From contig NZ_CP040871.1 in NCBI RefSeq assembly GCF_006337105.1, positions 806,001 to 870,000 on the forward strand: DNA of 64,000 bases, read 5' to 3'. The translations under genes were made by a program, and so were the position numbers. The notes beneath the pieces were generated by a model. The model saw only the letters and a list, made by a program, of their open reading frames with translations, was not told the origin of the DNA and ran no database searches. Every line of letters begins with the position of its first letter. Positions within the stretch are counted from its first letter, which is position 1. Below, piece after piece: positions 1 to 64,000 of the stretch. The DNA is from Thermomonas aquatica (GTDB lineage Bacteria > Pseudomonadota > Gammaproteobacteria > Xanthomonadales > Xanthomonadaceae).

Positions 1-191
1 TCGTAGGCCTGGTTCAAGAATTGATTGAGTCATCGGTCGCAGCCAACTGATTCTGTAAATTTTTCACAGAATCCGCTCTTCGAAAATTTTTTCTCGCAAG
101 AGCGGTTCTCGGTGCGGAGGCTTTGGCGGTTCCAGACGCCCCGCTCGTCCGCAGATCACGTCGCATGTCGATTGCCAATAGCAACACAGCG
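1..191. other. ORF-less cassette, left end cut by window
   Basis: No credible gene; the open frames here run through the following attC. It holds two hairpins: GATTCTGT at 49-56 with ACAGAATC at 66-73, and GCTCTT at 75-80 with AAGAGC at 98-103. The second, with an A/T-rich loop, matches the GCTCTT...AAGAGCGG element of the family B ORF-less cassettes at 1.8, 9.3 and 10.3 kb, so this cassette is probably a diverged relative. Confidence 0.6.
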
Positions 192-280
192 CGCTAACAA
201 TTCGTTCAAGCCGAGCCCGCTTCGCGGTCTCGGTCACACCGGGTCGCATCGGGCGGGCCGGCTTAACTCAGGCGTTAGGT
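192..280 (+). repeat. attC 1
   Basis: 89 bp, standard short type. R'' CGCTAAC, R' GTTAGGT. The strand exchange point is expected between G and TT of R'. Confidence 0.95.
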
Positions 281-363
281 GGCTGCCAACCAACTTCGCA
301 ATCACGCCATTCGGAGCACACAAGACACGGCCACGCTAGGGAAACACCCTAGGAGAACGCCTG

Positions 364-663
364 ATGCACAACGTGCTCTTTGTTTTGATTTGGCCGCTCA
401 CACTTATCTGCCCGTTCCTTCCAAGACGAAGTATCGCAACCGGCCTATTTATCTTCGTAGCATGCCAAGTAGTTCTTTGGTTCTCTACGATTTCAGCAAT
501 GAGCAGTCCAGCGTGGGATGACAGTGCAGGAGATATGCTAATCCCTTTTGTGATCTTGCTTCCATCTGCAGTATTCGCGTTCCTGCTCATAGTGCGCGGT
601 CTCTTCATATCCGCTAGCTACGCAATAGACAAGCTGGCGGAGTCGAGCGAAGACGCCACCTAA
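364..663 (+). CDS. Cassette-encoded small membrane protein (99 aa)
   Basis: Unknown function. The protein has hydrophobic stretches at about residues 3-18, 27-45 and 58-80, so two or three membrane spans are expected, ending in a short acidic tail. A strong Shine-Dalgarno AGGAGA precedes the ATG at 350-355. The stop TAA is the TAA of the following attC. It is the only gene of its cassette. The cassette ends GTTAGGTGGC and GCCACCTAAC are complementary. Confidence 0.8.
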   Translation: MHNVLFVLIWPLTLICPFLPRRSIATGLFIFVACQVVLWFSTISAMSSPAWDDSAGDMLIPFVILLPSAVFAFLLIVRGLFISASYAIDKLAESSEDAT

Positions 664-765
664 CAATTCATTCAAGCCGACACCGCTTCGCGGCGTCGGC
701 AAAGGCCGCTAAGATCGTGCCTTACCGGCGCCGCAAAGCGGTGCGTCTTAATTCAGGCGTTAGAA
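658..765 (+). repeat. attC 2 (long type)
   Basis: 108 bp. R'' ACCTAAC, R' GTTAGAA. Longer central arm (GCGTCGGCAAAGGCCGC...) and the AATTCAGGCG variant near R'. Confidence 0.95.
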
Positions 766-781
766 CGAGCTGGGGGAGCTC

Positions 782-1663
782 ATGGCAATCGTAGAAATCC
801 CACGCGAGACTGATCGCTTCGTACTGCACTTTGATACTGATCGCAAAGAGATCAATGCATATGCATTGGCCACATCACTTGTCGGCTTGGCAAATGCGAT
901 CAAAGAAGCCAACTCAATCGTTAATCCTGGACACTCGATTGAGGTCGTAGTTGAACGACTGGACGACGGTAGCTTTCGAGCCACGATCAAGACGATCGTA
1001 AAGAAAGCCAAGAACATCTTTTCCCATGAAGCGTCTAAAGCGATCATCTATGGGCTAATCGCCACGTGGATCTACGATCAGACGCTGGGTGCTGACAAGC
1101 AACCAACCATCATCGTCAATGATGGCTCCGTAGAGATCCGATCAGGCGACACGATCATCATCGTTCCGCGCGAGGTCTATGAAGCCAAGAAGGCCGTGGA
1201 AAGGTCGCAGCGCTTCGAGAACTCAATGGGTCAGGTTTTTAGCGGCGCAATGCTGGACCGCGACGTTTCGGGGCTCAAGATTACACCGACTGGCAACTGG
1301 CCAACGCTTCCGGCAATTCCAAGAAGTCAGTTCAAGGCGCTAATTGAGCGTCACTCACCAGACGATGCAAACACCATCATTGAGGACGCTCATTTGGAGA
1401 TCTCAAGGGCAATTCTCGCCCGTGGTCGACGTAAGTGGGAGTTCTACTGGCGTGGCATCCGCATTGCAGCGCCCGTTCTAGACGAGTCATTCTTCGACGA
1501 CTTCTTTGCACACTCAATCACAATCGCCCCGGGTGACGTGTTACATGCCGCTCTGAAGATTCATCGGCGGCCAGACCCCGATAGCGGCATCATGATCAAC
1601 GTCAAGTATGAAGTTGTGCAGGTCTACAACCATGAGCCCAGACAAACGCAGAGCTCGTTCTAA
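782..1663 (+). CDS. Cassette-encoded protein of unknown function (293 aa), largest gene of the array
   Basis: I do not recognise a named family. Residues 1-75 look like an alpha/beta domain. A hydrophobic helix at about 85-97 (AIIYGLIATWIY) could be a membrane or buried segment. Residues 105-135 are beta-rich (IIVNDG, DTIIIVPRE), and the C-terminal part, about 190-290, is a second mixed domain with WEFYWRGI and a beta-rich end. The start ATG has GGGGGAG just upstream. The stop is the attC TAA. The cassette termini share 13 bp of complementarity (GTTAGAACGAGCT). Much longer than its neighbours, so it may be a self-contained function; defence or stress roles are only guesses. Confidence 0.85.
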   Translation: MAIVEIPRETDRFVLHFDTDRKEINAYALATSLVGLANAIKEANSIVNPGHSIEVVVERLDDGSFRATIKTIVKKAKNIFSHEASKAIIYGLIATWIYDQTLGADKQPTIIVNDGSVEIRSGDTIIIVPREVYEAKKAVERSQRFENSMGQVFSGAMLDRDVSGLKITPTGNWPTLPAIPRSQFKALIERHSPDDANTIIEDAHLEISRAILARGRRKWEFYWRGIRIAAPVLDESFFDDFFAHSITIAPGDVLHAALKIHRRPDPDSGIMINVKYEVVQVYNHEPRQTQSSF

Positions 1664-1765
1664 CAATTCGTTCAAGCCGACACCGCTTCGCGGCGTCGTG
1701 ATAGGTTCTCGTTATTGAACCAACACGCCGCCGCAAAGCGGTGCGTCTTAACTCAGGCGTTAGCT
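1658..1765 (+). repeat. attC 3 (long type)
   Basis: 108 bp. R'' TTCTAAC, R' GTTAGCT. Confidence 0.95.
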
Positions 1766-1955
1766 GGGTGCAGACAGGCGTTCAGTAGGTCAAGGCTAAG
1801 AGCCCGCAGTTCGCACGGTTGCTCTTCAAAAGTTTTGGCTTGTTTTAACCATCAGATTCGCAAGAGCGGCTTGCCGGCCTGGACCAAAGGCAATGCCGGA
1901 CTCTTTACGTGACTTGGAGTAGAGCCAGCAGGCGTGGCTCCTCGGCTGCCAACCC
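1766..1955. other. ORF-less cassette, family B copy 1
   Basis: No credible gene. Nearly identical to the cassettes at 9,275-9,463 and 10,285-10,474. It holds AAGAGC (1798-1803), GCTCTT (1821-1826) and AAGAGC (1862-1867), so the middle element can pair with either flank. An A/T-rich tract follows GCTCTT. The frames differ between copies, which argues against coding. Confidence 0.85.
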
Positions 1956-2065
1956 AACTAACAATTCGTCCAAGCCGACACCGCTTCGCGGCGTCGGCAG
2001 ACTCCCGCTAAGATTGTGACTCTGCCGCCGCCGCAAATCGGCGCGGCTTAACTCAGGCGTTAGCG
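1956..2065 (+). repeat. attC 4 (long type)
   Basis: 110 bp. R'' AACTAAC, R' GTTAGCG. Nearly identical to attC 23, which also follows a family B cassette. Confidence 0.95.
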
Positions 2066-2248
2066 CGCAGAAGAAATAGATTTCAGCAAAGAGCTTTTCT
2101 TCCGCCAAACCCAAAGAGCTTCCCTGATCCAGTCTCGCCCGCGCTCCGGCATATCGCGGACCTGATACGCCTCCGCGCGGTGACAGAGGTCTTGGCGTCA
2201 AGCCAAACCGTCTTTCCTGGTACCCGGCATCAAAAGCCGGCTTCAGCG
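2066..2248. other. ORF-less cassette, family A copy 1
   Basis: No credible gene. Contains a nested palindrome: CCGCGC (2139-2144) with GCGCGG (2175-2180), a symmetric TCC/TCC internal loop, and GGCATATC (2148-2155) with GATACGCC (2164-2171). The same architecture with different, compensating bases occurs at 15.15 and 18.34 kb. Starts CGCAGAAG and ends with GGCTTCAGCG like the other copies. Confidence 0.8.
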
Positions 2249-2358
2249 CGCTAACAATTCGCTCAAGCCGAGCCCGCTTCGCGGCCTCGGCGCGGTGTGG
2301 CAAGCTTGTACACCTCGCCGTGGCCGCAAAGCGGCCCGGCTTAGCTCAGGCGTTAGGT
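2249..2358 (+). repeat. attC 5 (long type)
   Basis: 110 bp. R'' CGCTAAC, R' GTTAGGT. Confidence 0.95.
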
Positions 2359-2432
2359 GCGCAAGAAGTGGCTTCATCGTCGCCACACATTGCTAGCGCA
2401 CGGTTCCTCAACGCTCGCCCAGGGGACTCGCC

Positions 2433-2648
2433 ATGTTCAAGGAATTCGGACTGCTGTATCGCCCAACGTCAATCGCTGGCTGGGTAATCACAACCCTCGC
2501 CTTCGCTTTCTGTGTGCACATCTTTCTGTTCATCGACAGTCGATCGCACTCGAATACAGACACGTTGTACGGCATCTTTCCATACGTGGTTCCCACCCTG
2601 CTTGGGCTCTACGTCCTTGCCATGCGTACCAGTCAGCCAAGTCGCTGA
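2433..2648 (+). CDS. Cassette-encoded small membrane protein (71 aa)
   Basis: Unknown function. Two predicted membrane spans, about residues 13-33 and 46-64, with a short loop between them and a basic C-terminus. The ATG is preceded by CAGGGGACTCGCC, which holds a plausible ribosome site. The stop TGA lies 8 bases before the attC, so unlike many neighbours this gene does not borrow its stop. Sole gene of its cassette, whose termini pair over GTTAGGTGCGC. Confidence 0.75.
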   Translation: MFKEFGLLYRPTSIAGWVITTLAFAFCVHIFLFIDSRSHSNTDTLYGIFPYVVPTLLGLYVLAMRTSQPSR

Positions 2649-2655
2649 GCGGCGC

Positions 2656-2764
2656 ACCTAACAATTCGTTCAAGCCGAGCCCGCTTCGCGGCCTCGGCAG
2701 AGCGTCGTAAGATTGTCACTCTGCCGTGGCCGCAAAGCGGGCCGGCTTAACTCAGGCGTTAGCC
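2656..2764 (+). repeat. attC 6 (long type)
   Basis: 109 bp. R'' ACCTAAC, R' GTTAGCC. Confidence 0.95.
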
Positions 2765-2767
2765 AGC

Positions 2768-3184
2768 ATGAAAATCGTCGTCGCGCTTCTAGTAATAGCT
2801 GCCATCGTGCTTGTCGCCCTCTCTTTCCAAAGTCGCGCGGCAAAACGTGATCTCATCTGGGACATTGGGCATCGGAAGCCGCTTGACCCGGAAAAAGAAT
2901 ACAAATTCACTTTCCGAATCACGTTCCAAAACAAGGAACAGGCTGATCAATGTGCCTCAACGGAGGTCACAGGCTTCTCTTCGAATGTTGAGGCCACCCC
3001 TAACGGTGAACGTTGGGCTGCAATCTGGACTGGAACAATGAAGGCTGAACCCACAATGTTCCGCAATGTCTTACAAGCCATCAGATCAGCTGGGCAATCC
3101 AGTGCTGCCAAAGATTCAGAACCTCTTATAACAGCTAGCGACCCAGGCTCAGGTGTTGGAATCCTAGTTGATGCTGCTGGCTAA
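2768..3184 (+). CDS. Cassette-encoded membrane-anchored protein (138 aa)
   Basis: Unknown function. One N-terminal hydrophobic segment at residues 2-20 works as an anchor or uncleaved signal. The rest, about 115 residues, is expected in the periplasm, with the run YKFTFRITFQNK suggesting a beta-sandwich. I chose the ATG at 2768, four bases after R', because the longer frame reads back through the attC. The transcript leader is very short, so it may be near leaderless. The stop is the attC TAA. Confidence 0.75.
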   Translation: MKIVVALLVIAAIVLVALSFQSRAAKRDLIWDIGHRKPLDPEKEYKFTFRITFQNKEQADQCASTEVTGFSSNVEATPNGERWAAIWTGTMKAEPTMFRNVLQAIRSAGQSSAAKDSEPLITASDPGSGVGILVDAAG

Positions 3185-3268
3185 CAATTCGTTCAAGCCG
3201 AGCCCGCTTCGCGGTCTCGGACGTAACCGGTTCGCATCGGGCGGGCCGGCTTAACTCAGGCGTTAGGG
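3179..3268 (+). repeat. attC 7
   Basis: 90 bp. R'' GGCTAAC, R' GTTAGGG. Confidence 0.95.
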
Positions 3269-3273
3269 CGCAA

Positions 3274-3660
3274 ATGTTAGAAATTCGCCATTGCGGAGAA
3301 TGCAACATCGAGCTCTCGGAGGATCCGTCAGCCGAACGGCTCCCTTGCCCGGAGTGTGGAGCGCTCAATAGAAAATTTCTTGAGGTTCTCCAGGACTCAC
3401 TAGTCGCCCACACTGGCTATCGTGTCAAACACAAACGCCCCGGCGTCAAACGGCCGCTAGCTGAAGAACGGGATCAGCTCAGCTACTTCGTTCGTGACAA
3501 CGAATGGCACCGGCGCTACATGCTCGTTGATCGCATTAATGATCTATACGTAGAAAAAATTACTCGAGTTCGTACAGGTGAAGTCGTCCGCCACGTGGAA
3601 GAGAAGTTGTCGGACCACCTCGGCCATGGTGACGACAAGAGGAATCGCGGCGCGCCCTAA
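3274..3660 (+). CDS. Cassette-encoded zinc-ribbon protein (128 aa)
   Basis: Residues 8-32 carry CGEC followed by CPEC, a typical four-cysteine zinc ribbon. The rest is charged, soluble and helical, with no membrane segment, and includes RRYMLVDRINDLYVEKITR. Function is unknown; zinc ribbons often bind nucleic acid or partner proteins. The ATG lies 5 bases after R', so the leader is very short. The stop is the attC TAA. Confidence 0.8.
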   Translation: MLEIRHCGECNIELSEDPSAERLPCPECGALNRKFLEVLQDSLVAHTGYRVKHKRPGVKRPLAEERDQLSYFVRDNEWHRRYMLVDRINDLYVEKITRVRTGEVVRHVEEKLSDHLGHGDDKRNRGAP

Positions 3661-3744
3661 CAATTCGTTCAAGCCGAGCCCGCTTCGCGGTCTCGTCGCG
3701 GTCTCACTCGCCGGACGCGGGCCGGCTTAACTCAGGCGTTAGGC
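3655..3744 (+). repeat. attC 8
   Basis: 90 bp. R'' CCCTAAC, R' GTTAGGC. The centre reads GGTCTCGTCGCGGTCTCACTCGCCGGACG, a variant shared with attC 38. Confidence 0.95.
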
Positions 3745-3981
3745 GGCGCTAGGCCAAAATCTTTTCAACGTGAAGATGGCCTTCTCATGCAACAGCGCAC
3801 TTCGCATGTCTCGTCGGCCACATACTCCGTGCAGCCTGAGAGCGGCTGCACTCCGTCTGCGGTCGCGTGTTCTGGCAAACAGCATTGCGGCGCACAGAAC
3901 CAGTTCTGTGCAGCTGGCCGAGATTCGATCGCAGTCTTGTGAAAAATTCACAGTGCCCAGCAAAAGCATCGCTGGTCAGCC
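3745..3981. other. ORF-less cassette, family C copy 1
   Basis: About 235 bp, closely related to the next cassette and to 10,585-10,822. Strong hairpin GCACAGAAC (3892-3900) with GTTCTGTGC (3903-3911), followed by a GTGAAAAATTCAC hairpin. A one-base indel between copies (GCATTGCGGCG versus GCATTGCAGGCG) breaks any shared frame, so I read it as non-coding. Confidence 0.85.
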
Positions 3982-4093
3982 GCCTAACAATTCGCTCAAG
4001 CCGACTCCGCTTCGTTCCGGCCACGCCGTGGCAGGAAGAGCTTGCCACGGCGTGGCCTCCACTACACTACGCGTCTTAGCTCAGGCGTTAGGC
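3982..4093 (+). repeat. attC 9 (family C type)
   Basis: 112 bp. R'' GCCTAAC, R' GTTAGGC. Distinct arm CCACGCCGTGG...CCACGGCGTGG and CACTACACTACGCG; this subtype only follows family C cassettes. Confidence 0.95.
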
Positions 4094-4331
4094 GGCGCCA
4101 GGCCAAGATCTTTTCAACGTGAAGACGGCCTTCTCATGCTGCAGCGCACATCGCAGTTCTCGTCGGCCACATACTCCGTGCAGCCTGAGAGCGGCTGCAC
4201 TCCGTCTGCGGTTGTGGCTTCTCGGGAACAGCATTGCAGGCGCACAGAACCAGTTCTGTGCAGCTGGCCGAGATTCGATCGCAGTCTTGTGAAAAATTCA
4301 CAGTGCCCAGCAAAAGCATCGCTGGTCAGCC
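4094..4331. other. ORF-less cassette, family C copy 2
   Basis: Tandem relative of the preceding cassette, near identical over the 3' 150 bases. Hairpin GCACAGAAC (4242-4250) with GTTCTGTGC (4253-4261). Confidence 0.85.
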
Positions 4332-4433
4332 GCCTAACAATTCGCTCAAGCCGACTCCGCTTCGTTCCGGCCACGCCGTGCTTGCCACGGCGTGACCTCC
4401 ACTACACTACGCGTCTTAGCTCAGGCGTTAGGG
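4332..4433 (+). repeat. attC 10 (family C type)
   Basis: 102 bp. R'' GCCTAAC, R' GTTAGGG. Lacks about 10 bases (GCAGGAAGAG) of the arm seen in attC 9. Confidence 0.95.
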
Positions 4434-4447
4434 CCCGCGACAACCGC

Positions 4448-4777
4448 ATGCAACTGATCTACTCCACGAGCGACCTAAATTTCGCCAATCGGCTAGCCCG
4501 TCAACTCAATGAGCAGGGCGTCGAAACTCACGTATCGAACTCCCACTCCTCAAGATTGGCGGGATTTGGCGCTAGCTTCACGCCTGGCTTTGTTGGCGTC
4601 TGGGTCATTCATGAGATTGATCTCCCTGTCGCACATGAAGTCCTGATCGCCAAGGGACTCATTCGCACACCCAATGACCAAAGCCCTGTGTCTGCTCCGA
4701 GTAAGCAGGGGCTCGCGTTCCTCCTGGCTGCAATTGTAGTTGTCGTAATTGGGCTGCTTATACTCGGCGGGCCCTAA
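4448..4777 (+). CDS. DUF2007-like protein with C-terminal membrane anchor (109 aa)
   Basis: The N-terminal part (MQLIYSTSDLNFANRLARQL, then a position-scanning segment ending in a VWVIHEIDLPVAHEVL-like stretch) resembles the small ferredoxin-fold DUF2007 family of putative signal-transducing proteins, where such a strand-helix pattern is usual. Residues 88-106 form one hydrophobic span, so it is tail-anchored. I start at the ATG at 4448 because the longer frame crosses a whole cassette and its attC. The stop is the attC TAA. Confidence 0.75.
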   Translation: MQLIYSTSDLNFANRLARQLNEQGVETHVSNSHSSRLAGFGASFTPGFVGVWVIHEIDLPVAHEVLIAKGLIRTPNDQSPVSAPSKQGLAFLLAAIVVVVIGLLILGGP

Positions 4778-4877
4778 CAATTCGTTCAAGCCGAGACCGC
4801 TTCGCGGCTCGGCTGCATGGTGACGTGTACCACTCCGCCGTTCCGCGCAGCGGTCCGGCTTAACTCAGGCGTTAGGC
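4772..4877 (+). repeat. attC 11
   Basis: 106 bp. R'' CCCTAAC, R' GTTAGGC. Confidence 0.95.
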
Positions 4878-4896
4878 GGCTAATACAGGTGATCGC

Positions 4897-5229
4897 ATGA
4901 TGTTCATGATCGGCCAGGGGGAGCGCACAGTTCCTGTTGGCCCACCAGAGCCACAGCATTGCCCTCGCTGTGAGGAGGTCACTGACTTCCAGCCGCAGCT
5001 CAAGTACAAATTCGGCCAGTTCGACCTGCTTTTCGGCTTTGTGTACGACAAGCGGTATCAACTCACTTGTCCTGAATGCAATCACGGCTGGCATCTGGAC
5101 AAGCGATCCATGGAACAGAATATTGGCAAGCTGCCAATTCCCTTCCACATACGCTTCGGCTTTGTGATCCTGCTCGGCCTAGCTGCCGCGCTCGGGGCGG
5201 CATATATGGTCACGCATGCCGCCGCCTAA
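4897..5229 (+). CDS. Cassette-encoded zinc-ribbon membrane protein (110 aa)
   Basis: CPRC at about residues 22-25 and CPEC at about 58-61 form a split zinc ribbon, with aromatic residues (FGQFDLLFGFVYDKRYQLTC) between the knuckles. One membrane span follows at about 85-105. This zinc-ribbon plus anchor layout is known among small bacterial proteins of unknown function. The stop is the attC TAA, so the last residues come from the R'' site. Confidence 0.8.
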   Translation: MMFMIGQGERTVPVGPPEPQHCPRCEEVTDFQPQLKYKFGQFDLLFGFVYDKRYQLTCPECNHGWHLDKRSMEQNIGKLPIPFHIRFGFVILLGLAAALGAAYMVTHAAA

Positions 5230-5313
5230 CAATTCGTTCAAGCCGAGCCCGCTTCGCGGTCTCGGACCGACCGGAACCGCATCGGGCGGGCCGGCTTAAC
5301 TCAGGCGTTAGGC
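5224..5313 (+). repeat. attC 12
   Basis: 90 bp. R'' GCCTAAC, R' GTTAGGC. Confidence 0.95.
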
Positions 5314-5328
5314 GGCACTTGGAGTCAA

Positions 5329-5706
5329 ATGCACCCTCTCGTACTAGCACTCTCATTTCTCTGCGTGGCCAGCTTCAAGTTTTTCGCGGCCATGTCAGAG
5401 AACGCATTTGTCCCAGCCGCACTCATGTTCGCTGCCATGTTTGGAGCGCCTCAATTGATCTGGCTATGGTTCTTGCGCAAGGGACCGATAAATGACGACC
5501 AGACCAGAGTAGCTCACTTTACGCTAGCAGCGTTTGTGTTCTCTTCAATCCTCTTCGGCTACTTCCCTGGCGTGTCGCGTCCGACATGGGGCGGAGAAGG
5601 TCATTTTGAAGTTCCGGCCGCCTTTCTCCTTGAGGGGCTTATTACAATTATTGGTGTCGTCGTATTTGTTGCTCGTGGAAAAGGGGCAAATACGGGTGCC
5701 GCCTAA
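5329..5706 (+). CDS. Cassette-encoded multi-span membrane protein (125 aa)
   Basis: Four hydrophobic segments at about residues 3-20, 26-48, 63-82 and 95-115 predict a small polytopic inner-membrane protein with little outside the bilayer. No family recognised. ATG with GGAGTC upstream. The stop is the attC TAA. The cassette termini pair over GTTAGGCGGCAC. Confidence 0.75.
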   Translation: MHPLVLALSFLCVASFKFFAAMSENAFVPAALMFAAMFGAPQLIWLWFLRKGPINDDQTRVAHFTLAAFVFSSILFGYFPGVSRPTWGGEGHFEVPAAFLLEGLITIIGVVVFVARGKGANTGAA

Positions 5707-5809
5707 CAATTCGTTCAAGCCGAGCCCGCTTCGCGGCCTCGGCAGAGCGTCGTAGGATTGTCACTCTGCCGTGGCCGCAAAGCGGCCCGGCTTAACTCAG
5801 GCGTTAGCC
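5701..5809 (+). repeat. attC 13 (long type)
   Basis: 109 bp. R'' GCCTAAC, R' GTTAGCC. Confidence 0.95.
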
Positions 5810-5833
5810 GCTACTCCGGGCCCTCTTGCACGG

Positions 5834-5862
5834 TTGAATGCATTGTAATACATTGCATTCAA
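5834..5862. promoter_or_regulatory. Near-perfect palindromic operator of the RHH/ParE module
   Basis: TTGAATGCA (5834-5842) and TGCATTCAA (5854-5862) are perfect inverted repeats; the spacer holds TGTAATACA, itself nearly symmetric. It lies 20 bases upstream of the antitoxin ATG, where RHH antitoxins bind to repress their own operon. Confidence 0.75.
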
Positions 5863-5881
5863 ATCGCCTGGAGGACTCCCC

Positions 5882-6154
5882 ATGACAGTCACAACCGTAC
5901 GCCTCCAACCCGAGGTCGAAAGCGGCCTCGAGGCAATGGCTGACAAGCTTCATCGCAGCAAGAACTGGCTCGTAAATCAGGCCATTCGTGAGTTCGTGGC
6001 ACGTCAAGAACTTGAACTGTCGCGATGGAATGAAACATTGACTGCCATGAGTTCTGTTGCACAAGGCAAGGTCGTCTCAGGACAAGCCGTCCACGCATGG
6101 TTGGAATCCTGGGGCAACGCTAATGAACTGCCACCTCCCAAGGTTGGGCAGTGA
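5882..6154 (+). CDS. RHH antitoxin, CopG/ParD-like (90 aa)
   Basis: The N-terminal residues TTVRLQPEVESGLEAMAD and then a NWLVNQAIREFV helix match the ribbon-helix-helix fold: a beta strand and two helices that dimerise to bind the operator. The C-terminal tail, about residues 50-90, should wrap the toxin. GGAGG precedes the ATG. The toxin gene starts 4 bases before this stop, so the two are translationally coupled. The pair fills one integron cassette, consistent with a stabilising role in the array. Confidence 0.9.
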   Translation: MTVTTVRLQPEVESGLEAMADKLHRSKNWLVNQAIREFVARQELELSRWNETLTAMSSVAQGKVVSGQAVHAWLESWGNANELPPPKVGQ

Positions 6155-6429
6155 AGCTCTCCTACTCCCAAGAAGCCGTAAACGACCTCATTCGTTTACG
6201 CGAGTTCATTGCCACTCATGACCCTGCTGCAGCGGCCCGCATTGCCGCCGATTTGATCTCGCGCATCGATCACTTGTGCAAGTTCCCTGAGATCGGAAGA
6301 AACGTTGCTGAGGCACCGCAGCCGGATAGAGTTCGTGACCTCATCATCGGCAAGTATGTTGTTCGTTACTCCGTCCATGATCATGCGCTAGTGATCCTGC
6401 GCATCTGGCATCACTTTGAAAATCGCTAA
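6151..6429 (+). CDS. RelE/ParE-family toxin (92 aa)
   Basis: Matches the RelE/ParE fold: KLSYSQEAVNDLIRLREF at the N-terminus, then a central FPEIGRN turn and the closing strands YVVRYSVHDHALVILRIWHH. ParE members poison DNA gyrase, while RelE members cut mRNA on ribosomes; the helix-rich N-terminus and the GR...RIWHH ending favour ParE. It starts with GTG overlapping the antitoxin stop (GTGA). Length is normal for the family. Confidence 0.9.
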   Translation: MKLSYSQEAVNDLIRLREFIATHDPAAAARIAADLISRIDHLCKFPEIGRNVAEAPQPDRVRDLIIGKYVVRYSVHDHALVILRIWHHFENR

Positions 6430-6434
6430 GTAGC

Positions 6435-6524
6435 AGCTAACAATTCGTTCAAGCCGAGCCCGCTTCGCGGTCTCGGACGTAACCGGGCCGCATCGGGCGG
6501 GCCGGCTTAACTCAGGCGTTAGGC
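6435..6524 (+). repeat. attC 14
   Basis: 90 bp. R'' AGCTAAC, R' GTTAGGC. Confidence 0.95.
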
Positions 6525-6548
6525 GCAGACACACAAAAGGGGGAAGCC

Positions 6549-7076
6549 ATTGAAAAGCTAAGCACTAGCGAATGGATTGCCGTAATTGGCGGAATAATTG
6601 CGCTGCTCGCGTTCTTTACAACGGTGTGGCAGGCACATCTAACACGCACACACAATCACCTATCCTCGCGCCCTGTTCTCGATATCGAGATTCATTGCCA
6701 ACCAGATAAAACGATCGGATTTCTTGTAGCCAACTGCGGACCAGGCCCTGCATTCGTCGAAAGCGCAGTAGCCACTTTCCGAAAAGTAACTTACTCGCTT
6801 TGTGTTGAGGAAGAGTTCGCAAAACTTAATGTTGCTCTTGGCAAGGCGGGACTGAAGGCAAAACAAATCAACATGGCAATTCCATCAGCCAACTCAGTTA
6901 TTCCGTCAGGGATGAAATATCCGCTATTTGTAATCAGAGACTCTGAAAACAGAGATCAAATACGCGGGCGGTTCGACTCACTATCAAAAGAGATCAGCCT
7001 TACCATCGCGTACAAGTCGCTGTACGAGCACACATATAAGACAGTGCACGACGTGCCTGTGGCAACCTGCGCCTAA
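6549..7076 (+). CDS. Cassette membrane-anchored protein, probable ATT start (175 aa)
   Basis: The frame from the first usual start (GTG 6624) lacks the natural beginning. Extending it upstream gives EKLSTSEWIAVIGGIIALL, a classic N-terminal membrane span, starting at ATT 6549 directly after the ribosome site AAAGGGGGAAG. No ATG, GTG or TTG exists in this frame between R' and 6549. After the span comes a soluble domain of about 140 residues (RPVLDIEIHC, then FLVANCGPGPAFVE), of a kind often seen in anchored bacterial proteins of unknown function. The stop is the attC TAA. Confidence 0.65.
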   Translation: MEKLSTSEWIAVIGGIIALLAFFTTVWQAHLTRTHNHLSSRPVLDIEIHCQPDKTIGFLVANCGPGPAFVESAVATFRKVTYSLCVEEEFAKLNVALGKAGLKAKQINMAIPSANSVIPSGMKYPLFVIRDSENRDQIRGRFDSLSKEISLTIAYKSLYEHTYKTVHDVPVATCA

Positions 7077-7179
7077 CAATTCGTTCAAGCCGAGCCCGCT
7101 TCGCGGCCTCGGCGCCGGCTTGTGTGATTGAACCATCGCCAAGGCCGCGCAGCGGCCCGGCTTAACTCAGGCGTTAGGT
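7071..7179 (+). repeat. attC 15 (long type)
   Basis: 109 bp. R'' GCCTAAC, R' GTTAGGT. Confidence 0.95.
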
Positions 7180-7192
7180 TGCAGACAAACAG

Positions 7193-7615
7193 ATGCGCAT
7201 TCCCACCTTGATTCTGACGCTTCTCGTTGCAGCTTCTGCCGCCGCTGCAGAACGTGACTTTTCTGGTCAATGGACTATTGATATCCGATCTCCAGAGGCA
7301 GTCAAACAAAACAAAGATTGCGGCTTTGCTTCATTTGACTTGAAGCAGGTCGGAGACAGAATTACCGGCACGCATACATTTGCGACAAGTGGTTGCGGCC
7401 GTATCAACGACAGCGGGCCAGTCACAGGAATCCTCGTCAGCCCAAAGAAAGCCGTACTTATCGTAACTAGCGCAAGAAACGGCGACATCGCTTATGGCAT
7501 TGCAATTCTTTTGCCTGACCATGATCTCGACTGGAAAACGATTGAATATGTGCGTGAATCAGGCGGAGACTCGCCATTGATTCTTGGGAAAGGGCGCTTG
7601 CATCCCGGCAAATAA
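7193..7615 (+). CDS. Cassette-encoded secreted protein (140 aa)
   Basis: A clear Sec signal peptide (MRIPTLILTLLVAASAAAA, cleavage near residue 19-20) precedes a beta-rich domain with FSGQWTIDI and later VGDRITGTHTFATSG. This strand pattern resembles small lipocalin-like or extracytoplasmic beta-barrel domains that open with a G-x-W motif. Two cysteines (about 43 and 67) could form a disulfide in the periplasm. No enzyme motif. The stop lies 8 bases before the attC. Confidence 0.75.
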   Translation: MRIPTLILTLLVAASAAAAERDFSGQWTIDIRSPEAVKQNKDCGFASFDLKQVGDRITGTHTFATSGCGRINDSGPVTGILVSPKKAVLIVTSARNGDIAYGIAILLPDHDLDWKTIEYVRESGGDSPLILGKGRLHPGK

Positions 7616-7622
7616 GGCAGCA

Positions 7623-7712
7623 ACCTAACAATTCGTTCAAGCCGAGCCCGCTTCGCGGTCTCGGGCCAGCCGAGTCGCCTTCGGGCGGGCCGGCTTAACT
7701 CAGGCGTTAGGC
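7623..7712 (+). repeat. attC 16
   Basis: 90 bp. R'' ACCTAAC, R' GTTAGGC. Confidence 0.95.
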
Positions 7713-7717
7713 CTCAT

Positions 7718-7954
7718 ATGAAGAATCCAGAGTGGACGAGCAAGGGCAAATCGATTTCCCAACTCATTGAGGAGCTACGCACCTTTGAGAACCAAGATCT
7801 TGAAGTTCGCATATCGCTGGATAACGGTGAGACTTCATTCCCCATCTCCCTTGTAGCCAAGCGGAACAACAACTACGCAGTGCTGACGAACTGCCAAGAT
7901 GAGCCAACACCCGTACACCACAAGATCCTGCCATCAAATATGAGGGGCACTTGA
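7718..7954 (+). CDS. Cassette-encoded small soluble protein (78 aa)
   Basis: Unknown. Residues 10-45 read as a helix (ISQLIEELRTF) followed by a strand pair (LEVRISLDNGETSFPISLV), a compact alpha/beta fold without membrane segment or catalytic motif. The ATG lies 5 bases after R', so there is almost no leader. Confidence 0.7.
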   Translation: MKNPEWTSKGKSISQLIEELRTFENQDLEVRISLDNGETSFPISLVAKRNNNYAVLTNCQDEPTPVHHKILPSNMRGT

Positions 7955-7977
7955 GGCGCAGTTTGCAATCGCCTGAG

Positions 7978-8067
7978 GCCTAACAATTCGTTCAAGCCGA
8001 GCCCGCTTCGCGGTCTCGGACCGACCGGTTCTGCTTCGGGCGGGCCGGCTTAACTCAGGCGTTAGGC
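7978..8067 (+). repeat. attC 17
   Basis: 90 bp. R'' GCCTAAC, R' GTTAGGC. Confidence 0.95.
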
Positions 8068-8072
8068 ATCAC

Positions 8073-8483
8073 ATGAAGCCGATTGGCAAACTTGCAGGAA
8101 AGCAGTTGAACTCGGTTGAATCGTGGGAAGGATGCCCGTGCGTAATGCAGTTTGAGGACAACTATAAGCTCTACATTGAAAGCCTCTGGCGCCTCGGCAA
8201 CAACAAATCCCTGTTGCTCACCAGCGAGGATGACAGACAGACATACGGACTTGAAGCTGCTATCGACGCAATCGCACAGTTGCGAGAGAGGTTACAAAGC
8301 CAGCGCGTCTCTCATGCCATCGCAAACGAGCTGACCGGAGATTTAACTTTGATCTTTTCACCATCAAATCTACGGTTTGAAGTGATTAGCAGTTCAACCG
8401 GATTTGAGGCTTGGCAGATCTATAAGGGAACTGACATCAGGTATGTGGCTGTTGGCGGCGGCCAGATCAAAGAATGGCCGTGA
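8073..8483 (+). CDS. Cassette protein, possibly DUF6188-like (136 aa)
   Basis: Begins KPIGKLAGKQLNSVE and is followed by strands QFEDNYKLYIESLWRL, a pattern like the DUF6188 family of small proteins, some of which sit near polymorphic toxins. The last 40 residues form a second beta-rich part (LTLIFSPSNLRFEVISSS, then YEAWQIY-like) that ends in a conserved-looking GGGQIKEWP. Soluble, no signal peptide. The link to DUF6188 is from pattern memory only. Confidence 0.7.
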   Translation: MKPIGKLAGKQLNSVESWEGCPCVMQFEDNYKLYIESLWRLGNNKSLLLTSEDDRQTYGLEAAIDAIAQLRERLQSQRVSHAIANELTGDLTLIFSPSNLRFEVISSSTGFEAWQIYKGTDIRYVAVGGGQIKEWP

Positions 8484-8484
8484 T

Positions 8485-8574
8485 GCCTAACAATTCGTTC
8501 AAGCCGAGACCGCTTCGCGGTCTCGCGCGTGATTCACTCGCCGGCTGCGGTCCGGGTTAACTCAGGCGTTAGGT
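8485..8574 (+). repeat. attC 18
   Basis: 90 bp. R'' GCCTAAC, R' GTTAGGT. Variant centre GCGCGTGATTCACTCGCCGG. Confidence 0.95.
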
Positions 8575-8602
8575 CTTTGCTCCGGTCACTTGCGCACTCC
8601 AT

Positions 8603-8622
8603 AGTGATACTGTAGTGTCACT
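8603..8622. promoter_or_regulatory. Palindromic operator/promoter of the Phd-ParE module
   Basis: AGTGATAC (8603-8610) and GTGTCACT (8615-8622) form an inverted repeat with one mismatch. It includes a -10-like GATACT and ends 2 bases before the antitoxin ATG, so the transcript is probably nearly leaderless and repressed by the antitoxin. Confidence 0.65.
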
Positions 8623-8624
8623 TC

Positions 8625-8882
8625 ATGCGCACCGAACTCGTCACGACTCTCAAACGGCAGGCCACCGAACTTCTCTCAGATATTGAGCGGGATAAAGAGC
8701 CCATTCTCATCACCCAGCATGGCCTACCAAGTGCCTACCTCCTGGATGTTGAGACTTACCAGCTCATGCAGCAGCGCATGACCATCCTTGAAGGTATTGC
8801 CCGTGGGGAGCAAGCGCTGGCTGAGGGCCGGGTGGCAACCCATACACAAGCTAAGAAGCGCCTTGCCAGATGGCTGAAATAG
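8625..8882 (+). CDS. Phd/YefM-family antitoxin (85 aa)
   Basis: Matches the Phd/YefM fold: a short strand and helix (LVTTLKRQATELLSDIERDKE), then PILITQHGLPSAYLLDVETY, the family signature where the protein is told to permit a neighbouring toxin. The C-terminal helix (residues 50-85) should neutralise ParE. No Shine-Dalgarno is visible, and the operator abuts the start, so a leaderless mRNA is likely. The stop overlaps the toxin start by 13 bases. Confidence 0.9.
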   Translation: MRTELVTTLKRQATELLSDIERDKEPILITQHGLPSAYLLDVETYQLMQQRMTILEGIARGEQALAEGRVATHTQAKKRLARWLK

Positions 8883-9190
8883 TCTGGTCAGAACCCGCCC
8901 TCGCGGATCTTGACGCAATCGCCGACTACATTGCACTGGAGAACTCAGTTGCAGCGTCAGAGCTGGTCAAGCGCATCTTTGGCCACATCGAACAGCTCGT
9001 GGATCACCCTGAGAGCGGGAGTCGCCCGCAAGAGCTTGGGAAATCGCGCTACCGTCAGATCGTGGAGCCGCCTTGCCGCGTGTTCTACCGTTATGACGGG
9101 CACAAGGTTTTTATCCTGCACGTCATGCGGTCGGAACGCCTGCTTCGCATGAGCCAGCTTGCCAAACGTTCCAAGCAGGCAAAGACCTAA
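8870..9190 (+). CDS. parE: ParE/RelE-family toxin (106 aa)
   Basis: EIVWSEPALADLDAIADYIA at the N-terminus and PESGSRPQELGKSRYRQIV plus CRVFYRYDGHKVFILHVMRSE at the C-terminus are characteristic of ParE-type toxins that act on gyrase. The gene overlaps the upstream antitoxin by 13 bases, which couples their translation. The stop is the attC TAA. The cassette termini pair over 13 bases (GTTAGGTCTTTGC). Confidence 0.9.
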   Translation: MAEIVWSEPALADLDAIADYIALENSVAASELVKRIFGHIEQLVDHPESGSRPQELGKSRYRQIVEPPCRVFYRYDGHKVFILHVMRSERLLRMSQLAKRSKQAKT

Positions 9191-9274
9191 CAAATCGTTC
9201 AAGCCGAGCCCGCTTCGCGGTCTCGGACCGACCGGAACCGCATCGGGCGGGCCGGCTTAACTCAGGCGTTAGCT
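9185..9274 (+). repeat. attC 19
   Basis: 90 bp. R'' ACCTAAC, R' GTTAGCT. Carries CAAATCGTTC in place of CAATTCGTTC. Confidence 0.95.
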
Positions 9275-9463
9275 GGGTGCAGACAGGCGTTCAGTAGGTC
9301 AAGGCTAAGAGCCCGTAGTTCGCGCGGTTGCTCTTCAAAAATTTTGGCCCTCTTTCGCCATCAGATTCGCAAGAGCGGCTTGCCGGCCTGGACCAAAGGC
9401 AATACCGGACGCTTTACGTTGTTCAAGATAGAGCCGCAGGCAAAGTTCCACAGCTGCTTACCC
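9275..9463. other. ORF-less cassette, family B copy 2
   Basis: Same family as 1,766-1,955. AAGAGC 9307-9312, GCTCTT 9330-9335, AAGAGC 9371-9376. The last third diverges from copies 1 and 3. Confidence 0.85.
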
Positions 9464-9571
9464 AGCTAACAATTCGTCCAAGCCGACACCGCTTCGCGGC
9501 GCCGGCAAAGGCCGCTAAGATCGTGCCTTACCGGCGCCGCAAAGCGGTGCGTCTTAACTCAGGCGTTAGGT
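9464..9571 (+). repeat. attC 20 (long type)
   Basis: 108 bp. R'' AGCTAAC, R' GTTAGGT. Arm like attC 2. Confidence 0.95.
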
Positions 9572-9590
9572 CTTGCAAGGAGGGTTTTCG

Positions 9591-9848
9591 GTGAACCGGG
9601 AAGATGCGAACTGTGTCGCTGCCACGCTCTTGATCCAAGAACAGGCCAAGTCAGAACCACTGCGCAAGGCGGGAACTGCAGCGGCCTCAGTTGCCCAAAG
9701 AATGCGAACCAGCCTAATAACGCTCATGGCGGCATATGTAGGTTGGCGCATTGCCACTGAGTTTCCTGGCGCCGGGGTTCCGCCTGTACTTGCAGGTGCC
9801 CTTCTCGGATTGGTTGCGGGCACCCTAGTTCCGGCACGCAAGACCTAA
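9591..9848 (+). CDS. Cassette-encoded small membrane protein (85 aa)
   Basis: Unknown function. I place the start at GTG 9591 because AGGAGG sits 8 bases upstream (9577-9582); the alternative TTG at 9573 has no such site. A charged N-terminal 40 residues precede two hydrophobic spans at about 45-58 and 64-80. The stop is the attC TAA. Confidence 0.7.
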   Translation: MNREDANCVAATLLIQEQAKSEPLRKAGTAAASVAQRMRTSLITLMAAYVGWRIATEFPGAGVPPVLAGALLGLVAGTLVPARKT

Positions 9849-9931
9849 CAATTCGTTCAAGCCGAGCCCGCTTCGCGGTCTCGGACCAGCCGAGTCGCAT
9901 CGGGCGGGCCGGCTTAACTCAGGCGTTAGCC
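9843..9931 (+). repeat. attC 21
   Basis: 89 bp. R'' ACCTAAC, R' GTTAGCC. Confidence 0.95.
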
Positions 9932-10201
9932 ATGCAAGAAGCAACGCAGAAAAGCATCGGCTTTCCAATTCTGCTTGTCATAAGTGGCTGCATACTTGGC
10001 GCCTTCATTTTTGTCCTCAGCTTCGGCCTTTTCATGCCTTTGAGTGCTGCGGTTGTCGGCCTGTCGCTTGTGCTATCCGGGACATGGACTCTTCTGAATA
10101 GATCGAGTCGCACTTCCAGAGTGGTGGCGTCAATCTTGATAAGTGCCCCCGTTCTGCTCATCGTTTCACTGATCTTTCGCAGCCAAGCGTTGCATGGCTA
10201 A
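9932..10201 (+). CDS. Cassette-encoded small membrane protein (89 aa)
   Basis: Three membrane spans at about residues 10-30, 34-54 and 65-83. The ATG starts immediately after R', so translation is either leaderless or depends on upstream mRNA. The cassette ends carry 13 complementary bases (GTTAGCCATGCAA), meaning the first codons are part of the terminal repeat. The stop is the attC TAA. Function unknown. Confidence 0.75.
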   Translation: MQEATQKSIGFPILLVISGCILGAFIFVLSFGLFMPLSAAVVGLSLVLSGTWTLLNRSSRTSRVVASILISAPVLLIVSLIFRSQALHG

Positions 10202-10284
10202 CAATTCGTTCAAGCCGAGCCCGCTTCGCGGTCTCGGACCAGCCGAGTCGCATCGGGCGGGCCGGCTTAACTCAGGCGTTAGCT
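10196..10284 (+). repeat. attC 22
   Basis: 89 bp. R'' GGCTAAC, R' GTTAGCT. Confidence 0.95.
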
Positions 10285-10474
10285 GGGTGCAGACAGGCGT
10301 TCAGTAGGTCAAGACTAAGAGCCCGTAGTTCGCGCGGTTGCTCTTCAAAAATTTTGGCCTGTTTTCTCCATCAGATTCGCAAGAGCGGCTTGCCGGCCTG
10401 GACCAAAGGGAATTCCGGACTCTTTACGTGACTTGGAGTAGAGCCAGCAGGCGTGGCTCCTCGGCTGCCAACCC
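10285..10474. other. ORF-less cassette, family B copy 3
   Basis: Near identical to copy 1. AAGAGC 10317-10322, GCTCTT 10340-10345, AAGAGC 10381-10386. Confidence 0.85.
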
Positions 10475-10584
10475 AGCTAACAATTCGTCCAAGCCGACAC
10501 CGCTTCGCGGCGTCGGCAGACTCCCGCTAAGATTGTGACTCTGCCGCCGCCGCAAATCGGCGCGGCTTAACTCAGGCGTTAGGC
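10475..10584 (+). repeat. attC 23 (long type)
   Basis: 110 bp. R'' AGCTAAC, R' GTTAGGC. Matches attC 4, showing that the whole cassette plus attC was duplicated. Confidence 0.95.
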
Positions 10585-10822
10585 GGCGCCAGACAAAAAG
10601 ATCTGGTAGTCGTGAGTAGACACATCACACGCCATCGTGGTTTGTGGTTCTCGTCGGCCACATACTCCGTGCAGCCTGAAAGCGGCTGCACTCCGTCTGC
10701 GGTCGAAGGTTCGGGTCAACAGCATTGCAGGCGCACAGAACCAGTTCTGTGCAGCTGGCCGGGATTCGATCGCAGTCTTGTGAAAAATTCACAGTGCCCA
10801 GCAAAAGCATCGCTGGTCAGCC
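10585..10822. other. ORF-less cassette, family C copy 3
   Basis: The 3' two-thirds, from about 10,652, is nearly identical to copies 1 and 2, while the 5' 65 bases are unrelated. Hairpin GCACAGAAC (10733-10741) with GTTCTGTGC (10744-10752). Confidence 0.85.
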
Positions 10823-10934
10823 GCCTAACAATTCGCTCAAGCCGACTCCGCTTCGTTCCGGTCACGCCGTGGCAGAAAAAGCTTGCCACGGCGTGACCTC
10901 CACTACACTACGCGTCTTAGCTCAGGCGTTAGAG
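10823..10934 (+). repeat. attC 24 (family C type)
   Basis: 112 bp. R'' GCCTAAC, R' GTTAGAG. Confidence 0.95.
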
Positions 10935-10944
10935 GTGGCCAAGC

Positions 10945-11328
10945 ATGGATCGCAAGTTGTATCTCAGTTCGCTGTTTCTCGTCGCCATGAGCGGCGCTTG
11001 CCTCGCCGGTGAGAAGAATGGCGAAAACTGGCTAGTTGGCACTTGGGTGCTCTGTGAGGACCCGGACAACAGCCCCAAAGACTCACTTCAGTTCAACGCG
11101 GACGGCACCGGTCTCTCTATCCGCTCCAAAGGCAACATCGAGCTTCTTCACAGGCATTCCGGTCAGGACGTCCAGCTTCTGGCAAATGCGAATGGCTACG
11201 CTATTCCGATCCAGCTGAAAGCTTCGGAGTCTTTCGACAAGCTGATGCTGTACAGCGAGAAGACCAAGAACACTTCGATCTATGTCCGCGACGACAGTCC
11301 GTTGGCCAAGGACTGCAGCGTCAAGTAG
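10945..11328 (+). CDS. Cassette-encoded secreted protein (127 aa)
   Basis: Signal peptide at residues 1-21 (LYLSSLFLVAMSGACLAG). The mature part begins with ENWLVGTWVLCED, followed by DSLQFNADGTGLSIRS, a lipocalin-like or copper-resistance-like opening where a G-T-W strand leads into a small barrel. Two cysteines (about 37 and 124) may bond. The termini pair over GTTAGAGGTGGC. Function unknown. Confidence 0.75.
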   Translation: MDRKLYLSSLFLVAMSGACLAGEKNGENWLVGTWVLCEDPDNSPKDSLQFNADGTGLSIRSKGNIELLHRHSGQDVQLLANANGYAIPIQLKASESFDKLMLYSEKTKNTSIYVRDDSPLAKDCSVK

Positions 11329-11332
11329 CCAC

Positions 11333-11421
11333 CTCTAACAATTCGTTCAAGCCGAGCCCGCTTCGCGGTCTCGGACCAGCCGAGTCGCATCGGGCGGGCC
11401 GGCTTAACTCAGGCGTTAGCG
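11333..11421 (+). repeat. attC 25
   Basis: 89 bp. R'' CTCTAAC, R' GTTAGCG. Confidence 0.95.
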
Positions 11422-11439
11422 CCCGGACCCACTCCCCTC

Positions 11440-11445
11440 TATACT
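11440..11445 (+). promoter_or_regulatory. Putative -10 box, leaderless RelB-like/ParE transcript
   Basis: TATACT ends 6 bases before the ATG at 11452, so transcription would start at or beside the start codon. No Shine-Dalgarno is present, which fits. The -35 match is poor. Confidence 0.5.
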
Positions 11446-11451
11446 CCAAAC

Positions 11452-11676
11452 ATGAGCCAAAGCCGCCCTGATTTCCTGAGCCTGTCCATTGCAGAGCGCA
11501 TTCAGCTTGCTGAGGACATTTGGGACAGCATTGCTGCTGAGAATCCTGAATCTGCAGCCCTCACTCCGCTGCAACTTCAGGAGATTCAGGCCAGACTGGA
11601 TGCACACGACCAAGATCCGTCTACTGCCGTTTCTTGGGAACAAGTCCGAAGTGAACTATTCCAGCGCAGTCACTAA
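11452..11676 (+). CDS. RelB-like addiction-module antitoxin (74 aa)
   Basis: Looks like the small addiction-module family in which LSIAERIQLAEDIWDSIAAE is the signature helix and the tail ends in a W-x-x-V segment (VSWEQVRSELF here). These proteins pair with ParE/RelE toxins. The stop overlaps the toxin ATG by one base (TAATG), a normal arrangement for this family. Confidence 0.88.
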   Translation: MSQSRPDFLSLSIAERIQLAEDIWDSIAAENPESAALTPLQLQEIQARLDAHDQDPSTAVSWEQVRSELFQRSH

Positions 11677-11972
11677 TGCGCATCTTCTTTAGGCCAGAGG
11701 CTCGTGCAGAGCTTCTTGAAGCACAGGCTTGGTATGAATCTCGCGCTACTGGCCTTGGCCTAGAGTTCGCCCGTGTTGTTGATGCGGCTTTGGCTTCGGC
11801 TTCCCGCAATCCAACAGCCTTTGCACAAGTCGCTGGTGCTTGTCGGCGTGTTCTTCTCCGCAAATTTCCGTTCTCGCTCGTTTTCAGAGTGCGCGGTGAT
11901 GAACTACTTGTAATTGCCGTCTTTCATCATCGCCGAAGTCCAACCATGCTGGATCAACGCACTGGGCGCTAA
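11676..11972 (+). CDS. parE: ParE/RelE-family toxin (98 aa)
   Basis: FRPEARAELLEAQAWYES is the standard N-terminal helix hairpin of the ParE toxins paired with the RelB-like addiction family. The closing part CRRVLLRKFPFSLVFRVRGDELLVIAVFHHRR contains the expected strands and final His/Arg residues. Full length. The stop is the attC TAA. Confidence 0.9.
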   Translation: MRIFFRPEARAELLEAQAWYESRATGLGLEFARVVDAALASASRNPTAFAQVAGACRRVLLRKFPFSLVFRVRGDELLVIAVFHHRRSPTMLDQRTGR

Positions 11973-12055
11973 CAATTCGTTCAAGCCGAGCCCGCTTCGC
12001 GGTCTCGGACCAGCCGAGTCGCATCGGGCGGGCCGGCTTAACTCAGGCGTTAGGC
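11967..12055 (+). repeat. attC 26
   Basis: 89 bp. R'' CGCTAAC, R' GTTAGGC. Confidence 0.95.
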
Positions 12056-12068
12056 CGCAGGAACAGTC

Positions 12069-12422
12069 TTGTCTCGCAACGTTCTTTTCATCTGCACACA
12101 GAATCGTCTTCGCAGCCCGACTGCGGAGCACGTGTTCGCTGATTGGCCCGGCATCGAAACCCAATCGGCCGGCCTCGGCAACGGCGTGGCAAATCCTGTG
12201 TCGCAGGAGGTTCTGGCTTGGTCAGACCTGATCTTCGTCATGGAGAAAGCTCACCGCAACAAGCTCTCCAAAAAGTTCCGTGCCCATCTAGGTGGTAAGC
12301 GCGTTATCTGTCTGGACATCCCAGACGACTACGACTATATGGATCCAGTGCTTGTCCAATTGCTACGCACCAAGGTGACCCGCTTTCTGCCAGTCAATCA
12401 GGAAAAGCAGCCAGCGGCCTAA
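12069..12422 (+). CDS. Low-molecular-weight protein-tyrosine-phosphatase-like protein (117 aa)
   Basis: LFICTQNRLRSPTAEHVF contains the P-loop CX5RS (Cys at about residue 9) of the low-molecular-weight phosphatases and arsenate reductases. DIPDDYDYMDP near residue 85 supplies the D-P general-acid region. Shorter than the 140-155 residues usual for the family and like the short cassette and phage variants. TTG start with AGGAA upstream. A regulatory or tRNA/nucleotide role cannot be excluded. The stop is the attC TAA. Confidence 0.85.
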   Translation: MSRNVLFICTQNRLRSPTAEHVFADWPGIETQSAGLGNGVANPVSQEVLAWSDLIFVMEKAHRNKLSKKFRAHLGGKRVICLDIPDDYDYMDPVLVQLLRTKVTRFLPVNQEKQPAA

Positions 12423-12505
12423 CAATTCGTTCAAGCCGAGCCCGCTTCGCGGTCTCGGACCAGCCGAGCCGCATCGGGCGGGCCGGCTTAACTCAGGCGT
12501 TAGGC
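12417..12505 (+). repeat. attC 27
   Basis: 89 bp. R'' GCCTAAC, R' GTTAGGC. Confidence 0.95.
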
Positions 12506-12515
12506 CGCATCAGAC

Positions 12516-13055
12516 ATGCTAAAGCTGCTGAAGAACCTATTCACAAAGCCAATCGGCAGCACTGCTAGTCAATGCGTGCCAGCCGAACCGATTGAACATC
12601 CCATCCTCGGCTCACTTGTTCCAGACAAGAAATTTCCTGATTCCTTGACGGGCCGCATCAACTATGGAGGGAACTGCATCGAACTACAGGCAACACCGGA
12701 TGGACAACCAATAGGAATTGCAATTGATCTAGCAATTCGCGCCACAAAAGACATTCAAAAGCTAGATGCATTATGCAAAGGACTCATTGCGGATGATTCA
12801 TTAGATGGCTACAACAGCGACTGGAGATTCGGCCAAACCGCGCTCGAAGATGGATCATTTAGAAACTTTGAAAAACCACTCCTCACGCGAGAAGAATTTT
12901 TCGAGAAATTAATGCTCGAGAACATCGAAGCTTATGGCACCTTGATGCTTGTGCTCACATACAAAGATAACGACATGTTCTGGGGCCATAGTTTCCAGGT
13001 GACATTCTTTGACGGGCCAACCTTTGGAGACGCGCATGTGTCAATGGTCGGCTGA
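12516..13055 (+). CDS. Cassette protein of unknown function (179 aa), DUF2262/DUF6985-like
   Basis: After a Lys-rich start comes HPILGSLVPDKKFPDSLTGRI, then GGNCIELQATPDG and the two-helix region IEAYGTLMLVLTYKDNDMFWGHSF ending in strands. Proteins with a P-h-h-G-x-L opening and a closing FWGH...V strand belong to small immunity-like or DUF families (DUF2262, DUF6985). The exact family is not certain. Lower GC and A-rich codons compared with other cassettes suggest a different donor. Confidence 0.7.
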   Translation: MLKLLKNLFTKPIGSTASQCVPAEPIEHPILGSLVPDKKFPDSLTGRINYGGNCIELQATPDGQPIGIAIDLAIRATKDIQKLDALCKGLIADDSLDGYNSDWRFGQTALEDGSFRNFEKPLLTREEFFEKLMLENIEAYGTLMLVLTYKDNDMFWGHSFQVTFFDGPTFGDAHVSMVG

Positions 13056-13091
13056 AATACGCTCCTGCACAGGGTGTGCAATCCGGCAGCG

Positions 13092-13181
13092 GCCTAACAA
13101 TTCGTTCAAGCCGAGCCCGCTTCGCGGTCTCGGACCGACCGGAACCGCATCGGGCGGGCCGGCTTAACTCAGGCGTTAGGC
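13092..13181 (+). repeat. attC 28
   Basis: 90 bp. R'' GCCTAAC, R' GTTAGGC. Confidence 0.95.
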
Positions 13182-13185
13182 CTCA

Positions 13186-13416
13186 ATGGATAGAGTACGA
13201 GCAACGCTGATAGCCACCGCAGATGAGCCAGAGAATCGACTGGCGGCTTTTCAGTGGATCAATAGACACAAAGAGGCACTGAGCTTCGTTTCTGAGAACC
13301 TTGGCTGTGGCTGCTGTGTCGACATCTGGAACATTGAAGGTGACAGCCAAGTAATCGGTCAGGTACCGCAGAACTTGCTCGGATCTAGCGCATGGGCCTC
13401 CGGACTTGAGGCCTAA
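13186..13416 (+). CDS. Cassette-encoded small protein (76 aa)
   Basis: Unknown. RLAAFQWINRHKEALSFVSENLGCGCCVDIWNIEGD shows a helix followed by a CGCC cluster and a strand; the paired cysteines might bind metal or be redox-active. No membrane segment. The ATG is 4 bases past R', so the leader is minimal. The stop is the attC TAA. Confidence 0.7.
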   Translation: MDRVRATLIATADEPENRLAAFQWINRHKEALSFVSENLGCGCCVDIWNIEGDSQVIGQVPQNLLGSSAWASGLEA

Positions 13417-13500
13417 CAATTCGTTCAAGCCGAGCCCGCTTCGCGGTCTCGGACCGACCGGAGCCGCATCGGGCGGGCCGGCTTAACTCAGGCGTTAGGC
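13411..13500 (+). repeat. attC 29
   Basis: 90 bp. R'' GCCTAAC, R' GTTAGGC. Confidence 0.95.
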
Positions 13501-13506
13501 CGCTTG

Positions 13507-13521
13507 TTGCATAGTGCGCAA
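13507..13521. promoter_or_regulatory. Putative HigA operator
   Basis: TTGCATAGTGCGCAA is a short imperfect palindrome (outer TTGC/GCAA) 17 bases before the higB ATG, overlapping the region where a -35/-10 pair would lie. HigA proteins repress from such sites. Confidence 0.55.
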
Positions 13522-13538
13522 CATGATACATTTCCTGC

Positions 13539-13817
13539 ATGATCAAGACGTTTCGGCATAAAGGCTTGCGGCGCCTGTACGAGACGGGCAGCACATCAGG
13601 CGTACAGGCCAGCCACGCCAAGCGATTGAGACTGCAATTGACCGCTCTGGATACTGCCCAATCCATTGAAGACATGGACATCCCCGGGTTTCGCCTACAT
13701 CCCTTGAAAGGCGAAATGCGAGGTCGCTGGTCAATTACCGTCAACGGCAATTGGCGCATCACGTTCGAGTTCCAAGATGGGAACGCTTACGTGTTGGACT
13801 ATGAGGACTACCACTAA
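13539..13817 (+). CDS. higB: HigB toxin, ribosome-dependent mRNA interferase (92 aa)
   Basis: IKTFRHKGLRRLYETGSTSG and the closing GRWSITVNGNWRITFEF plus DVLDYEDYH-like end are diagnostic of HigB of the RelE superfamily, which cuts mRNA on the ribosome. The toxin precedes its antitoxin, the usual order in hig loci. Stop and HigA start overlap by one base (TAATG). Confidence 0.95.
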   Translation: MIKTFRHKGLRRLYETGSTSGVQASHAKRLRLQLTALDTAQSIEDMDIPGFRLHPLKGEMRGRWSITVNGNWRITFEFQDGNAYVLDYEDYH

Positions 13818-14110
13818 TGGCTATGCACAACCCTCCTCACCCTGGTGAGTTCATCGCTGGCATCTACCTTGAACCCAATGGGATCAGCGGTCGCGTACTG
13901 GCGGAAAAGCTCGGCGTTGCGGCCTCTACGCTCAGCCGTGTTCTGAACGGAACCGGTCGTATTTCGCCTGAGATGGCACTGCGTCTTGCCAAGGCGATCG
14001 GTCGCTCTCCCGAGAGCTGGCTCGCCATGCAGGATGCGCATGATCTTTGGCTTGCGCGCCAGTCCGTTGACCTGCAAGGCGTAGGTAAGCTCAAGCTCGC
14101 GGCGGCCTAA
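13817..14110 (+). CDS. higA: HigA antitoxin, XRE-type DNA-binding protein (97 aa)
   Basis: HPGEFIAGIYLEPNGISGRV opens the HigA family; the helix-turn-helix is AEKLGVAASTLSRVLNGTGRISPEMALRLAKA. It binds and inhibits HigB and represses the operon. Standard length. The stop is the attC TAA; the last residues (LAAA) come from cassette-end sequence. Confidence 0.95.
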   Translation: MAMHNPPHPGEFIAGIYLEPNGISGRVLAEKLGVAASTLSRVLNGTGRISPEMALRLAKAIGRSPESWLAMQDAHDLWLARQSVDLQGVGKLKLAAA

Positions 14111-14193
14111 CAATTCGTTCAAGCCGAGCCCGCTTCGCGGTCTCGGACCAGCCGAATCGCATCGGGCGGGCCGGCTTAACTCAGGCGTTAGGC
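14105..14193 (+). repeat. attC 30
   Basis: 89 bp. R'' GCCTAAC, R' GTTAGGC. Confidence 0.95.
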
Positions 14194-14198
14194 CACTC

Positions 14199-14528
14199 AT
14201 GGAAAATTCTGGCTCGCCAATCGGTCCATCAGACGCATTCGACATTGTCGGCATCCGCAATGACGGCGGCATAGATGCTGTGATTGTGTGCAGTGGACCG
14301 CTCGACAACTCGAGTACAACTCTCCGTGACCTTGCACTCAAGGTGCGGAACTACCTGCGTGAAATCGCTAGTGAAGACTTCATTTCCCAGTGTGGCCCTG
14401 GCCATGTCTGCATCTATGTGAGCTGCAGCCACACCGTTTCCACAGAGGCGGATCAACTCATTGCTGACTTGGCCCTTGAAGCGGCTCAGCAGCGTGTGCT
14501 CTTGCATTTAGGCGAGCCCGTGGCCTAA
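14199..14528 (+). CDS. DUF6572-like protein (109 aa)
   Basis: AFDIVGIRNDGGIDAVIVCSGPLDNS followed by a helix LRDLALKVRNYLREI looks like DUF6572, a small family where a strand pair with D...L is followed by a helix and a second strand (VCIYVSCSH here). Function unknown; soluble. The ATG is 5 bases past R'. The stop is the attC TAA. Confidence 0.75.
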   Translation: MENSGSPIGPSDAFDIVGIRNDGGIDAVIVCSGPLDNSSTTLRDLALKVRNYLREIASEDFISQCGPGHVCIYVSCSHTVSTEADQLIADLALEAAQQRVLLHLGEPVA

Positions 14529-14611
14529 CAATTCGTTCAAGCCGAGCCCGCTTCGCGGTCTCGGACCAGCCGAGTCGCATCGGGCGGGCCGGCTTAACTC
14601 AGACGTTAGAC
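14523..14611 (+). repeat. attC 31
   Basis: 89 bp. R'' GCCTAAC, R' GTTAGAC; CTCAGACGTTAG variant near R'. Confidence 0.95.
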
Positions 14612-14629
14612 ATTGCCAAAAGGGTTCTC

Positions 14630-14974
14630 GTGAAAGTGATCAACCTACTCGGCATCATTGTCGCCGGCGGTGCGGCGCTAGTCGCTTACGACATCTACAG
14701 TTCAAAATCCGCGGAAACGAGCTCGCCGCCGCCACAGGCTGCTCCACGGCGGGTTGTCGTGACCCCCACAGTGGATGACCGCTCTTGGATTAAGCCAAAA
14801 GACAACCAGGCGGTCACTTCATCGGCACCACAAACAGCATGTGACGGTCGTACCACCTGCCCTCAAATGAGATCCTGTGAGGAAGCGAAGTACTTCATCC
14901 AACACTGCCCAAACACCTCAATGGACGGCGATCGTGACGGCATACCCTGTGAAGAACAGTGGTGCGGCCACTAA
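14630..14974 (+). CDS. Membrane-anchored protein with excalibur-type calcium-binding domain (114 aa)
   Basis: Residues 3-22 form an N-terminal anchor, followed by a Pro/Ala-rich linker. The last 45 residues hold CDGRTTCPQMRSCEEAKYF and then DGDRDGIPCEEQWC, the cysteine-rich domain with a D-x-D-x-D-G loop seen in excalibur domains and in nuclease C-termini. It should sit in the periplasm and bind calcium. GTG start with AGGG nearby. Confidence 0.8.
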   Translation: MKVINLLGIIVAGGAALVAYDIYSSKSAETSSPPPQAAPRRVVVTPTVDDRSWIKPKDNQAVTSSAPQTACDGRTTCPQMRSCEEAKYFIQHCPNTSMDGDRDGIPCEEQWCGH

Positions 14975-14985
14975 GAGCAGGCAAT

Positions 14986-15075
14986 GTCTAACAATTCGTT
15001 CAAGCCGAGCCCGCTTCGCGGTCTCGGACCGACCGGAGCCGCATCGGGCGGGCCGGCTTAACTCAGGCGTTAGGC
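14986..15075 (+). repeat. attC 32
   Basis: 90 bp. R'' GTCTAAC, R' GTTAGGC. Confidence 0.95.
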
Positions 15076-15260
15076 CGCAGAAGTCGGTCTTCAGTGACAA
15101 GAGCATATGACTTTGCTCTTTCGGTTCGCGCCTACGCCTACACAGCTCGCCCAAGCTCCGGCATAGCTCAAACCCGCTATGCCTCCGCTTGGGTCGAAGT
15201 TCCTCGCGGTCATGACACCCTGCACTTCTGCGGTTTGCAGCAAGAGCATCAGCTTCAGCG
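15076..15260. other. ORF-less cassette, family A copy 2
   Basis: Best example of the family A palindrome: CCCAAGC (15150-15156) pairs with GCTTGGG (15187-15193), then TCC/TCC, then GGCATAGC (15160-15167) with GCTATGCC (15176-15183). Upstream AAGAGCA...TGCTCTT is a second hairpin, and a further AAGAGCA near the 3' end could compete for TGCTCTT. Confidence 0.85.
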
Positions 15261-15369
15261 GCCTAACAATTCGTTCAAGCCGACACCGCTTCGCGGCGTC
15301 GGCAAAGGCTCGTAAGATTGTGCCTCTGCCGCCGCCGCTCTCGGTGCCGGCTTAACTCAGGCGTTAGCT
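15261..15369 (+). repeat. attC 33 (long type)
   Basis: 109 bp. R'' GCCTAAC, R' GTTAGCT. Confidence 0.95.
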
Positions 15370-15393
15370 CTATTCCAACAATCAGGAGGCCCC

Positions 15394-15744
15394 ATGAAGA
15401 ACATCGCAATCATCAGTCTCGTGGTCGCATGTACAGGTTGTGTGTCGAGCTCCGAACTCCGCACCAAGACTCCAACGGTTGTTGTCACGAGCACGAAGGA
15501 AGCGCGCGCGGTTGCTGCATGCATCACTGAGGCATGGGAAAAAGGCGGCGTGTTCGGCATGACAATGCCAATTGAGAACAAATTCCTCGCAGACGGCTAC
15601 TCGGTTGTCTACAAGAACGGACAAACGGTTCAGCTAATGGCAGACGTTCACGAGCTTGAGTCTGGCTCGACAACCAAGTACTACAAAGTTTCCATGGTTG
15701 CCGGCGTATCCAAGTTCGAAAAGGCCGTTAAAGACTGCCAATAG
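15394..15744 (+). CDS. Cassette-encoded lipoprotein (116 aa)
   Basis: Signal peptide with lipobox VACTGC (Cys at residue 16), so the mature protein is lipid-anchored. The soluble part (VVVTSTKEARAVAACITEAW, then VVYKNGQTVQLMADV) is an alpha/beta fold typical of small periplasmic lipoproteins of unknown function. Strong ribosome site CAGGAGG precedes the ATG. The termini pair over GTTAGCTCTATT. Confidence 0.8.
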   Translation: MKNIAIISLVVACTGCVSSSELRTKTPTVVVTSTKEARAVAACITEAWEKGGVFGMTMPIENKFLADGYSVVYKNGQTVQLMADVHELESGSTTKYYKVSMVAGVSKFEKAVKDCQ

Positions 15745-15834
15745 AGCTAACAATTCGTTCAAGCCGAGCCCGCTTCGCGGTCTCGGACCGACCGGAACCG
15801 CATCGGGCGGGCCGGCTTAACTCAGACGTTAGCT
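15745..15834 (+). repeat. attC 34
   Basis: 90 bp. R'' AGCTAAC, R' GTTAGCT; CTCAGACGTTAG variant as in attC 31. Confidence 0.95.
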
Positions 15835-15844
15835 GTCAAAAGAG

Positions 15845-16204
15845 ATGATCGCCAAAAGCAGACCTCTCGGACTCTCAGTCTTGATCTGCCTACTCGGGCT
15901 ATCGACTATGAGTGCGCTCGTGGTTCTCCTCACAAGACGCGAATTTTTTGTTTCACAATTCCCGGGCGCTACTAATACCATCTGCACGGGCTATGTCTTG
16001 GCTGCGCTATTGATACTGTCCGGGCTGGCTGGCTTGTGGCAGCTCAAGCGCTGGTCCGTTTGGGTGCTCGCTGTCGCTACGATTGCAACGCTTGGCCTGG
16101 ATCAAATCGCAAATGCCCCTACCGCGCACAAGGCTGCAACGGTTGGATCATTGCTGCTGATCATTGCGCTCTCCAAACCTGTATGGCACAAGCTCCGTGT
16201 CTGA
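15845..16204 (+). CDS. Cassette-encoded membrane protein (119 aa)
   Basis: Four spans at about residues 8-28, 42-62, 68-86 and 95-111 in a compact polytopic fold with very short loops. No family recognised. The ATG lies 10 bases after R' with weak AGAG upstream. The stop TGA precedes the attC by a single base. Confidence 0.75.
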   Translation: MIAKSRPLGLSVLICLLGLSTMSALVVLLTRREFFVSQFPGATNTICTGYVLAALLILSGLAGLWQLKRWSVWVLAVATIATLGLDQIANAPTAHKAATVGSLLLIIALSKPVWHKLRV

Positions 16205-16205
16205 C

Positions 16206-16295
16206 AGCTAACAATTCGTTCAAGCCGAGCCCGCTTCGCGGTCTCGGACCGACCGGTTCCGCAATGGGCGGGCCGGCTTAACTCAGGCGTTAGCC
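16206..16295 (+). repeat. attC 35
   Basis: 90 bp. R'' AGCTAAC, R' GTTAGCC. GCAATGGGCGG variant. Confidence 0.95.
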
Positions 16296-16302
16296 CTCAA
16301 CA

Positions 16303-16653
16303 ATGGAACATCGCGCCAATCTACTTTCACGACTGGCTCTGTTTGAGGAGCCATCAGCCCCACTGATTGATGAACTCCGAGCAATGGGCTGGGATTGGCT
16401 TGGCGAGCCTCTTCTAGTGCTCACCGAGGAGCACTTCGTCAGAATCATGGACAGGTTTCTCGTCGGCCAACTCACAGCGGATCAAGTCGTTGAGTGGGCA
16501 GAGAATCTGGAACAACGGGAAGATGTAGGGTTTTCGCAAGACAAGCCGGAAGCGCTTGATGAATTGCTCTTTTGCCTAGCTAATCCAGATATCAATTACG
16601 CAATCACACCGCAGAATATTGAGCAGCTAAAGCGTGATATCGCAGAGGGCTAA
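16303..16653 (+). CDS. Cassette-encoded helical soluble protein (116 aa)
   Basis: Acidic, helix-rich and without membrane segments. LVLTEEHFVRIMDRFLVGQLTADQVVEWAENLEQREDVG resembles small immunity-like proteins where a loaded helix pair (..RFL.G.lsa..v..WAe.lE.R.Dig) recurs beside unrelated toxins. No toxin partner is visible here. The stop is the attC TAA. Confidence 0.7.
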   Translation: MEHRANLLSRLALFEEPSAPLIDELRAMGWDWLGEPLLVLTEEHFVRIMDRFLVGQLTADQVVEWAENLEQREDVGFSQDKPEALDELLFCLANPDINYAITPQNIEQLKRDIAEG

Positions 16654-16737
16654 CAATTCGTTCAAGCCGAGCCCGCTTCGCGGTCTCGGACCGACCGGAA
16701 CCGCATCGGGCGGGCCGGCTTAACTCAGGCGTTAGCT
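16648..16737 (+). repeat. attC 36
   Basis: 90 bp. R'' GGCTAAC, R' GTTAGCT. Confidence 0.95.
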
Positions 16738-16741
16738 GCGG

Positions 16742-16996
16742 TCAGTAGTGGTATCGCAGTTGTGCAATGAGAACTTCGTCACCTGCAGCCTTGTAGACGA
16801 TTCTGTGCTCGTCATTGATTCGCCTCGACCAATAGCCGGATAACGCATGCTTAAGCGGCTCCGGCTTTCCCGTCCCTGTATGCGGCGTTCTCGTGATCTC
16901 TTTGATCAGGTCGTTAATCCGCCGCACCAGCTTCTTATCGGTCTTCTGCCAATACAGGTAGTCTTCCCAAGCTTGCTCGGAAAAAATGAGCTTCAC
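16742..16996 (-). CDS. yoeB: YoeB toxin, ribosome-dependent mRNA interferase (84 aa)
   Basis: [21 protein letters not shown], then [22 protein letters not shown] and the C-terminal EHRIVYK...RYHY match YoeB/Txe closely. The basic and aromatic C-terminus with the final His-Tyr is the catalytic surface. It overlaps the antitoxin stop by 4 bases. The whole module is antisense to every other gene in the array, so it must use its own promoter. Confidence 0.95.
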
Positions 16997-17244
16997 TCGG
17001 CAAGACTCCTCGCCCGACCATTGCCCGATTCAAGCGAGGCAATGCTCTCAAGCAAACGCCTGGCATTCTTCGGGCTCCTGAGAAGGTAGGAAGTCTCCTC
17101 GAGCGCCTTGAAGTCTTCGAGCGACATCATCACCACCGCCTGCTCACCATTTCGGGTAATGATGATCGGCTCGTGGTCTTCACAGACACGATCCATAGTA
17201 TCGGCCAGATTGGCGCGAGCGGTGCTGTAGGTGATTGCGTCCAT
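16993..17244 (-). CDS. yefM: YefM antitoxin (83 aa)
   Basis: [32 protein letters not shown] is the Phd/YefM signature, and [22 protein letters not shown] is the usual centre before the toxin-binding tail. I use the ATG at 17244 because GGAG lies just upstream; the longer frame would swallow the operator. It neutralises YoeB and represses the operon. Confidence 0.93.
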
Positions 17245-17258
17245 CGGGAGACTCCTTA

Positions 17259-17276
17259 TGTACAGATATTTGTACA
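17259..17276 (-). promoter_or_regulatory. yefM operator, paired TGTACA boxes
   Basis: Two TGTACA hexamers at 17259-17264 and 17271-17276, centres 12 bp apart, just upstream of yefM. The E. coli yefM-yoeB operator uses the same hexamer with the same centre spacing, so the binding rule appears conserved on this cassette. Confidence 0.8.
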
Positions 17277-17304
17277 ACTGAAGAGTTGCCATGTCAAGCC
17301 CCGC

Positions 17305-17394
17305 AGCTAACAATTCGTTCAAGCCGAGCCCGCTTCGCGGTCTCGGACCGACCGGAACCGCATCGGGCGGGCCGGCTTAACTCAGGCGTTAGGC
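17305..17394 (+). repeat. attC 37
   Basis: 90 bp. R'' AGCTAAC, R' GTTAGGC. Confidence 0.95.
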
Positions 17395-17410
17395 GGCAAA
17401 GGAGAGTTCA

Positions 17411-17719
17411 ATGAACCCCGTTGTTCTTGGCCTCGTCGGCGGTACGGCATTCGGCATCATTGCCGTTCTGCTCATGCTGCCACTGTCATTCCCGGACAAG
17501 CGCACCGCTCTTATTGCAGCATTCTGCAGCCGCTTCTCAATCGGCCTCCTCATTCCGGTGTGCAATCTGCCATTGCCTCCTGTTGCCGCGGGCGTTGTGG
17601 TCGGGGCGCTTATCAGTCTTTCGGACGCAGTTGTGACCAAGGCTTACGTACCAATCATGGTGACCGGGGCATTAGGCGGTGGCATTCTGGGGTGGGTGGC
17701 AGGTCGGTTTGCCGCCTAA
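17411..17719 (+). CDS. Cassette-encoded membrane protein (102 aa)
   Basis: Gly/Ala-rich spans at about residues 5-25, 35-51, 56-73 and 80-98 predict four membrane helices with small-residue packing. Function unknown. AGGAGAG precedes the ATG at good spacing. The stop is the attC TAA. The cassette termini pair over 13 bases (GTTAGGCGGCAAA). Confidence 0.75.
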   Translation: MNPVVLGLVGGTAFGIIAVLLMLPLSFPDKRTALIAAFCSRFSIGLLIPVCNLPLPPVAAGVVVGALISLSDAVVTKAYVPIMVTGALGGGILGWVAGRFAA

Positions 17720-17803
17720 CAATTCGTTCAAGCCGAGCCCGCTTCGCGGGCTCGTCGCAGTCTCACTCGCCGGACGCGGGCCGGCTTAACTCAGGCGTTA
17801 GGG
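17714..17803 (+). repeat. attC 38
   Basis: 90 bp. R'' GCCTAAC, R' GTTAGGG. Centre like attC 8. Confidence 0.95.
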
Positions 17804-17813
17804 TGCACAAAGC

Positions 17814-18161
17814 ATGCTCGGATTCTTGAAGCGCCTCGCCATTGAATTCAGTAAAGCCATTCTTGCAATTGTTGTTCTGTTCGCAATTTTCGCTGGCTAC
17901 GGCTTTTTCGCAGAGAGATCTGCCAAAAAGAAGGCCGCTGCTATTTGCGCTTCCATTACGCCGGGCCAGAACCCCGCACCGCTGCGAGATCAAGCTCTCG
18001 CAGACGGCGCCAGTGACTTTCAGACTCGTTGGGGAAAGGCTGACGGTATGGATACATTGTTCATCACCTACGTCGGCCTTCCGCCGTTCTCCAGGCACAT
18101 GTGCTTTGTCCGAGCAAAAGATGGCAAGGTGGTCTCGGCCAAGTTGGCGTACCTTGACTGA
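17814..18161 (+). CDS. Cassette-encoded anchored periplasmic protein (115 aa)
   Basis: One span at about residues 13-33 (ILAIVVLFAIFAGYGFF) after a short basic N-terminus; the remainder is periplasmic. It has two cysteines (about 47 and 98) that could pair and a strand-rich end. A similar layout (anchor, then AICASITPGQ...) is common in proteins handling small domains of unknown function. No catalytic motif. Confidence 0.75.
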   Translation: MLGFLKRLAIEFSKAILAIVVLFAIFAGYGFFAERSAKKKAAAICASITPGQNPAPLRDQALADGASDFQTRWGKADGMDTLFITYVGLPPFSRHMCFVRAKDGKVVSAKLAYLD

Positions 18162-18167
18162 GGTGCG

Positions 18168-18256
18168 CCCTAACAATTCGTTCAAGCCGAGCCCGCTTCG
18201 CGGTCTCGGACCAGCCGAGTCGCATCGGGCGGGCCGGCTTAACTCAGGCGTTAGGC
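18168..18256 (+). repeat. attC 39
   Basis: 89 bp. R'' CCCTAAC, R' GTTAGGC. Confidence 0.95.
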
Positions 18257-18451
18257 CGCAGAAGACAGGCGCTCAGGTAAAGAGCTCTTAAAGAATTTTT
18301 TGCCGCCAGTGGCTTGCCCTGCTCTTGAACAGCCTCGCCCGCGGCTCCGGCATAACTGAAACCCGTTATGCCTCCGCCCGGTTGCGGGTTCACGTGATCA
18401 AAGGCAATCTGAAGTCCTGGTGTTCGGCAGCAAAGAGCCACGGCTTCAGCG
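18257..18451. other. ORF-less cassette, family A copy 3
   Basis: Palindrome: CCCGC+GGC (18338-18345) with GCC+GCGGG (18376-18378 and 18384-18388, bulge CGGTT), TCC/TCC, then GGCATAAC (18349-18356) with GTTATGCC (18365-18372). AAGAGCTCTT near the 5' end, GCTCTT in the middle and AAGAGC near the 3' end recur as in copy 2. Confidence 0.85.
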
Positions 18452-18540
18452 GCCTAACAATTCGTTCAAGCCGAGCCCGCTTCGCGGTCTCGGACCAGCC
18501 GAGTCGCATCGGGCGGGCCGGCTTAACTCAGGCGTTAGAC
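18452..18540 (+). repeat. attC 40
   Basis: 89 bp. R'' GCCTAAC, R' GTTAGAC. Confidence 0.95.
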
Positions 18541-18541
18541 C

Positions 18542-18904
18542 TTGCTTAAAGCAATATCGCTACTTGCCACTGTTGTTCTTGTCGGGTGCGCACAACCTGC
18601 GCAGCGGGAACGAGATCTATCGCAAATCGTTCTTTCAGACACGGAGCTTGCGGCATGCAAAGCTAAGGGCGGCCGGCCTGAGCAGGCTCAGTACACGGTG
18701 CAAACATGTGTTTGGCCCACCACTGACTCAGGCAACTCGTGCATGGACCGTTCGGAGTGCCAAGGGTGGTGCGAGGCTCCACGGGGCACTCGCCAAGGCG
18801 TGAAAGTTGTCGGGACATGCTCTCAGGAAGCCTCTGGCAGAACGATCGGCTGCTTCAACCATGTACAAAACGGAAAAGCGACCGGCGAGTGGTGCTTCCA
18901 CTAA
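18542..18904 (+). CDS. Cassette-encoded cysteine-rich lipoprotein (120 aa)
   Basis: TTG start right after R' (second base beyond GTTAGAC). Signal peptide with lipobox LVGC (Cys at residue 16). The mature part holds eight further cysteines, including CMDRSECQGWCEAP and GCFNHVQNGKATGEWC, which should form several disulfides in the periplasm. This C-x5-C-x3-C cluster resembles small secreted Cys-rich domains of unknown role. The IS30 element lies directly after the stop, and the cassette's attC is now 1.1 kb away. Confidence 0.8.
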   Translation: MLKAISLLATVVLVGCAQPAQRERDLSQIVLSDTELAACKAKGGRPEQAQYTVQTCVWPTTDSGNSCMDRSECQGWCEAPRGTRQGVKVVGTCSQEASGRTIGCFNHVQNGKATGEWCFH

Positions 18905-18910
18905 GCAAGG

Positions 18911-20004
18911 GGTGAATTAACACCCCAAGTGCAACACCCCTGAGAGTTGGCACATGCGCTGGATTGGCGTCTGGAAGCCATAACGTTTCCTTGGTCGTGA
19001 GTTGAGTTTAGCGGCCACCTGGTCGCAATCGGATTGCCGCTTGCCGGCGAGGCGCTTGCCCTTCCGGAAGTACTGCCGGATCAGTCCGTTGAAGTTCTCG
19101 TTACTCCCCCGCTCCCAGGGATGGTGCGGATAGGCAAAGAAACACCGCACGCCGGTCGCCTCTTCGATCTGCCGGTAACCGTGGAACTCGGTGCCGTTGT
19201 CCCAGGTGATCGTCTTGAACGGCAGGCCGCTGCGTTGGATCAGGCCAATCGTGGCCCGGTTCACCGCAAGCACCGTGCGGTGCGGCAGGCGCACGACCTC
19301 CGCCCAGCCCGTCGTGCGCTCCACCAAGGTCAGGAGGCAATTGCGTTCGCCTGCCGCGCCCATGACCGTATCGCCTTCCCAGTGTCCGACCTCTTGGCGG
19401 AGTTCGATCGCTTCCGGCCGACGATCGATCATCGGCTTGTTGGCCAATTTGCCGCGTTTCTCAGGCCCAGGCGCGCGTTTGCGGCGGCGCCTCCCACCCT
19501 GCCTCAAATGCCGGAACAGCATTCCGCCGGCGCGCTGATCGCGCCGCACGTGGCGGTAGATCGTCATGTGGCTCAGGCGCACACCAAGCCGCTCGGGCAA
19601 CTGGCTGGCAATCTGCTCCGGGCTCCACTGCGCTTCGGCCAGGAGCGCCTCCACCTCGGCGTAGACTTCAGGCGCGTGGTGCTTCACCCGCCGGCTTCGG
19701 CGCCTTCGACCGCTCGCCTGCTCCTGGGCCTTGCTGGGGATGTAGAGCGGGTTCGGCTTGCGGTCGTCCACCGTGGCATTGCGCCTTACCTCCCGGCTCA
19801 GGGTGCTGGGGCTACGGTTCAGGCGCTTGGCAATACTGCGGAGCGAATACTTGTCCCGCTTGTACGCGGACAAGATGTATCGTTCACCTTCGGTGAGCTG
19901 GCGGTACATTGAGGATTGTCTCTTGGCGGAGTGATCCTCTTCAGACTGCCAGCTCACCTCTGCTTCAAGGCTGGCCGCAGGTGTTGCACTTACTTTGTTA
20001 ACTC
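18911..20004 (-). mobile_element. IS30-family insertion sequence
   Basis: About 1.09 kb with one transposase gene. Ends carry inverted TTAACA....AAGTGCAACACC (left about 18,918-18,938, right about 19,980-20,000). GCAAGG occurs on both sides (18905-18910 and 20005-20010), consistent with a target duplication, although IS30 elements usually make shorter ones and the exact ends may shift by a few bases. It separates a lipoprotein gene from its attC. Confidence 0.88.
18917..19909 (-). CDS. IS30-family transposase (330 aa)
   Basis: An N-terminal helix-turn-helix (LTEGERYILSAYKRDKYS, then IAKRLNRSPSTLSREVRRN) binds the ends. The DDE core is visible as GHWEGDTVMG, TWDNGTEFHG and NENFNGLIRQYFRKG. 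Length fits an intact enzyme. I start at ATG 19909; the frame stays open further right but that extension reaches past the right inverted repeat. The stop lies inside the left inverted repeat. Appears intact. Confidence 0.93.
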   Translation of the reverse strand: MYRQLTEGERYILSAYKRDKYSLRSIAKRLNRSPSTLSREVRRNATVDDRKPNPLYIPSKAQEQASGRRRRSRRVKHHAPEVYAEVEALLAEAQWSPEQIASQLPERLGVRLSHMTIYRHVRRDQRAGGMLFRHLRQGGRRRRKRAPGPEKRGKLANKPMIDRRPEAIELRQEVGHWEGDTVMGAAGERNCLLTLVERTTGWAEVVRLPHRTVLAVNRATIGLIQRSGLPFKTITWDNGTEFHGYRQIEEATGVRCFFAYPHHPWERGSNENFNGLIRQYFRKGKRLAGKRQSDCDQVAAKLNSRPRKRYGFQTPIQRMCQLSGVLHLGC

Positions 20005-20009
20005 GCAAG

Positions 20010-20099
20010 GTCTAACAATTCGTTCAAGCCGAGCCCGCTTCGCGGTCTCGGGCGTGACCGGGCCGCATCGGGCGGGCCGGCTTAACTCAGGCGTTAGGT
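20010..20099 (+). repeat. attC 41
   Basis: 90 bp. R'' GTCTAAC, R' GTTAGGT. Belongs to the lipoprotein cassette on the other side of the IS30 element. Confidence 0.95.
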
Positions 20100-20106
20100 T
20101 GCACAA

Positions 20107-20529
20107 GTGAAGATGACAGACAGACCGACCATTAGCACAATCATAGGATTGGCCTTCACTCTTTTCGGCGTACTCGCGCTCATCACAGTGGCGGCCGCAG
20201 CTGAACAAGGGGTTCTTTCGGTCAATCCACCCGTGCTACTTCTTCCTTTAGGAATTGGCTTGCTCCGGAACAGCGAGCGCTCCCGTAAGCTCACCGCGAT
20301 CTTCTTCGCGGCAATGGCACTGGCCTCAGTACTTGCTGCAACATCAGTTCCATTCACCAGGTGGGGCATGAACTACCACTTCAACGAGAGAGCTGGATTC
20401 TTGACTGGCGGACCGCTTGCCGCAGCACTCATCGCCTCTTCAATTTTCTTTCTCTTTCTTTATCTAGGCATGACCTCAACCAAGGTCATCCACTTCTACC
20501 GCTTTGCATCAAAGCAAAGTGCAACCTAA
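20107..20529 (+). CDS. Cassette-encoded membrane protein (140 aa)
   Basis: Four spans at about residues 9-33, 40-54, 64-82 and 100-118. The start is GTG 20107 or ATG 20113, both with weak ribosome sites. No family recognised. The stop is the attC TAA. The termini pair over GTTAGGTTGCAC. Confidence 0.75.
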   Translation: MKMTDRPTISTIIGLAFTLFGVLALITVAAAAEQGVLSVNPPVLLLPLGIGLLRNSERSRKLTAIFFAAMALASVLAATSVPFTRWGMNYHFNERAGFLTGGPLAAALIASSIFFLFLYLGMTSTKVIHFYRFASKQSAT

Positions 20530-20612
20530 CAATTCGTTCAAGCCAAGCCCGCTTCGCGGTCTCGGACCAGCCGAGTCGCATCGGGCGGGCCGGCTTAACT
20601 CAGGCGTTAACT
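20524..20612 (+). repeat. attC 42
   Basis: 89 bp. R'' ACCTAAC, R' GTTAACT. The first mutated R' toward the right end; AGCCAAGCCC variant in the left arm. Confidence 0.92.
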
Positions 20613-20957
20613 GAAAGCCATATTCCTCTTGGCGTTTCTCGCAGTCTCGATGCCCAGCGTAGCCGGAAAGCCTTCCTCGGCTTTACTGTGCATTACACGG
20701 TTAAGAACGCCACAGCCTTCGACGCAAAGCTTGATCGTGTCGTCCTGACTAAGGCCAGTAAAAACTCTCCCGCAATGCGTGCGGGGCTTATGCCTGGCGA
20801 CGTCATCGAGCTTTTGAATGGCTCGGTTGTATCCGACTCATCGGCACGCAAAATGGACAGGGAAATGAGTGCCGTCCGAGCCGGCGACACTGTCAAAATG
20901 TCAGTGTTGCGCTCTGGCAAGAAGGTTGTCATCAGCATGATCGCCGGGGAGATCTAA
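20611..20957 (+). pseudogene. Secreted PDZ-domain protein, frameshifted
   Basis: Two frames together make one protein. From CTG 20611 the frame reads a signal peptide (LKAIFLLAFLAVSMPSVAG) and then runs out of phase. From about 20,680 another frame reads a PDZ domain: LVVLTKASKNSPAMRAGLMP-like, precisely VVLTKASKNSPAMRAGLMPG then DVIELLNG and RAGDTVKMSVLRSG. A single-base loss between about 20,655 and 20,690 would join them. PDZ domains bind peptide C-termini in periplasmic proteases. The stop is the attC TAA. No normal start codon remains. Confidence 0.7.
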
Positions 20958-21030
20958 CAATTGAGTCCGCTTCGCGGTCTCGGCGCGACCCATCTCGCCT
21001 CGCGGGGCTGGCTTAGCTCAGGCATTAGGC
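20952..21030 (+). repeat. attC 43, degenerate
   Basis: 79 bp. R'' ATCTAAC, R' ATTAGGC (G lost). The left arm is shortened to CAATTGAGTCC, so it is probably inactive. Confidence 0.85.
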
Positions 21031-21040
21031 GGCTTAGAGA

Positions 21041-21295
21041 ATGGCCCGCACAATTCTCATTCCCATTACGATTAACATTGCGATTTCTACCGCAGTTGGC
21101 TGCTCAGCTTATTGCTAATAATTGGTTCAAGCTTCCGTTTATTCCCATGTATTTTGGCTTGGCCTCACCGGCCAAGGATTTGAATTCGTCACATTTGTTT
21201 GGTCACTGGCGTTACTGATCTTTGTCTGCAGCATGACGGCCTTCCTCATTCCTCGGCGCAATCTACTGCGCAGGACTCAGAGGACAGCCGCCTGA
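21041..21295 (+). pseudogene. Small membrane protein gene with in-frame TAATAA
   Basis: ATG 21041 opens MARTILIPITINIAISTAVG, then two stop codons TAA TAA (21116-21121), then the same frame continues for about 57 codons to a TGA inside the next attC. The second half reads FEFVTFVWSLALLIFVCSMT, a clear membrane span, then a basic tail. Ending in the attC is how intact cassette genes end here, so the gene is likely real but broken. Confidence 0.7.
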
Positions 21296-21378
21296 CAATT
21301 CGTTCAAGCCGAACCCGCTTCGCGGTCTCGGACCAGCCGAATCGCATCGAGCGGGCCAGCTTAACTCAGGCGTTAAAT
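21290..21378 (+). repeat. attC 44, mutated
   Basis: 89 bp. R'' GCCTGAC (TAA to TGA), R' GTTAAAT. Other point changes in the arms. Confidence 0.88.
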
Positions 21379-21886
21379 GGCAAAAGACGCACCATCGCGG
21401 CCTACAAGGCGCCAACTCAGCCTCCTCGTTCCCGAGGAGCAACGGGCTATTGTCGAGCCCATCAGGCAGAGACTGGACCCGATTCAATATTCCCTGATCC
21501 CGGCTCACGTCACCCTCTGCCGGGACAATGAACTACCTGAACTGCGCATTCTCAAAAGGCGGCTTGAACGCCTTGAAGCATTCTCTTTCACCATGGCGTT
21601 CGGCGAGCCACAAGAGCTTTCGGACGGTTGCGTATTGCTCCGCCCAACTACCGGCGTGGAACACTTCCAAGCATTGAGAAGATCGATCCTGGGACCAGAC
21701 GCAACTGCGCAAGGCGCTCACCTGACGCTTCTGCATCCGCGCAATGCAACAGGGGCAATCCATAATCTCGAATCGCTCGCGAGAAAACTTTCCGGGCTGG
21801 AGATTAGATTCAAGACAATCGCAATCATCGAGCAGCGTGGATGCGACCCATGGACCGTGAAGAATGAGTACCGGTCTGCCATCTAG
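21377..21886 (+). CDS. 2'-5' RNA ligase-like (2H phosphoesterase) protein (169 aa)
   Basis: Two H-h-T motifs, HVTLC at about residue 44 and HLTLLHPR at about residue 115, mark the 2H phosphoesterase fold of bacterial LigT-like proteins. These act on 2'-5' or cyclic phosphodiester bonds in RNA or nucleotides. RRQLSLLVPEEQ at the start and WTVKNEYRSA at the end fit. ATG overlaps R'. It is the last intact gene of the array; its stop TAG sits in a mutated attC. Confidence 0.85.
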   Translation: MAKDAPSRPTRRQLSLLVPEEQRAIVEPIRQRLDPIQYSLIPAHVTLCRDNELPELRILKRRLERLEAFSFTMAFGEPQELSDGCVLLRPTTGVEHFQALRRSILGPDATAQGAHLTLLHPRNATGAIHNLESLARKLSGLEIRFKTIAIIEQRGCDPWTVKNEYRSAI

Positions 21887-21970
21887 CAATCCGTTCAAGC
21901 CGAGCCCGCTTCGCGGTCTCGGATCGACCGGAGCCGCATCGCGCTGCCCGGCTCGACTCAGGCGTGAGTT
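21881..21970 (+). repeat. attC 45, degenerate
   Basis: 90 bp. R'' ATCTAGC, R' GTGAGTT; both core sites mutated, arms still recognisable. Confidence 0.85.
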
Positions 21971-22288
21971 CGGTGCAGACAAGCCTTCAGTGAGTCACGG
22001 CCAAGAGCCCGTAGCTCATGGCATTGCTCGAAAATTTGAGCCAGTGTTTTTCACCAGCCGACAAGAGGCCTGGACCAAAGGGAATTCCGGACGCCTTGCA
22101 TCGTGCCCGGTAGAACAGCAGGCAAGGTTCCGCGACTGCTCTCCAAGCTGACAAGTCGCTCAAGCCAAGTCGCATCAAATCCGCAAGAGCGGCTTGCCTT
22201 GGCCAAAGCCATTCCGGACTTTTCGCGTGACTTTGGGTAGAGCCGCAGGCATCGTTCCAGCACCGCTTGAGGCATCGGGAATGCAGGC
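21971..22288. other. Decayed array end: family B remnants, no gene
   Basis: 21,971-22,148 is a diverged family B cassette (GTGCAGACAAGCCTTCAG, then GGCCTGGACCAAAGGGAATT). An attC remnant GCTGACAAGTCGCTCAAGCC follows at 22,146-22,167. Then 22,176-22,260 repeats the 3' part of family B (CGCAAGAGCGGCTTGCC). No credible gene before DUF488. Confidence 0.75.
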
Positions 22289-22678
22289 ATGAGCGTACGC
22301 ATCGTCCGTCTTGGTTCGCCGCGCAAGACCGGCGAAGGCCTGCGCATCGGGACCGTGCGGCGCCCGCCGCGCGGTGTGCCGAAGAACGAATTCGCCAGCC
22401 GCGACTATTACGACGCGTGGTTCCCCAATCTCGCGCCCAGCCTGGAGACGATGAAGGCCGCGCATGCGGCACGCACCATCGCGCAATGGAATGCATTCGG
22501 GCGGCGCTATCGCAAGGAGATGGCGGCGCCGGAAGCCGCGCATGCCATCGGGCTGCTCGCGGCGCTGTCGCACGGGACGCATTTCAGCGTCGGCTGCTAC
22601 TGCGAGGACGAAGCGCGTTGCCACCGCTCGATCCTCCGCGAGTTGCTGGCCGCTGCCGGCGCGGACATCGCGGATTGA
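22289..22678 (+). CDS. DUF488 family protein (129 aa)
   Basis: The sequence matches the DUF488 family: IGTVRRPPRGVPK near the start, YYDAWFPNLAPS, and the closing signature VGCYCEDEARCHRSILREL, where the Cys-rich C-Y-C...CHR is diagnostic. Biochemical role is unknown. This is the first gene of the ordinary chromosome after the integron and already has the high-GC codon use of the rest. Converges with the glycosylase gene. Confidence 0.9.
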   Translation: MSVRIVRLGSPRKTGEGLRIGTVRRPPRGVPKNEFASRDYYDAWFPNLAPSLETMKAAHAARTIAQWNAFGRRYRKEMAAPEAAHAIGLLAALSHGTHFSVGCYCEDEARCHRSILRELLAAAGADIAD

Positions 22679-22681
22679 TGC

Positions 22682-22697
22682 GGCGCCCGCGGGCGCC
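22682..22697. terminator. Possible convergent terminator hairpin
   Basis: GGCGCC CGCG GGCGCC palindrome between the converging DUF488 and glycosylase genes; no long T tract, so only moderately supported. Confidence 0.4.
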
Positions 22698-23402
22698 TTA
22701 TTCCTGCGATCGCCTGGTGGCCGTGTTCGCCGCACTCGCTTCATCGGCGATCCGCCACAGGTAGAAGCTCGCATAACTGCGATAGGGCCTCCAGCATTCG
22801 CCGCGCGCGGCCAGTTCCTTCGGCGTGGGCATCGCTTCCTGCCCATCCACCACCTGCGTGCCCTTGCGGATGCCGAGGTCGTCGATCGGCAGGACGTCCG
22901 GGCGGCCCAGGCGGAATATCAGCATCATTTCCACAGTCCAACGACCGATTCCGCGGATCGGCACCAGCGCCTCGACGATGGCGTCCTCGCTCATCGTCGA
23001 CATCCGCCGCAGGCCGGGGATTTCGCCAGCCTCCTCGCGCCGGGCCAGGTCGCGCAGCGCCAGCAGCTTGTTGCCGGACACGCCGCAGCCGCGGATATCG
23101 GCATCATCGCGGCGTGCCAACGTGTCGCAGTGGAAGCGGCGGCTGCCGATCGCCGTTTCGACGCGACCGACGATGGTGGCAGCGGCCTTGCCGCTGAGTT
23201 GCTGGTAGAGGATCGCGCGCGCCAGGGCATCGACCGGGTCGAACGGTTTGCGCCAGCGCAGGTCGGCCTCGATCGGGCCGAGCCTGCGCATCCATGCGCC
23301 CAGCTTGCGGTCGCGCCGGGCCAGGTGCGCGAAGGCGGCTTCGGTATCGAACCCCCGTGCATAGCGCGGCATCGCCGTCCTCCAACCGTCCCCCGAAAAC
23401 AC
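22698..23402 (-). CDS. DNA-3-methyladenine glycosylase II, AlkA-like (234 aa)
   Basis: Helix-hairpin-helix glycosylase: FDPVDALARAILYQQLSGKAA leads the core, LVPIRGIGRWTVEMMLIF is the HhH with the Gly-rich hairpin, and LPIDDLGIRKG carries the catalytic Asp. It removes alkylated purines in base excision repair in the cytoplasm. Lacks the extra N-terminal domain of E. coli AlkA, as do many short AlkA2-type enzymes. ATG at 23372 (MPRYARGFD) is an equally good start. Confidence 0.92.
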   Translation of the reverse strand: MFSGDGWRTAMPRYARGFDTEAAFAHLARRDRKLGAWMRRLGPIEADLRWRKPFDPVDALARAILYQQLSGKAAATIVGRVETAIGSRRFHCDTLARRDDADIRGCGVSGNKLLALRDLARREEAGEIPGLRRMSTMSEDAIVEALVPIRGIGRWTVEMMLIFRLGRPDVLPIDDLGIRKGTQVVDGQEAMPTPKELAARGECWRPYRSYASFYLWRIADEASAANTATRRSQE

Positions 23403-23429
23403 GAACGCCGCGACGGTGCGCGGCGTTCG
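23402..23429 (-). terminator. Intrinsic terminator
   Basis: CGAACGCCGCG (23402-23412) and CGCGGCGTTCG (23419-23429) form an 11-bp stem; read on the minus strand it is followed by TGTTTTC, so it ends the SRPBCC gene transcript. Confidence 0.7.
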
Positions 23430-23456
23430 CTCAGTGCATGTGCCCGCCTTGCCGGC

Positions 23457-24518
23457 TTACTTCAGCGTCCAGTAGACGTCGAACTGGCCATTCTCGGTGA
23501 AGGCGCCGGCGACGCCGGACTTCCAGGCTTCGTACGGGCGATCGGTGACATCGTAACCGGAGGTCAGCGCCCAGGCGCGCAGGCCGTTGCGGGCCTTCTC
23601 GAGCTCGGCCATGTAGCCGGTGTAGGCAGCGGTGGCGACCTTGGCCGGCTTGTTCTGCACGAACTTCACCGGGCCCTGCAGGCTCACGTTGCCGACGGCG
23701 CCGCCGCCCTTCTTGCGCACGACCTGGGCGACGTCGAAGTTGTAGGTTTCGCGACCGAGGTCGGTGGTGACGATGCGCAGCGGACCGACGGCCTCCAGGC
23801 CGTTGGCGTCCATCACGCGCTTGATCCACTCGCTGTTGGCGTTGATCGAGGCCTGGATCTGCGAGTTGCCGCGCTCGACGTTGCCGGCGTTCACGAACAG
23901 CACGTCCTCGGCCGGGCGGTCGACGACCTTGAAGCCGGTCAGCTTGCTGCCGGAGATCGCGTAGTCCTCGTTCGGCACGGTGGCCAGCATGGTGACGAGG
24001 CGGGCCAGGCCCATCTTCATGTCGTCGCCGACGTGGCGGGCGACGTACAGGCCGGAATAGCGCCCCAGCAGGTCCCAACCGTAGTCGACGTCGTAGCTCT
24101 GGGTGATCTCGACGTTGCGGTTGTTGCGGCCGGTCGGCTTGAAGGTGAAGCTGGTGCGCTTGTTGTCGCCGCGCTCGATGTTCTCGATCTTGTAGCTGAT
24201 CTTCTCGCGCGGGACGCTGTCGGTGATTTCCCACGAACCCTTGCCGAGGCGCTCTTCCTTGGAGGCGTAGTCCATGCGCGCGCCGACGCCGGACGCCGGG
24301 CCGGAATAGCTCAGTTCCATGCGCGGGTCGCGCAGGACCAGCGGGTTCCAGTCCTTGAAGCGGCGCAGGCTGTTCAGGCTGTCGAACACGATGGTCAGCT
24401 TGCGGTTGGTCTCGACCTTCTCGACCAGATGGCGCTTGGACGGCAACACCAGCGCCACCACCAGGTACAGGCCCAGCACGATGGCGAGGGAAATCAGGAT
24501 CTCGATCAAACGAGTCAT
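23457..24518 (-). CDS. Membrane-anchored SRPBCC plus GyrI-like protein (353 aa)
   Basis: One N-terminal span at about residues 6-26. Residues 35-180 read as a polyketide cyclase/START-like (SRPBCC) ligand-binding domain (FDSLNSLRRFKDWNPLVLRD, then SYDVDYGWDLLGRYSGLYV). The C-terminal half resembles GyrI/effector-binding domains. Both folds bind small hydrophobic ligands, so transport or sensing of a lipid-like compound is plausible; the substrate is unknown. Has its own terminator. Confidence 0.8.
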   Translation of the reverse strand: MTRLIEILISLAIVLGLYLVVALVLPSKRHLVEKVETNRKLTIVFDSLNSLRRFKDWNPLVLRDPRMELSYSGPASGVGARMDYASKEERLGKGSWEITDSVPREKISYKIENIERGDNKRTSFTFKPTGRNNRNVEITQSYDVDYGWDLLGRYSGLYVARHVGDDMKMGLARLVTMLATVPNEDYAISGSKLTGFKVVDRPAEDVLFVNAGNVERGNSQIQASINANSEWIKRVMDANGLEAVGPLRIVTTDLGRETYNFDVAQVVRKKGGGAVGNVSLQGPVKFVQNKPAKVATAAYTGYMAELEKARNGLRAWALTSGYDVTDRPYEAWKSGVAGAFTENGQFDVYWTLK

Positions 24519-24618
24519 TCAGGAATCTCCGGGAAGGCCGCATCGCGGCATCTTGCCGCGCAGACCCGCCATCGTACCAAACCGGCCGGGGGCTCGGGGA
24601 GGGGTGAAATGCGACCGG

Positions 24619-25305
24619 CTAGACCAATTGCAATTCGAATGCCTTCAAGACCGCCCGGGTGCGGTCGCGGACCCCGAGCTTGGACAGGATATTGGACACG
24701 TGGTTCTTGATCGTGCCCTCGGCCACCCCCAGCGAATTGGCGATTTCCTTGTTGGAAAAGCCCGAGGCCATCAGCCGCAGGATTTCGGTCTCGCGGTCGG
24801 TGAGCGGATCCGGGCGGTCCAGGCTGACGAATTCGTTGCGCATGTGCTCCAGCCCGGACAGCAGGCGCTGGGTCACCGCCGGCTGCACCAGCGAACCGCC
24901 GCCGGCCACGGCCTGGATGGCGTCGACCAGCTGTTCCAGCGACACGTCCTTGAGCAGGTAGCCCTTGGCCCCGGCCTTGATCCCGGCCAGCACCAGCTGG
25001 TCGTCGTCGAAGGTGGTGAGGATGATGGTGGGCGGCAAGGTCCCGGCCCGTCCCATCGCCTGCAGCGCCTCCAGGCCCGACATCGCCGGCATGCGCATGT
25101 CCATCAGCACCACGTCGGGCTTCACCTGCGGGATCTGCTCGACGGCCTGGCGCCCATCGGCGGCCTCGGCCACCACTTCGATGCCGTCCGCCAGCGCCAG
25201 CAGCGAACGGATGCCCTGCCGCACCAGGGTCTGGTCGTCGACCAGGAACACGCTGATCGGCGCCGACCGGGTCGAAGCCGCGCTGCTGGGGTCTGGTCGG
25301 GTCAT
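24619..25305 (-). CDS. Response regulator, NarL/FixJ type (228 aa)
   Basis: Receiver domain (residues 15-130) with VFLVDDQTLVRQGIRSLL, the phosphorylatable Asp in DVVLMDMRMP, the Thr in IILTTFDDD and the Lys in YLLKDVS. LuxR-type helix-turn-helix at about 155-220 (LTDRETEILRLMASGFSNKE, then GTIKNHVSNILSKLGVRDRT). Target genes unknown. Starts at the ATG overlapping the kinase stop by 4 bases, so it is co-translated with its partner. Confidence 0.95.
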   Translation of the reverse strand: MTRPDPSSAASTRSAPISVFLVDDQTLVRQGIRSLLALADGIEVVAEAADGRQAVEQIPQVKPDVVLMDMRMPAMSGLEALQAMGRAGTLPPTIILTTFDDDQLVLAGIKAGAKGYLLKDVSLEQLVDAIQAVAGGGSLVQPAVTQRLLSGLEHMRNEFVSLDRPDPLTDRETEILRLMASGFSNKEIANSLGVAEGTIKNHVSNILSKLGVRDRTRAVLKAFELQLV

Positions 25306-26498
25306 GCGGCCACTCCTTCGGGGATGCCGGGGTCGACGCTGGACGCCGCCGGCAGGGTCATGGTGAGTCTGAAGCCTTCGCCGCGGGCGGTCGCAACGTC
25401 CAGCCGGCCGCCGCACTGGCGCAGGCGTTCCCGCAGGCCCTGCAGGCCGTTGCCGGGGACCAGGTGCTCGCTGCCGGCGCCGTCGTCGCGGACCTGCATC
25501 ACCACTTGCGCGCCGTCGCCGTGCGCGCTCAGCCACAGGTTGCGCGCGCCGGCATGGCGCACCGCATTGGTGATCGCCTCCTGCGCGCAACGCAGCAGGA
25601 TGTGCGCGCGCTCGGGATCCTCGACCATCAGCGGGTGCTGAATGTCCATGTGGATCTCGAGCTTGGGCACGTTCTCGGCCAGCGGCCGCAACGCCGCGCC
25701 GAGGTCGATCGCCCCGCTCTCGCGCAGCTGGCTGACCGCCTCGCGCACGTCGGTCAGCAGCAGCCGCGCCAGCGTGTGCGCCTGCTGCACATGCTCCTTG
25801 ACCCGGCCGTCGGACAGATGCCCGGCGACTTCCAGGTTGAGGCTGAGCGCGGTCAGGTGGTGGCCCAGCAGGTCGTGCAGTTCGCGCGAGATGCGGGTGC
25901 GTTCGTTGACCCGCGCGCTTTCCGCGAGCAAGGCGCGGGTCGAACGCAGTTCCGCGTTCAGCCGGCGCTGCTCCTCGCGCGCCTCCGACTGCTGCAGCGC
26001 AACAAGACTGGTGATGAACACGAAGCCGGAAATGCCGGCGTACAACATGGATTGCATCAGTGCTTCGAACAGCGGGAATTTCAGGCCGAGCATGAACACC
26101 GGCACCACCGCCAACTGCGCGCCGACCAGCCAGACCACGCCCAGCTGCAGCGGCAACAGCCAGGGCAGCACGCAGGCGGCCACCATCAGCAACACGCTGC
26201 CCAGGCCGGTTTCGCTGTAGAAGCCCAGGCCGATCGCGGCCAGGGTGGTGATCGTCAGCAACAGGTAGTCCAGCGCCTGCCGGCGCTGGCCCAGGCCACG
26301 GGTCAGCCACCAGTAGCCGGCGCCGAACGCCAGGTAACAGGCCCAACCCTGCCACGGCATGACGTGCGCGAGCGCCTCGTCCGGCAACGGATCGCGCCAC
26401 TGGCCGATCCACGAATACAGCAAGGGCAGGCAGGCCATCGCCCAGGTGAACAGGCCGGCGTAGCGCAGCAGGCGGGTATGTGACAGGCGGGCGAGCAT
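25302..26498 (-). CDS. Sensor histidine kinase, HisKA_3 type (398 aa)
   Basis: Six hydrophobic spans in residues 8-165 form the sensor. A coiled linker leads to the phosphoacceptor helix (RTRISRELHDLLGHHLTALS, His at about 207) and the HATPase with QEAITNAVRHAG and VRDDGAGS...GNGLQGLRERL. This DesK/LiaS-like layout, without a periplasmic domain, senses membrane or intracellular signals. Paired with the response regulator downstream. Signal unknown. Confidence 0.92.
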   Translation of the reverse strand: MLARLSHTRLLRYAGLFTWAMACLPLLYSWIGQWRDPLPDEALAHVMPWQGWACYLAFGAGYWWLTRGLGQRRQALDYLLLTITTLAAIGLGFYSETGLGSVLLMVAACVLPWLLPLQLGVVWLVGAQLAVVPVFMLGLKFPLFEALMQSMLYAGISGFVFITSLVALQQSEAREEQRRLNAELRSTRALLAESARVNERTRISRELHDLLGHHLTALSLNLEVAGHLSDGRVKEHVQQAHTLARLLLTDVREAVSQLRESGAIDLGAALRPLAENVPKLEIHMDIQHPLMVEDPERAHILLRCAQEAITNAVRHAGARNLWLSAHGDGAQVVMQVRDDGAGSEHLVPGNGLQGLRERLRQCGGRLDVATARGEGFRLTMTLPAASSVDPGIPEGVAA

Positions 26499-26630
26499 GG
26501 CGTTTTATAACCCCTTAATGCGGGCCGTGCCCGCGCCGAAGGTCATGGCCGCCATTGCCGGCGCATGCGATAATCTGCCCGGTCCGCGCCCCGGCGCGGC
26601 AGTCCGCAGCAAGCCATACGGAGCCAAGGA

Positions 26631-27245
26631 ATGTCGATCGCCATCCGCGACGTGCGCGAGCACGAGCTGGATTCCGTCCTCGCCCTGAACAACGCCGCAG
26701 GACCTGCGATCCTTCCCCTCGACGCGGCCAGGCTCCGCCAGTTGTACGACAGCGCGGAATACTTCCGCGTCGCCGAGCGCGACGGGGCGATCGCCGGCTT
26801 CCTGATCGGCTTCGGCGCGCATGCGGAGCACGACAGCAGCAACTTCGCCTGGTTCCGCGAACGCTATCCGGATTTCTTCTACATCGACCGCGTCGCGGTG
26901 GCCAGCCGCCGCCGCGGCGGCGGCGTCGGCCGCGCCCTGTACGCGGATGTGCAGAGCTACGCCGAGTTGCGCTATCCGCAGATGGCCTGCGAAGTCTTCC
27001 TGCAGCCGGGCACCGACCACGCATTGCTGTTCCACGGCAGTTTCGGTTTCCGCGAAGTCGGCCAGCACGCCATGCATGTCGAGAACCGGGCGGAGCACGA
27101 CGTCCGCGCGGCGATGCTGATGAAGCCGCTGTGCAGCTACCCGTGGGTGCGCGACACCTACGGCGACGCCCTGCCCGGCGAACCCTGGCTGCTGCATCCG
27201 CGCCCGGTGCGCACGGCCAACCGCGCGACGGGCCTGCGCGCATGA
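26631..27245 (+). CDS. GNAT-family N-acetyltransferase (204 aa)
   Basis: Matches the GNAT fold: the start IAIRDVREHELDSVLALNN, the acetyl-CoA P-loop region VASRRRGGGVGRALYADV and the closing FHGSFGFREVGQHAM. Acceptor unknown. AAGGA precedes the ATG. It overlaps minC by 4 bases (ATGA), so cell-division genes are translated from the same message, an arrangement I regard as incidental. Confidence 0.9.
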   Translation: MSIAIRDVREHELDSVLALNNAAGPAILPLDAARLRQLYDSAEYFRVAERDGAIAGFLIGFGAHAEHDSSNFAWFRERYPDFFYIDRVAVASRRRGGGVGRALYADVQSYAELRYPQMACEVFLQPGTDHALLFHGSFGFREVGQHAMHVENRAEHDVRAAMLMKPLCSYPWVRDTYGDALPGEPWLLHPRPVRTANRATGLRA

Positions 27246-28009
27246 GCGCGGTGGTCGATTACGCCCAGGCCGGCGAACTGAAATTCGGCCAGGTCGGCAT
27301 CGCCAACCTGCGCGTGCGCACCCTGGACGTGGCGCAACTCGCCGCCGAGATGCAGGACCGCGTGCAGCGCGCGCCGAACCTGTTCGCGCGCGCGGCGGTG
27401 GTGCTGGACTTCGGCGGCCTGAGCAAGACGCCGTCCATCGATGACGCCCGCGCCCTGGTCGACGGCCTGCGCACCGCCGGCGTGCTGCCGGTCGCGCTGG
27501 CCTATGGCACGAAAGAGATCGAAGCGCTGTCGCAGCAACTCGGGTTGCCGCTGCTGGCCAAGTTCCGCGCGCAATACGAACGCGCCGATGGCGACGCCGC
27601 CGCGGCGCCCGAACCCGCGCCGCGGGCGAAGGCCAGCGAACCGGCCCCGGTCGCCGCGAAGGCTGCGGCCACCAACGCGGCCCCCGGGCTGGTGCAGAAA
27701 TCGCCGGTGCGTTCCGGCCAGCAGGTGTACGCCGACAACCGCGACCTGACCGTGCTCAGCGCGGTCGGCGCCGGCGCCGAGGTGATCGCCGACGGCAGCA
27801 TCCACATCTACGGCGCCTTGCGCGGCCGCGCCCTGGCCGGCGCGCAGGGCAACGAGGACGCGCGGATCTTCTGCCGCGAATTCCACGCGGAACTGGTCGC
27901 GGTGGCAGGGCACTACAAGGTGCTGGAAGACATCCCGAAGGACTTGCGCGGCAAGGCCGTGCAGGTCTGGCTGGACAATGGGCAAATCAAACTCGCCGCG
28001 CTCGACTAG
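27242..28009 (+). CDS. minC: Septum site-determining protein MinC (255 aa)
   Basis: MinC blocks FtsZ assembly away from midcell. The N-terminal domain (residues 1-110; LKFGQVGIANLRVRTLD, VLDFGGLS) is the inhibitor. An Ala/Pro-rich linker at about 115-155 connects to the C-terminal beta-helix (GQQVYADNRDLTVLSAVGAG, DGSIHIYGALRGRALAG), which dimerises and binds MinD. First gene of minCDE. The start ATG overlaps the acetyltransferase stop. Confidence 0.96.
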   Translation: MSAVVDYAQAGELKFGQVGIANLRVRTLDVAQLAAEMQDRVQRAPNLFARAAVVLDFGGLSKTPSIDDARALVDGLRTAGVLPVALAYGTKEIEALSQQLGLPLLAKFRAQYERADGDAAAAPEPAPRAKASEPAPVAAKAAATNAAPGLVQKSPVRSGQQVYADNRDLTVLSAVGAGAEVIADGSIHIYGALRGRALAGAQGNEDARIFCREFHAELVAVAGHYKVLEDIPKDLRGKAVQVWLDNGQIKLAALD

Positions 28010-28039
28010 CGCGCATCACGTTCCAACGGAGAAGCCAAC

Positions 28040-28852
28040 TTGGCGGAAATCATCGTAGTCACATCGGGCAAGGGCGGCGTCGGCAAGACCACTTCCAGCG
28101 CCAGCATCGCCACCGGGCTGGCGCGCCACGGCAAGAAAGTGGCGGTCATCGACTTCGACGTCGGCCTGCGCAACCTCGACCTGATCATGGGCTGCGAGCG
28201 CCGCGTGGTGTACGACTTCGTCAACGTGATCCATGGCGAGGCCACGCTGAAGCAGGCGCTGATCAAGGACAAGCGCTTCGAGAACCTGTACGTGCTGGCC
28301 GCGTCGCAGACCCGCGACAAGGACGCGCTGACCAAGGAAGGCGTGGAGAAGGTGCTGAAGGACCTGGCCGACGACGGCTTCGACTACATCATCTGCGACT
28401 CGCCGGCCGGCATCGAGAAGGGCGCGTTCCTGGCGATGTACTTCGCCGACAAGGCGGTGGTGGTGGTGAACCCGGAAGTATCCAGCGTGCGCGATTCCGA
28501 CCGCATCCTCGGCCTGCTCGCCAGCAAGACCCGCCGCGCGGAGCACGGCGACGGCGACGTCACCGCCTACCTGCTGCTGACCCGCTACAGCCCGCAACGC
28601 GTGGAGAACGGCGAGATGCTGTCGATCGCCGACGTCGAGGAAGTGCTGGGCCTGAAGACGATCGGCGTGATCCCGGAATCCGGCGACGTGCTGAACGCGT
28701 CGAACAAGGGCGAGCCGGTGATCATGGATGCCGAGTCCAACGCCGGCCAGGCCTATGGCGACGCGGTCGCGCGCTTGATGGGCGAGGAGCGGCCGATGCG
28801 CTTCACCACGCTGGAGAAGAAGGGTTTCTTCAGCAAGCTGTTCGGGGGTTGA
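28040..28852 (+). CDS. minD: Septum site-determining ATPase MinD (270 aa)
   Basis: Membrane ATPase that recruits MinC and oscillates with MinE. Deviant Walker A GKGGVGKTT is at residues 10-18, IDFDVGLRNLDLIMG is the switch I region, and the C-terminal amphipathic helix (KKGFFSKLFGG) binds the membrane. TTG start with GGAGAAG upstream; the residue after Met is Ala as usual. Stops 3 bases before minE. Confidence 0.97.
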   Translation: MAEIIVVTSGKGGVGKTTSSASIATGLARHGKKVAVIDFDVGLRNLDLIMGCERRVVYDFVNVIHGEATLKQALIKDKRFENLYVLAASQTRDKDALTKEGVEKVLKDLADDGFDYIICDSPAGIEKGAFLAMYFADKAVVVVNPEVSSVRDSDRILGLLASKTRRAEHGDGDVTAYLLLTRYSPQRVENGEMLSIADVEEVLGLKTIGVIPESGDVLNASNKGEPVIMDAESNAGQAYGDAVARLMGEERPMRFTTLEKKGFFSKLFGG

Positions 28853-28855
28853 GGC

Positions 28856-29122
28856 ATGTCGATCTTCGATTTCCTGAAGCCCAAGAAGACCACCGCCGCC
28901 ACCGCCAAGAACCGCCTGCAGATCATCATCGCGCAGGAACGCAGTTCGCAGGGCGCGCCGGATTACCTGCCGCTGATGCGTCGCGAGATCCTCGAGGTGA
29001 TCCGCAAGTACGTGAACGTCGACGCCGACGCGGTCAAGGTCGACGTGGTCAAGGACGGCGAGCACGACGTGCTCGACATCTCGGTGTCGTTGCCGGAGCG
29101 CGGCGCGCCGGCGGGCGCCTGA
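28856..29122 (+). CDS. minE: Cell division topological factor MinE (88 aa)
   Basis: Drives MinD release and the pole-to-pole oscillation. The N-terminal anchor and MinD-binding region ([20 protein letters not shown], then IIIAQERSS) and the C-terminal beta dimer ([19 protein letters not shown]) are complete. Last gene of the min operon. Confidence 0.96.
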
Positions 29123-29132
29123 TCCGGACCGC

Positions 29133-29618
29133 ATGATGCTGACCATGGCGGACATCGGCTTCGACGATGCCGCCGCCCTGCTCCATCGCCACGGCCTGAC
29201 CCTGCTGCGCGTCGCCGACGGCGAACCGATTCCCGGCAGCTACTGGGGCGAACGCGAGGCCGGCATCATCGGCACCTCGGTGTATGCGCGCGGCGACACG
29301 CCGGTGCATTCGCTGCTGCACGAAGCCGGCCACCTGATCGTGCTGCCGCCGGAGCGCCGCGCCGCCGTGCATACCGACGCCACCGATTCCATCGAGGAAG
29401 AGAACGCGGTCTGCGTGCTGCAGGCGCTGCTGGCCGATGCCCTGCCCGGCGTCGGCCTCGCGCGCGTGCTGGCCGACATGGATGCCTGGGGCTACACCTT
29501 CCGGCTCGGCTCGGCCGCCGCCTATGTCGAGCACGATGCCGACGATGCGTGGGCCTGGCTGCAGGCGCACGGCCTGATCGACGGCCAGCGCGCACTGCTG
29601 TTCCCCACCGGCGCCTAG
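29133..29618 (+). CDS. Putative small metalloprotease-like protein (161 aa)
   Basis: The central motif VHSLLHEAGHLIVLPPE carries H-E-x-x-H, a zinc-binding motif, followed by an acidic helix (DSIEEENAVCVLQALL). No signal peptide, so cytoplasmic. Similar small proteins without a known substrate occur in the Xanthomonadaceae. Three ATG codons in frame (29133, 29136, 29145) make the start uncertain; the last gives MADIGFDDAAALL. Confidence 0.7.
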   Translation: MMLTMADIGFDDAAALLHRHGLTLLRVADGEPIPGSYWGEREAGIIGTSVYARGDTPVHSLLHEAGHLIVLPPERRAAVHTDATDSIEEENAVCVLQALLADALPGVGLARVLADMDAWGYTFRLGSAAAYVEHDADDAWAWLQAHGLIDGQRALLFPTGA

Positions 29619-29712
29619 GCGGCCGCGGCCGGGGCCTGGCGCTTCACTTGCGGCCGTCGGCGAACACGGTAGCCTTGCCGTTCCTGCGCATCGCGCCGTC
29701 GAGGTACGTCCC

Positions 29713-31701
29713 GTGAAGCTACGCCCCGCCCTGCTCGCCCTTGCCATCGCCGGCAGCCTCGGCCTTGCCGCCTGCAAGCGCGAGCCCGCCGCCACGGCCG
29801 CCGCGGGCGCCGCGCCGCCGGCCGGCGAAACCGCCGACCAGTTCATCGCCCGCGTCAACGACGAATACCGCAAGAGCTACGCGGAGCTGACCTCGGCGCA
29901 GTGGCTGTCCAACACCTACATCAACAGCGACACCGAGATGCTGGCGGCCAAGGCCAACGAACGCTGGCTGTCGCAGCTCAACGGCTGGATCGAGCAGTCC
30001 AAGCGCTTCGACGGCCAGAAGCTGTCGCCCGAAACGGCGCGCGCGATCAAGCTGCTCAAGCTGATGACCGCGATGCCGGCGCCGAAGGACCCGAAGAAGC
30101 TGGAAGAGCTGACCCAGATCGCGACCCGCATGGAAGGCATGTACGGCTCCGGCAGCTACTGCAAGGGCGATGGCGATGCCAAGAGCTGCCGCGACATCGG
30201 CCAGCTCAGCGAAGTGCTGGCCAAGAGCCGCGACTACGACGCACAGCTGGATGCCTGGCAGGGCTGGCACACGATCAGCCAGCCGATGCGCAAGGACTAC
30301 ATCCGCTTCGCCGAACTGGTCAACGAAGGCGCCAGGGAAATGGGCTTCGCCGACGCCGGCGAGATGTGGCGTTCCGGCTACGACATGAGCCCGGCCGAAC
30401 TGTCCGCCGAGACCGACCGCCTGTGGGACCAGGTCAAGCCGTTGTACGAACAGCTGCATTGCTATGCGCGCGGCAAGCTCGACGCCAAGTACGGCAAGGA
30501 CAAGGGCGAGGTCGCCGGCGGCATGCTGCCCGCGCACCTGATGGGCAACCTGTGGCAGCAGGACTGGGGCAACCTCTGGGACATGATGCAGCCCTACCCG
30601 GGCGCCGGCAGCCTCGACGTCAACTCGGCGCTGCGCGCCATCGCCCAGCAAGACCTGACGAGCGAACGCGCCAAGCCGGGTGCGCCGGGCGCATCCGCCG
30701 CGCAGCGCGAAGTGGATGCCGAACGCGCCGCCGCGCTGGCCACCGCCAAGAGAATGACCGAGCGCGCGCAGGACTTCTACGTCTCGCTCGGCATGCCCAA
30801 ACTGCCGCAGAGCTACTGGGAGAAGACCCAGTTCATCAAGCCGCGCGACCGCGACGTGGTCTGCCACGCCAGCGCCTGGGACATGAACATGGCCGGCGAC
30901 GTGCGCACCAAGATGTGCATCGTGCCCAACGAGGAAGAGCTGACCACGATCTACCACGAGCTCGGCCACATCTATTACGACCTCGCCTACAACAAGCAGC
31001 CGCCGCTGTTCCAGAACGCCGCGCACGACGGCTTCCACGAGGCGATCGGCGACACCATCGTGCTGGCGATGACGCCGAAGTACCTGGCCTCGGTCGGCCT
31101 GGTCGGCGAACAGCAGCAGAGCCGGGAGGCGCTGATCAACGCGCAGATGCGCATGGCCCTGGCCAAGGTCGCGTTCCTGCCGTTCGGCCTGATGATCGAC
31201 CGCTGGCGCTGGGGCGTGTTCGACGGCTCGATCAAGCCGGACAACTACAACAAGGCCTGGTGGGAACTGAAGGCGAAGTACCAGGGCGTGGCCCCGGTGA
31301 CCGCGCGCGGCGAGGACTTCTTCGATCCGGGCGCGAAGTACCACGTGCCGGGCAATACCCCGTACACCCGCTATTTCCTCTCGCACGTGCTGCAGTTCCA
31401 GTTCTACAAGGCCCTGTGCGATGCCTCCGGCTACAAGGGCCCGCTGTACGAATGCAGCTTCTACGGCAACAAGGAAGCCGGCAAGAAGTACTGGGCGATG
31501 CTGTCCAAGGGCGCCAGCCAGCCTTGGCAGGCCACGCTGAAGGAACTCGGCGGCGGCGAGAAGATGGACGCCTCCGCGGTGCTGGAATACTTCGCGCCGC
31601 TGCAGGCCTGGTTGAAGGAACAGAACGCGGGCAGCACCTGCGGCTGGAATGCGGCCGGCGCTGCCGTTGCGGCACCGGCACCGGCGCCGAAGGCAGGCTG
31701 A
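29713..31701 (+). CDS. M2-family peptidyl-dipeptidase, ACE-like lipoprotein (662 aa)
   Basis: Dipeptidyl carboxypeptidase that removes C-terminal dipeptides. The zinc site is TIYHELGHIYYDLAY near residue 415, with the third ligand in HEAIGD about 25 residues on. The signal peptide has lipobox LAAC (Cys at residue 21), so it is lipid-anchored, unlike animal enzymes. An M2 homologue is known from Xanthomonas axonopodis and has about the same length. GTG start. A T-rich hairpin follows. Confidence 0.95.
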   Translation: MKLRPALLALAIAGSLGLAACKREPAATAAAGAAPPAGETADQFIARVNDEYRKSYAELTSAQWLSNTYINSDTEMLAAKANERWLSQLNGWIEQSKRFDGQKLSPETARAIKLLKLMTAMPAPKDPKKLEELTQIATRMEGMYGSGSYCKGDGDAKSCRDIGQLSEVLAKSRDYDAQLDAWQGWHTISQPMRKDYIRFAELVNEGAREMGFADAGEMWRSGYDMSPAELSAETDRLWDQVKPLYEQLHCYARGKLDAKYGKDKGEVAGGMLPAHLMGNLWQQDWGNLWDMMQPYPGAGSLDVNSALRAIAQQDLTSERAKPGAPGASAAQREVDAERAAALATAKRMTERAQDFYVSLGMPKLPQSYWEKTQFIKPRDRDVVCHASAWDMNMAGDVRTKMCIVPNEEELTTIYHELGHIYYDLAYNKQPPLFQNAAHDGFHEAIGDTIVLAMTPKYLASVGLVGEQQQSREALINAQMRMALAKVAFLPFGLMIDRWRWGVFDGSIKPDNYNKAWWELKAKYQGVAPVTARGEDFFDPGAKYHVPGNTPYTRYFLSHVLQFQFYKALCDASGYKGPLYECSFYGNKEAGKKYWAMLSKGASQPWQATLKELGGGEKMDASAVLEYFAPLQAWLKEQNAGSTCGWNAAGAAVAAPAPAPKAG

Positions 31702-31724
31702 ACGCCCGCTCCCGCGCCGCGATC

Positions 31725-31755
31725 GAAGGCCCGCCTCGCGGGCCTTCTTTTTTTT
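31725..31755 (+). terminator. Intrinsic terminator
   Basis: GAAGGCCCGC (31725-31734), loop CTC, GCGGGCCTTC (31738-31747), then eight T. Ends the M2 peptidase transcript. Confidence 0.9.
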
Positions 31756-31780
31756 CCCGATCCAGCGCAATACTGCCGGC

Positions 31781-32866
31781 ATGCACGAAGACCTCGCCCC
31801 GCAACCCGCCGCAACCGCCACCGCCCTGCCCGCGCGCTACTACGTCGAGCCGGCGATGGCCGGCATCGACCGCGAAGCCATCCTCGACCGCAGCTGGCAG
31901 CTGATCGCCCACGTCAGCCAGCTGCGCGATGCCGGCGACCACGTGGTCGCCGACCTCGGCGGCCTGCCGGTGATCGGCGTGCGCGGCGCCGACGGCGAGA
32001 TCCGCGTGTTCCACAACGTGTGCCGGCACCGCGCCGGCCCGATCGCGCAATGCGACGGGCTGGCCGCGAAATCGTTGCGCTGCCGCTACCACGGCTGGAA
32101 CTACGGCCTCGACGGCGTGCTCAAGTCGGCACCGGAAATGAAGGACGCGCTGGACTTCGACCCCGCCGGCGTGCGCCTGCCGCAGCTGGCGACGAAGGTC
32201 TGGCAGGGCATGCTGTTCGCCGCCGTCGATGAAGCCCATGCGCCCGACTTCGACGCCTTCGTCGCCGGCATCGATGCGCGCCTCGGCCCGGATCGCGGAC
32301 TCGAACATTACGGCGGCCACCATCGCGCCAGCTACGACATCGCCTGCAACTGGAAGGTGTACGTCGACAACTACCTCGAGGGCTACCACGTCCCGCACGT
32401 GCATCCCGGCCTGAACCGTCTGCTCGACTACCGCAGCTATCGCACCGAACTGGAACGCTGGCATTCGCTGCAATGGAGCCCGCTGGAAAGCGATGCCTCG
32501 CTGTACGGCAACGGCGATGCGCTGTACTACTGGCTGTGGCCCAACGCGATGCTCAACATCCTCCCCGGCCGCCTGCAGACCAACCGGGTGATCCCGCTGG
32601 GCGTGGATCGCTGCCGGGTGCTGTTCGACAGCTACTACGCGCTGGACGATGCCGGCCAGCCCGACCCGGTGAAGCGCGATGCGGACCTGGATTTCAGCGA
32701 CGAGGTGCAGCACGAGGACCTCGGCATCTGCGAGGACGTGCAGCGCGGCTTCGCTTCCGGCAGTTACGTGCCCGGTCGATTGAACCCGCTGCGCGAAACC
32801 GGCGTGCACCACTTCCACGAATTGCTGCGCGCTGCGTATCGCCAGAACGCCGAACCCATCGCCTAG
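31781..32866 (+). CDS. Rieske-type ring-hydroxylating oxygenase, alpha subunit (361 aa)
   Basis: The Rieske [2Fe-2S] ligands are visible as CRHRAGPIAQCDG (C-x-H at about residues 86-88) and CRYHGWNYGLDG (C-x2-H). The catalytic domain has the mononuclear iron motif DNYLEGYHVPHVH. It hydroxylates or demethylates a small substrate with electrons from a reductase, but no reductase or ferredoxin gene lies nearby. ATG 31781 follows the terminator; the longer frame starts within the previous gene. Confidence 0.9.
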   Translation: MHEDLAPQPAATATALPARYYVEPAMAGIDREAILDRSWQLIAHVSQLRDAGDHVVADLGGLPVIGVRGADGEIRVFHNVCRHRAGPIAQCDGLAAKSLRCRYHGWNYGLDGVLKSAPEMKDALDFDPAGVRLPQLATKVWQGMLFAAVDEAHAPDFDAFVAGIDARLGPDRGLEHYGGHHRASYDIACNWKVYVDNYLEGYHVPHVHPGLNRLLDYRSYRTELERWHSLQWSPLESDASLYGNGDALYYWLWPNAMLNILPGRLQTNRVIPLGVDRCRVLFDSYYALDDAGQPDPVKRDADLDFSDEVQHEDLGICEDVQRGFASGSYVPGRLNPLRETGVHHFHELLRAAYRQNAEPIA

Positions 32867-32896
32867 CTGCACGCAAATCCAAGCGAGGAACGCCGC

Positions 32897-34207
32897 ATGA
32901 CCGATGCAAGCAATGAACCCCGGCCTGCGACGAAACCCCTAGGCTTGTGGATGTCCACTGCACTGGTCGTCGGCAGCATGATCGGCAGCGGCGTGTTCCT
33001 GCTGCCGGCCGCGCTGGCGCCGTACGGTGCCGCCAGCCTGATCGGATGGGCCATTGCCCTGTGTGGCGCACTGCTGCTGGCCGCGACCTTCGCCAAGCTG
33101 GCGGTGCATTGGCCGTGCACGGGCGGCCCGTATGCCTATGTGCGCCGTTCGTTCGGCGACGTCGCCGGCTTCGGCATCGCCTGGAGCTACTGGATCTCGA
33201 TCTGGTCGGGCCTGGCGGCGATCGCGGTCGCCTTCGCCGGCAGCATCGGCGCGATCTTCCCCGCATTGACCGCCACCCCGGTACGCGCGGCGACCTGCGC
33301 ACTCGTCGCGCTGTGGATCTGCACCTTCGTCAACCTGGCCGGGCTGCGCGAGGCCGGCCGCTTCCAGGTGCTGCTGACCGCGCTGAAACTGGTGCCGTTG
33401 CTGTTGTTCGGCCTGGTCGCGCTGTGGTTCGTCGATGCCCGCCACTACGTGCCGTTCAACCCCAGTGGCGACAGCCTGCCGGCGGTGGCGCACGCCACGG
33501 TGATCCTCACCATGTGGGCCTTGTGCGGCCTCGAGGTCGCCACCGTCCCGGCCGGGTCGATCCGCGATCCCGAGCGCACCATCCCGCGCGCCACCCTGCT
33601 GGGTACCCTGCTGGCCGGCGTTGCCACCATCCTGGCCTGCACCGTGGTGATCGGGCTGGTGCCGACCGACGTGCTCAAAGGGTCCGGTGCACCGATGGCC
33701 GAAGCCGCCGGGCGCGTCTGGGGGCCGGGCGTCGCATTCGGGATCGCGGTGTTGGCCGCGGTCTCCACCTTCGGCGCGATCAACGGCTGGGTGATGGTCT
33801 GTGCGCAGGTCTCGCTGGCCGCGGCCGGCGACGGCCTGTTCCCGCGCGCCTTCGCGCGTCTCGACCGCAACGGCACGCCCGTCTTCGGCATCCTCGTCGG
33901 CAGCGTGCTCGCCACCTTGCTGGTGATCGCCAGTTACAGCCGCTCGCTGGTGGAACTGTTCACCTTCATCCTGCTGATCTCGACCTCGGCGATCCTGCTG
34001 CCCTATGCCGCCAGCAGCGCCGCGTGGCTGCACAGCGGCGGCCGCAATGGCGGCCGGATCGTGGCCCTGCTGGCCTTGCTGTACAGCCTGTACGCATTGT
34101 CCGGGGCCGGCATCGAGGCGCTGGCCTGGGGCGCCGTGCTGCTGCTGGCCGGCCTGCCGGTCTACCTGTGGATGAAGCGCCGCCCGCTTCCAGTCGCCGG
34201 GGTATAA
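32897..34207 (+). CDS. APC-superfamily amino-acid permease (436 aa)
   Basis: Twelve membrane helices. The first span contains VVGSMIGSGVFLLPAA, the APC substrate-binding glycine motif, and helix 3 has GGPYAYVRRSFG. It resembles the AdiC/PotE branch (arginine:agmatine-like exchangers), but substrate specificity cannot be read. The stop TAA lies inside the -10 box TATAAT of the gcvP riboswitch transcript. Confidence 0.88.
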   Translation: MTDASNEPRPATKPLGLWMSTALVVGSMIGSGVFLLPAALAPYGAASLIGWAIALCGALLLAATFAKLAVHWPCTGGPYAYVRRSFGDVAGFGIAWSYWISIWSGLAAIAVAFAGSIGAIFPALTATPVRAATCALVALWICTFVNLAGLREAGRFQVLLTALKLVPLLLFGLVALWFVDARHYVPFNPSGDSLPAVAHATVILTMWALCGLEVATVPAGSIRDPERTIPRATLLGTLLAGVATILACTVVIGLVPTDVLKGSGAPMAEAAGRVWGPGVAFGIAVLAAVSTFGAINGWVMVCAQVSLAAAGDGLFPRAFARLDRNGTPVFGILVGSVLATLLVIASYSRSLVELFTFILLISTSAILLPYAASSAAWLHSGGRNGGRIVALLALLYSLYALSGAGIEALAWGAVLLLAGLPVYLWMKRRPLPVAGV

Positions 34208-34208
34208 T
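34203..34208 (+). promoter_or_regulatory. -10 box for the gcvP transcript
   Basis: TATAAT overlapping the permease stop codon, 10 bases upstream of the first paired element of the glycine riboswitch. The -35 match is weak. Confidence 0.6.
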
Positions 34209-34216
34209 TCCGCCCG

Positions 34217-34436
34217 CACGGTGGGAGAAGCGCGCGGGCCTTTCGGCCAGGCCGCGCTGCCGAAGGCGCAACCGCCCGGAATCGCTCAGGCCACAGACCG
34301 CCGTGTGACTACACTCTGGAGAGATCGGCACCGCACGGACGACGCGGTACCGGCGCCGAAGGGGCAAGAGGCCGCGCGGATCCCCTCCCCGCCCGCGCGC
34401 TTCCAAACTCTCAGGCAAAAGGACAGAGCGGGCATC
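34217..34436 (+). ncRNA. Tandem glycine riboswitch
   Basis: Two glycine aptamers in a row. The first runs from CGGTGGGAGAAGCGCGCGGG through GCCGAAGGCGCAACC and CGCTCAGGCCACAGACCG (about 34,217-34,309). The second runs from CTCTGGAGAGATCGG through GGCGCCGAAGGGGCAAGAGG and TCTCAGGCAAAAGGACAGAG (about 34,314-34,434). GGAGA...GCCGAAGG...CTCAGGCAAAAGGACAGA is the family signature. It precedes gcvP, so glycine should switch on its own breakdown. Confidence 0.95.
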
Positions 34437-34470
34437 CCTCTCACGCGCAATCGCGCTTCCGGATGCCGCC

Positions 34471-37407
<2,937 letters not shown>

Positions 37408-37436
37408 CCTCGCTTCGCCAACCAGGCACACCGAAG

Positions 37437-37459
37437 AGCCCCGCATCGCGGGGCTTTTT
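37437..37459 (+). terminator. Intrinsic terminator
   Basis: AGCCCCGC (37437-37444), ATC, GCGGGGCT (37448-37455), TTTTT. Ends gcvP. Confidence 0.9.
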
Positions 37460-37620
37460 CGCATCGGGGGCTGCCCGTGTTCCACGGGCATCGATTACCG
37501 TCTAGATTAGGCGGCAGGGCCGCCCTGCCACCCGTCCGGGGAGAGACGCCGGCAGGCAACCGCTCCGCGACGGCCGACACGGCCGCCGCCCATCGCCATT
37601 CGTCCCGGGGAGGGAGTTCC

Positions 37621-40506
37621 ATGCCTGCACATGCGATGCCGAATATCCGCCGTCTCAGCCTCGCCCTGCTCGCCGCAATGGCCATGCCGGCGATGGCCCA
37701 GCAATCCGACGCCACCGATACTGCGAGCAAGGTCAAGACCCTCGACCAGGTGACGGTCACCGGTTCGCGCATCAAGCGCGCCGAAATCGAGCAGTCGCTG
37801 CCGATCACCTCCTTCACCAAGGATCAGATCGATGCGGCTGGCATCACCTCCGCCGAACAGCTGCTGATGCAGCTCAACATCGCCGGCAACGGGTCCGACA
37901 ACCTGGCCAGCAATGGCGGCATCGTCAGCGAGGAACAACGGGGCAACAACGGCGTCTCCGGCGCCAACCTGCGTGGACAGGGCGCGGATGCGACGCTGGT
38001 ACTGCTCAACGGTCGCCGGGTGGCGACCCATGGACTGAAAGGCCGCGCTGTCGACCTCAACGCGATCCCGTTCGCCGCGATCGAACGGGTGGAGGTGCTG
38101 CGCGACGGCGCCTCGGCGATCTACGGCACCGACGCCATCGGCGGCGTGATCAACTTCATCACCAAGCGCGACTTCCAGGGCGCGCAGGTCTCCGCCTTCG
38201 TCGACTATACCGAGGCCGGTGGCGGCAACATCCAGCGCGGCAGCGTCCTGTTCGGCCATGGCGACCTCGACAAGGACGGCTGGAACGCCTTCGGCACGGT
38301 CAGCGTCAAGCGCAACACCATCCTGCGCGGCAGCGACCGCGATTTCTCCTATACGTTCCAGCCCGATCGCGGCCTCTCGCCGGATACCCGCGGCACGCCG
38401 TTCGCGACCGTGTTCAGTCTTGGCAGCACCGGCGTTGGCGCCAGCAGCATGTTGAAGAACGGGGTGCTGGAAGCGGGCAATCCGACCCGCCTCACTGCCG
38501 TCAACATCTTCAACCTGCCCGGCGCGGCGGGCTGCGAGGCCGCTGGCGACGACATGGGCCCTTATGCCTACCGCATCTGGAATTCGCCGGCCTCGAAGTA
38601 CGCCTGCGCCTGGGACTACCCCGCCGCCGCGGTGATCCAGCAACCACAGGACAGCGTGGACTTCATCGGTCGCGCCACGTTCCGCATCGGCAGTGGGCAC
38701 GAGGCTTACGTCGAACTGACCGCATCCAAGGTCGATGTCGCCAAGACCTTCGAGCCGAACCAGATCTCGTCCAGCACCAGCACCGCCGCCACGTCGCTGG
38801 GCCAGAGCACCTGGTATCCGCTCAATGCCACGACCAAGGCGACCTACGACGCGGTGTACAACGCGCTCGCCGGCTATTTCGGTGCCGGCCAGCTCAACTA
38901 CGGCGCGCCGATCGCCTACCGCTGGCGCTGCATGGCCTGCGGGCCGCGCCAGATCGAAACCACCACCAAGTCCTACCGCTTCGTCGCCGGCATCGGCGGC
39001 CTGATCGGCGACTGGAGCTACGACGCCGGCCTGACCCGCGGTTCCAGCAAGTCCGAGTCGATCCTGGGCAGCGGCTTCCACTACACCGATGCGCTGAAGG
39101 CGGCGCTCGGCAGCGGGCTGATCAACCCCTTCCTCGCCCCCGGGCAGGAGCAATCCGCCGCCGCGATGGCGGCGCTGGATGCGGCTTCGGCCCGGGGCGT
39201 GAAGCTCTACGGCGGCGAATCGCTGGTGACCTCGCTCGATGCCTCCATCTCCGGCGACCTCGGCTTCTTCCGCCTGCCCGGCGGCAACATCGCGATGGCC
39301 GCCGGCATCGACCTGCGCCGTGAGGAATTCCATTTCGACGGCGACCAGCGCAGCAACAAGCGCGCCGTGTTCAATGCGCCGTTCGACGATGCCAATGCAC
39401 TGGGCGACGTCAGCCGCGACATCCGTGCTGTCTACGTCGAGTTCCAGCTGCCGCTGTTCAAGCACTTCGACCTGAACCTGGCCGGCCGCTACGACGACTA
39501 CAGCGGCTTCGGCGGCACCAGCAACCCGAAGGTCTCGTTCAAGTACCAGCCGTTCGAATCGCTGCTGTTCCGCGGCGCGTACAGCACCGGCTTCAAGGTG
39601 CCGAACTTCAACCAGCTGTTCAACGGCATCAGCGAAGTGCAGTACGTCGGCCTCGACCTGGCCGACCCCGCGACCTGCCCGAGCGGCGTGGCCAATCCCA
39701 ACGTGGCCGGTTGCGAAGTGATCCGCCCGGTCGAACTGTTCGGCGGCAACCCCGGCCTCTCTCCCGAGGAATCCAGGCAGAAGAGCTTCGGCCTGGTGTA
39801 CTCGCCGATGTCGCAATTCAACATCGCCCTGGACTGGTGGGAGATCGAACGCGTCAACACCATCCGTTCCGCGCCTCGCGACGTGTTGATCCAGTACTAC
39901 GGCATCTTCCAGGACAACTGGATCCGCGAAGGCGGCGAGGTGGTGGCGATCGACCGCCGCTACATCAATTCCGGCGGCAGCCTGATGCGCGGCGTCGAGC
40001 TCGACGCCAACCTCAACGGAGAGGTGGCTGGCGGACGCTGGAACATCAACCTCAACGGCAGCCTGATCAACCTGTTCAAGACCAAAGCGCTCGAATCGCT
40101 GCCGTACAGCACCAACCTGGTCGGCAAGTACGTGCGCTACTACAACCTGCCGATCCGCTGGAAGCATTCGCTGACCTTCGGTTACACCCGCGGCAACTGG
40201 TCGCACAACCTCAGCCAGCTGCACCGCGACGGCTACTACGACGAACTGCCGCCCAGTGTGGCCAATGGCAGCTACATCCCGACCGGCTGGAAGCCGCGGG
40301 TGGACGGCTACACCACCTACGACTACAGCATCACCTGGAAGGGCATCCCGGACCTGAAGCTCGCCTTCGGCATCAAGAACCTGACCGACAAGGACCCGCC
40401 GTTCACCGCGCACCAGAACGACTTCGCCGCGGGTGCCGCGTGGGAAGCGCGCATCGCCGACCCGCGTGGCCGCGCCTACACGCTGCTGGCGGAATACAGC
40501 TTCTGA
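37621..40506 (+). CDS. TonB-dependent receptor (961 aa)
   Basis: Outer-membrane barrel that imports a ligand using TonB. A signal peptide (SLALLAAMAMPAMA, cut near residue 27) precedes the plug domain: TLDQVTVTGSRIKRAEIEQS, TLVLLNGRRVA and RVEVLRDGASAIYGTDAIGG. The last residue is Phe (LLAEYSF), as needed by BAM. The group is typical of Xanthomonas-type receptors for peptides or glycans; ligand unknown. I start at ATG 37621 with GGAGGGAG upstream. Confidence 0.93.
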   Translation: MPAHAMPNIRRLSLALLAAMAMPAMAQQSDATDTASKVKTLDQVTVTGSRIKRAEIEQSLPITSFTKDQIDAAGITSAEQLLMQLNIAGNGSDNLASNGGIVSEEQRGNNGVSGANLRGQGADATLVLLNGRRVATHGLKGRAVDLNAIPFAAIERVEVLRDGASAIYGTDAIGGVINFITKRDFQGAQVSAFVDYTEAGGGNIQRGSVLFGHGDLDKDGWNAFGTVSVKRNTILRGSDRDFSYTFQPDRGLSPDTRGTPFATVFSLGSTGVGASSMLKNGVLEAGNPTRLTAVNIFNLPGAAGCEAAGDDMGPYAYRIWNSPASKYACAWDYPAAAVIQQPQDSVDFIGRATFRIGSGHEAYVELTASKVDVAKTFEPNQISSSTSTAATSLGQSTWYPLNATTKATYDAVYNALAGYFGAGQLNYGAPIAYRWRCMACGPRQIETTTKSYRFVAGIGGLIGDWSYDAGLTRGSSKSESILGSGFHYTDALKAALGSGLINPFLAPGQEQSAAAMAALDAASARGVKLYGGESLVTSLDASISGDLGFFRLPGGNIAMAAGIDLRREEFHFDGDQRSNKRAVFNAPFDDANALGDVSRDIRAVYVEFQLPLFKHFDLNLAGRYDDYSGFGGTSNPKVSFKYQPFESLLFRGAYSTGFKVPNFNQLFNGISEVQYVGLDLADPATCPSGVANPNVAGCEVIRPVELFGGNPGLSPEESRQKSFGLVYSPMSQFNIALDWWEIERVNTIRSAPRDVLIQYYGIFQDNWIREGGEVVAIDRRYINSGGSLMRGVELDANLNGEVAGGRWNINLNGSLINLFKTKALESLPYSTNLVGKYVRYYNLPIRWKHSLTFGYTRGNWSHNLSQLHRDGYYDELPPSVANGSYIPTGWKPRVDGYTTYDYSITWKGIPDLKLAFGIKNLTDKDPPFTAHQNDFAAGAAWEARIADPRGRAYTLLAEYSF

Positions 40507-40533
40507 CATCCCGCGCTGGCAACGCACGAAAAA

Positions 40534-40560
40534 CGAAGGCCCCGCACTGCGGGGCCTTCG
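40534..40560. terminator. Bidirectional terminator hairpin
   Basis: CGAAGGCCCCGC and GCGGGGCCTTCG form a perfect 12-bp stem. On the minus strand it is followed by TTTTT, so it serves the aminopeptidase gene best, between two converging genes. Confidence 0.85.
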
Positions 40561-40581
40561 CGTTCCACGGAGCCGGCTGGA

Positions 40582-43248
<2,667 letters not shown>

Positions 43249-43520
43249 GGGATGTCCTTGGCTTGGGTCTTGGGGATGCGCGGGCGCGGACGGCCCGCAT
43301 GACCGCCGATCATCGCGACCACGCATGGGGGACGACACCGCCGGAAGTCACGACCTGCGCACGAAAACCGGGCGCCCCGCGCTCCCGGGCCTCCTGAACA
43401 CGCGAATGCATGACCAAAGTCATGCCGCTGGTGCGCCGCCGCCCGCAGGCCAATGGCCGCGTGGCCGGCAGCGTTGCGTTTGCCCCGTATGCACGCACAT
43501 GCACCCTGCGAGGATCCGCC

Positions 43521-44939
43521 ATGCCCATGCCGCGCTTCCCGGTCGTACCCCGCCTGCTTGCGGTCGCGCTGCTGATCGCGGCAAGCGGCTATCCCGCCAT
43601 CGCCGCCGCACAGGACCAGCACGCGGACGAGGATGCGGACGAGGACGACGATGCCGATGCAGCCACCGACGAATCCGCGGACGAGGCCGACGACGCGGGC
43701 CAGGATGCCGACCAGGACGAGGACGAGAACGCCGCGGAGGACGATGGCGAGGACGAAAATGCGGCCGACGCAGGACAGGACGAAGCCGCGGACGACACCG
43801 CCGACGGGGATGCGGACGATCCGCGGGGCATCGCCGAGGAGATCGACGTGGGCAGCGGCGACGACTATGCCGTCGAATACGACGAAGCCGACGACAGCTG
43901 GGCCAGCGCCTGGAACCAACCTGAAACCGAACAGGACGACGTGATCCCGATCGACCACAGCGTGTTCGCCAAGGACGAAGACGTGTGGCTGGTCGAGGAA
44001 GAGGATGAAGGCGACGATGCCGGCGATTCCGTCGGCGGCGGCATGCCCTCGATCCGCGTCACAAAGCGTCCGACCGGCAAGGCCGGCCGCAAGCCGCCGC
44101 GCCGCCCCGGCGACGACGACGACACGGTCTACTCCTTCGGCGGCCTGCCGGTGGCGGCGGCATCGGTGCCATGGCAGGCGCAGATCCTCTACCCGGGCGC
44201 ACCGCCCAAGCCGGACGACAAGCGCCCGGCCTGGCAACGCCAGCACTACTGCGGCGGTGCGCTGATCGCGCCGGACTGGGTGGTCACCGCCGCCCATTGC
44301 ATCGACCAGAACGAGGTCGACCATGGCTTCAAGGTGCGGCTGGGCGCGCAGGACATCTCCAAGGGCGACGGCGTGCTCTACAAGATCGACCGCATCGTCC
44401 GCCATTCGCAGTACAACGCCGAAAGCAACGACGTGAACAACCCGCCCAACATGTACGCCAACGACATCGCGCTGGTGCACATCGTGGCGGACGGCAAGCC
44501 GGTTCCCATCGACAGCCGGCGCATCCGGCAAATCCCGCTCAACCACAATCCGCTGCCGTCCGCGGTTCCGGTATCGGCCACCGGCTGGGGCGTGACCGGC
44601 AGCAGCGAAGCGGCCAACAAGATGAATGCCGTGCTGTTGCGGGTCGACCTGCAGGCGATGCCCAACCCGGTGTGCCAGCAACGCCCCGGCTACGGGCCGC
44701 AGAAGATCAAGGATGGCGTGTTCTGCGCGGCGAACAAGACGCAATCCACCTGCCGCGGCGACAGCGGCGGCCCGGTGATCCTGACCAATGGCACCCCGCT
44801 GCTGGTCGGCATCGTCAGCTGGGGCAAGCGCGCCTGTGCAGGCGACGGGCGCCCGGGCGTTTACACGCGGATCGACCGCTATGCGCAGTGGATCGACCAG
44901 GCGATGAAGCTGCCCCTGGGCAAGAACCAGTTGCCCTGA
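43521..44939 (+). CDS. Trypsin-like (S1) serine protease with acidic N-terminal extension (472 aa)
   Basis: Signal peptide to about residue 32. Residues about 33-190 are almost all Asp, Glu and Ala with no structure visible, then a Lys/Arg-rich stretch (TKRPTGKAGRKPPRRPG) where activation could cut. The protease domain has VVTAAHC (His near 258), NDIALV (Asp near 314) and CRGDSGGPV (Ser near 413), plus paired cysteines, so it is catalytically complete and secreted. The acidic part may keep it inactive or bind cations. Confidence 0.9.
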   Translation: MPMPRFPVVPRLLAVALLIAASGYPAIAAAQDQHADEDADEDDDADAATDESADEADDAGQDADQDEDENAAEDDGEDENAADAGQDEAADDTADGDADDPRGIAEEIDVGSGDDYAVEYDEADDSWASAWNQPETEQDDVIPIDHSVFAKDEDVWLVEEEDEGDDAGDSVGGGMPSIRVTKRPTGKAGRKPPRRPGDDDDTVYSFGGLPVAAASVPWQAQILYPGAPPKPDDKRPAWQRQHYCGGALIAPDWVVTAAHCIDQNEVDHGFKVRLGAQDISKGDGVLYKIDRIVRHSQYNAESNDVNNPPNMYANDIALVHIVADGKPVPIDSRRIRQIPLNHNPLPSAVPVSATGWGVTGSSEAANKMNAVLLRVDLQAMPNPVCQQRPGYGPQKIKDGVFCAANKTQSTCRGDSGGPVILTNGTPLLVGIVSWGKRACAGDGRPGVYTRIDRYAQWIDQAMKLPLGKNQLP

Positions 44940-44957
44940 AACCCTGCGCCCGAAAAC

Positions 44958-44985
44958 GCGAAAGGCCGCCGAGGCGGCCTTTCGC
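44958..44985. terminator. Bidirectional terminator hairpin
   Basis: GCGAAAGGCCGCC and GGCGGCCTTTCGC form a 13-bp stem between converging genes; no long T tract on either side beyond the stem. Confidence 0.75.
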
Positions 44986-45003
44986 GCGCATCGTCGCGTG
45001 CGG

Positions 45004-45306
45004 TCAGTTGCTGGGAGGCGCGGCCGGTGCCGGCGCGGTGCCCACCTTGTCGCCGCCCGAATGCGGCGTGTCGTCCGAGTCGTCGGCGGCATCGGCCGGG
45101 GGCGTTTCCGTGGCCGGCACAGCCGCGGCCGCATCGGTGGCCGCCGCAGGGGTCTCGGCCGCCGGCGCCGGCATCGCGGCAGGCGCTTCCGCCGCAAGCG
45201 CGGGCGCGGGCTCGGCGGCGGCCGGAGCGGCTTCTTCGTTCTTGTGGCAAGCGGACAGGAGGCCGGCCAGCAGGACGGCAGCCAGGGTGCAGGTGATGCG
45301 GTTCAT
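45004..45306 (-). CDS. Ala/Pro-rich lipoprotein (100 aa)
   Basis: Signal peptide with lipobox LLSAC (Cys at residue 20), then HKNEE and about 75 residues almost entirely Ala, Pro, Glu and Thr, ending in a DDSDD cluster. The mature protein should be an unfolded, acidic tether on the membrane. Role unknown. Similar composition is common in small lipoproteins of this group. Confidence 0.8.
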   Translation of the reverse strand: MNRITCTLAAVLLAGLLSACHKNEEAAPAAAEPAPALAAEAPAAMPAPAAETPAAATDAAAAVPATETPPADAADDSDDTPHSGGDKVGTAPAPAAPPSN

Positions 45307-45449
45307 GCGGTTCCCCTTGGAAGATGATGGCTCGTGACGGACATTCCCCTGTTTCGGCGAACCGGTGTTTCCGTGCGCCGCGTCACATTCTTGCACCACC
45401 CGCATCCCGCCCACAACGTGCCGGGCAGCGTCCGCCGCGGTCGCGCCGG

Positions 45450-47423
45450 TCAACCGTCGAAGCCCAGCCCGGCCAGCAGCGCCGCCATCCGCGGGTCCTT
45501 GCGCAGGGGATCCAGGAACGGGTCGTTGCGCGCGTAGATCAGGCCGGAGTCGCCCATCTCGCGCGCCTTCAGCAGCCGCGCCATGGCCGTGTCCAGCTCG
45601 CCCCATTGCGCCAGCACCTGCGCCTGCTGGTACAGCACGCTGTCGCCGAGTTCGGCGACGAGCTTGTCCATCGCGGCACGCGCGGCGCCCTGCTTGCCGT
45701 CGCGATGCTCGACGATGGCCAGGCCCGCCAGCCTGAAATCCGGCACCGGCTCGGCGGCGTATTCCTCGCGCGCCTGCGCCAACTTGCCGAGGTTCAGCAG
45801 CGCATCGCCGACATGCGCATGCGCACGCGACATCTTCGGGTTCATCTGCAGCGCCTGGCGCAACGGCGGGATCGATGCATCGAAGCGCCGCGCCGCGTAT
45901 TCCACGGTGCCGGCGGCACGGTAGATCAGCGCGTTCAGCACGTCGCGCGACAACGCGCGCTGCATCGCCTCGGTCGCCTCGCGATCGCGCCCGGTGCGCG
46001 CGCAGTACTGCGCCCAGCGCGCCTGCACGTTGGCCTCGCCCCGCCCCAGCGCATCGGATTTCTCGAACGGCTCGCGCGCCGCGCGCGCATCCAGCTTGCC
46101 CTGGAACTGGACGAAACCGAGCATCGAATAGGCATTGGCGTACTTCGGCGCCAGCGCGATCGCGCGCCGCGCCGCGGCGATCGCCTGGTCGTACATCGCC
46201 ACCCGCTGGCCGACCTCGCCGTACTGGTTGGCCAGCGTGGTCAGTGCCGCCGCGCGCGAGGCCTGCGCGGCCGCGTAGTCGGGATCCAGTTCGATCGCGG
46301 TATCGAACAGCGCCAGCGACTGGCGCTCGGCGGCTTCGTCGCTGCCGGTTTCGTACAGCGCGCGGCCGCGCAGGAAGGCGTCGAACGCGGCCACGTTGGC
46401 CGTGCCGCCGGAGGCCGCGCGCTGGTCCCGCGGCGTGCCCGGGTCGACGACCTGGGCGGCCAGTGCGGTGGCCACGGTGGCCGCGATCTCGCTCTGCACC
46501 GCGAACACGTCGTCGATGCGCCGCTCGAAGGTATGCGTCCAGCGGCTGAAGCCGGTGCTGCCGTCGATCAGGTCGGCCACCACCCGCACCTGGTCGCCGG
46601 CCCAGCGCACGCTGCCGTCCAGCAGGAAGGCGACGCCCAGCTGGCCGGCGATGCGCACCGCGCCATCCTGGCTGTCGCGGAATTTGTCCGACGAGGTTTT
46701 CGCCATCACCTTCAGCTTGCGGTTGCGCGCCAGCGTGGCGCGCAATTCCTCCGACAACCCATCGGAGAAATACGCCTTGCCCGGATTGCCGCTGAGGTTG
46801 TCGAACGGCAACACCGCGACGCTGCCTTCCGCGGCGGCCGTTGCCGCTCCGCCGAACCAGCCGCGCTTCCAGCCCAGCGCACCGACGCCGGCAGCCACCA
46901 GCAGCGCGCCGCCACCGCCCGCCAGCAGGCGCCGGCGCAACGCATCGTGCGCCGCATTCGACCGTGCTACAGGCCGCGGCACGGCCTCGCGCCCGGCCAG
47001 CGGCAGCACCGCGCGCAACACCGCCTGCAGCGAGGCGTCGTCGATCCGGCCATGGGCGAACGCCAGCGGGATCGCCTGGTACTGGCGGAAGCCCAGCGGC
47101 GGCTCGGTGCCATCCAGCGACAGCGGCACCAGCTTCTTCATGTCGCGGCCGTGCGCGGATTCGTCCAGCACCCAGTCCGAGCCCACCGAATGCGCGGACC
47201 ACGCCACGATCACCGCATCGCTGGCCTGCAGGGCGGTTTCGATCGCCTTGGCATAGGCCGCGCCGCCTTCGATCTGGTCGTCCCACCAGACCTGCAGTCC
47301 GGCGCGCTCCAGCGCCTCGACCAATACCCGCACCCGTTCCTGGTCGGCGCGCGAATAGCTCAGGAAGACGCTGGGCCGCGCTTGCTCCGGTGGCGCATCT
47401 TCCCCGCTGGACATGGCGTTCAC
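45450..47423 (-). CDS. TIR-domain / transmembrane / FlgO-like / TPR protein (657 aa)
   Basis: Residues 17-140 form a TIR domain (SVFLSYSRADQERVRVLVEA, then VIVAWSAHSVGSDWVLDES with the conserved Glu). One span at about 165-185. Then a TolB/FlgO-like domain (VAVLPFDNLSG, YFSDGLSEELRATLA) and TPR repeats from about 345 to the end (ELDPDYAAAQASRAAALTTL). The TIR lies in the cytoplasm. It could sense or signal via protein contacts or, if the Glu works, cleave NAD. The rest is related to the TPR protein at 56.2 kb. Confidence 0.88.
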   Translation of the reverse strand: MNAMSSGEDAPPEQARPSVFLSYSRADQERVRVLVEALERAGLQVWWDDQIEGGAAYAKAIETALQASDAVIVAWSAHSVGSDWVLDESAHGRDMKKLVPLSLDGTEPPLGFRQYQAIPLAFAHGRIDDASLQAVLRAVLPLAGREAVPRPVARSNAAHDALRRRLLAGGGGALLVAAGVGALGWKRGWFGGAATAAAEGSVAVLPFDNLSGNPGKAYFSDGLSEELRATLARNRKLKVMAKTSSDKFRDSQDGAVRIAGQLGVAFLLDGSVRWAGDQVRVVADLIDGSTGFSRWTHTFERRIDDVFAVQSEIAATVATALAAQVVDPGTPRDQRAASGGTANVAAFDAFLRGRALYETGSDEAAERQSLALFDTAIELDPDYAAAQASRAAALTTLANQYGEVGQRVAMYDQAIAAARRAIALAPKYANAYSMLGFVQFQGKLDARAAREPFEKSDALGRGEANVQARWAQYCARTGRDREATEAMQRALSRDVLNALIYRAAGTVEYAARRFDASIPPLRQALQMNPKMSRAHAHVGDALLNLGKLAQAREEYAAEPVPDFRLAGLAIVEHRDGKQGAARAAMDKLVAELGDSVLYQQAQVLAQWGELDTAMARLLKAREMGDSGLIYARNDPFLDPLRKDPRMAALLAGLGFDG

Positions 47424-47522
47424 CGTCGCGACTGGAGCGTTCAGCTTACCTCTGGAACGCAGCCAGGTGCTTCGGACGGACGCCGCTGGCGCGGGGCATC
47501 AACGCCCCGCGCCCGATGCGCA

Positions 47523-49086
<1,564 letters not shown>

Positions 49087-49089
49087 GGC

Positions 49090-49953
49090 TCAGCGGTCGC
49101 TGCGCATGTATTGCAGGAACGGGTCGTTGCGGTCCAGCACGATCACCGCGTCGCCATCCGCGAAGGACTTGCGGTACGCCTCCAGGCTGCGCTGGAAGGC
49201 ATAGAAGGACGGATCGCGGTTGGCCGCTTCCGCATACAGGCGCGCGGCTTCGGCATCGCCCTCGCCGCGAAGTTTCTGCGCGTCGCGTTCGGCCTCGGCG
49301 GCGATCACCGCGCGCTGGCGGTCGGCTTCGGACTGGATCTTCTGCGACTGCTCCTCGCCCTCGGCGCGCAGCTGGCTGGCCACCTGCTTGCGTTGCGCGC
49401 TCATGCGCCGGTACACCTGCCCGATCACCTCGCCGCCGGTCGGCAGGTCGATGCGCTTGATGCGGATGTCGGAGATCTTCACGCCCAGCGTGGCCGCGCC
49501 CTTGTTGATCGCGACCAATTGCGCCTGCAGCACCTTGGCGCGGTCGCCGGACACGACCTGCTGCAGGGTGTGGGCGTTGATCTCGTTGCGCAGCGCGTCC
49601 TTGATGATCGGCGCCAGGCGCTGGGTGGCGATGGATTCGTCGCCGCCGGTGGCGCGGTAGAAGTCGCGCACGTTCTCGATCTTGCCGATGGCGAAGAAAT
49701 CGACGCTGACGTCCTTCTTCTCCGAGGTCAGGTAGCGCTCCGGCTCCGCCGCCAGGATCTGCAGGCGACGGTCGAACACGCGCGCCGACTCGATCAGCGG
49801 CAGCTTGAAATGCAGGCCGGGGCCGATGTCGCTGCGCACCACCTTGCCCAGGTTCAGCACCAGCGCGCTCTGGCCTTCGTTGACCACGAACACCGAGCTC
49901 AGCAGCACCAGCAATGCGGCGACCAGCGCCGGCACCCATGCGGGGAATCTCAT
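49090..49953 (-). CDS. hflC: HflC, FtsH-modulating SPFH protein (287 aa)
   Basis: N-terminal span at residues 8-25, then the SPFH/band 7 domain (VNEGQSALVLNLGKVVRSDI, RVFDRRLQILAAEPERYLT) and a long Glu/Gln/Arg-rich coiled coil. With HflK it encloses FtsH in a large periplasmic-side membrane complex. The start overlaps the hflK stop by 4 bases. Confidence 0.95.
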   Translation of the reverse strand: MRFPAWVPALVAALLVLLSSVFVVNEGQSALVLNLGKVVRSDIGPGLHFKLPLIESARVFDRRLQILAAEPERYLTSEKKDVSVDFFAIGKIENVRDFYRATGGDESIATQRLAPIIKDALRNEINAHTLQQVVSGDRAKVLQAQLVAINKGAATLGVKISDIRIKRIDLPTGGEVIGQVYRRMSAQRKQVASQLRAEGEEQSQKIQSEADRQRAVIAAEAERDAQKLRGEGDAEAARLYAEAANRDPSFYAFQRSLEAYRKSFADGDAVIVLDRNDPFLQYMRSDR

Positions 49954-51080
49954 CGTGCGTTCTCCTCGCGGCCCGCGTTGCGGCCCTGGCGACCCGGCCG
50001 CGCCGGGTCGGCGGTGGCTTCCACCGTCGGCGAAACAAGGTCGGGCAGGATCGCCTGGGCGGGCGCGGCAGGCTGGGTGGTGGTCGCGCCCTGCATCGGC
50101 ACGTAGATCAGCTGGCGGCCATCGCCGCCGACCACCTTGCGGTTCTCGGCCAGCACCTGCTGCACGGTTTCCAGCCACAGCCGCTTGCGGGTGACCTCGG
50201 GCGCGGCCTTGTACTGCTCGACCAGCAGGCTGAAGCGCTGCGCGTCGCCGGTGGCGCGGGCGATCGCCGCGGTCTTGTAGCCTTCCGCCTCGGTGCGCAC
50301 GCGCGCGGCCTGGCCGCGGGCCTCGGGCACGATCTTGCTGGCGTAGGCTTCGGCCTCGTTCTTCAGCCGGTCCTTGTCCTGCTGCGCGCTGTTGACGTCG
50401 TCGAAGGCCGGCTTCACTTCCTCCGGCGGACGCGCGTTGGGCAGGTTGAGTTCGGTGACCACCAGGCCGGTCTTGTACGTCTGCAGGGCCGCCTGCAAAC
50501 GCTGCTTGGACGAGACCGACAGCGCGCTGCGCGCGCTCAGCACGGTGTCCAGGTCGGAACGGCCGACCTGCTCGCGCACCGCGCTCAGGGTCGCCTCCTT
50601 CAGCACGTCGTCGGCGTTGCGGGTGCCGAACAGGTACAGCTGCGCATCGCCGATGCGGTACTGCACGTTGATCTCGACGCTGACGATGTTCTCGTCGCGG
50701 GTCAGCACCGGCACGGTTTCGCTGTAGGTCTTGATCTCGGTCGCGTTGACCTTGATCACCCGCTCCAGCGGCCACGGCAGCTTGAAATGCGGACCGGGCT
50801 GCATCACCCGGTCGAACTGGCCGAAGCGCAGCACCACGCCGCGCTGCTGTTCGGTGACCAGCACGAAGCAGTTGAACGCCAGCCACAGGCCGATGGCGAT
50901 CCAGATCCAGCGCAGCGGGTTGCCGTCGCCGAAGCCGCCACCGAAGTTCGGCAACCTGTCGAACAGGCCGCCAGGCCCGCCGCCACTGCGGCGCCCGCCG
51001 CCATTGGACGCGCCACCGGGTTTGTTCCAGGCCATCCAGCTCACGTGTGGCCTGCGCGGCCCGCTGTTTTGCGTCGTCAT
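49950..51080 (-). CDS. hflK: HflK, FtsH-modulating SPFH protein (376 aa)
   Basis: A Gly/Pro-rich N-terminal segment (residues 20-50; NKPGGASNGGGRRSGGGPGG) precedes one span at about 57-76 and the SPFH domain (VTEQQRGVVLRFGQFDRVMQ, ENIVSVEINVQYRI). Partner of HflC. I start at ATG 51080, which overlaps the hflX stop by 4 bases; the longer frame is a shadow of hflX. Confidence 0.95.
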   Translation of the reverse strand: MTTQNSGPRRPHVSWMAWNKPGGASNGGGRRSGGGPGGLFDRLPNFGGGFGDGNPLRWIWIAIGLWLAFNCFVLVTEQQRGVVLRFGQFDRVMQPGPHFKLPWPLERVIKVNATEIKTYSETVPVLTRDENIVSVEINVQYRIGDAQLYLFGTRNADDVLKEATLSAVREQVGRSDLDTVLSARSALSVSSKQRLQAALQTYKTGLVVTELNLPNARPPEEVKPAFDDVNSAQQDKDRLKNEAEAYASKIVPEARGQAARVRTEAEGYKTAAIARATGDAQRFSLLVEQYKAAPEVTRKRLWLETVQQVLAENRKVVGGDGRQLIYVPMQGATTTQPAAPAQAILPDLVSPTVEATADPARPGRQGRNAGREENAR

Positions 51081-52405
51081 GCGTCGGATTCTACGGGAAG
51101 CTCGGGTGCCGGCGCCGGCAGCAGCGGGCGCAGCGGCGCGCCATCGGCCTGCGCGGCCAGCCGCGCGGCATCCGCCACCGGCAGGTCCACCTGCAGGCGC
51201 CAGCCGTCGGCGTCGTGCTGTTCGCCCAGCACCGCATCCAATGCATGCAGGCGCGCGCGCAGGCGGCCGGCATCGGTGGGCAGCAGGATTTCGCCGACCA
51301 CCCGCTGCAGGCCCAGCCGCTCGCCCAGCGCCTCGCGCAGCAGGTCGATGCCGAGGCCGTCGCGCGCGGAAATCCAAACCGCGACGCCATCCTCGCCGCG
51401 CTGGTCGATGCGCGGTGTCGCGCCTTCGATGCGGTCGATCTTGTTGAACACCAGCAATTGCGGGATGTCGCCGGCGCCGATCTCGCGCAGCACGTCGTCG
51501 ACCTGCGCCATGCGTTCCTCGCGCAATGGGTCGTCGGCGTCGATCACGTGCAGCAGCAGGTCGGCCTCGCGCGCTTCGCTCAGGGTCGAGCGGAACGCGG
51601 CGACCAGCTCATGCGGCAGGTCGCGCACGAAGCCGACGGTATCGGCCAACACCACGCCGCCGCCGGGAAGTTCGATGCGGCGCACGGTGGGATCCAGTGT
51701 GGCGAACAGCTGGTCGGCGGCATACGCATCGGCGCCGGTCAGCGTGTTGAACAGGGTCGACTTGCCGGCATTGGTGTAGCCGACCAACGCAACCCGCGGC
51801 AGTTCGCTGCGGACGCGCGCGCGGCGCATCTGGGTGTGCTGGACCTCGACCTTCTCCAGCCGCTTCTGCAGCATGTCCACCCGCTTCTGCAGCAGGCGGC
51901 GGTCGGTTTCCAGCTGGGTTTCGCCGGGGCCGCGCAGGCCGATCGAACCGCCGCGCTGGCGTTCCAGGTGAGTCCAGCCGCGGACGAGGCGCGTGGCCAC
52001 GTGCTTGAGCTGGGCCAGCTCGACCTGCAGCTTGCCTTCGGCGCTGCGCGCGCGCTGCGAGAAGATGTCCAGGATCAGGCCGGTGCGATCCACCACCCGG
52101 CGCTCCAGCGCGCGCTCCAGGTTGCGTTCCTGAACCGGGCTGAGCGCGTGGTTGACCAGCACCAAGTCGGCGCCGGTGGCTTCGCAGGCCGCCTTCACTT
52201 CTTCCAGCTTGCCGCTGCCGATCAGGGTGGCGGGATTGGGCTTGTCGATCTTGGCGGTCAGCACCGCGGCCACGCTGGCGCCGGCGGAACGGGCGAGTTC
52301 GCCGAATTCCTCCAATACGCCCTCGCCCGGCGGGCCGCCGGCGTGGGGCTGGATCAGCAGCGCGTGTTCGCCCCGGCGGGAGCGTTCGAACAATTGGGTT
52401 GGCAT
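51077..52405 (-). CDS. hflX: GTPase HflX (442 aa)
   Basis: Ribosome-splitting GTPase active under heat or antibiotic stress. N-terminal HflX domain (residues 1-190; VLTAKIDKPNPATLIGSGKL), a basic coiled coil, and the G domain with GYTNAGKSTLFN (G1), DTVGFVRDLP (G3) and NKIDRIE (G4). Full length. Runs into hflK by translational overlap. Lies downstream of hfq and miaA as in enteric bacteria. Confidence 0.96.
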   Translation of the reverse strand: MPTQLFERSRRGEHALLIQPHAGGPPGEGVLEEFGELARSAGASVAAVLTAKIDKPNPATLIGSGKLEEVKAACEATGADLVLVNHALSPVQERNLERALERRVVDRTGLILDIFSQRARSAEGKLQVELAQLKHVATRLVRGWTHLERQRGGSIGLRGPGETQLETDRRLLQKRVDMLQKRLEKVEVQHTQMRRARVRSELPRVALVGYTNAGKSTLFNTLTGADAYAADQLFATLDPTVRRIELPGGGVVLADTVGFVRDLPHELVAAFRSTLSEAREADLLLHVIDADDPLREERMAQVDDVLREIGAGDIPQLLVFNKIDRIEGATPRIDQRGEDGVAVWISARDGLGIDLLREALGERLGLQRVVGEILLPTDAGRLRARLHALDAVLGEQHDADGWRLQVDLPVADAARLAAQADGAPLRPLLPAPAPELPVESDA

Positions 52406-52485
52406 TGCAGGTCAGATGCGGGCGGCGGCCGGCGAATACAAGCCTGCCTGGCCGAACATCCCGTGCAGAGCCGCGATCCGCGGCC

Positions 52486-52743
52486 TCAGGCCTCGTCGCC
52501 GGCCTCGTCGTCCGCGTCGGCACCGGTCGGGCCCACGCGCACGTTGCGCGCCGGCACCACGGTGGAAATGGCGTGCTTGTAGACCATCTGGCTGACGGTA
52601 TTGCGCAGCAGGACCACGAACTGGTCGAAGGACTCGATCGTGCCCTGCAGCTTGATGCCGTTGACCAGGTAGATCGAGACCGGCACGCGCTCGCGCCGCA
52701 ATGCGTTCAGGAAAGGATCCTGCAAAGACTGTCCCTTGGACAT
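52486..52743 (-). CDS. hfq: RNA chaperone Hfq (85 aa)
   Basis: Sm-like hexamer that pairs small RNAs with mRNAs. The conserved core is [20 protein letters not shown] (Sm1 start), [20 protein letters not shown] and the Sm2 motif [10 protein letters not shown]. Short acidic tail ([10 protein letters not shown]). Standard length. Confidence 0.97.
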
Positions 52744-52882
52744 GTGTTTCCCCGCTGCCGTTGCTGTTGTTCTTGTTTGTGATCGTGGGCCAGATGCCGC
52801 CACGGCATTCCCCCGGCCCCGCGCCCGCCCCGTTTCGGGGGGCACCGGCCGATGGTAGCGCAGGTCGGCGCGATTGCGGGCG

Positions 52883-53836
52883 TTACCCGCCGCTGCCGAG
52901 GAATCCTGCAACGGCCGCATCCAGCGGCGTGCGCCGGGTCGCGGGATCGAACCACTGCGCATCCGGTTCGCCGCGCAGCCAGGTGAACTGGCGCTTGGCC
53001 AACTGGCGGGTGGCGGCGATGGCGCGCTCGCGGAAGCTCGCGGCATCGCAGTCGCCATCCAGATATTCCCAGGCCTGCCGATAACCGACGGCGCGTATCG
53101 CGGGCAGATCGAGCGGGCGCGCATGCGCCGCCAGCTCCGGCAAGGCGCGCAGGCGGCGGACTTCGTCGAGGAAGCCTGCCTCGAGCATCGCGTCGAAGCG
53201 CTGTTCGATGCGTTCGTGCAGCACTGCGCGCTGCGGCGGCGACAGCGCGAGCTTCAAGACCTTGAGCGGGAAACGCGTGCGCTTGGCATCGCGCTGCCAG
53301 TCGCTGATCGGCTTGCCGCTGAGGCGATACACCTCCAGCGCGCGCTGGATGCGCTGCGCGTCGGTGGCGTGGATGCGCGCCGCGGCTTCGGGATCGATTG
53401 CGGCAAGCTGCGCATGCAGTGCCGCCCAACCATGCGCATCCGCTTCAGCCGCGATCTGCGCGCGCATCGCTTCGTCCGCTTCCGGCATGTCCGCCAGGCC
53501 TTCCAGCAGCGCACGGAAATACAGGCCGGTGCCGCCGGCGAGGATCGGCAGCTTGCCTCTCGCGACGATGCCGTCGATGGCGCGCTGCGCATCCGTCGCG
53601 AACTCCGCCGCCGAATACGGCTGCCACGGTTCGCGCACGTCGATCAGGTGGTGCGGCACCAGCACCAGTTCCTCGCGGGTCGGCTTGGCCGCGCCGATGT
53701 CGAGGCCGCGATAGACCAGCGCCGAATCGACGCTGACGATCTCGCCCTCCAGCCGCTGCGCCAGCTCGAGCGCATACGCGCTCTTGCCCGACGCGGTCGG
53801 GCCCATCAGGGCGATGGCGCGCGGGCGCGTATTCAG
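52883..53836 (-). CDS. miaA: tRNA dimethylallyltransferase MiaA (about 317 aa)
   Basis: Adds the isopentenyl group to A37 of UNN-reading tRNAs. The P-loop is [15 protein letters not shown], then [20 protein letters not shown] and the DVREPW motif, and the tRNA-binding region near [17 protein letters not shown]. The start is not clear: the first ATG (53806) would cut the first strand, so CTG 53836 ([10 protein letters not shown]) fits better. The gene follows the APC transporter within a few bases. Confidence 0.9.
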
Positions 53837-53838
53837 GC

Positions 53839-55257
53839 TCAGGCGTCGCGCCCCTTCGCCAGCAGGCTGTTGCGCCGCGCATAGGCGAGATACACCAGCA
53901 CGCCGAACGCGTTCCACAGCAGGCACCACAGCTGCGTCTTCGTCGGCAGGCTGGAGAACAGGTAGAGGCAGCCGAGGATCGCCACCGGCCCGACCAGCCA
54001 GGCCATCGGCGCGCGGAACACCCGCGGGCGGTCCGGGTCGCGCTTGCGCAGCACCAGCATGCAGGCGGCCACCGCGACGAACGCGACCAGGGTGCCGGCA
54101 TTGGCCAGCGCGGCGATTTCGTCCAGGCGCGCCACGCCGGCCAGCGCCGAGGTCACGATCGCGGTGAACACGGTGATCGCCACCGGCGTGCCGCGCTTGC
54201 CGACCTTGGACAGGCCGCGCGGCAGCAGGCCGTCGCGCGACATCACGAAGAAGATGCGGCTCTGGCCGTAGAAGAACGCCAGCAGCACGGTCGGCAACGC
54301 CACCACCGCCGCCGCCGCGACGATCTTCGCCGCGGCGCCGTGGCCCAGCTCGCGCATGATCAGCGCCAGCGGTTCCGGGCTCTGGCCGAACACGGTGTAG
54401 CGCATCGCGCCCACCGCGGCCAGCGCCACCAGCATGTAGATCAGCGTGCAGCCGACCATCGAGCCGACGATGCCGATCGACAGGTCGCGGCCCGGGTTCT
54501 TGGTCTCTTCCGCCGCGGTGGAGATCGCGTCGAAGCCGTAGAAGGCGAAGAAGATGATCGCCGCCGCCGCCATCACCCCGTACTTCTTGCCGTCGGGGCC
54601 GATGCTCTCGGCGAAGCCGTGCGGCATGAACGGCTGCAGGTTGGACGCATCGAACGCGGGCAGCGCGATGGCCACGAACACCGCCAGCGCGATCAGCTTG
54701 GCGACCACCAGGAACGCGTTGAGCGTGGCGCTCTCGCGGGTGCCGGCGATCAGCAGGCCGGCGACCGCGAAGGTGATGAAGATCGCCGGCAGGTTGAGCA
54801 GGCCGCCGGCATGCGGGCCCACCGTCAGCGCCTGCGGCAAGTGCACGCCGAGCCCCTGCAGGAAGCCGACGAAGTAGCCGGACCAGCCCACCGCGACCGT
54901 GCTCACCACCAGCGTGTATTCCAGGATCAGGCTCCAGCCGACGACCCAGGCGATGGCTTCGCCCAGCACCGCATAGCTGTAGGTATAGGCGCTGCCGGCG
55001 GCGGGCATCATCGTCGCCATCTCGGCATAGGCCAGCGCCGCGCAGGCGCAGACGATGCCGGCGACCAGGAACGAGACCAGCACGCCCGGCCCGGCCAGAT
55101 TGGCGCCGACGCCGATCAGGGTGTAGATGCCGGTGCCGACGATGGCGCCGATGCCGAGCGCCACCAGGTGCGGCCAGCTCAGCGTGGGCACCAGCCGCCG
55201 GCCTTCCTCATGCACGGTGACCTGGTCGATGTCCTTGCGCCGCAGCCATGCCTGCAT
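53839..55257 (-). CDS. APC-superfamily cationic amino-acid transporter-like permease (472 aa)
   Basis: About 12-14 spans. [20 protein letters not shown] is the APC helix-1 motif, with a short cytoplasmic N-terminus resembling the CAT (YfnA-like) group. Later [18 protein letters not shown] and [22 protein letters not shown] are conserved in that group. Imports amino acids; specificity unknown. Its stop is only a few bases from miaA. Confidence 0.9.
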
Positions 55258-55343
55258 GGGATCCCCGCATCGTCGTTGGAAGGCGCACAGTGTGGGCCAT
55301 CGCCGCGGGCAATGCGACGTGCAGCGCGGGATGCGACGGGCGC

Positions 55344-56240
55344 TCAGTCGTCCGGCCAGCGGATCGCCGGCGTGCCCGCGTCCTTGCGGGGCATCGGCAC
55401 CGCGGCCACCGCGTCCCAGACCTTGAGCGCATCGACGGTGGCGGCCACGTCGTGCACGCGCAGCAGCATCGCGCCGCGTTGCGCGGCGATGAGGTGCGCG
55501 GCAAGCGAGCCGAAGATGCGTTCGCGAGGGTCCTCGCGGCCGGTCAGTTCGCCGATGGTTTTCTTGCGCGAAAGGCCGGCCAGCACCGGCACCCCGAGTT
55601 CGGTGAAGCGCTGCAACTGCGCCAGCAATTGCAGGTTGTGCCGTGCGCTCTTGCCGAAGCCGAAACCGGGATCGACCACGATCTTCTTCTTGTCGATGCC
55701 GGCCATTTCCGCGGCGAAGATGCGCTCGGCGAGGAAACGGTGCACCTCGCCGACCACATCGCCGTATTCCGGGTTGGCCTGCATCGTGCGCGGCTCGCCG
55801 AGCATGTGCATCAGCACCACCGGCACGCCGAGTTCCGCCGCCGCATCGAGCGCACCCTCGCGGCGCAAGCCGTACACATCGTTGATCATGCCCGCACCGG
55901 CGGCGACCGCGGCGCGCATCACCTCGGGCTTGCTGGTGTCGATGCCGATCGGGATCGGCACCCGGGCCGCCAGCGCTTCGATCACCGGGATGGTGCGCCG
56001 CAGCTCCTCCTCGATGGAAACGTCCTGCGCGCCGGGCCGGGTCGATTCGCCGCCGATATCGAGGATCGCCGCGCCCTGCTCCGCCAGCCGCAACCCGTGC
56101 GCGATCGCCGCTTCCGCATCGAAATGCTCGCCGCCGTCGGAGAACGAGTCCGGCGTGGCATTGACGATGCCCATCACCCGCGGCACGTCGAGTTTGAGGA
56201 TGCGGCCGGCGCAGTCGAGTTGCGGGGAGGTGTCGAACAT
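55344..56240 (-). CDS. folP: Dihydropteroate synthase (298 aa)
   Basis: Joins pterin diphosphate and p-aminobenzoate in folate synthesis; target of sulfonamides. VMGIVNATPDSFSDGGEH is the first signature, DIGGESTRPGA the second, and DPGFGFGKSARHN, then KKTIGELTGRE fit. Complete. It begins 5 bases after the TPR gene upstream (minus strand), so the two are probably one transcript. Confidence 0.97.
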   Translation of the reverse strand: MFDTSPQLDCAGRILKLDVPRVMGIVNATPDSFSDGGEHFDAEAAIAHGLRLAEQGAAILDIGGESTRPGAQDVSIEEELRRTIPVIEALAARVPIPIGIDTSKPEVMRAAVAAGAGMINDVYGLRREGALDAAAELGVPVVLMHMLGEPRTMQANPEYGDVVGEVHRFLAERIFAAEMAGIDKKKIVVDPGFGFGKSARHNLQLLAQLQRFTELGVPVLAGLSRKKTIGELTGREDPRERIFGSLAAHLIAAQRGAMLLRVHDVAATVDALKVWDAVAAVPMPRKDAGTPAIRWPDD

Positions 56241-56245
56241 GCGGG

Positions 56246-58075
56246 TCAGATGCCCTTTGCCTGGCTTTCGGTGGGGGGCGGCAGGCCGACCTGCAGGCAG
56301 AAGGCCGCCATCCGCGGGTCGTGCTTGTAGCGCATCAGCAATGGGTCGATCAGGGTGTTGCCGATGCCGGGGTCCTGGGTGGCGCGGGCGCGCTCGAGCC
56401 ACTCGAACACCGCCTTGTCGTCGCGCCGCAGCGCCTGCACCTGCGCGATCTGGAAGGCGGCCACCCCGCCATGGCGTTCGATCAGCTCGCGCAAAGCCGC
56501 ATCCGCGGCTGCGCGGTCCGTGCCGATCTGCAGCGCCATCGCCCGCGCGATGTCGCGCCACACGCCTTCCTGCTCGCGTTGCGCCGCCGCCAGTGCGGCC
56601 TTGGCATCGCCGCGCTGGATTTCGATGATCGCCAGTTGCGCCCATGCCGAACTGCCTTGCGGCCGCAGCTCGATCGACTTGCGGATCGCGGCCTCGGCTT
56701 CGTCCAGCCGCCCCAGCGCGGACAGGTAGGCGCTGTACCAGTTCCACCAGTTGGGCGACATCGGATCGTTGCGGATCGCCTCGCCGCTCAGCTTGGTCGC
56801 TTCCGCCAATTGCCCCTGCAGCGCCAGCATGCTGGCCATGCTGAACTTGGTCTGCAGGTTCTCCGGCGCCAGTTCCAGTCCGCGCCGGTAGGCGGCGGTG
56901 GCGCCGCGCCAGTCGAGCTGGTTCTCCAGCAACCAGCCCCGGGCGACGTGCACGTCGCCAAGGTCGGGAGCCAGCTGCATCGCGATGTCGCCGGCGCGAC
57001 GCGCCTCGTCGTATGCGTCGCGCGCCTGCTCGCCGCTGAGCCCGAGCGCCGCCAGGGTGGTCCAGTAGCGCGAAAGCGTCGCCCACGCCAATGCGTACTT
57101 GGGATCGAGCTGCGTCGCCCGCTGCAGATGCCCGATCGCGAGGCGCATGTCGCCTTCGGCGCCACGGTCCTCGTAGAAATTGCCCTGCATGAAGGCCGCA
57201 TAGGCCTCCAGGTCGCCGCTCGGGGGGCGGTCGTTGCGCCGAGTGAAATTGCCCGACAGCAATTTCGCCGACAGCGCCGCGGCGATCGAGCGCGTCAGCT
57301 CGTCCTGCAACGCGAACAGGTCGCGATAGGGGCGGTCGTACTGCTTCGTCCATAGCGCCGAACCATCTTCGGCGTGCACGACCTCGGCACGGATCCGCAC
57401 CATGTCGTCGGCGCGCTGCACGCTGCCGGCCAGCAGGTAGGCCACGCCCAGCTTGGCGCCGATGCTGCGGGCGTCCTCCTTGCTGTCGCGGAAGCGGAAC
57501 GAGGACGTGCGGCCGATCACCCGCAGGCCCTCGAACCCGGACAGCGCGTCGATCAGGTTTTCAGACAGCCCGTCGGAGAAGAACTGCTGGCTGGCATCGC
57601 CGCTGGCATTGACCAGCGGCAACACCGCGATCGAGTTCCCGCGCGCCACCGGCCTGTTGGCGGCCCTGGACTCGGCGGCACGGGTGGTTTCGGCCACCAG
57701 CGCCGCCTCGCGCCGCGGCGAGAGCACGAACTTGTCGAAGGCGAAGTAACCCAGGGCCAGCGCGAGCACGGCGATGATCGCGCGATCGAGCTTGCGCGCG
57801 GTGTGCGGGGCCACCGAGCCCGGCGACGGGTCCGAGTGGTCGCGCTGCAATCCCTGCGGGGTAAGCTTGAATACCCAGGCCAGGGCGAGCGAAGGGAAGA
57901 ACGCGACGGCCAGGGTGATCACCAGCGCCTTCATCGTCCAGGGCGGCGCATCGAATATCGGCAGCAAGGTGGCGCCCACCTGCACGACCAGCCACGCCGA
58001 GACCAGGTACAGGCCGGCCATGCGGATCACGTTGCGGCGCATGAGCTCCGCGATGAATCCGTCGCCTGTCGCCAA
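56246..58075 (-). CDS. Membrane protein with FlgO-like domain and TPR repeats (609 aa)
   Basis: Three spans in the first 125 residues (about 20-35, 47-67, 99-113). A TolB/FlgO-like domain follows (IAVLPLVNASGDASQQFFSD, GLSENLIDALSGFEGLRVIG) and then many TPR units (QLDPKYALAWATLSRYWTTL). Related throughout the C-terminal two-thirds to the TIR-TPR protein at 45.4 kb but without TIR. Function unknown; this type is common in Xanthomonadales near regulators. Between ftsH and folP. Confidence 0.85.
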   Translation of the reverse strand: MATGDGFIAELMRRNVIRMAGLYLVSAWLVVQVGATLLPIFDAPPWTMKALVITLAVAFFPSLALAWVFKLTPQGLQRDHSDPSPGSVAPHTARKLDRAIIAVLALALGYFAFDKFVLSPRREAALVAETTRAAESRAANRPVARGNSIAVLPLVNASGDASQQFFSDGLSENLIDALSGFEGLRVIGRTSSFRFRDSKEDARSIGAKLGVAYLLAGSVQRADDMVRIRAEVVHAEDGSALWTKQYDRPYRDLFALQDELTRSIAAALSAKLLSGNFTRRNDRPPSGDLEAYAAFMQGNFYEDRGAEGDMRLAIGHLQRATQLDPKYALAWATLSRYWTTLAALGLSGEQARDAYDEARRAGDIAMQLAPDLGDVHVARGWLLENQLDWRGATAAYRRGLELAPENLQTKFSMASMLALQGQLAEATKLSGEAIRNDPMSPNWWNWYSAYLSALGRLDEAEAAIRKSIELRPQGSSAWAQLAIIEIQRGDAKAALAAAQREQEGVWRDIARAMALQIGTDRAAADAALRELIERHGGVAAFQIAQVQALRRDDKAVFEWLERARATQDPGIGNTLIDPLLMRYKHDPRMAAFCLQVGLPPPTESQAKGI

Positions 58076-58178
58076 GGCGCTCCCCCCTTCGCCCGCCGGG
58101 CGTGCCGGCTCCCGCTGCGAGTGTCCGCAATGACCGCCAGCCGCGCAACCACGGGTCGCCGCCGGGGCGGATGCGAAA

Positions 58179-58202
58179 AAGGCCGGGATCGCTCCCGGCC
58201 TT
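58179..58202 (-). terminator. Intrinsic terminator of ftsH
   Basis: AAGGCCGGGA and TCCCGGCCTT (loop TCGC); on the minus strand it is followed by TTTTT from the upstream A tract, directly after ftsH. Confidence 0.85.
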
Positions 58203-58231
58203 CGCCTTTCATCCGCGGGCGGATGCCCCGC

Positions 58232-60130
<1,899 letters not shown>

Positions 60131-60146
60131 GTCTGCCTTCTGCTTC

Positions 60147-60809
60147 CTACTTCACCTGCGCAAGCTTGCCCTGTGCCAGTGCGTACACCTCCGGCGACCG
60201 CTTGCGCGAGGCCGCCGGCTTGCGGATCGCCACCTTGGCGTAGCGCCGCCGCAATTCCCGCACGTAGTCGTCGAAACCGATTCCCTGGAACAGCTTGATC
60301 AGGAACGTGCCGCCGGTGCGGAGCTGGCCATCGGCGAAATCCATGGCGAGTTCCGCCAGGTGCATCGCGCGCGGCTGGTCCACCGCATCCATACCGCTCT
60401 TATTGGGGGCCATGTCGGACAAGACAAGGTCGACCTGTTCCCCTTCCAGCATTTCCAGCAAGCGGGATAGGACGGCATCGTCCCTGAAGTCGCCATGAAG
60501 GAAGTCGACCCCGGCCAGCGACGGCATCTCCAGGATGTCGCTGGCGATCATCCGCCCGCGCCGGGCGCCGTCCGGCAGGCCGCGCTCCATCTGGTCCAGC
60601 TCCTGCCGCACCCATTGCGACCAGCCGCCCGGGGCCGCGCCCAGGTCCACCACCACCATGCCCGGCTTGAGCAGGCGGTCGCGCTCGACCAGTTCCTCCA
60701 GCTTGTAGGCCGCGCGCGAACGCATGCCCTCCGCCTGCGCCTTCTTCACGTAGGGGTCGGAGAAATGTTCCTTGAGCCAGCGCTGGCTGGATTTGCTGCG
60801 GGTGGCCAC
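60147..60809 (-). CDS. rlmE: 23S rRNA (uridine-2'-O)-methyltransferase RlmE (220 aa)
   Basis: Methylates U2552 of 23S rRNA using SAM. SAM motif [15 protein letters not shown] and the catalytic tetrad residues in [21 protein letters not shown] and [10 protein letters not shown]-terminal [20 protein letters not shown] is typical. GTG start at 60809; the longer frame overlaps the divergent yhbY gene. Forms the rlmE-ftsH pair. Confidence 0.95.
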
Positions 60810-60881
60810 GAGCGCCTGGAAGCATGGGGATTCGGGCCGCCATGATACCCTGCCGCCTGTTTCCGCCCTTTCCCGTGCCGC

Positions 60882-61187
60882 ATGCCAGTCGCCCTGACCA
60901 ACGCCCAGATCCGCTTCCTGCGAGGCCAGGCCCACGACCTCAAGGCGATGCTGCAGGTCGGCGGCAAGGGCATCAGCGACGCGCTGGCCGCCGAGGTCGA
61001 CGGCGCGCTGGAACACCACGAGCTGATCAAGATCAAGGTGGCCGCCGACGACCGCGACACGCGCGACGCGATGATCGCCGACCTCGCCGCGCGCACCGAC
61101 GCCGCGCTGGTGCAGCGCATCGGCCATACCGCCGTGCTGTACCGGCCGAGCAAGGACAAGCGGCACATCGTGCTGCCGCGCGGCTGA
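60882..61187 (+). CDS. yhbY: RNA-binding protein YhbY (101 aa)
   Basis: CRM domain protein bound to pre-50S ribosomes. [20 protein letters not shown], the GxxG loop in [14 protein letters not shown] and [20 protein letters not shown] fit the family throughout. Divergent from rlmE with about 70 bases between the starts, the same layout as in many gammaproteobacteria. Confidence 0.95.
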
Positions 61188-61204
61188 TCCGCACCGGCCA
61201 CGCG

Positions 61205-61579
61205 ATGCAGCTCAACCTCGAACGCCCGGATTACCTGTATTTCCTGCGCGGCGCCGACGGCAACGGCGCGCTGGTCAACGACCGCCGCCTCGAACGCAGC
61301 TTCGTCATCGCCCCGAATGCGCTGGTCGAAGACTGGCCGGTACGCGATGCCGGCGCGATGACGCCATCCGATCTCGATGCACTGCTCGCGCTGCAACCGG
61401 AACTGGTCGTGCTGGGCACCGGCGCGCAGCAACGTTTCCCGCCGGCCGCGGTCATGGCCGCCTGCCTGCAGCGCGGGATCGGCATCGAAGCGATGACCAA
61501 TGCGGCGGCCGCGCGCACCTATTCGGTGCTGGCCGGCGAGGGGCGCCGGGTGGTCGCGGGGTTCGTGTTGCCGGCGTGA
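61205..61579 (+). CDS. Mth938-like domain protein (124 aa)
   Basis: [20 protein letters not shown], then [19 protein letters not shown], and [17 protein letters not shown] with [20 protein letters not shown] form the Mth938/NDUFAF3-like fold. In mitochondria a member assists complex I assembly; in bacteria the role is not settled. Follows yhbY by 17 bases and overlaps the next gene by 4, so likely in one operon. Confidence 0.88.
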
Positions 61580-62169
61580 GCCCTCGGCTTGCCCTGGCCG
61601 TGGCGGTCGCCTCCCTGCTGGCGGCATGCGAGGCAGGATCGCCCCGGGCGCCCTCGCAAACCCGCTACGAGGCCTGGCGAGAAACCCGTCGCGCCGATGT
61701 CGATGCCTACCAGGCATTCCTGCAGGCGCGCGGCGTCGCCGGCATCCTGCCGTTGCAGGAACTGCTGCGCAGCGGACGCCGATGGCGGCATTGCGGAGCG
61801 AGCGAATTCGCGGTTCCCCCGCGCAAGGCCTGGCAGGCGATGCCCGCCACCTTGCGCCTGGTGAGCACCCTGCGCGCCGCAGGCGTGATCGCCCGGCCAA
61901 CCGTGGCTTCCTCGTTCCGCACTCCCGGGTTCAACCGCTGCGAGGGCGGCAGCGCGAAAAGCCGGCATCTGGCCAACAACGCGCTCGATTTCGACCTCGG
62001 CACCGCCGCAGACCGGCGCTTGTGCGCGTGGTGGCGGGCGCATGGCGCCGAGCATCGGTTCGGGCTCGGCTTCTATTCGCCGACGCGCATCCATGTCGAC
62101 ACCGCCGGCTTCCGCACCTGGGGCCGGGACCACACGCGCCGGACCTCCCTGTGCCGCGCGATCCGTTGA
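61576..62169 (+). CDS. Peptidase M15-like lipoprotein (197 aa)
   Basis: Signal peptide with lipobox LLAAC (Cys at residue 18). The M15 zinc site is read from SFRTPGFNRC, SRHLANNALDFDLG (H-x6-D) and IHVDTAG (H-x-D). These enzymes trim peptidoglycan peptides (D-Ala-D-Ala or related bonds) outside the inner membrane. GTG start overlapping the previous stop. Converges with nlpD by a single base gap. Confidence 0.85.
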   Translation: MSPRLALAVAVASLLAACEAGSPRAPSQTRYEAWRETRRADVDAYQAFLQARGVAGILPLQELLRSGRRWRHCGASEFAVPPRKAWQAMPATLRLVSTLRAAGVIARPTVASSFRTPGFNRCEGGSAKSRHLANNALDFDLGTAADRRLCAWWRAHGAEHRFGLGFYSPTRIHVDTAGFRTWGRDHTRRTSLCRAIR

Positions 62170-62170
62170 T

Positions 62171-62953
62171 TCAGCGCTTCGGCAAATACTGCTGCGGATC
62201 GACCGGCTTGCCGTTGTAGCGGATCTCGAAATGCAGCATGTCGCGCGCCGCGCCGCTGCGGCCCATTTCCGCGATCTGCTGCCCGGCCTTCACCAGCTGG
62301 CCTTCGTTGACCAGGCGCGCGCGGTTGTGGCCGTAGGCGGACAGCCATTGCTCGTTGTGCTTGACGATCACCAGCTCGCCGTAGCCGACTAGGCCGGAAC
62401 CGGAATACACCACCACGCCGTCGGCGGCGGCGCGCACGGGTTGCCCGCCCTTGCCGCCGATGTCGATGCCCTGGCGGGTGGGATCGCCGCCGGCATAGGT
62501 TTCGAGCACGCCGCCATCGGCCGGCCAGCGCCATCCGATGTTGCTGGTGGCCGGGATCACGACCGGCGCCGGCGCGGCAGGCCTGGGCGCGGTGGGCGCT
62601 GCCGGCTTCGTTGCCGACGGGGTGGCCGGCCGTGCCGCGACCCCGCCCTGCCCGCCCGGATACAGGCGCAGGCGCTGCCCCGGATGGATCGTGTACGGCG
62701 GCGGGATGTCGTTCCACAGCGCCAGGTCGAGCGCGGTCAGGCCGTTCTCGGTGGCGATGCGGTACACGTTCTGCCCGCGCTGCACGACCACGGTGGCGCC
62801 GTATTTCGGCTGCGACACCCGGATCGGGCGTTCCCCCGCGGGTATCCGCGGATTGCGCGCATGCGTCGCGGATTCGCGGATGACGTGGCTGCGGCCGCAG
62901 GCGGCGAGCAGCGCGAGGATGCAGACGGCAATGAGGAGTCGATGCGTGCGCAT
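62171..62953 (-). CDS. nlpD: NlpD-like LysM/M23 lipoprotein (260 aa)
   Basis: Lipobox LLAAC (Cys at residue 19), one LysM domain (VVVQRGQNVYRIATENGLTA, then IHPGQRLRLYP), a Pro/Ala-rich linker and an M23 (LytM) domain. The first zinc ligand is missing (QGIDIGG where active enzymes have H-x-G-x-D), while HFEIRYN remains, so it is an activator of an amidase and not a hydrolase itself. Acts in the outer membrane during division. Confidence 0.9.
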   Translation of the reverse strand: MRTHRLLIAVCILALLAACGRSHVIRESATHARNPRIPAGERPIRVSQPKYGATVVVQRGQNVYRIATENGLTALDLALWNDIPPPYTIHPGQRLRLYPGGQGGVAARPATPSATKPAAPTAPRPAAPAPVVIPATSNIGWRWPADGGVLETYAGGDPTRQGIDIGGKGGQPVRAAADGVVVYSGSGLVGYGELVIVKHNEQWLSAYGHNRARLVNEGQLVKAGQQIAEMGRSGAARDMLHFEIRYNGKPVDPQQYLPKR

Positions 62954-62972
62954 GGGCCCAATCATGGACTAG

Positions 62973-63587
62973 TTATGCCCCATGTCCGCGCAACGCCAGC
63001 CAACCGACCAGCGCGGCGAGCAGCGCGAGCGCGCCCCAGCCGATCGGCTCGATGTAGCGGTGCAGGGCCTTTTCCGCACGCTCGCCGCCCAGGCGGATCG
63101 CCAGCGCGACCAGGAACAGGCGCTTGCCGCGGCCGATCGCCATGCTGGCCATGAACGGCAGGAACGGCACGCCGACGATGCCGCTGGCCCAGGTGAAGAT
63201 CTTCAGCGGGATCGGGGTGAAGCCGGCGATCACCAGCAGCCAGAACGCCTTCCACGGCGACTGCGCGGTGATCTCGCGCAATTGCGCCACCTGCGCGTCG
63301 ATCTTGTCCAGCCAGCCCAGCGCGGCCAGCAGCGGCTTCACCAGCTCGTAGGCGTAGTGGCCGAGCAGATAACCGATCACCGCGCCCAACAGCCCGAAGC
63401 AGAGGCTGATCGTCGCGAACCAGAAGCCGCGCCTGGGCTGCGACAGGCACATCGGCGCCAGCATCACTTCCGGCATCACCGGGAACACGATCGCCTCGGC
63501 GAAGCTCAGGCCGCCCAGCAACGCCGGCGCCTTCGGATGGCGCGACCACTGCAAGGCCTTCTCGTACAGCGGCGCGAACAGCTTCAT
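62973..63587 (-). CDS. YqaA/DedA-like membrane protein (204 aa)
   Basis: VTT-domain (SNARE-associated) inner-membrane protein. [20 protein letters not shown], then [20 protein letters not shown] and [20 protein letters not shown] are the family signatures. Four or five spans. Related proteins move lipid carriers across the membrane; the substrate here is unknown. Its start overlaps the pcm stop by 4 bases. Confidence 0.9.
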
Positions 63588-64000
63588 CGATCGGTCATCC
63601 CCGACAGCAGCGGCACGAACACCACCGGCCCAAGATCCGCCTGTTCGATGTTGCCCTCGGCATCCTTGCGCAGGCGCAGCAGGTTCTGCCCCGATGCGCC
63701 GCCGACCGGCGCCACCAGGGTGCCGCCGGGCGCGAGTTGCGCGCTCAGCGCCTCGACCAGCGCGGGCGCGGCGGCGGTGACGATGATGCCGTCGAACGGG
63801 CCTTCCTCCGGCCAGCCGATGCGGCCGTCGTCGTGCTTGCTGCGCACGTGCAGGCCGAGCGCGCGGAAGCGCTTGCGGGCGATGCGCAGCAACTCGCCGA
63901 TGCGTTCGACGGTGAACACTTCGAGCCCCAGCGCCGCCAGCACCGCGCCCTGGTAGCCGGAACCGGTGCCGATCTCCAGCACCTTCTTCGGCGCGCTTTC
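63584..64000 (-). CDS. pcm: Protein-L-isoaspartate O-methyltransferase, 3' part (139 codons in window)
   Basis: Repairs isoaspartate in damaged proteins using [22 protein letters not shown] is the SAM-binding motif I, preceded by a P-K-K-V strand that runs into the window edge, and [11 protein letters not shown], then GGTLVAPVG follow. The 5' part, including the substrate loop, lies outside the window. It overlaps the YqaA-like gene by 4 bases; pcm beside nlpD is a common gammaproteobacterial arrangement. Confidence 0.93.

Follow-up and report, generated by a model that had tools for sequence, protein, structure and literature searches.

A covarying bottom-strand hairpin in gene-less integron cassettes of Thermomonas aquatica and its relatives

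For what could an integron keep a cassette that carries no gene? The role of ORF-less cassettes has been debated since at least 2006, with selfish passengers, promoters or RNAs as the candidates (part text of PMC1382264). The array studied here makes the question testable, because three ORF-less families with little other common sequence carry one covarying hairpin on one strand. Our window, meaning the whole stretch of DNA analysed, comprises 64,000 nt of Thermomonas aquatica (assembly GCF_006337105.1, contig NZ_CP040871.1, positions 806,001-870,000, forward strand). From the integron array we parsed 126 cassettes, units that lie between attC sites and adjoin an integron integrase, IntI (TIGR02249, E 1.1e-144).

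Gene-less cassettes and their shared hairpin

Three cassettes without genes, already singled out in the initial annotation, are indeed present in the window, each bounded by attC sites and running from TTAG to CTAA. These family A cassettes and their hairpin, hereafter the module, are listed below together with three family C modules from the same array.

2060-2254: family A ORF-less cassette 1 (c090), TTAG to CTAA body; its own attC then runs to about 2352
2139-2180, minus strand: cassette 1 module, CCGCGC-GGA-GGCGTATC-loop-GATATGCC-GGA-GCGCGG
15070-15266: family A ORF-less cassette 2 (c117), TTAG to CTAA, attC-bounded
15150-15193, minus strand: cassette 2 module, CCCAAGC-GGA-GGCATAGC-GGGTTTGA-GCTATGCC-GGA-GCTTGGG
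18251-18457: family A ORF-less cassette 3 (c124), TTAG to CTAA, attC-bounded
18339-18381, minus strand: cassette 3 module, CCGGGC-GGA-GGCATAAC-GGGTTTCA-GTTATGCC-GGA-GCC-g-CGG
3818-3862, minus strand: family C module in ORF-less cassette c094 (body about 3738-3987)
4167-4211, minus strand: family C module in ORF-less cassette c095 (body about 4087-4337)
10658-10702, minus strand: family C module in ORF-less cassette c108 (body about 10578-10828)

Read on the minus strand, the module consists of an outer stem of 6-8 bp, a symmetric 3x3 loop, an inner stem of 8 bp and an apical loop of 6-8 nt; the 3x3 loop is purine-rich, generally GGA/GGA and in family F GGA/GTA, with some variants breaking the GNA rule (TGA in L094, AGA in G023). 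The two-step palindrome that had been proposed is real—the pattern of its inner element occurs at exactly these three sites in the window, at the same three sites only across the whole genome, and in none of 100 dinucleotide-preserving shuffles—and in cassette 1 the R2 model matches 2105-2204 on the minus strand (E 2e-29). Some details needed correction. The paired changes reported for the inner stem hold, except that the right arm of cassette 1 reads GATACGCC and not GNTATGCC, which reads as an A.C mismatch on the plus strand but as G.U pairing on the minus strand, the first sign of a minus-strand fold. Outer stems differ yet stay paired, as described, but the CCCGC-GGC/GCC-GCGGG stem assigned to the third copy gives way to one of 6 bp interrupted by a one-base bulge, which pairs better (CCGGGC / GCC-G-CGG on the minus strand). 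Likewise, the common CGCAGAAG starts and CTTCAGCG ends exist, but they are mutually complementary and reflect a general trait of cassette ends in this array, where complementarity averages 9.4 bp within one cassette versus 5.0 bp between different cassettes.

The view that these cassettes hold no gene was borne out. Their longest ORFs span 21-52 aa, and with strands mixed the longest ORFs are 21-55 aa in family A (16 cassettes), 21-76 aa in C (35) and 41-77 aa in F (15); no reading frame conserved over whole cassettes was found in any of the three families. If only the module stretch is considered, 15/16 (A), 31/35 (C) and 15/15 (F) cassettes are open in the best frame, and we regard the open frame across the family F stretch as one that happens to be open.

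Family A cassettes belong to a large ORF-less set that a single Lysobacteraceae genus carries in its chromosomal integrons: five more genomes of that genus have homologues, and the module recurs in at least two further ORF-less families, C and F, and in one cassette of another genus. Large arrays hold about 20 copies per genome, with a corrected total of 22 in T. aquatica (the total of 23 in the GGA and attI-distance counts includes one chance item), and the largest cassette cluster carries the module in this genome and in two others, G270 and G212. Module cassettes lie nearer to attI in T. aquatica only (p 0.03, one chance item included) and not in G270 or G212, so recent hyper-mobility is left without support. 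Among the matches listed for the R3 search of the T. aquatica genome, 15 of 15 fall inside the array. That genome was also the sole match among 369 in a class-wide sample in which 16 candidates were scored per genome; scans that covered more than 40 genomes were limited to 12-16 scored candidates each, which makes absences in them weak. R3 also yields false negatives, since it missed one genome (G150) found by both R1 and R2. The R1 family search gave matches in 11 of 395 genomes, of which those in G181, G200, G222, G263 and G288 (E 4e-4 to 9e-3; inspected in part) were taken as chance. A fixed pattern recovered 58 stretches from a collection of genome contigs, one of them (L067) near an attC motif and the other 57 taken as chance, and six stretches from viral contigs, none near an attC motif; blastn against a plasmid collection (two queries) and a phage collection (one query) returned no match.

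Compensating changes on the bottom strand

Compensating changes preserve the hairpin. Three copies alone are insufficient to prove covariation, and the proof comes from a larger alignment, in which a lack of significant covariation would have spoken against the selected RNA or single-stranded DNA fold that the initial annotation had proposed; instead, alignment and tree both show strong compensating change. Among 17 family A sequences, placed on a tree built with the module left out, we counted 13 double compensating events, eight of them in the inner stem; double changes affect 6 of 14 pairs, and 92.9% of cells are paired versus 24-43% for slid partners. With families A and C combined, 11 of 16 pairs show covariation (the inner stem served in choosing these modules, the outer stem played no part in the choice). 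With 14 end positions left out on either side of the cassette, module divergence was lower than in every outside window of the same size in four of five sets—A, F, C of T. aquatica and C of G270—and was not lower in C of G212 (five sequences; 0.067 vs 0.031 in the best outside window). In A, F, C of G270 and C of G212, conservation is higher at these end positions (14 on each side) than in the module.

The fold belongs to the minus, or bottom, strand, opposite to normal cassette transcription. Across 48 distinct modules the minus strand shows 39 G.T pairs versus 0 A.C (distinct classes 15 vs 0), a count from which 18 single items had first been dropped by rule (one copy, cassette >260 bp, inner stem start unlike the families) and two further items after inspection as chance; the latter step took out all four A.C and three G.T cells from a count of 42 vs 4. 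All 27 R2-model matches in the genus run opposite in orientation to the array. As RNA, the minus strand folds with a better mean energy than the plus strand in A, C and F (the C set of 24 includes one chance item). The minus strand also has a purine skew, too slight for us to count as evidence. The bottom strand of integron cassettes is the one that integrases fold and recombine; compensating changes on this strand thus indicate that cassettes which look empty hold a selected structure.

Single-stranded DNA, RNA and other readings

We consider that the module most likely acts as bottom-strand single-stranded DNA, like the attC hairpins, with a probability of roughly one half. attC sites work as single-stranded DNA, and we draw this reading from the resemblance of the module to them in strand, in wobble bias and in the GNA/GNA bubble of an attC subset. 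Under a strict flank filter, attC stems of the same arrays contain 101 G.T vs 2 A.C; unfiltered, with forced pairs included, the ratio is 553:147, from which the 39:0 of the module would differ (p 2.6e-4). GNA/GNA bubbles occur in 28/98 attCs and TNC/TNC in 0/98 (distinct cases 9/27 and 0/27), and four attCs of G270 with such a bubble belong to cassettes without a common 11-mer and have three clearly different stems.

If the module does act in this way, exposure of the bottom strand, in replication or on excision of the cassette, would allow the hairpin to fold; a protein—integrase, single-strand-binding or priming protein—would recognise it, and the hairpin would favour its carrier cassette in copying or movement. 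A more specific version, which we hold to be rather unlikely, sees in the module a single-strand element carried by the cassette, perhaps a hairpin for priming or protein loading on excised or displaced bottom-strand DNA, by which gene-less cassettes become self-favouring passengers of the integron; the hairpin would itself promote their copying or capture, so that they could do without a gene and would for that reason be those most multiplied in the array.

Several observations count against the single-stranded DNA reading. A G270 subfamily (five copies), whose inner stem has one G.G mismatch besides two G.U pairs, folds better than shuffles only as RNA (z -2.4; DNA z -0.2), and the family F module folds no better than shuffles in either form (mean z -0.4 RNA, 0.0 DNA). 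The divergence of C of G212, the higher conservation of the cassette ends in four sets, the attI proximity seen in T. aquatica only and the GNA-breaking variants also count here, as does the commonest attC bubble, which is CCG/GAA (28 attCs; GGA/GGA in 15). The module is a bottom-strand hairpin that has no core sites at the stem foot: GTTAG or CTAAC was found in 0 of 48 distinct modules, and AAC..GTT lies within the inner stem in six of the 48.

A close rival, to which we give somewhat less credence, is a family of small non-coding RNAs made from the bottom strand, with the hairpin as a protein- or RNA-binding core, the RNA acting in trans and dosage supplied by the many copies. Covariation with G.U tolerance, the folding energies that favour the minus strand and a GTTGTAGC variant that folds only as RNA all argue for it, and the strand of the module fits RNA as well, since cassettes with a self-contained unit, such as the YefM-YoeB pair here, are also on the minus strand. 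Precedents from two papers are sRNA-Xcc1, integron-borne, reverse-oriented and outside Pc control (PMC12444791), and possible antisense promoters in gene-less Vibrio cassettes (PMC11014356). Against it, G.T tolerance was rejected as a sign of RNA, because attC stems show an equally strong bias under the strict filter, and we detected no sigma-70-like promoter or terminator inside the three cassettes (a weak scan for G+C-rich genomes) and, by eye, no conserved promoter block outside the module. Rfam searches at gathering and relaxed thresholds gave a glycine riboswitch elsewhere in the window and otherwise sub-threshold matches, the best being microRNA models on attC hairpins. Identity with sRNA-Xcc1 (RF02221) was ruled out, as the module does not match its covariance model: none of the 20 matches (E up to 10) for window positions 1-19,500 is to that family, which is absent from the T. 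aquatica genome and present in a single one of 25 genus genomes.

The remaining explanations fare far worse. A promoter role, in which the region serves adjacent cassettes and the hairpin is incidental, has a precedent in the promoter activity documented for gene-less Vibrio cassettes (PMC11014356, in part), but we judge it very improbable here, because the conserved part is a covarying hairpin and not a promoter and the same weak scan revealed no promoter-like site in the three cassettes. Slightly less probable still is a REP-like or IS200/605-like palindrome, mobilised by a RAYT and sitting in cassettes by chance: GGAG/GTAG beside the stem, which we take to resemble REP tetranucleotides, and a Y1_Tnp gene in 6/6 module-bearing genus genomes would fit, but 18/25 genus genomes have Y1_Tnp and 12 of these lack an R2 match, the listed matches in T. 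aquatica lie in the array only, and none of six Y1_Tnp loci checked for perfect hairpins (that of T. aquatica included) has a module-like one. Dispersed intergenic copies with a linked RAYT gene were thus not what we observed. Finally, a CsrA/RsmA sponge RNA can practically be dismissed: there are two minus-strand GGA motifs about 27 nt apart, but GGA is not above base composition (A 3.88 vs 4.06 shuffled, C 3.46 vs 4.57, F 2.73 vs 5.41), lies in an internal and not an apical loop and is retained only once of the pair in family F.

Relation to known systems

Among the papers listed by searches on non-coding integron cassettes and RNA structure, no title or abstract opening describes the module. 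Literature on a (GGA)2 DNA motif offered nothing useful. Among known elements, sRNA-Xcc1 of Xanthomonas is carried with symE and controlled by HrpG/HrpX; like the module, it is a non-coding structured element of integron cassettes in reverse orientation (part text of PMC12444791). The paralogous non-coding cassettes of Vibrio, proposed to be selfish elements or promoters/RNAs (Boucher et al. 2006, PMC1382264), are likewise ORF-less, highly paralogous and restricted to related hosts, whereas the portion of that text considered here mentions no shared covarying structure and lacks the term 'secondary structure'. Gene-less promoter cassettes of Vibrionaceae are also ORF-less and reside in chromosomal integrons, but their function, in the portion of PMC11014356 considered, is promoter activity, whereas the conserved part of the module cassettes is a hairpin. 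Unlike REP/RAYT systems, the module is not dispersed, among the matches listed, and has no like hairpin at the inspected Y1_Tnp loci.

If the RNA reading is true, the module would represent a new family of sRNAs, present about 20 times per genome where arrays are large. The attC site resembles it in a folded bottom strand, a wobble bias confined to G.T under the strict filter and, in a subset, the GNA/GNA bubble; unlike attC, the module lies inside the cassette body, has no core sites and comes on top of the attC that the cassette itself has. Under the single-stranded DNA reading, integron cassettes would contain two structured sites, attC and the module.

Gene-free cassettes in a chromosomal integron

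The start of the window is the interior of a large sedentary chromosomal integron, since a cassette array spans positions 761,252-826,092 of the Thermomonas aquatica genome (3.006 Mb in one contig, with the window at 806,001-870,000) and an integrase lies upstream. The array was parsed into 126 cassettes—127 by the second parser, used for the cross-genome work—and a pattern search of the whole genome placed 138 attC-like starts on a single strand only. The integron integrase (sequence stretch L003, 14058-15161; TIGR02249, E 1.1e-144), encoded against the direction of the array, stands in tandem with a second integron-integrase gene (L003 13010-13945) at the array head, the pair occupying genome positions 759010-761161.

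Features of the array, in window positions:
670-753, 2263-2344, 2668-2752, 5715-5795, 9476-9559: attC hairpins with sub-threshold matches to the mir-1304 microRNA model, a false-positive trap
1759-1961, 10278-10480: family B cassettes (paralogous, ORF-poor, about 202 bp, without the module described below); more copies upstream
2060-2254, 15070-15266, 18251-18457: family A cassettes, copies 1-3
16742-17322, minus strand: YefM-YoeB toxin-antitoxin cassette, against the usual cassette orientation; a cassette of the same length (c013) lies upstream in the array
18917-20008: transposase with HTH_38 and rve domains at the distal array end, which we take to be IS30-like

The three gene-free family A cassettes and their stems, proposed in the initial annotation, are real in the window sequence. 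The palindrome given for copy 1 keeps its stem, with the inner right arm corrected to GATACGCC, so that one pair is A.C on the plus strand and G.U on the minus strand. The common cassette starts and ends (CGCAGAAG and CTTCAGCG) are likewise present, and they are mutually complementary as part of a general cassette feature: complementarity in this array averages 9.4 bp between the ends of one cassette, versus 5.0 bp for different cassettes and 5.2 bp for neighbours, and the same within-cassette pattern occurs in three other genomes of the genus (G212, G270, and G237). In all four arrays (here, 761252-826092) it reaches well past the R box; such ends would extend the stem of attC only once the cassette is an excised circle. 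In 13 of 14 family A cassettes, the closing ends span 14 positions that include a single T.T mismatch, GAAG/CTTC being swapped for GACG/CGTC.

A search for a conserved reading frame over the cassettes found none, in agreement with their earlier description as non-genic. The longest ORFs, on mixed strands, reach 21-55 aa in 16 family A cassettes, 21-76 aa in 35 of family C, and 41-77 aa in 15 of family F; when the analysis is limited to the module stretch, the best frame is open in 15/16, 31/35, and 15/15, respectively.

A hairpin shared by several cassette families

Several ORF-less cassette families carry a common bottom-strand hairpin that is under selection. This module consists of an outer stem, a 3x3 loop (GGA/GGA; GGA/GTA in family F), an 8-bp inner stem, and an apical loop. 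The covariance-model search suggested initially did recover homologues in other genomes of the genus: when 395 genomes of the family were searched, a plus-strand model (R1, from the three copies plus stretch L067) found strong copies in G000, the present genome (3), G270 (11), G237, G150, and G329 (1 each); G212 gave 4 weaker ones. These six genomes belong to one genus, and weak matches in five more genomes were treated as chance. Each strong copy is an ORF-less, attC-bounded cassette of about 189-207 bp (in G329 the parser overran into the following cassette), and the G212 copies, family F, are cassettes of 232-253 bp. A minus-strand model (R2) again picked out these 6 genomes among the 25 of the genus, with 10 matches in G212; all 27 of 27 matches run opposite to the array. 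It also matched four family C cassettes of the present array (E 4e-5 to 0.015). The module was absent from the plasmid and phage records searched.

Scanning this array, cassette bodies and attCs pooled, for a stem-loop-stem flanked by the same triplet gave 38 cases of TCC/TCC (GGA/GGA on the minus strand), 18 of the next triplet, and then 4; in six arrays together, 64 cassette bodies contain GGA/GGA and 17 contain the next triplet. Once chance items were dropped, 76 copies (A 17, C 43, F 16) represent 48 distinct modules. Inner stems are of GGCATARC type in family A; GTGCAGCC, GTGCCGGC, or GTGCCGCC in family C (G000, G270, G212, and G023, of another genus); and GGCGCGGC, with GGA/GTA, in family F (G212). 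One G023 cassette (L145, contig C197, 191-313) holds two modules in tandem, one with a perfect 8-bp outer stem, and adjoins, as judged by eye, an attI-like sequence. The hexamer GCTCTT lies 65 times on the minus and 8 times on the plus strand of module-bearing cassettes under 270 bp, and 117 versus 119 times in the remaining cassettes of the studied arrays.

The covariation first seen in three copies was borne out in a larger family A alignment (17 sequences, 14 pairs), where 92.9% of cells are paired, versus 24-43% with slid partners, and both sides change at 6 of 14 pairs. The covariation score of 0.388 was reached by 0 of 500 shuffles; two weaker measures did not rise above shuffles (double-change pairs, 67/500; pair types, 395/500). 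When the changes are counted on a tree built from the cassette sequence outside the module, the whole module shows 13 pair-keeping double changes, 6 single changes via G-U, and 11 to or from unpaired; for the inner stem these are 8, 3, and 1. With families A and C aligned (23 sequences, apical loops trimmed to six letters), double changes occur at 11 of 16 pairs and 89.1% are paired. Because modules were picked partly by inner-stem pairing, the fairer evidence comes from the outer stem, with double changes at 4 of 8 pairs and 79.3% paired. Leaving out 14 positions per cassette end, the module diverges less than every same-size window of the remaining cassette in A, F, C of G000, and C of G270; this does not hold for the 5 G212 sequences of C, where the best outside window diverges less (0.067 for the module versus 0.031). 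In A, in F, and in the G270 and G212 sets of C, those 14-position ends exceed the module in conservation.

Module cassettes make up 22/127 cassettes in G000, 26/186 in G270, and 23/82 in G212. The largest paralogue clusters in G000 hold 14 family C cassettes, 7 module-free family B cassettes, and another 4 of family C; those in G270 hold 15 C, 14 module-free cassettes measuring about 216 bp or more, and then 5 A and 4 A; and those in G212 hold 14 F and 6 C. High copy number therefore accompanies the module, yet not the module alone. Module cassettes lie closer to attI in G000 only (p 0.03), with no attI-proximal placement in G270 or G212.

Strand of the fold and the attC bubble

Read on the minus strand, the 48 distinct modules contain 39 G.T and 0 A.C wobble pairs (42:4 before removal of two chance items), or 15 versus 0 as distinct classes (p 3e-5), under a picking rule equally tolerant of both. 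Stems of attC sites, which function as folded bottom-strand DNA, give 101 G.T to 2 A.C in the same arrays under a strict flank filter and 553:147 unfiltered. The bias thus places the fold on the bottom strand and cannot by itself separate RNA from DNA.

Symmetric 3x3 bubbles of attC sites, on the bottom strand, are GNA/GNA in 28/98 and TNC/TNC in 0/98 (9/27 and 0/27 as distinct cases), versus 6/354 and 1/354 in module-free cassette bodies. The commonest attC bubble is CCG/GAA (28 attCs), and 12 of 15 GGA/GGA attCs come from family C of G000 (for example, window about 3986-4087). The bubble is GGA/GGA or GGA/GTA in four G270 attCs (cassettes 1, 37, 52, and 85; no common 11-mer), whose stems are of three clearly distinct sequences, one of them shared by two of these attCs. 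In GNA/GNA loops, the G.A pairs are of the sheared type and the middle bases are stacked, as described for the (GGA)2 DNA motif. Such a bubble would favour folding of the bottom strand over that of the top, as strand-selective integron recombination would require.

Single-stranded DNA or RNA

We infer, with a probability of about one half, that the module works as single-stranded DNA. The arguments are its strand, the resemblance of its bubble to that of attC sites, its restriction to integrons, its multiplication, the closure of the cassette ends, and the absence of a visible promoter; a weak test found no sigma-70-like promoter or terminator inside the three cassettes. It could instead encode a small RNA from the antisense strand of the cassette, to which we give a somewhat smaller probability. 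In A, C, and F alike, the minus strand has a better mean RNA folding energy than the plus strand, but in family F neither strand's fold exceeds shuffles. The best single pointer to RNA, a hint, is the G.U-rich G270 variant GTTGTAGC/GGTGCGAC, whose stem contains two G.U pairs and one G.G mismatch. Its RNA fold scores z -2.4 on the minus and z -0.4 on the plus strand, and as DNA it is no better than shuffles (z -0.2). An RNA also has a precedent in sRNA-Xcc1, the integron-borne sRNA of Xanthomonas, and the self-contained YefM-YoeB cassette is likewise on the minus strand. Identity of the module with sRNA-Xcc1 itself, a dispersed REP element, or a GGA-rich sponge was rejected.

The module offers a handle for testing the choice between selfish element and function that passages of Boucher et al. 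2006 (PMC1382264) pose for such cassettes. Set beside the module, the attC sites of the same arrays have a like bottom-strand G.T bias, and a subset of them has the GNA/GNA bubble.
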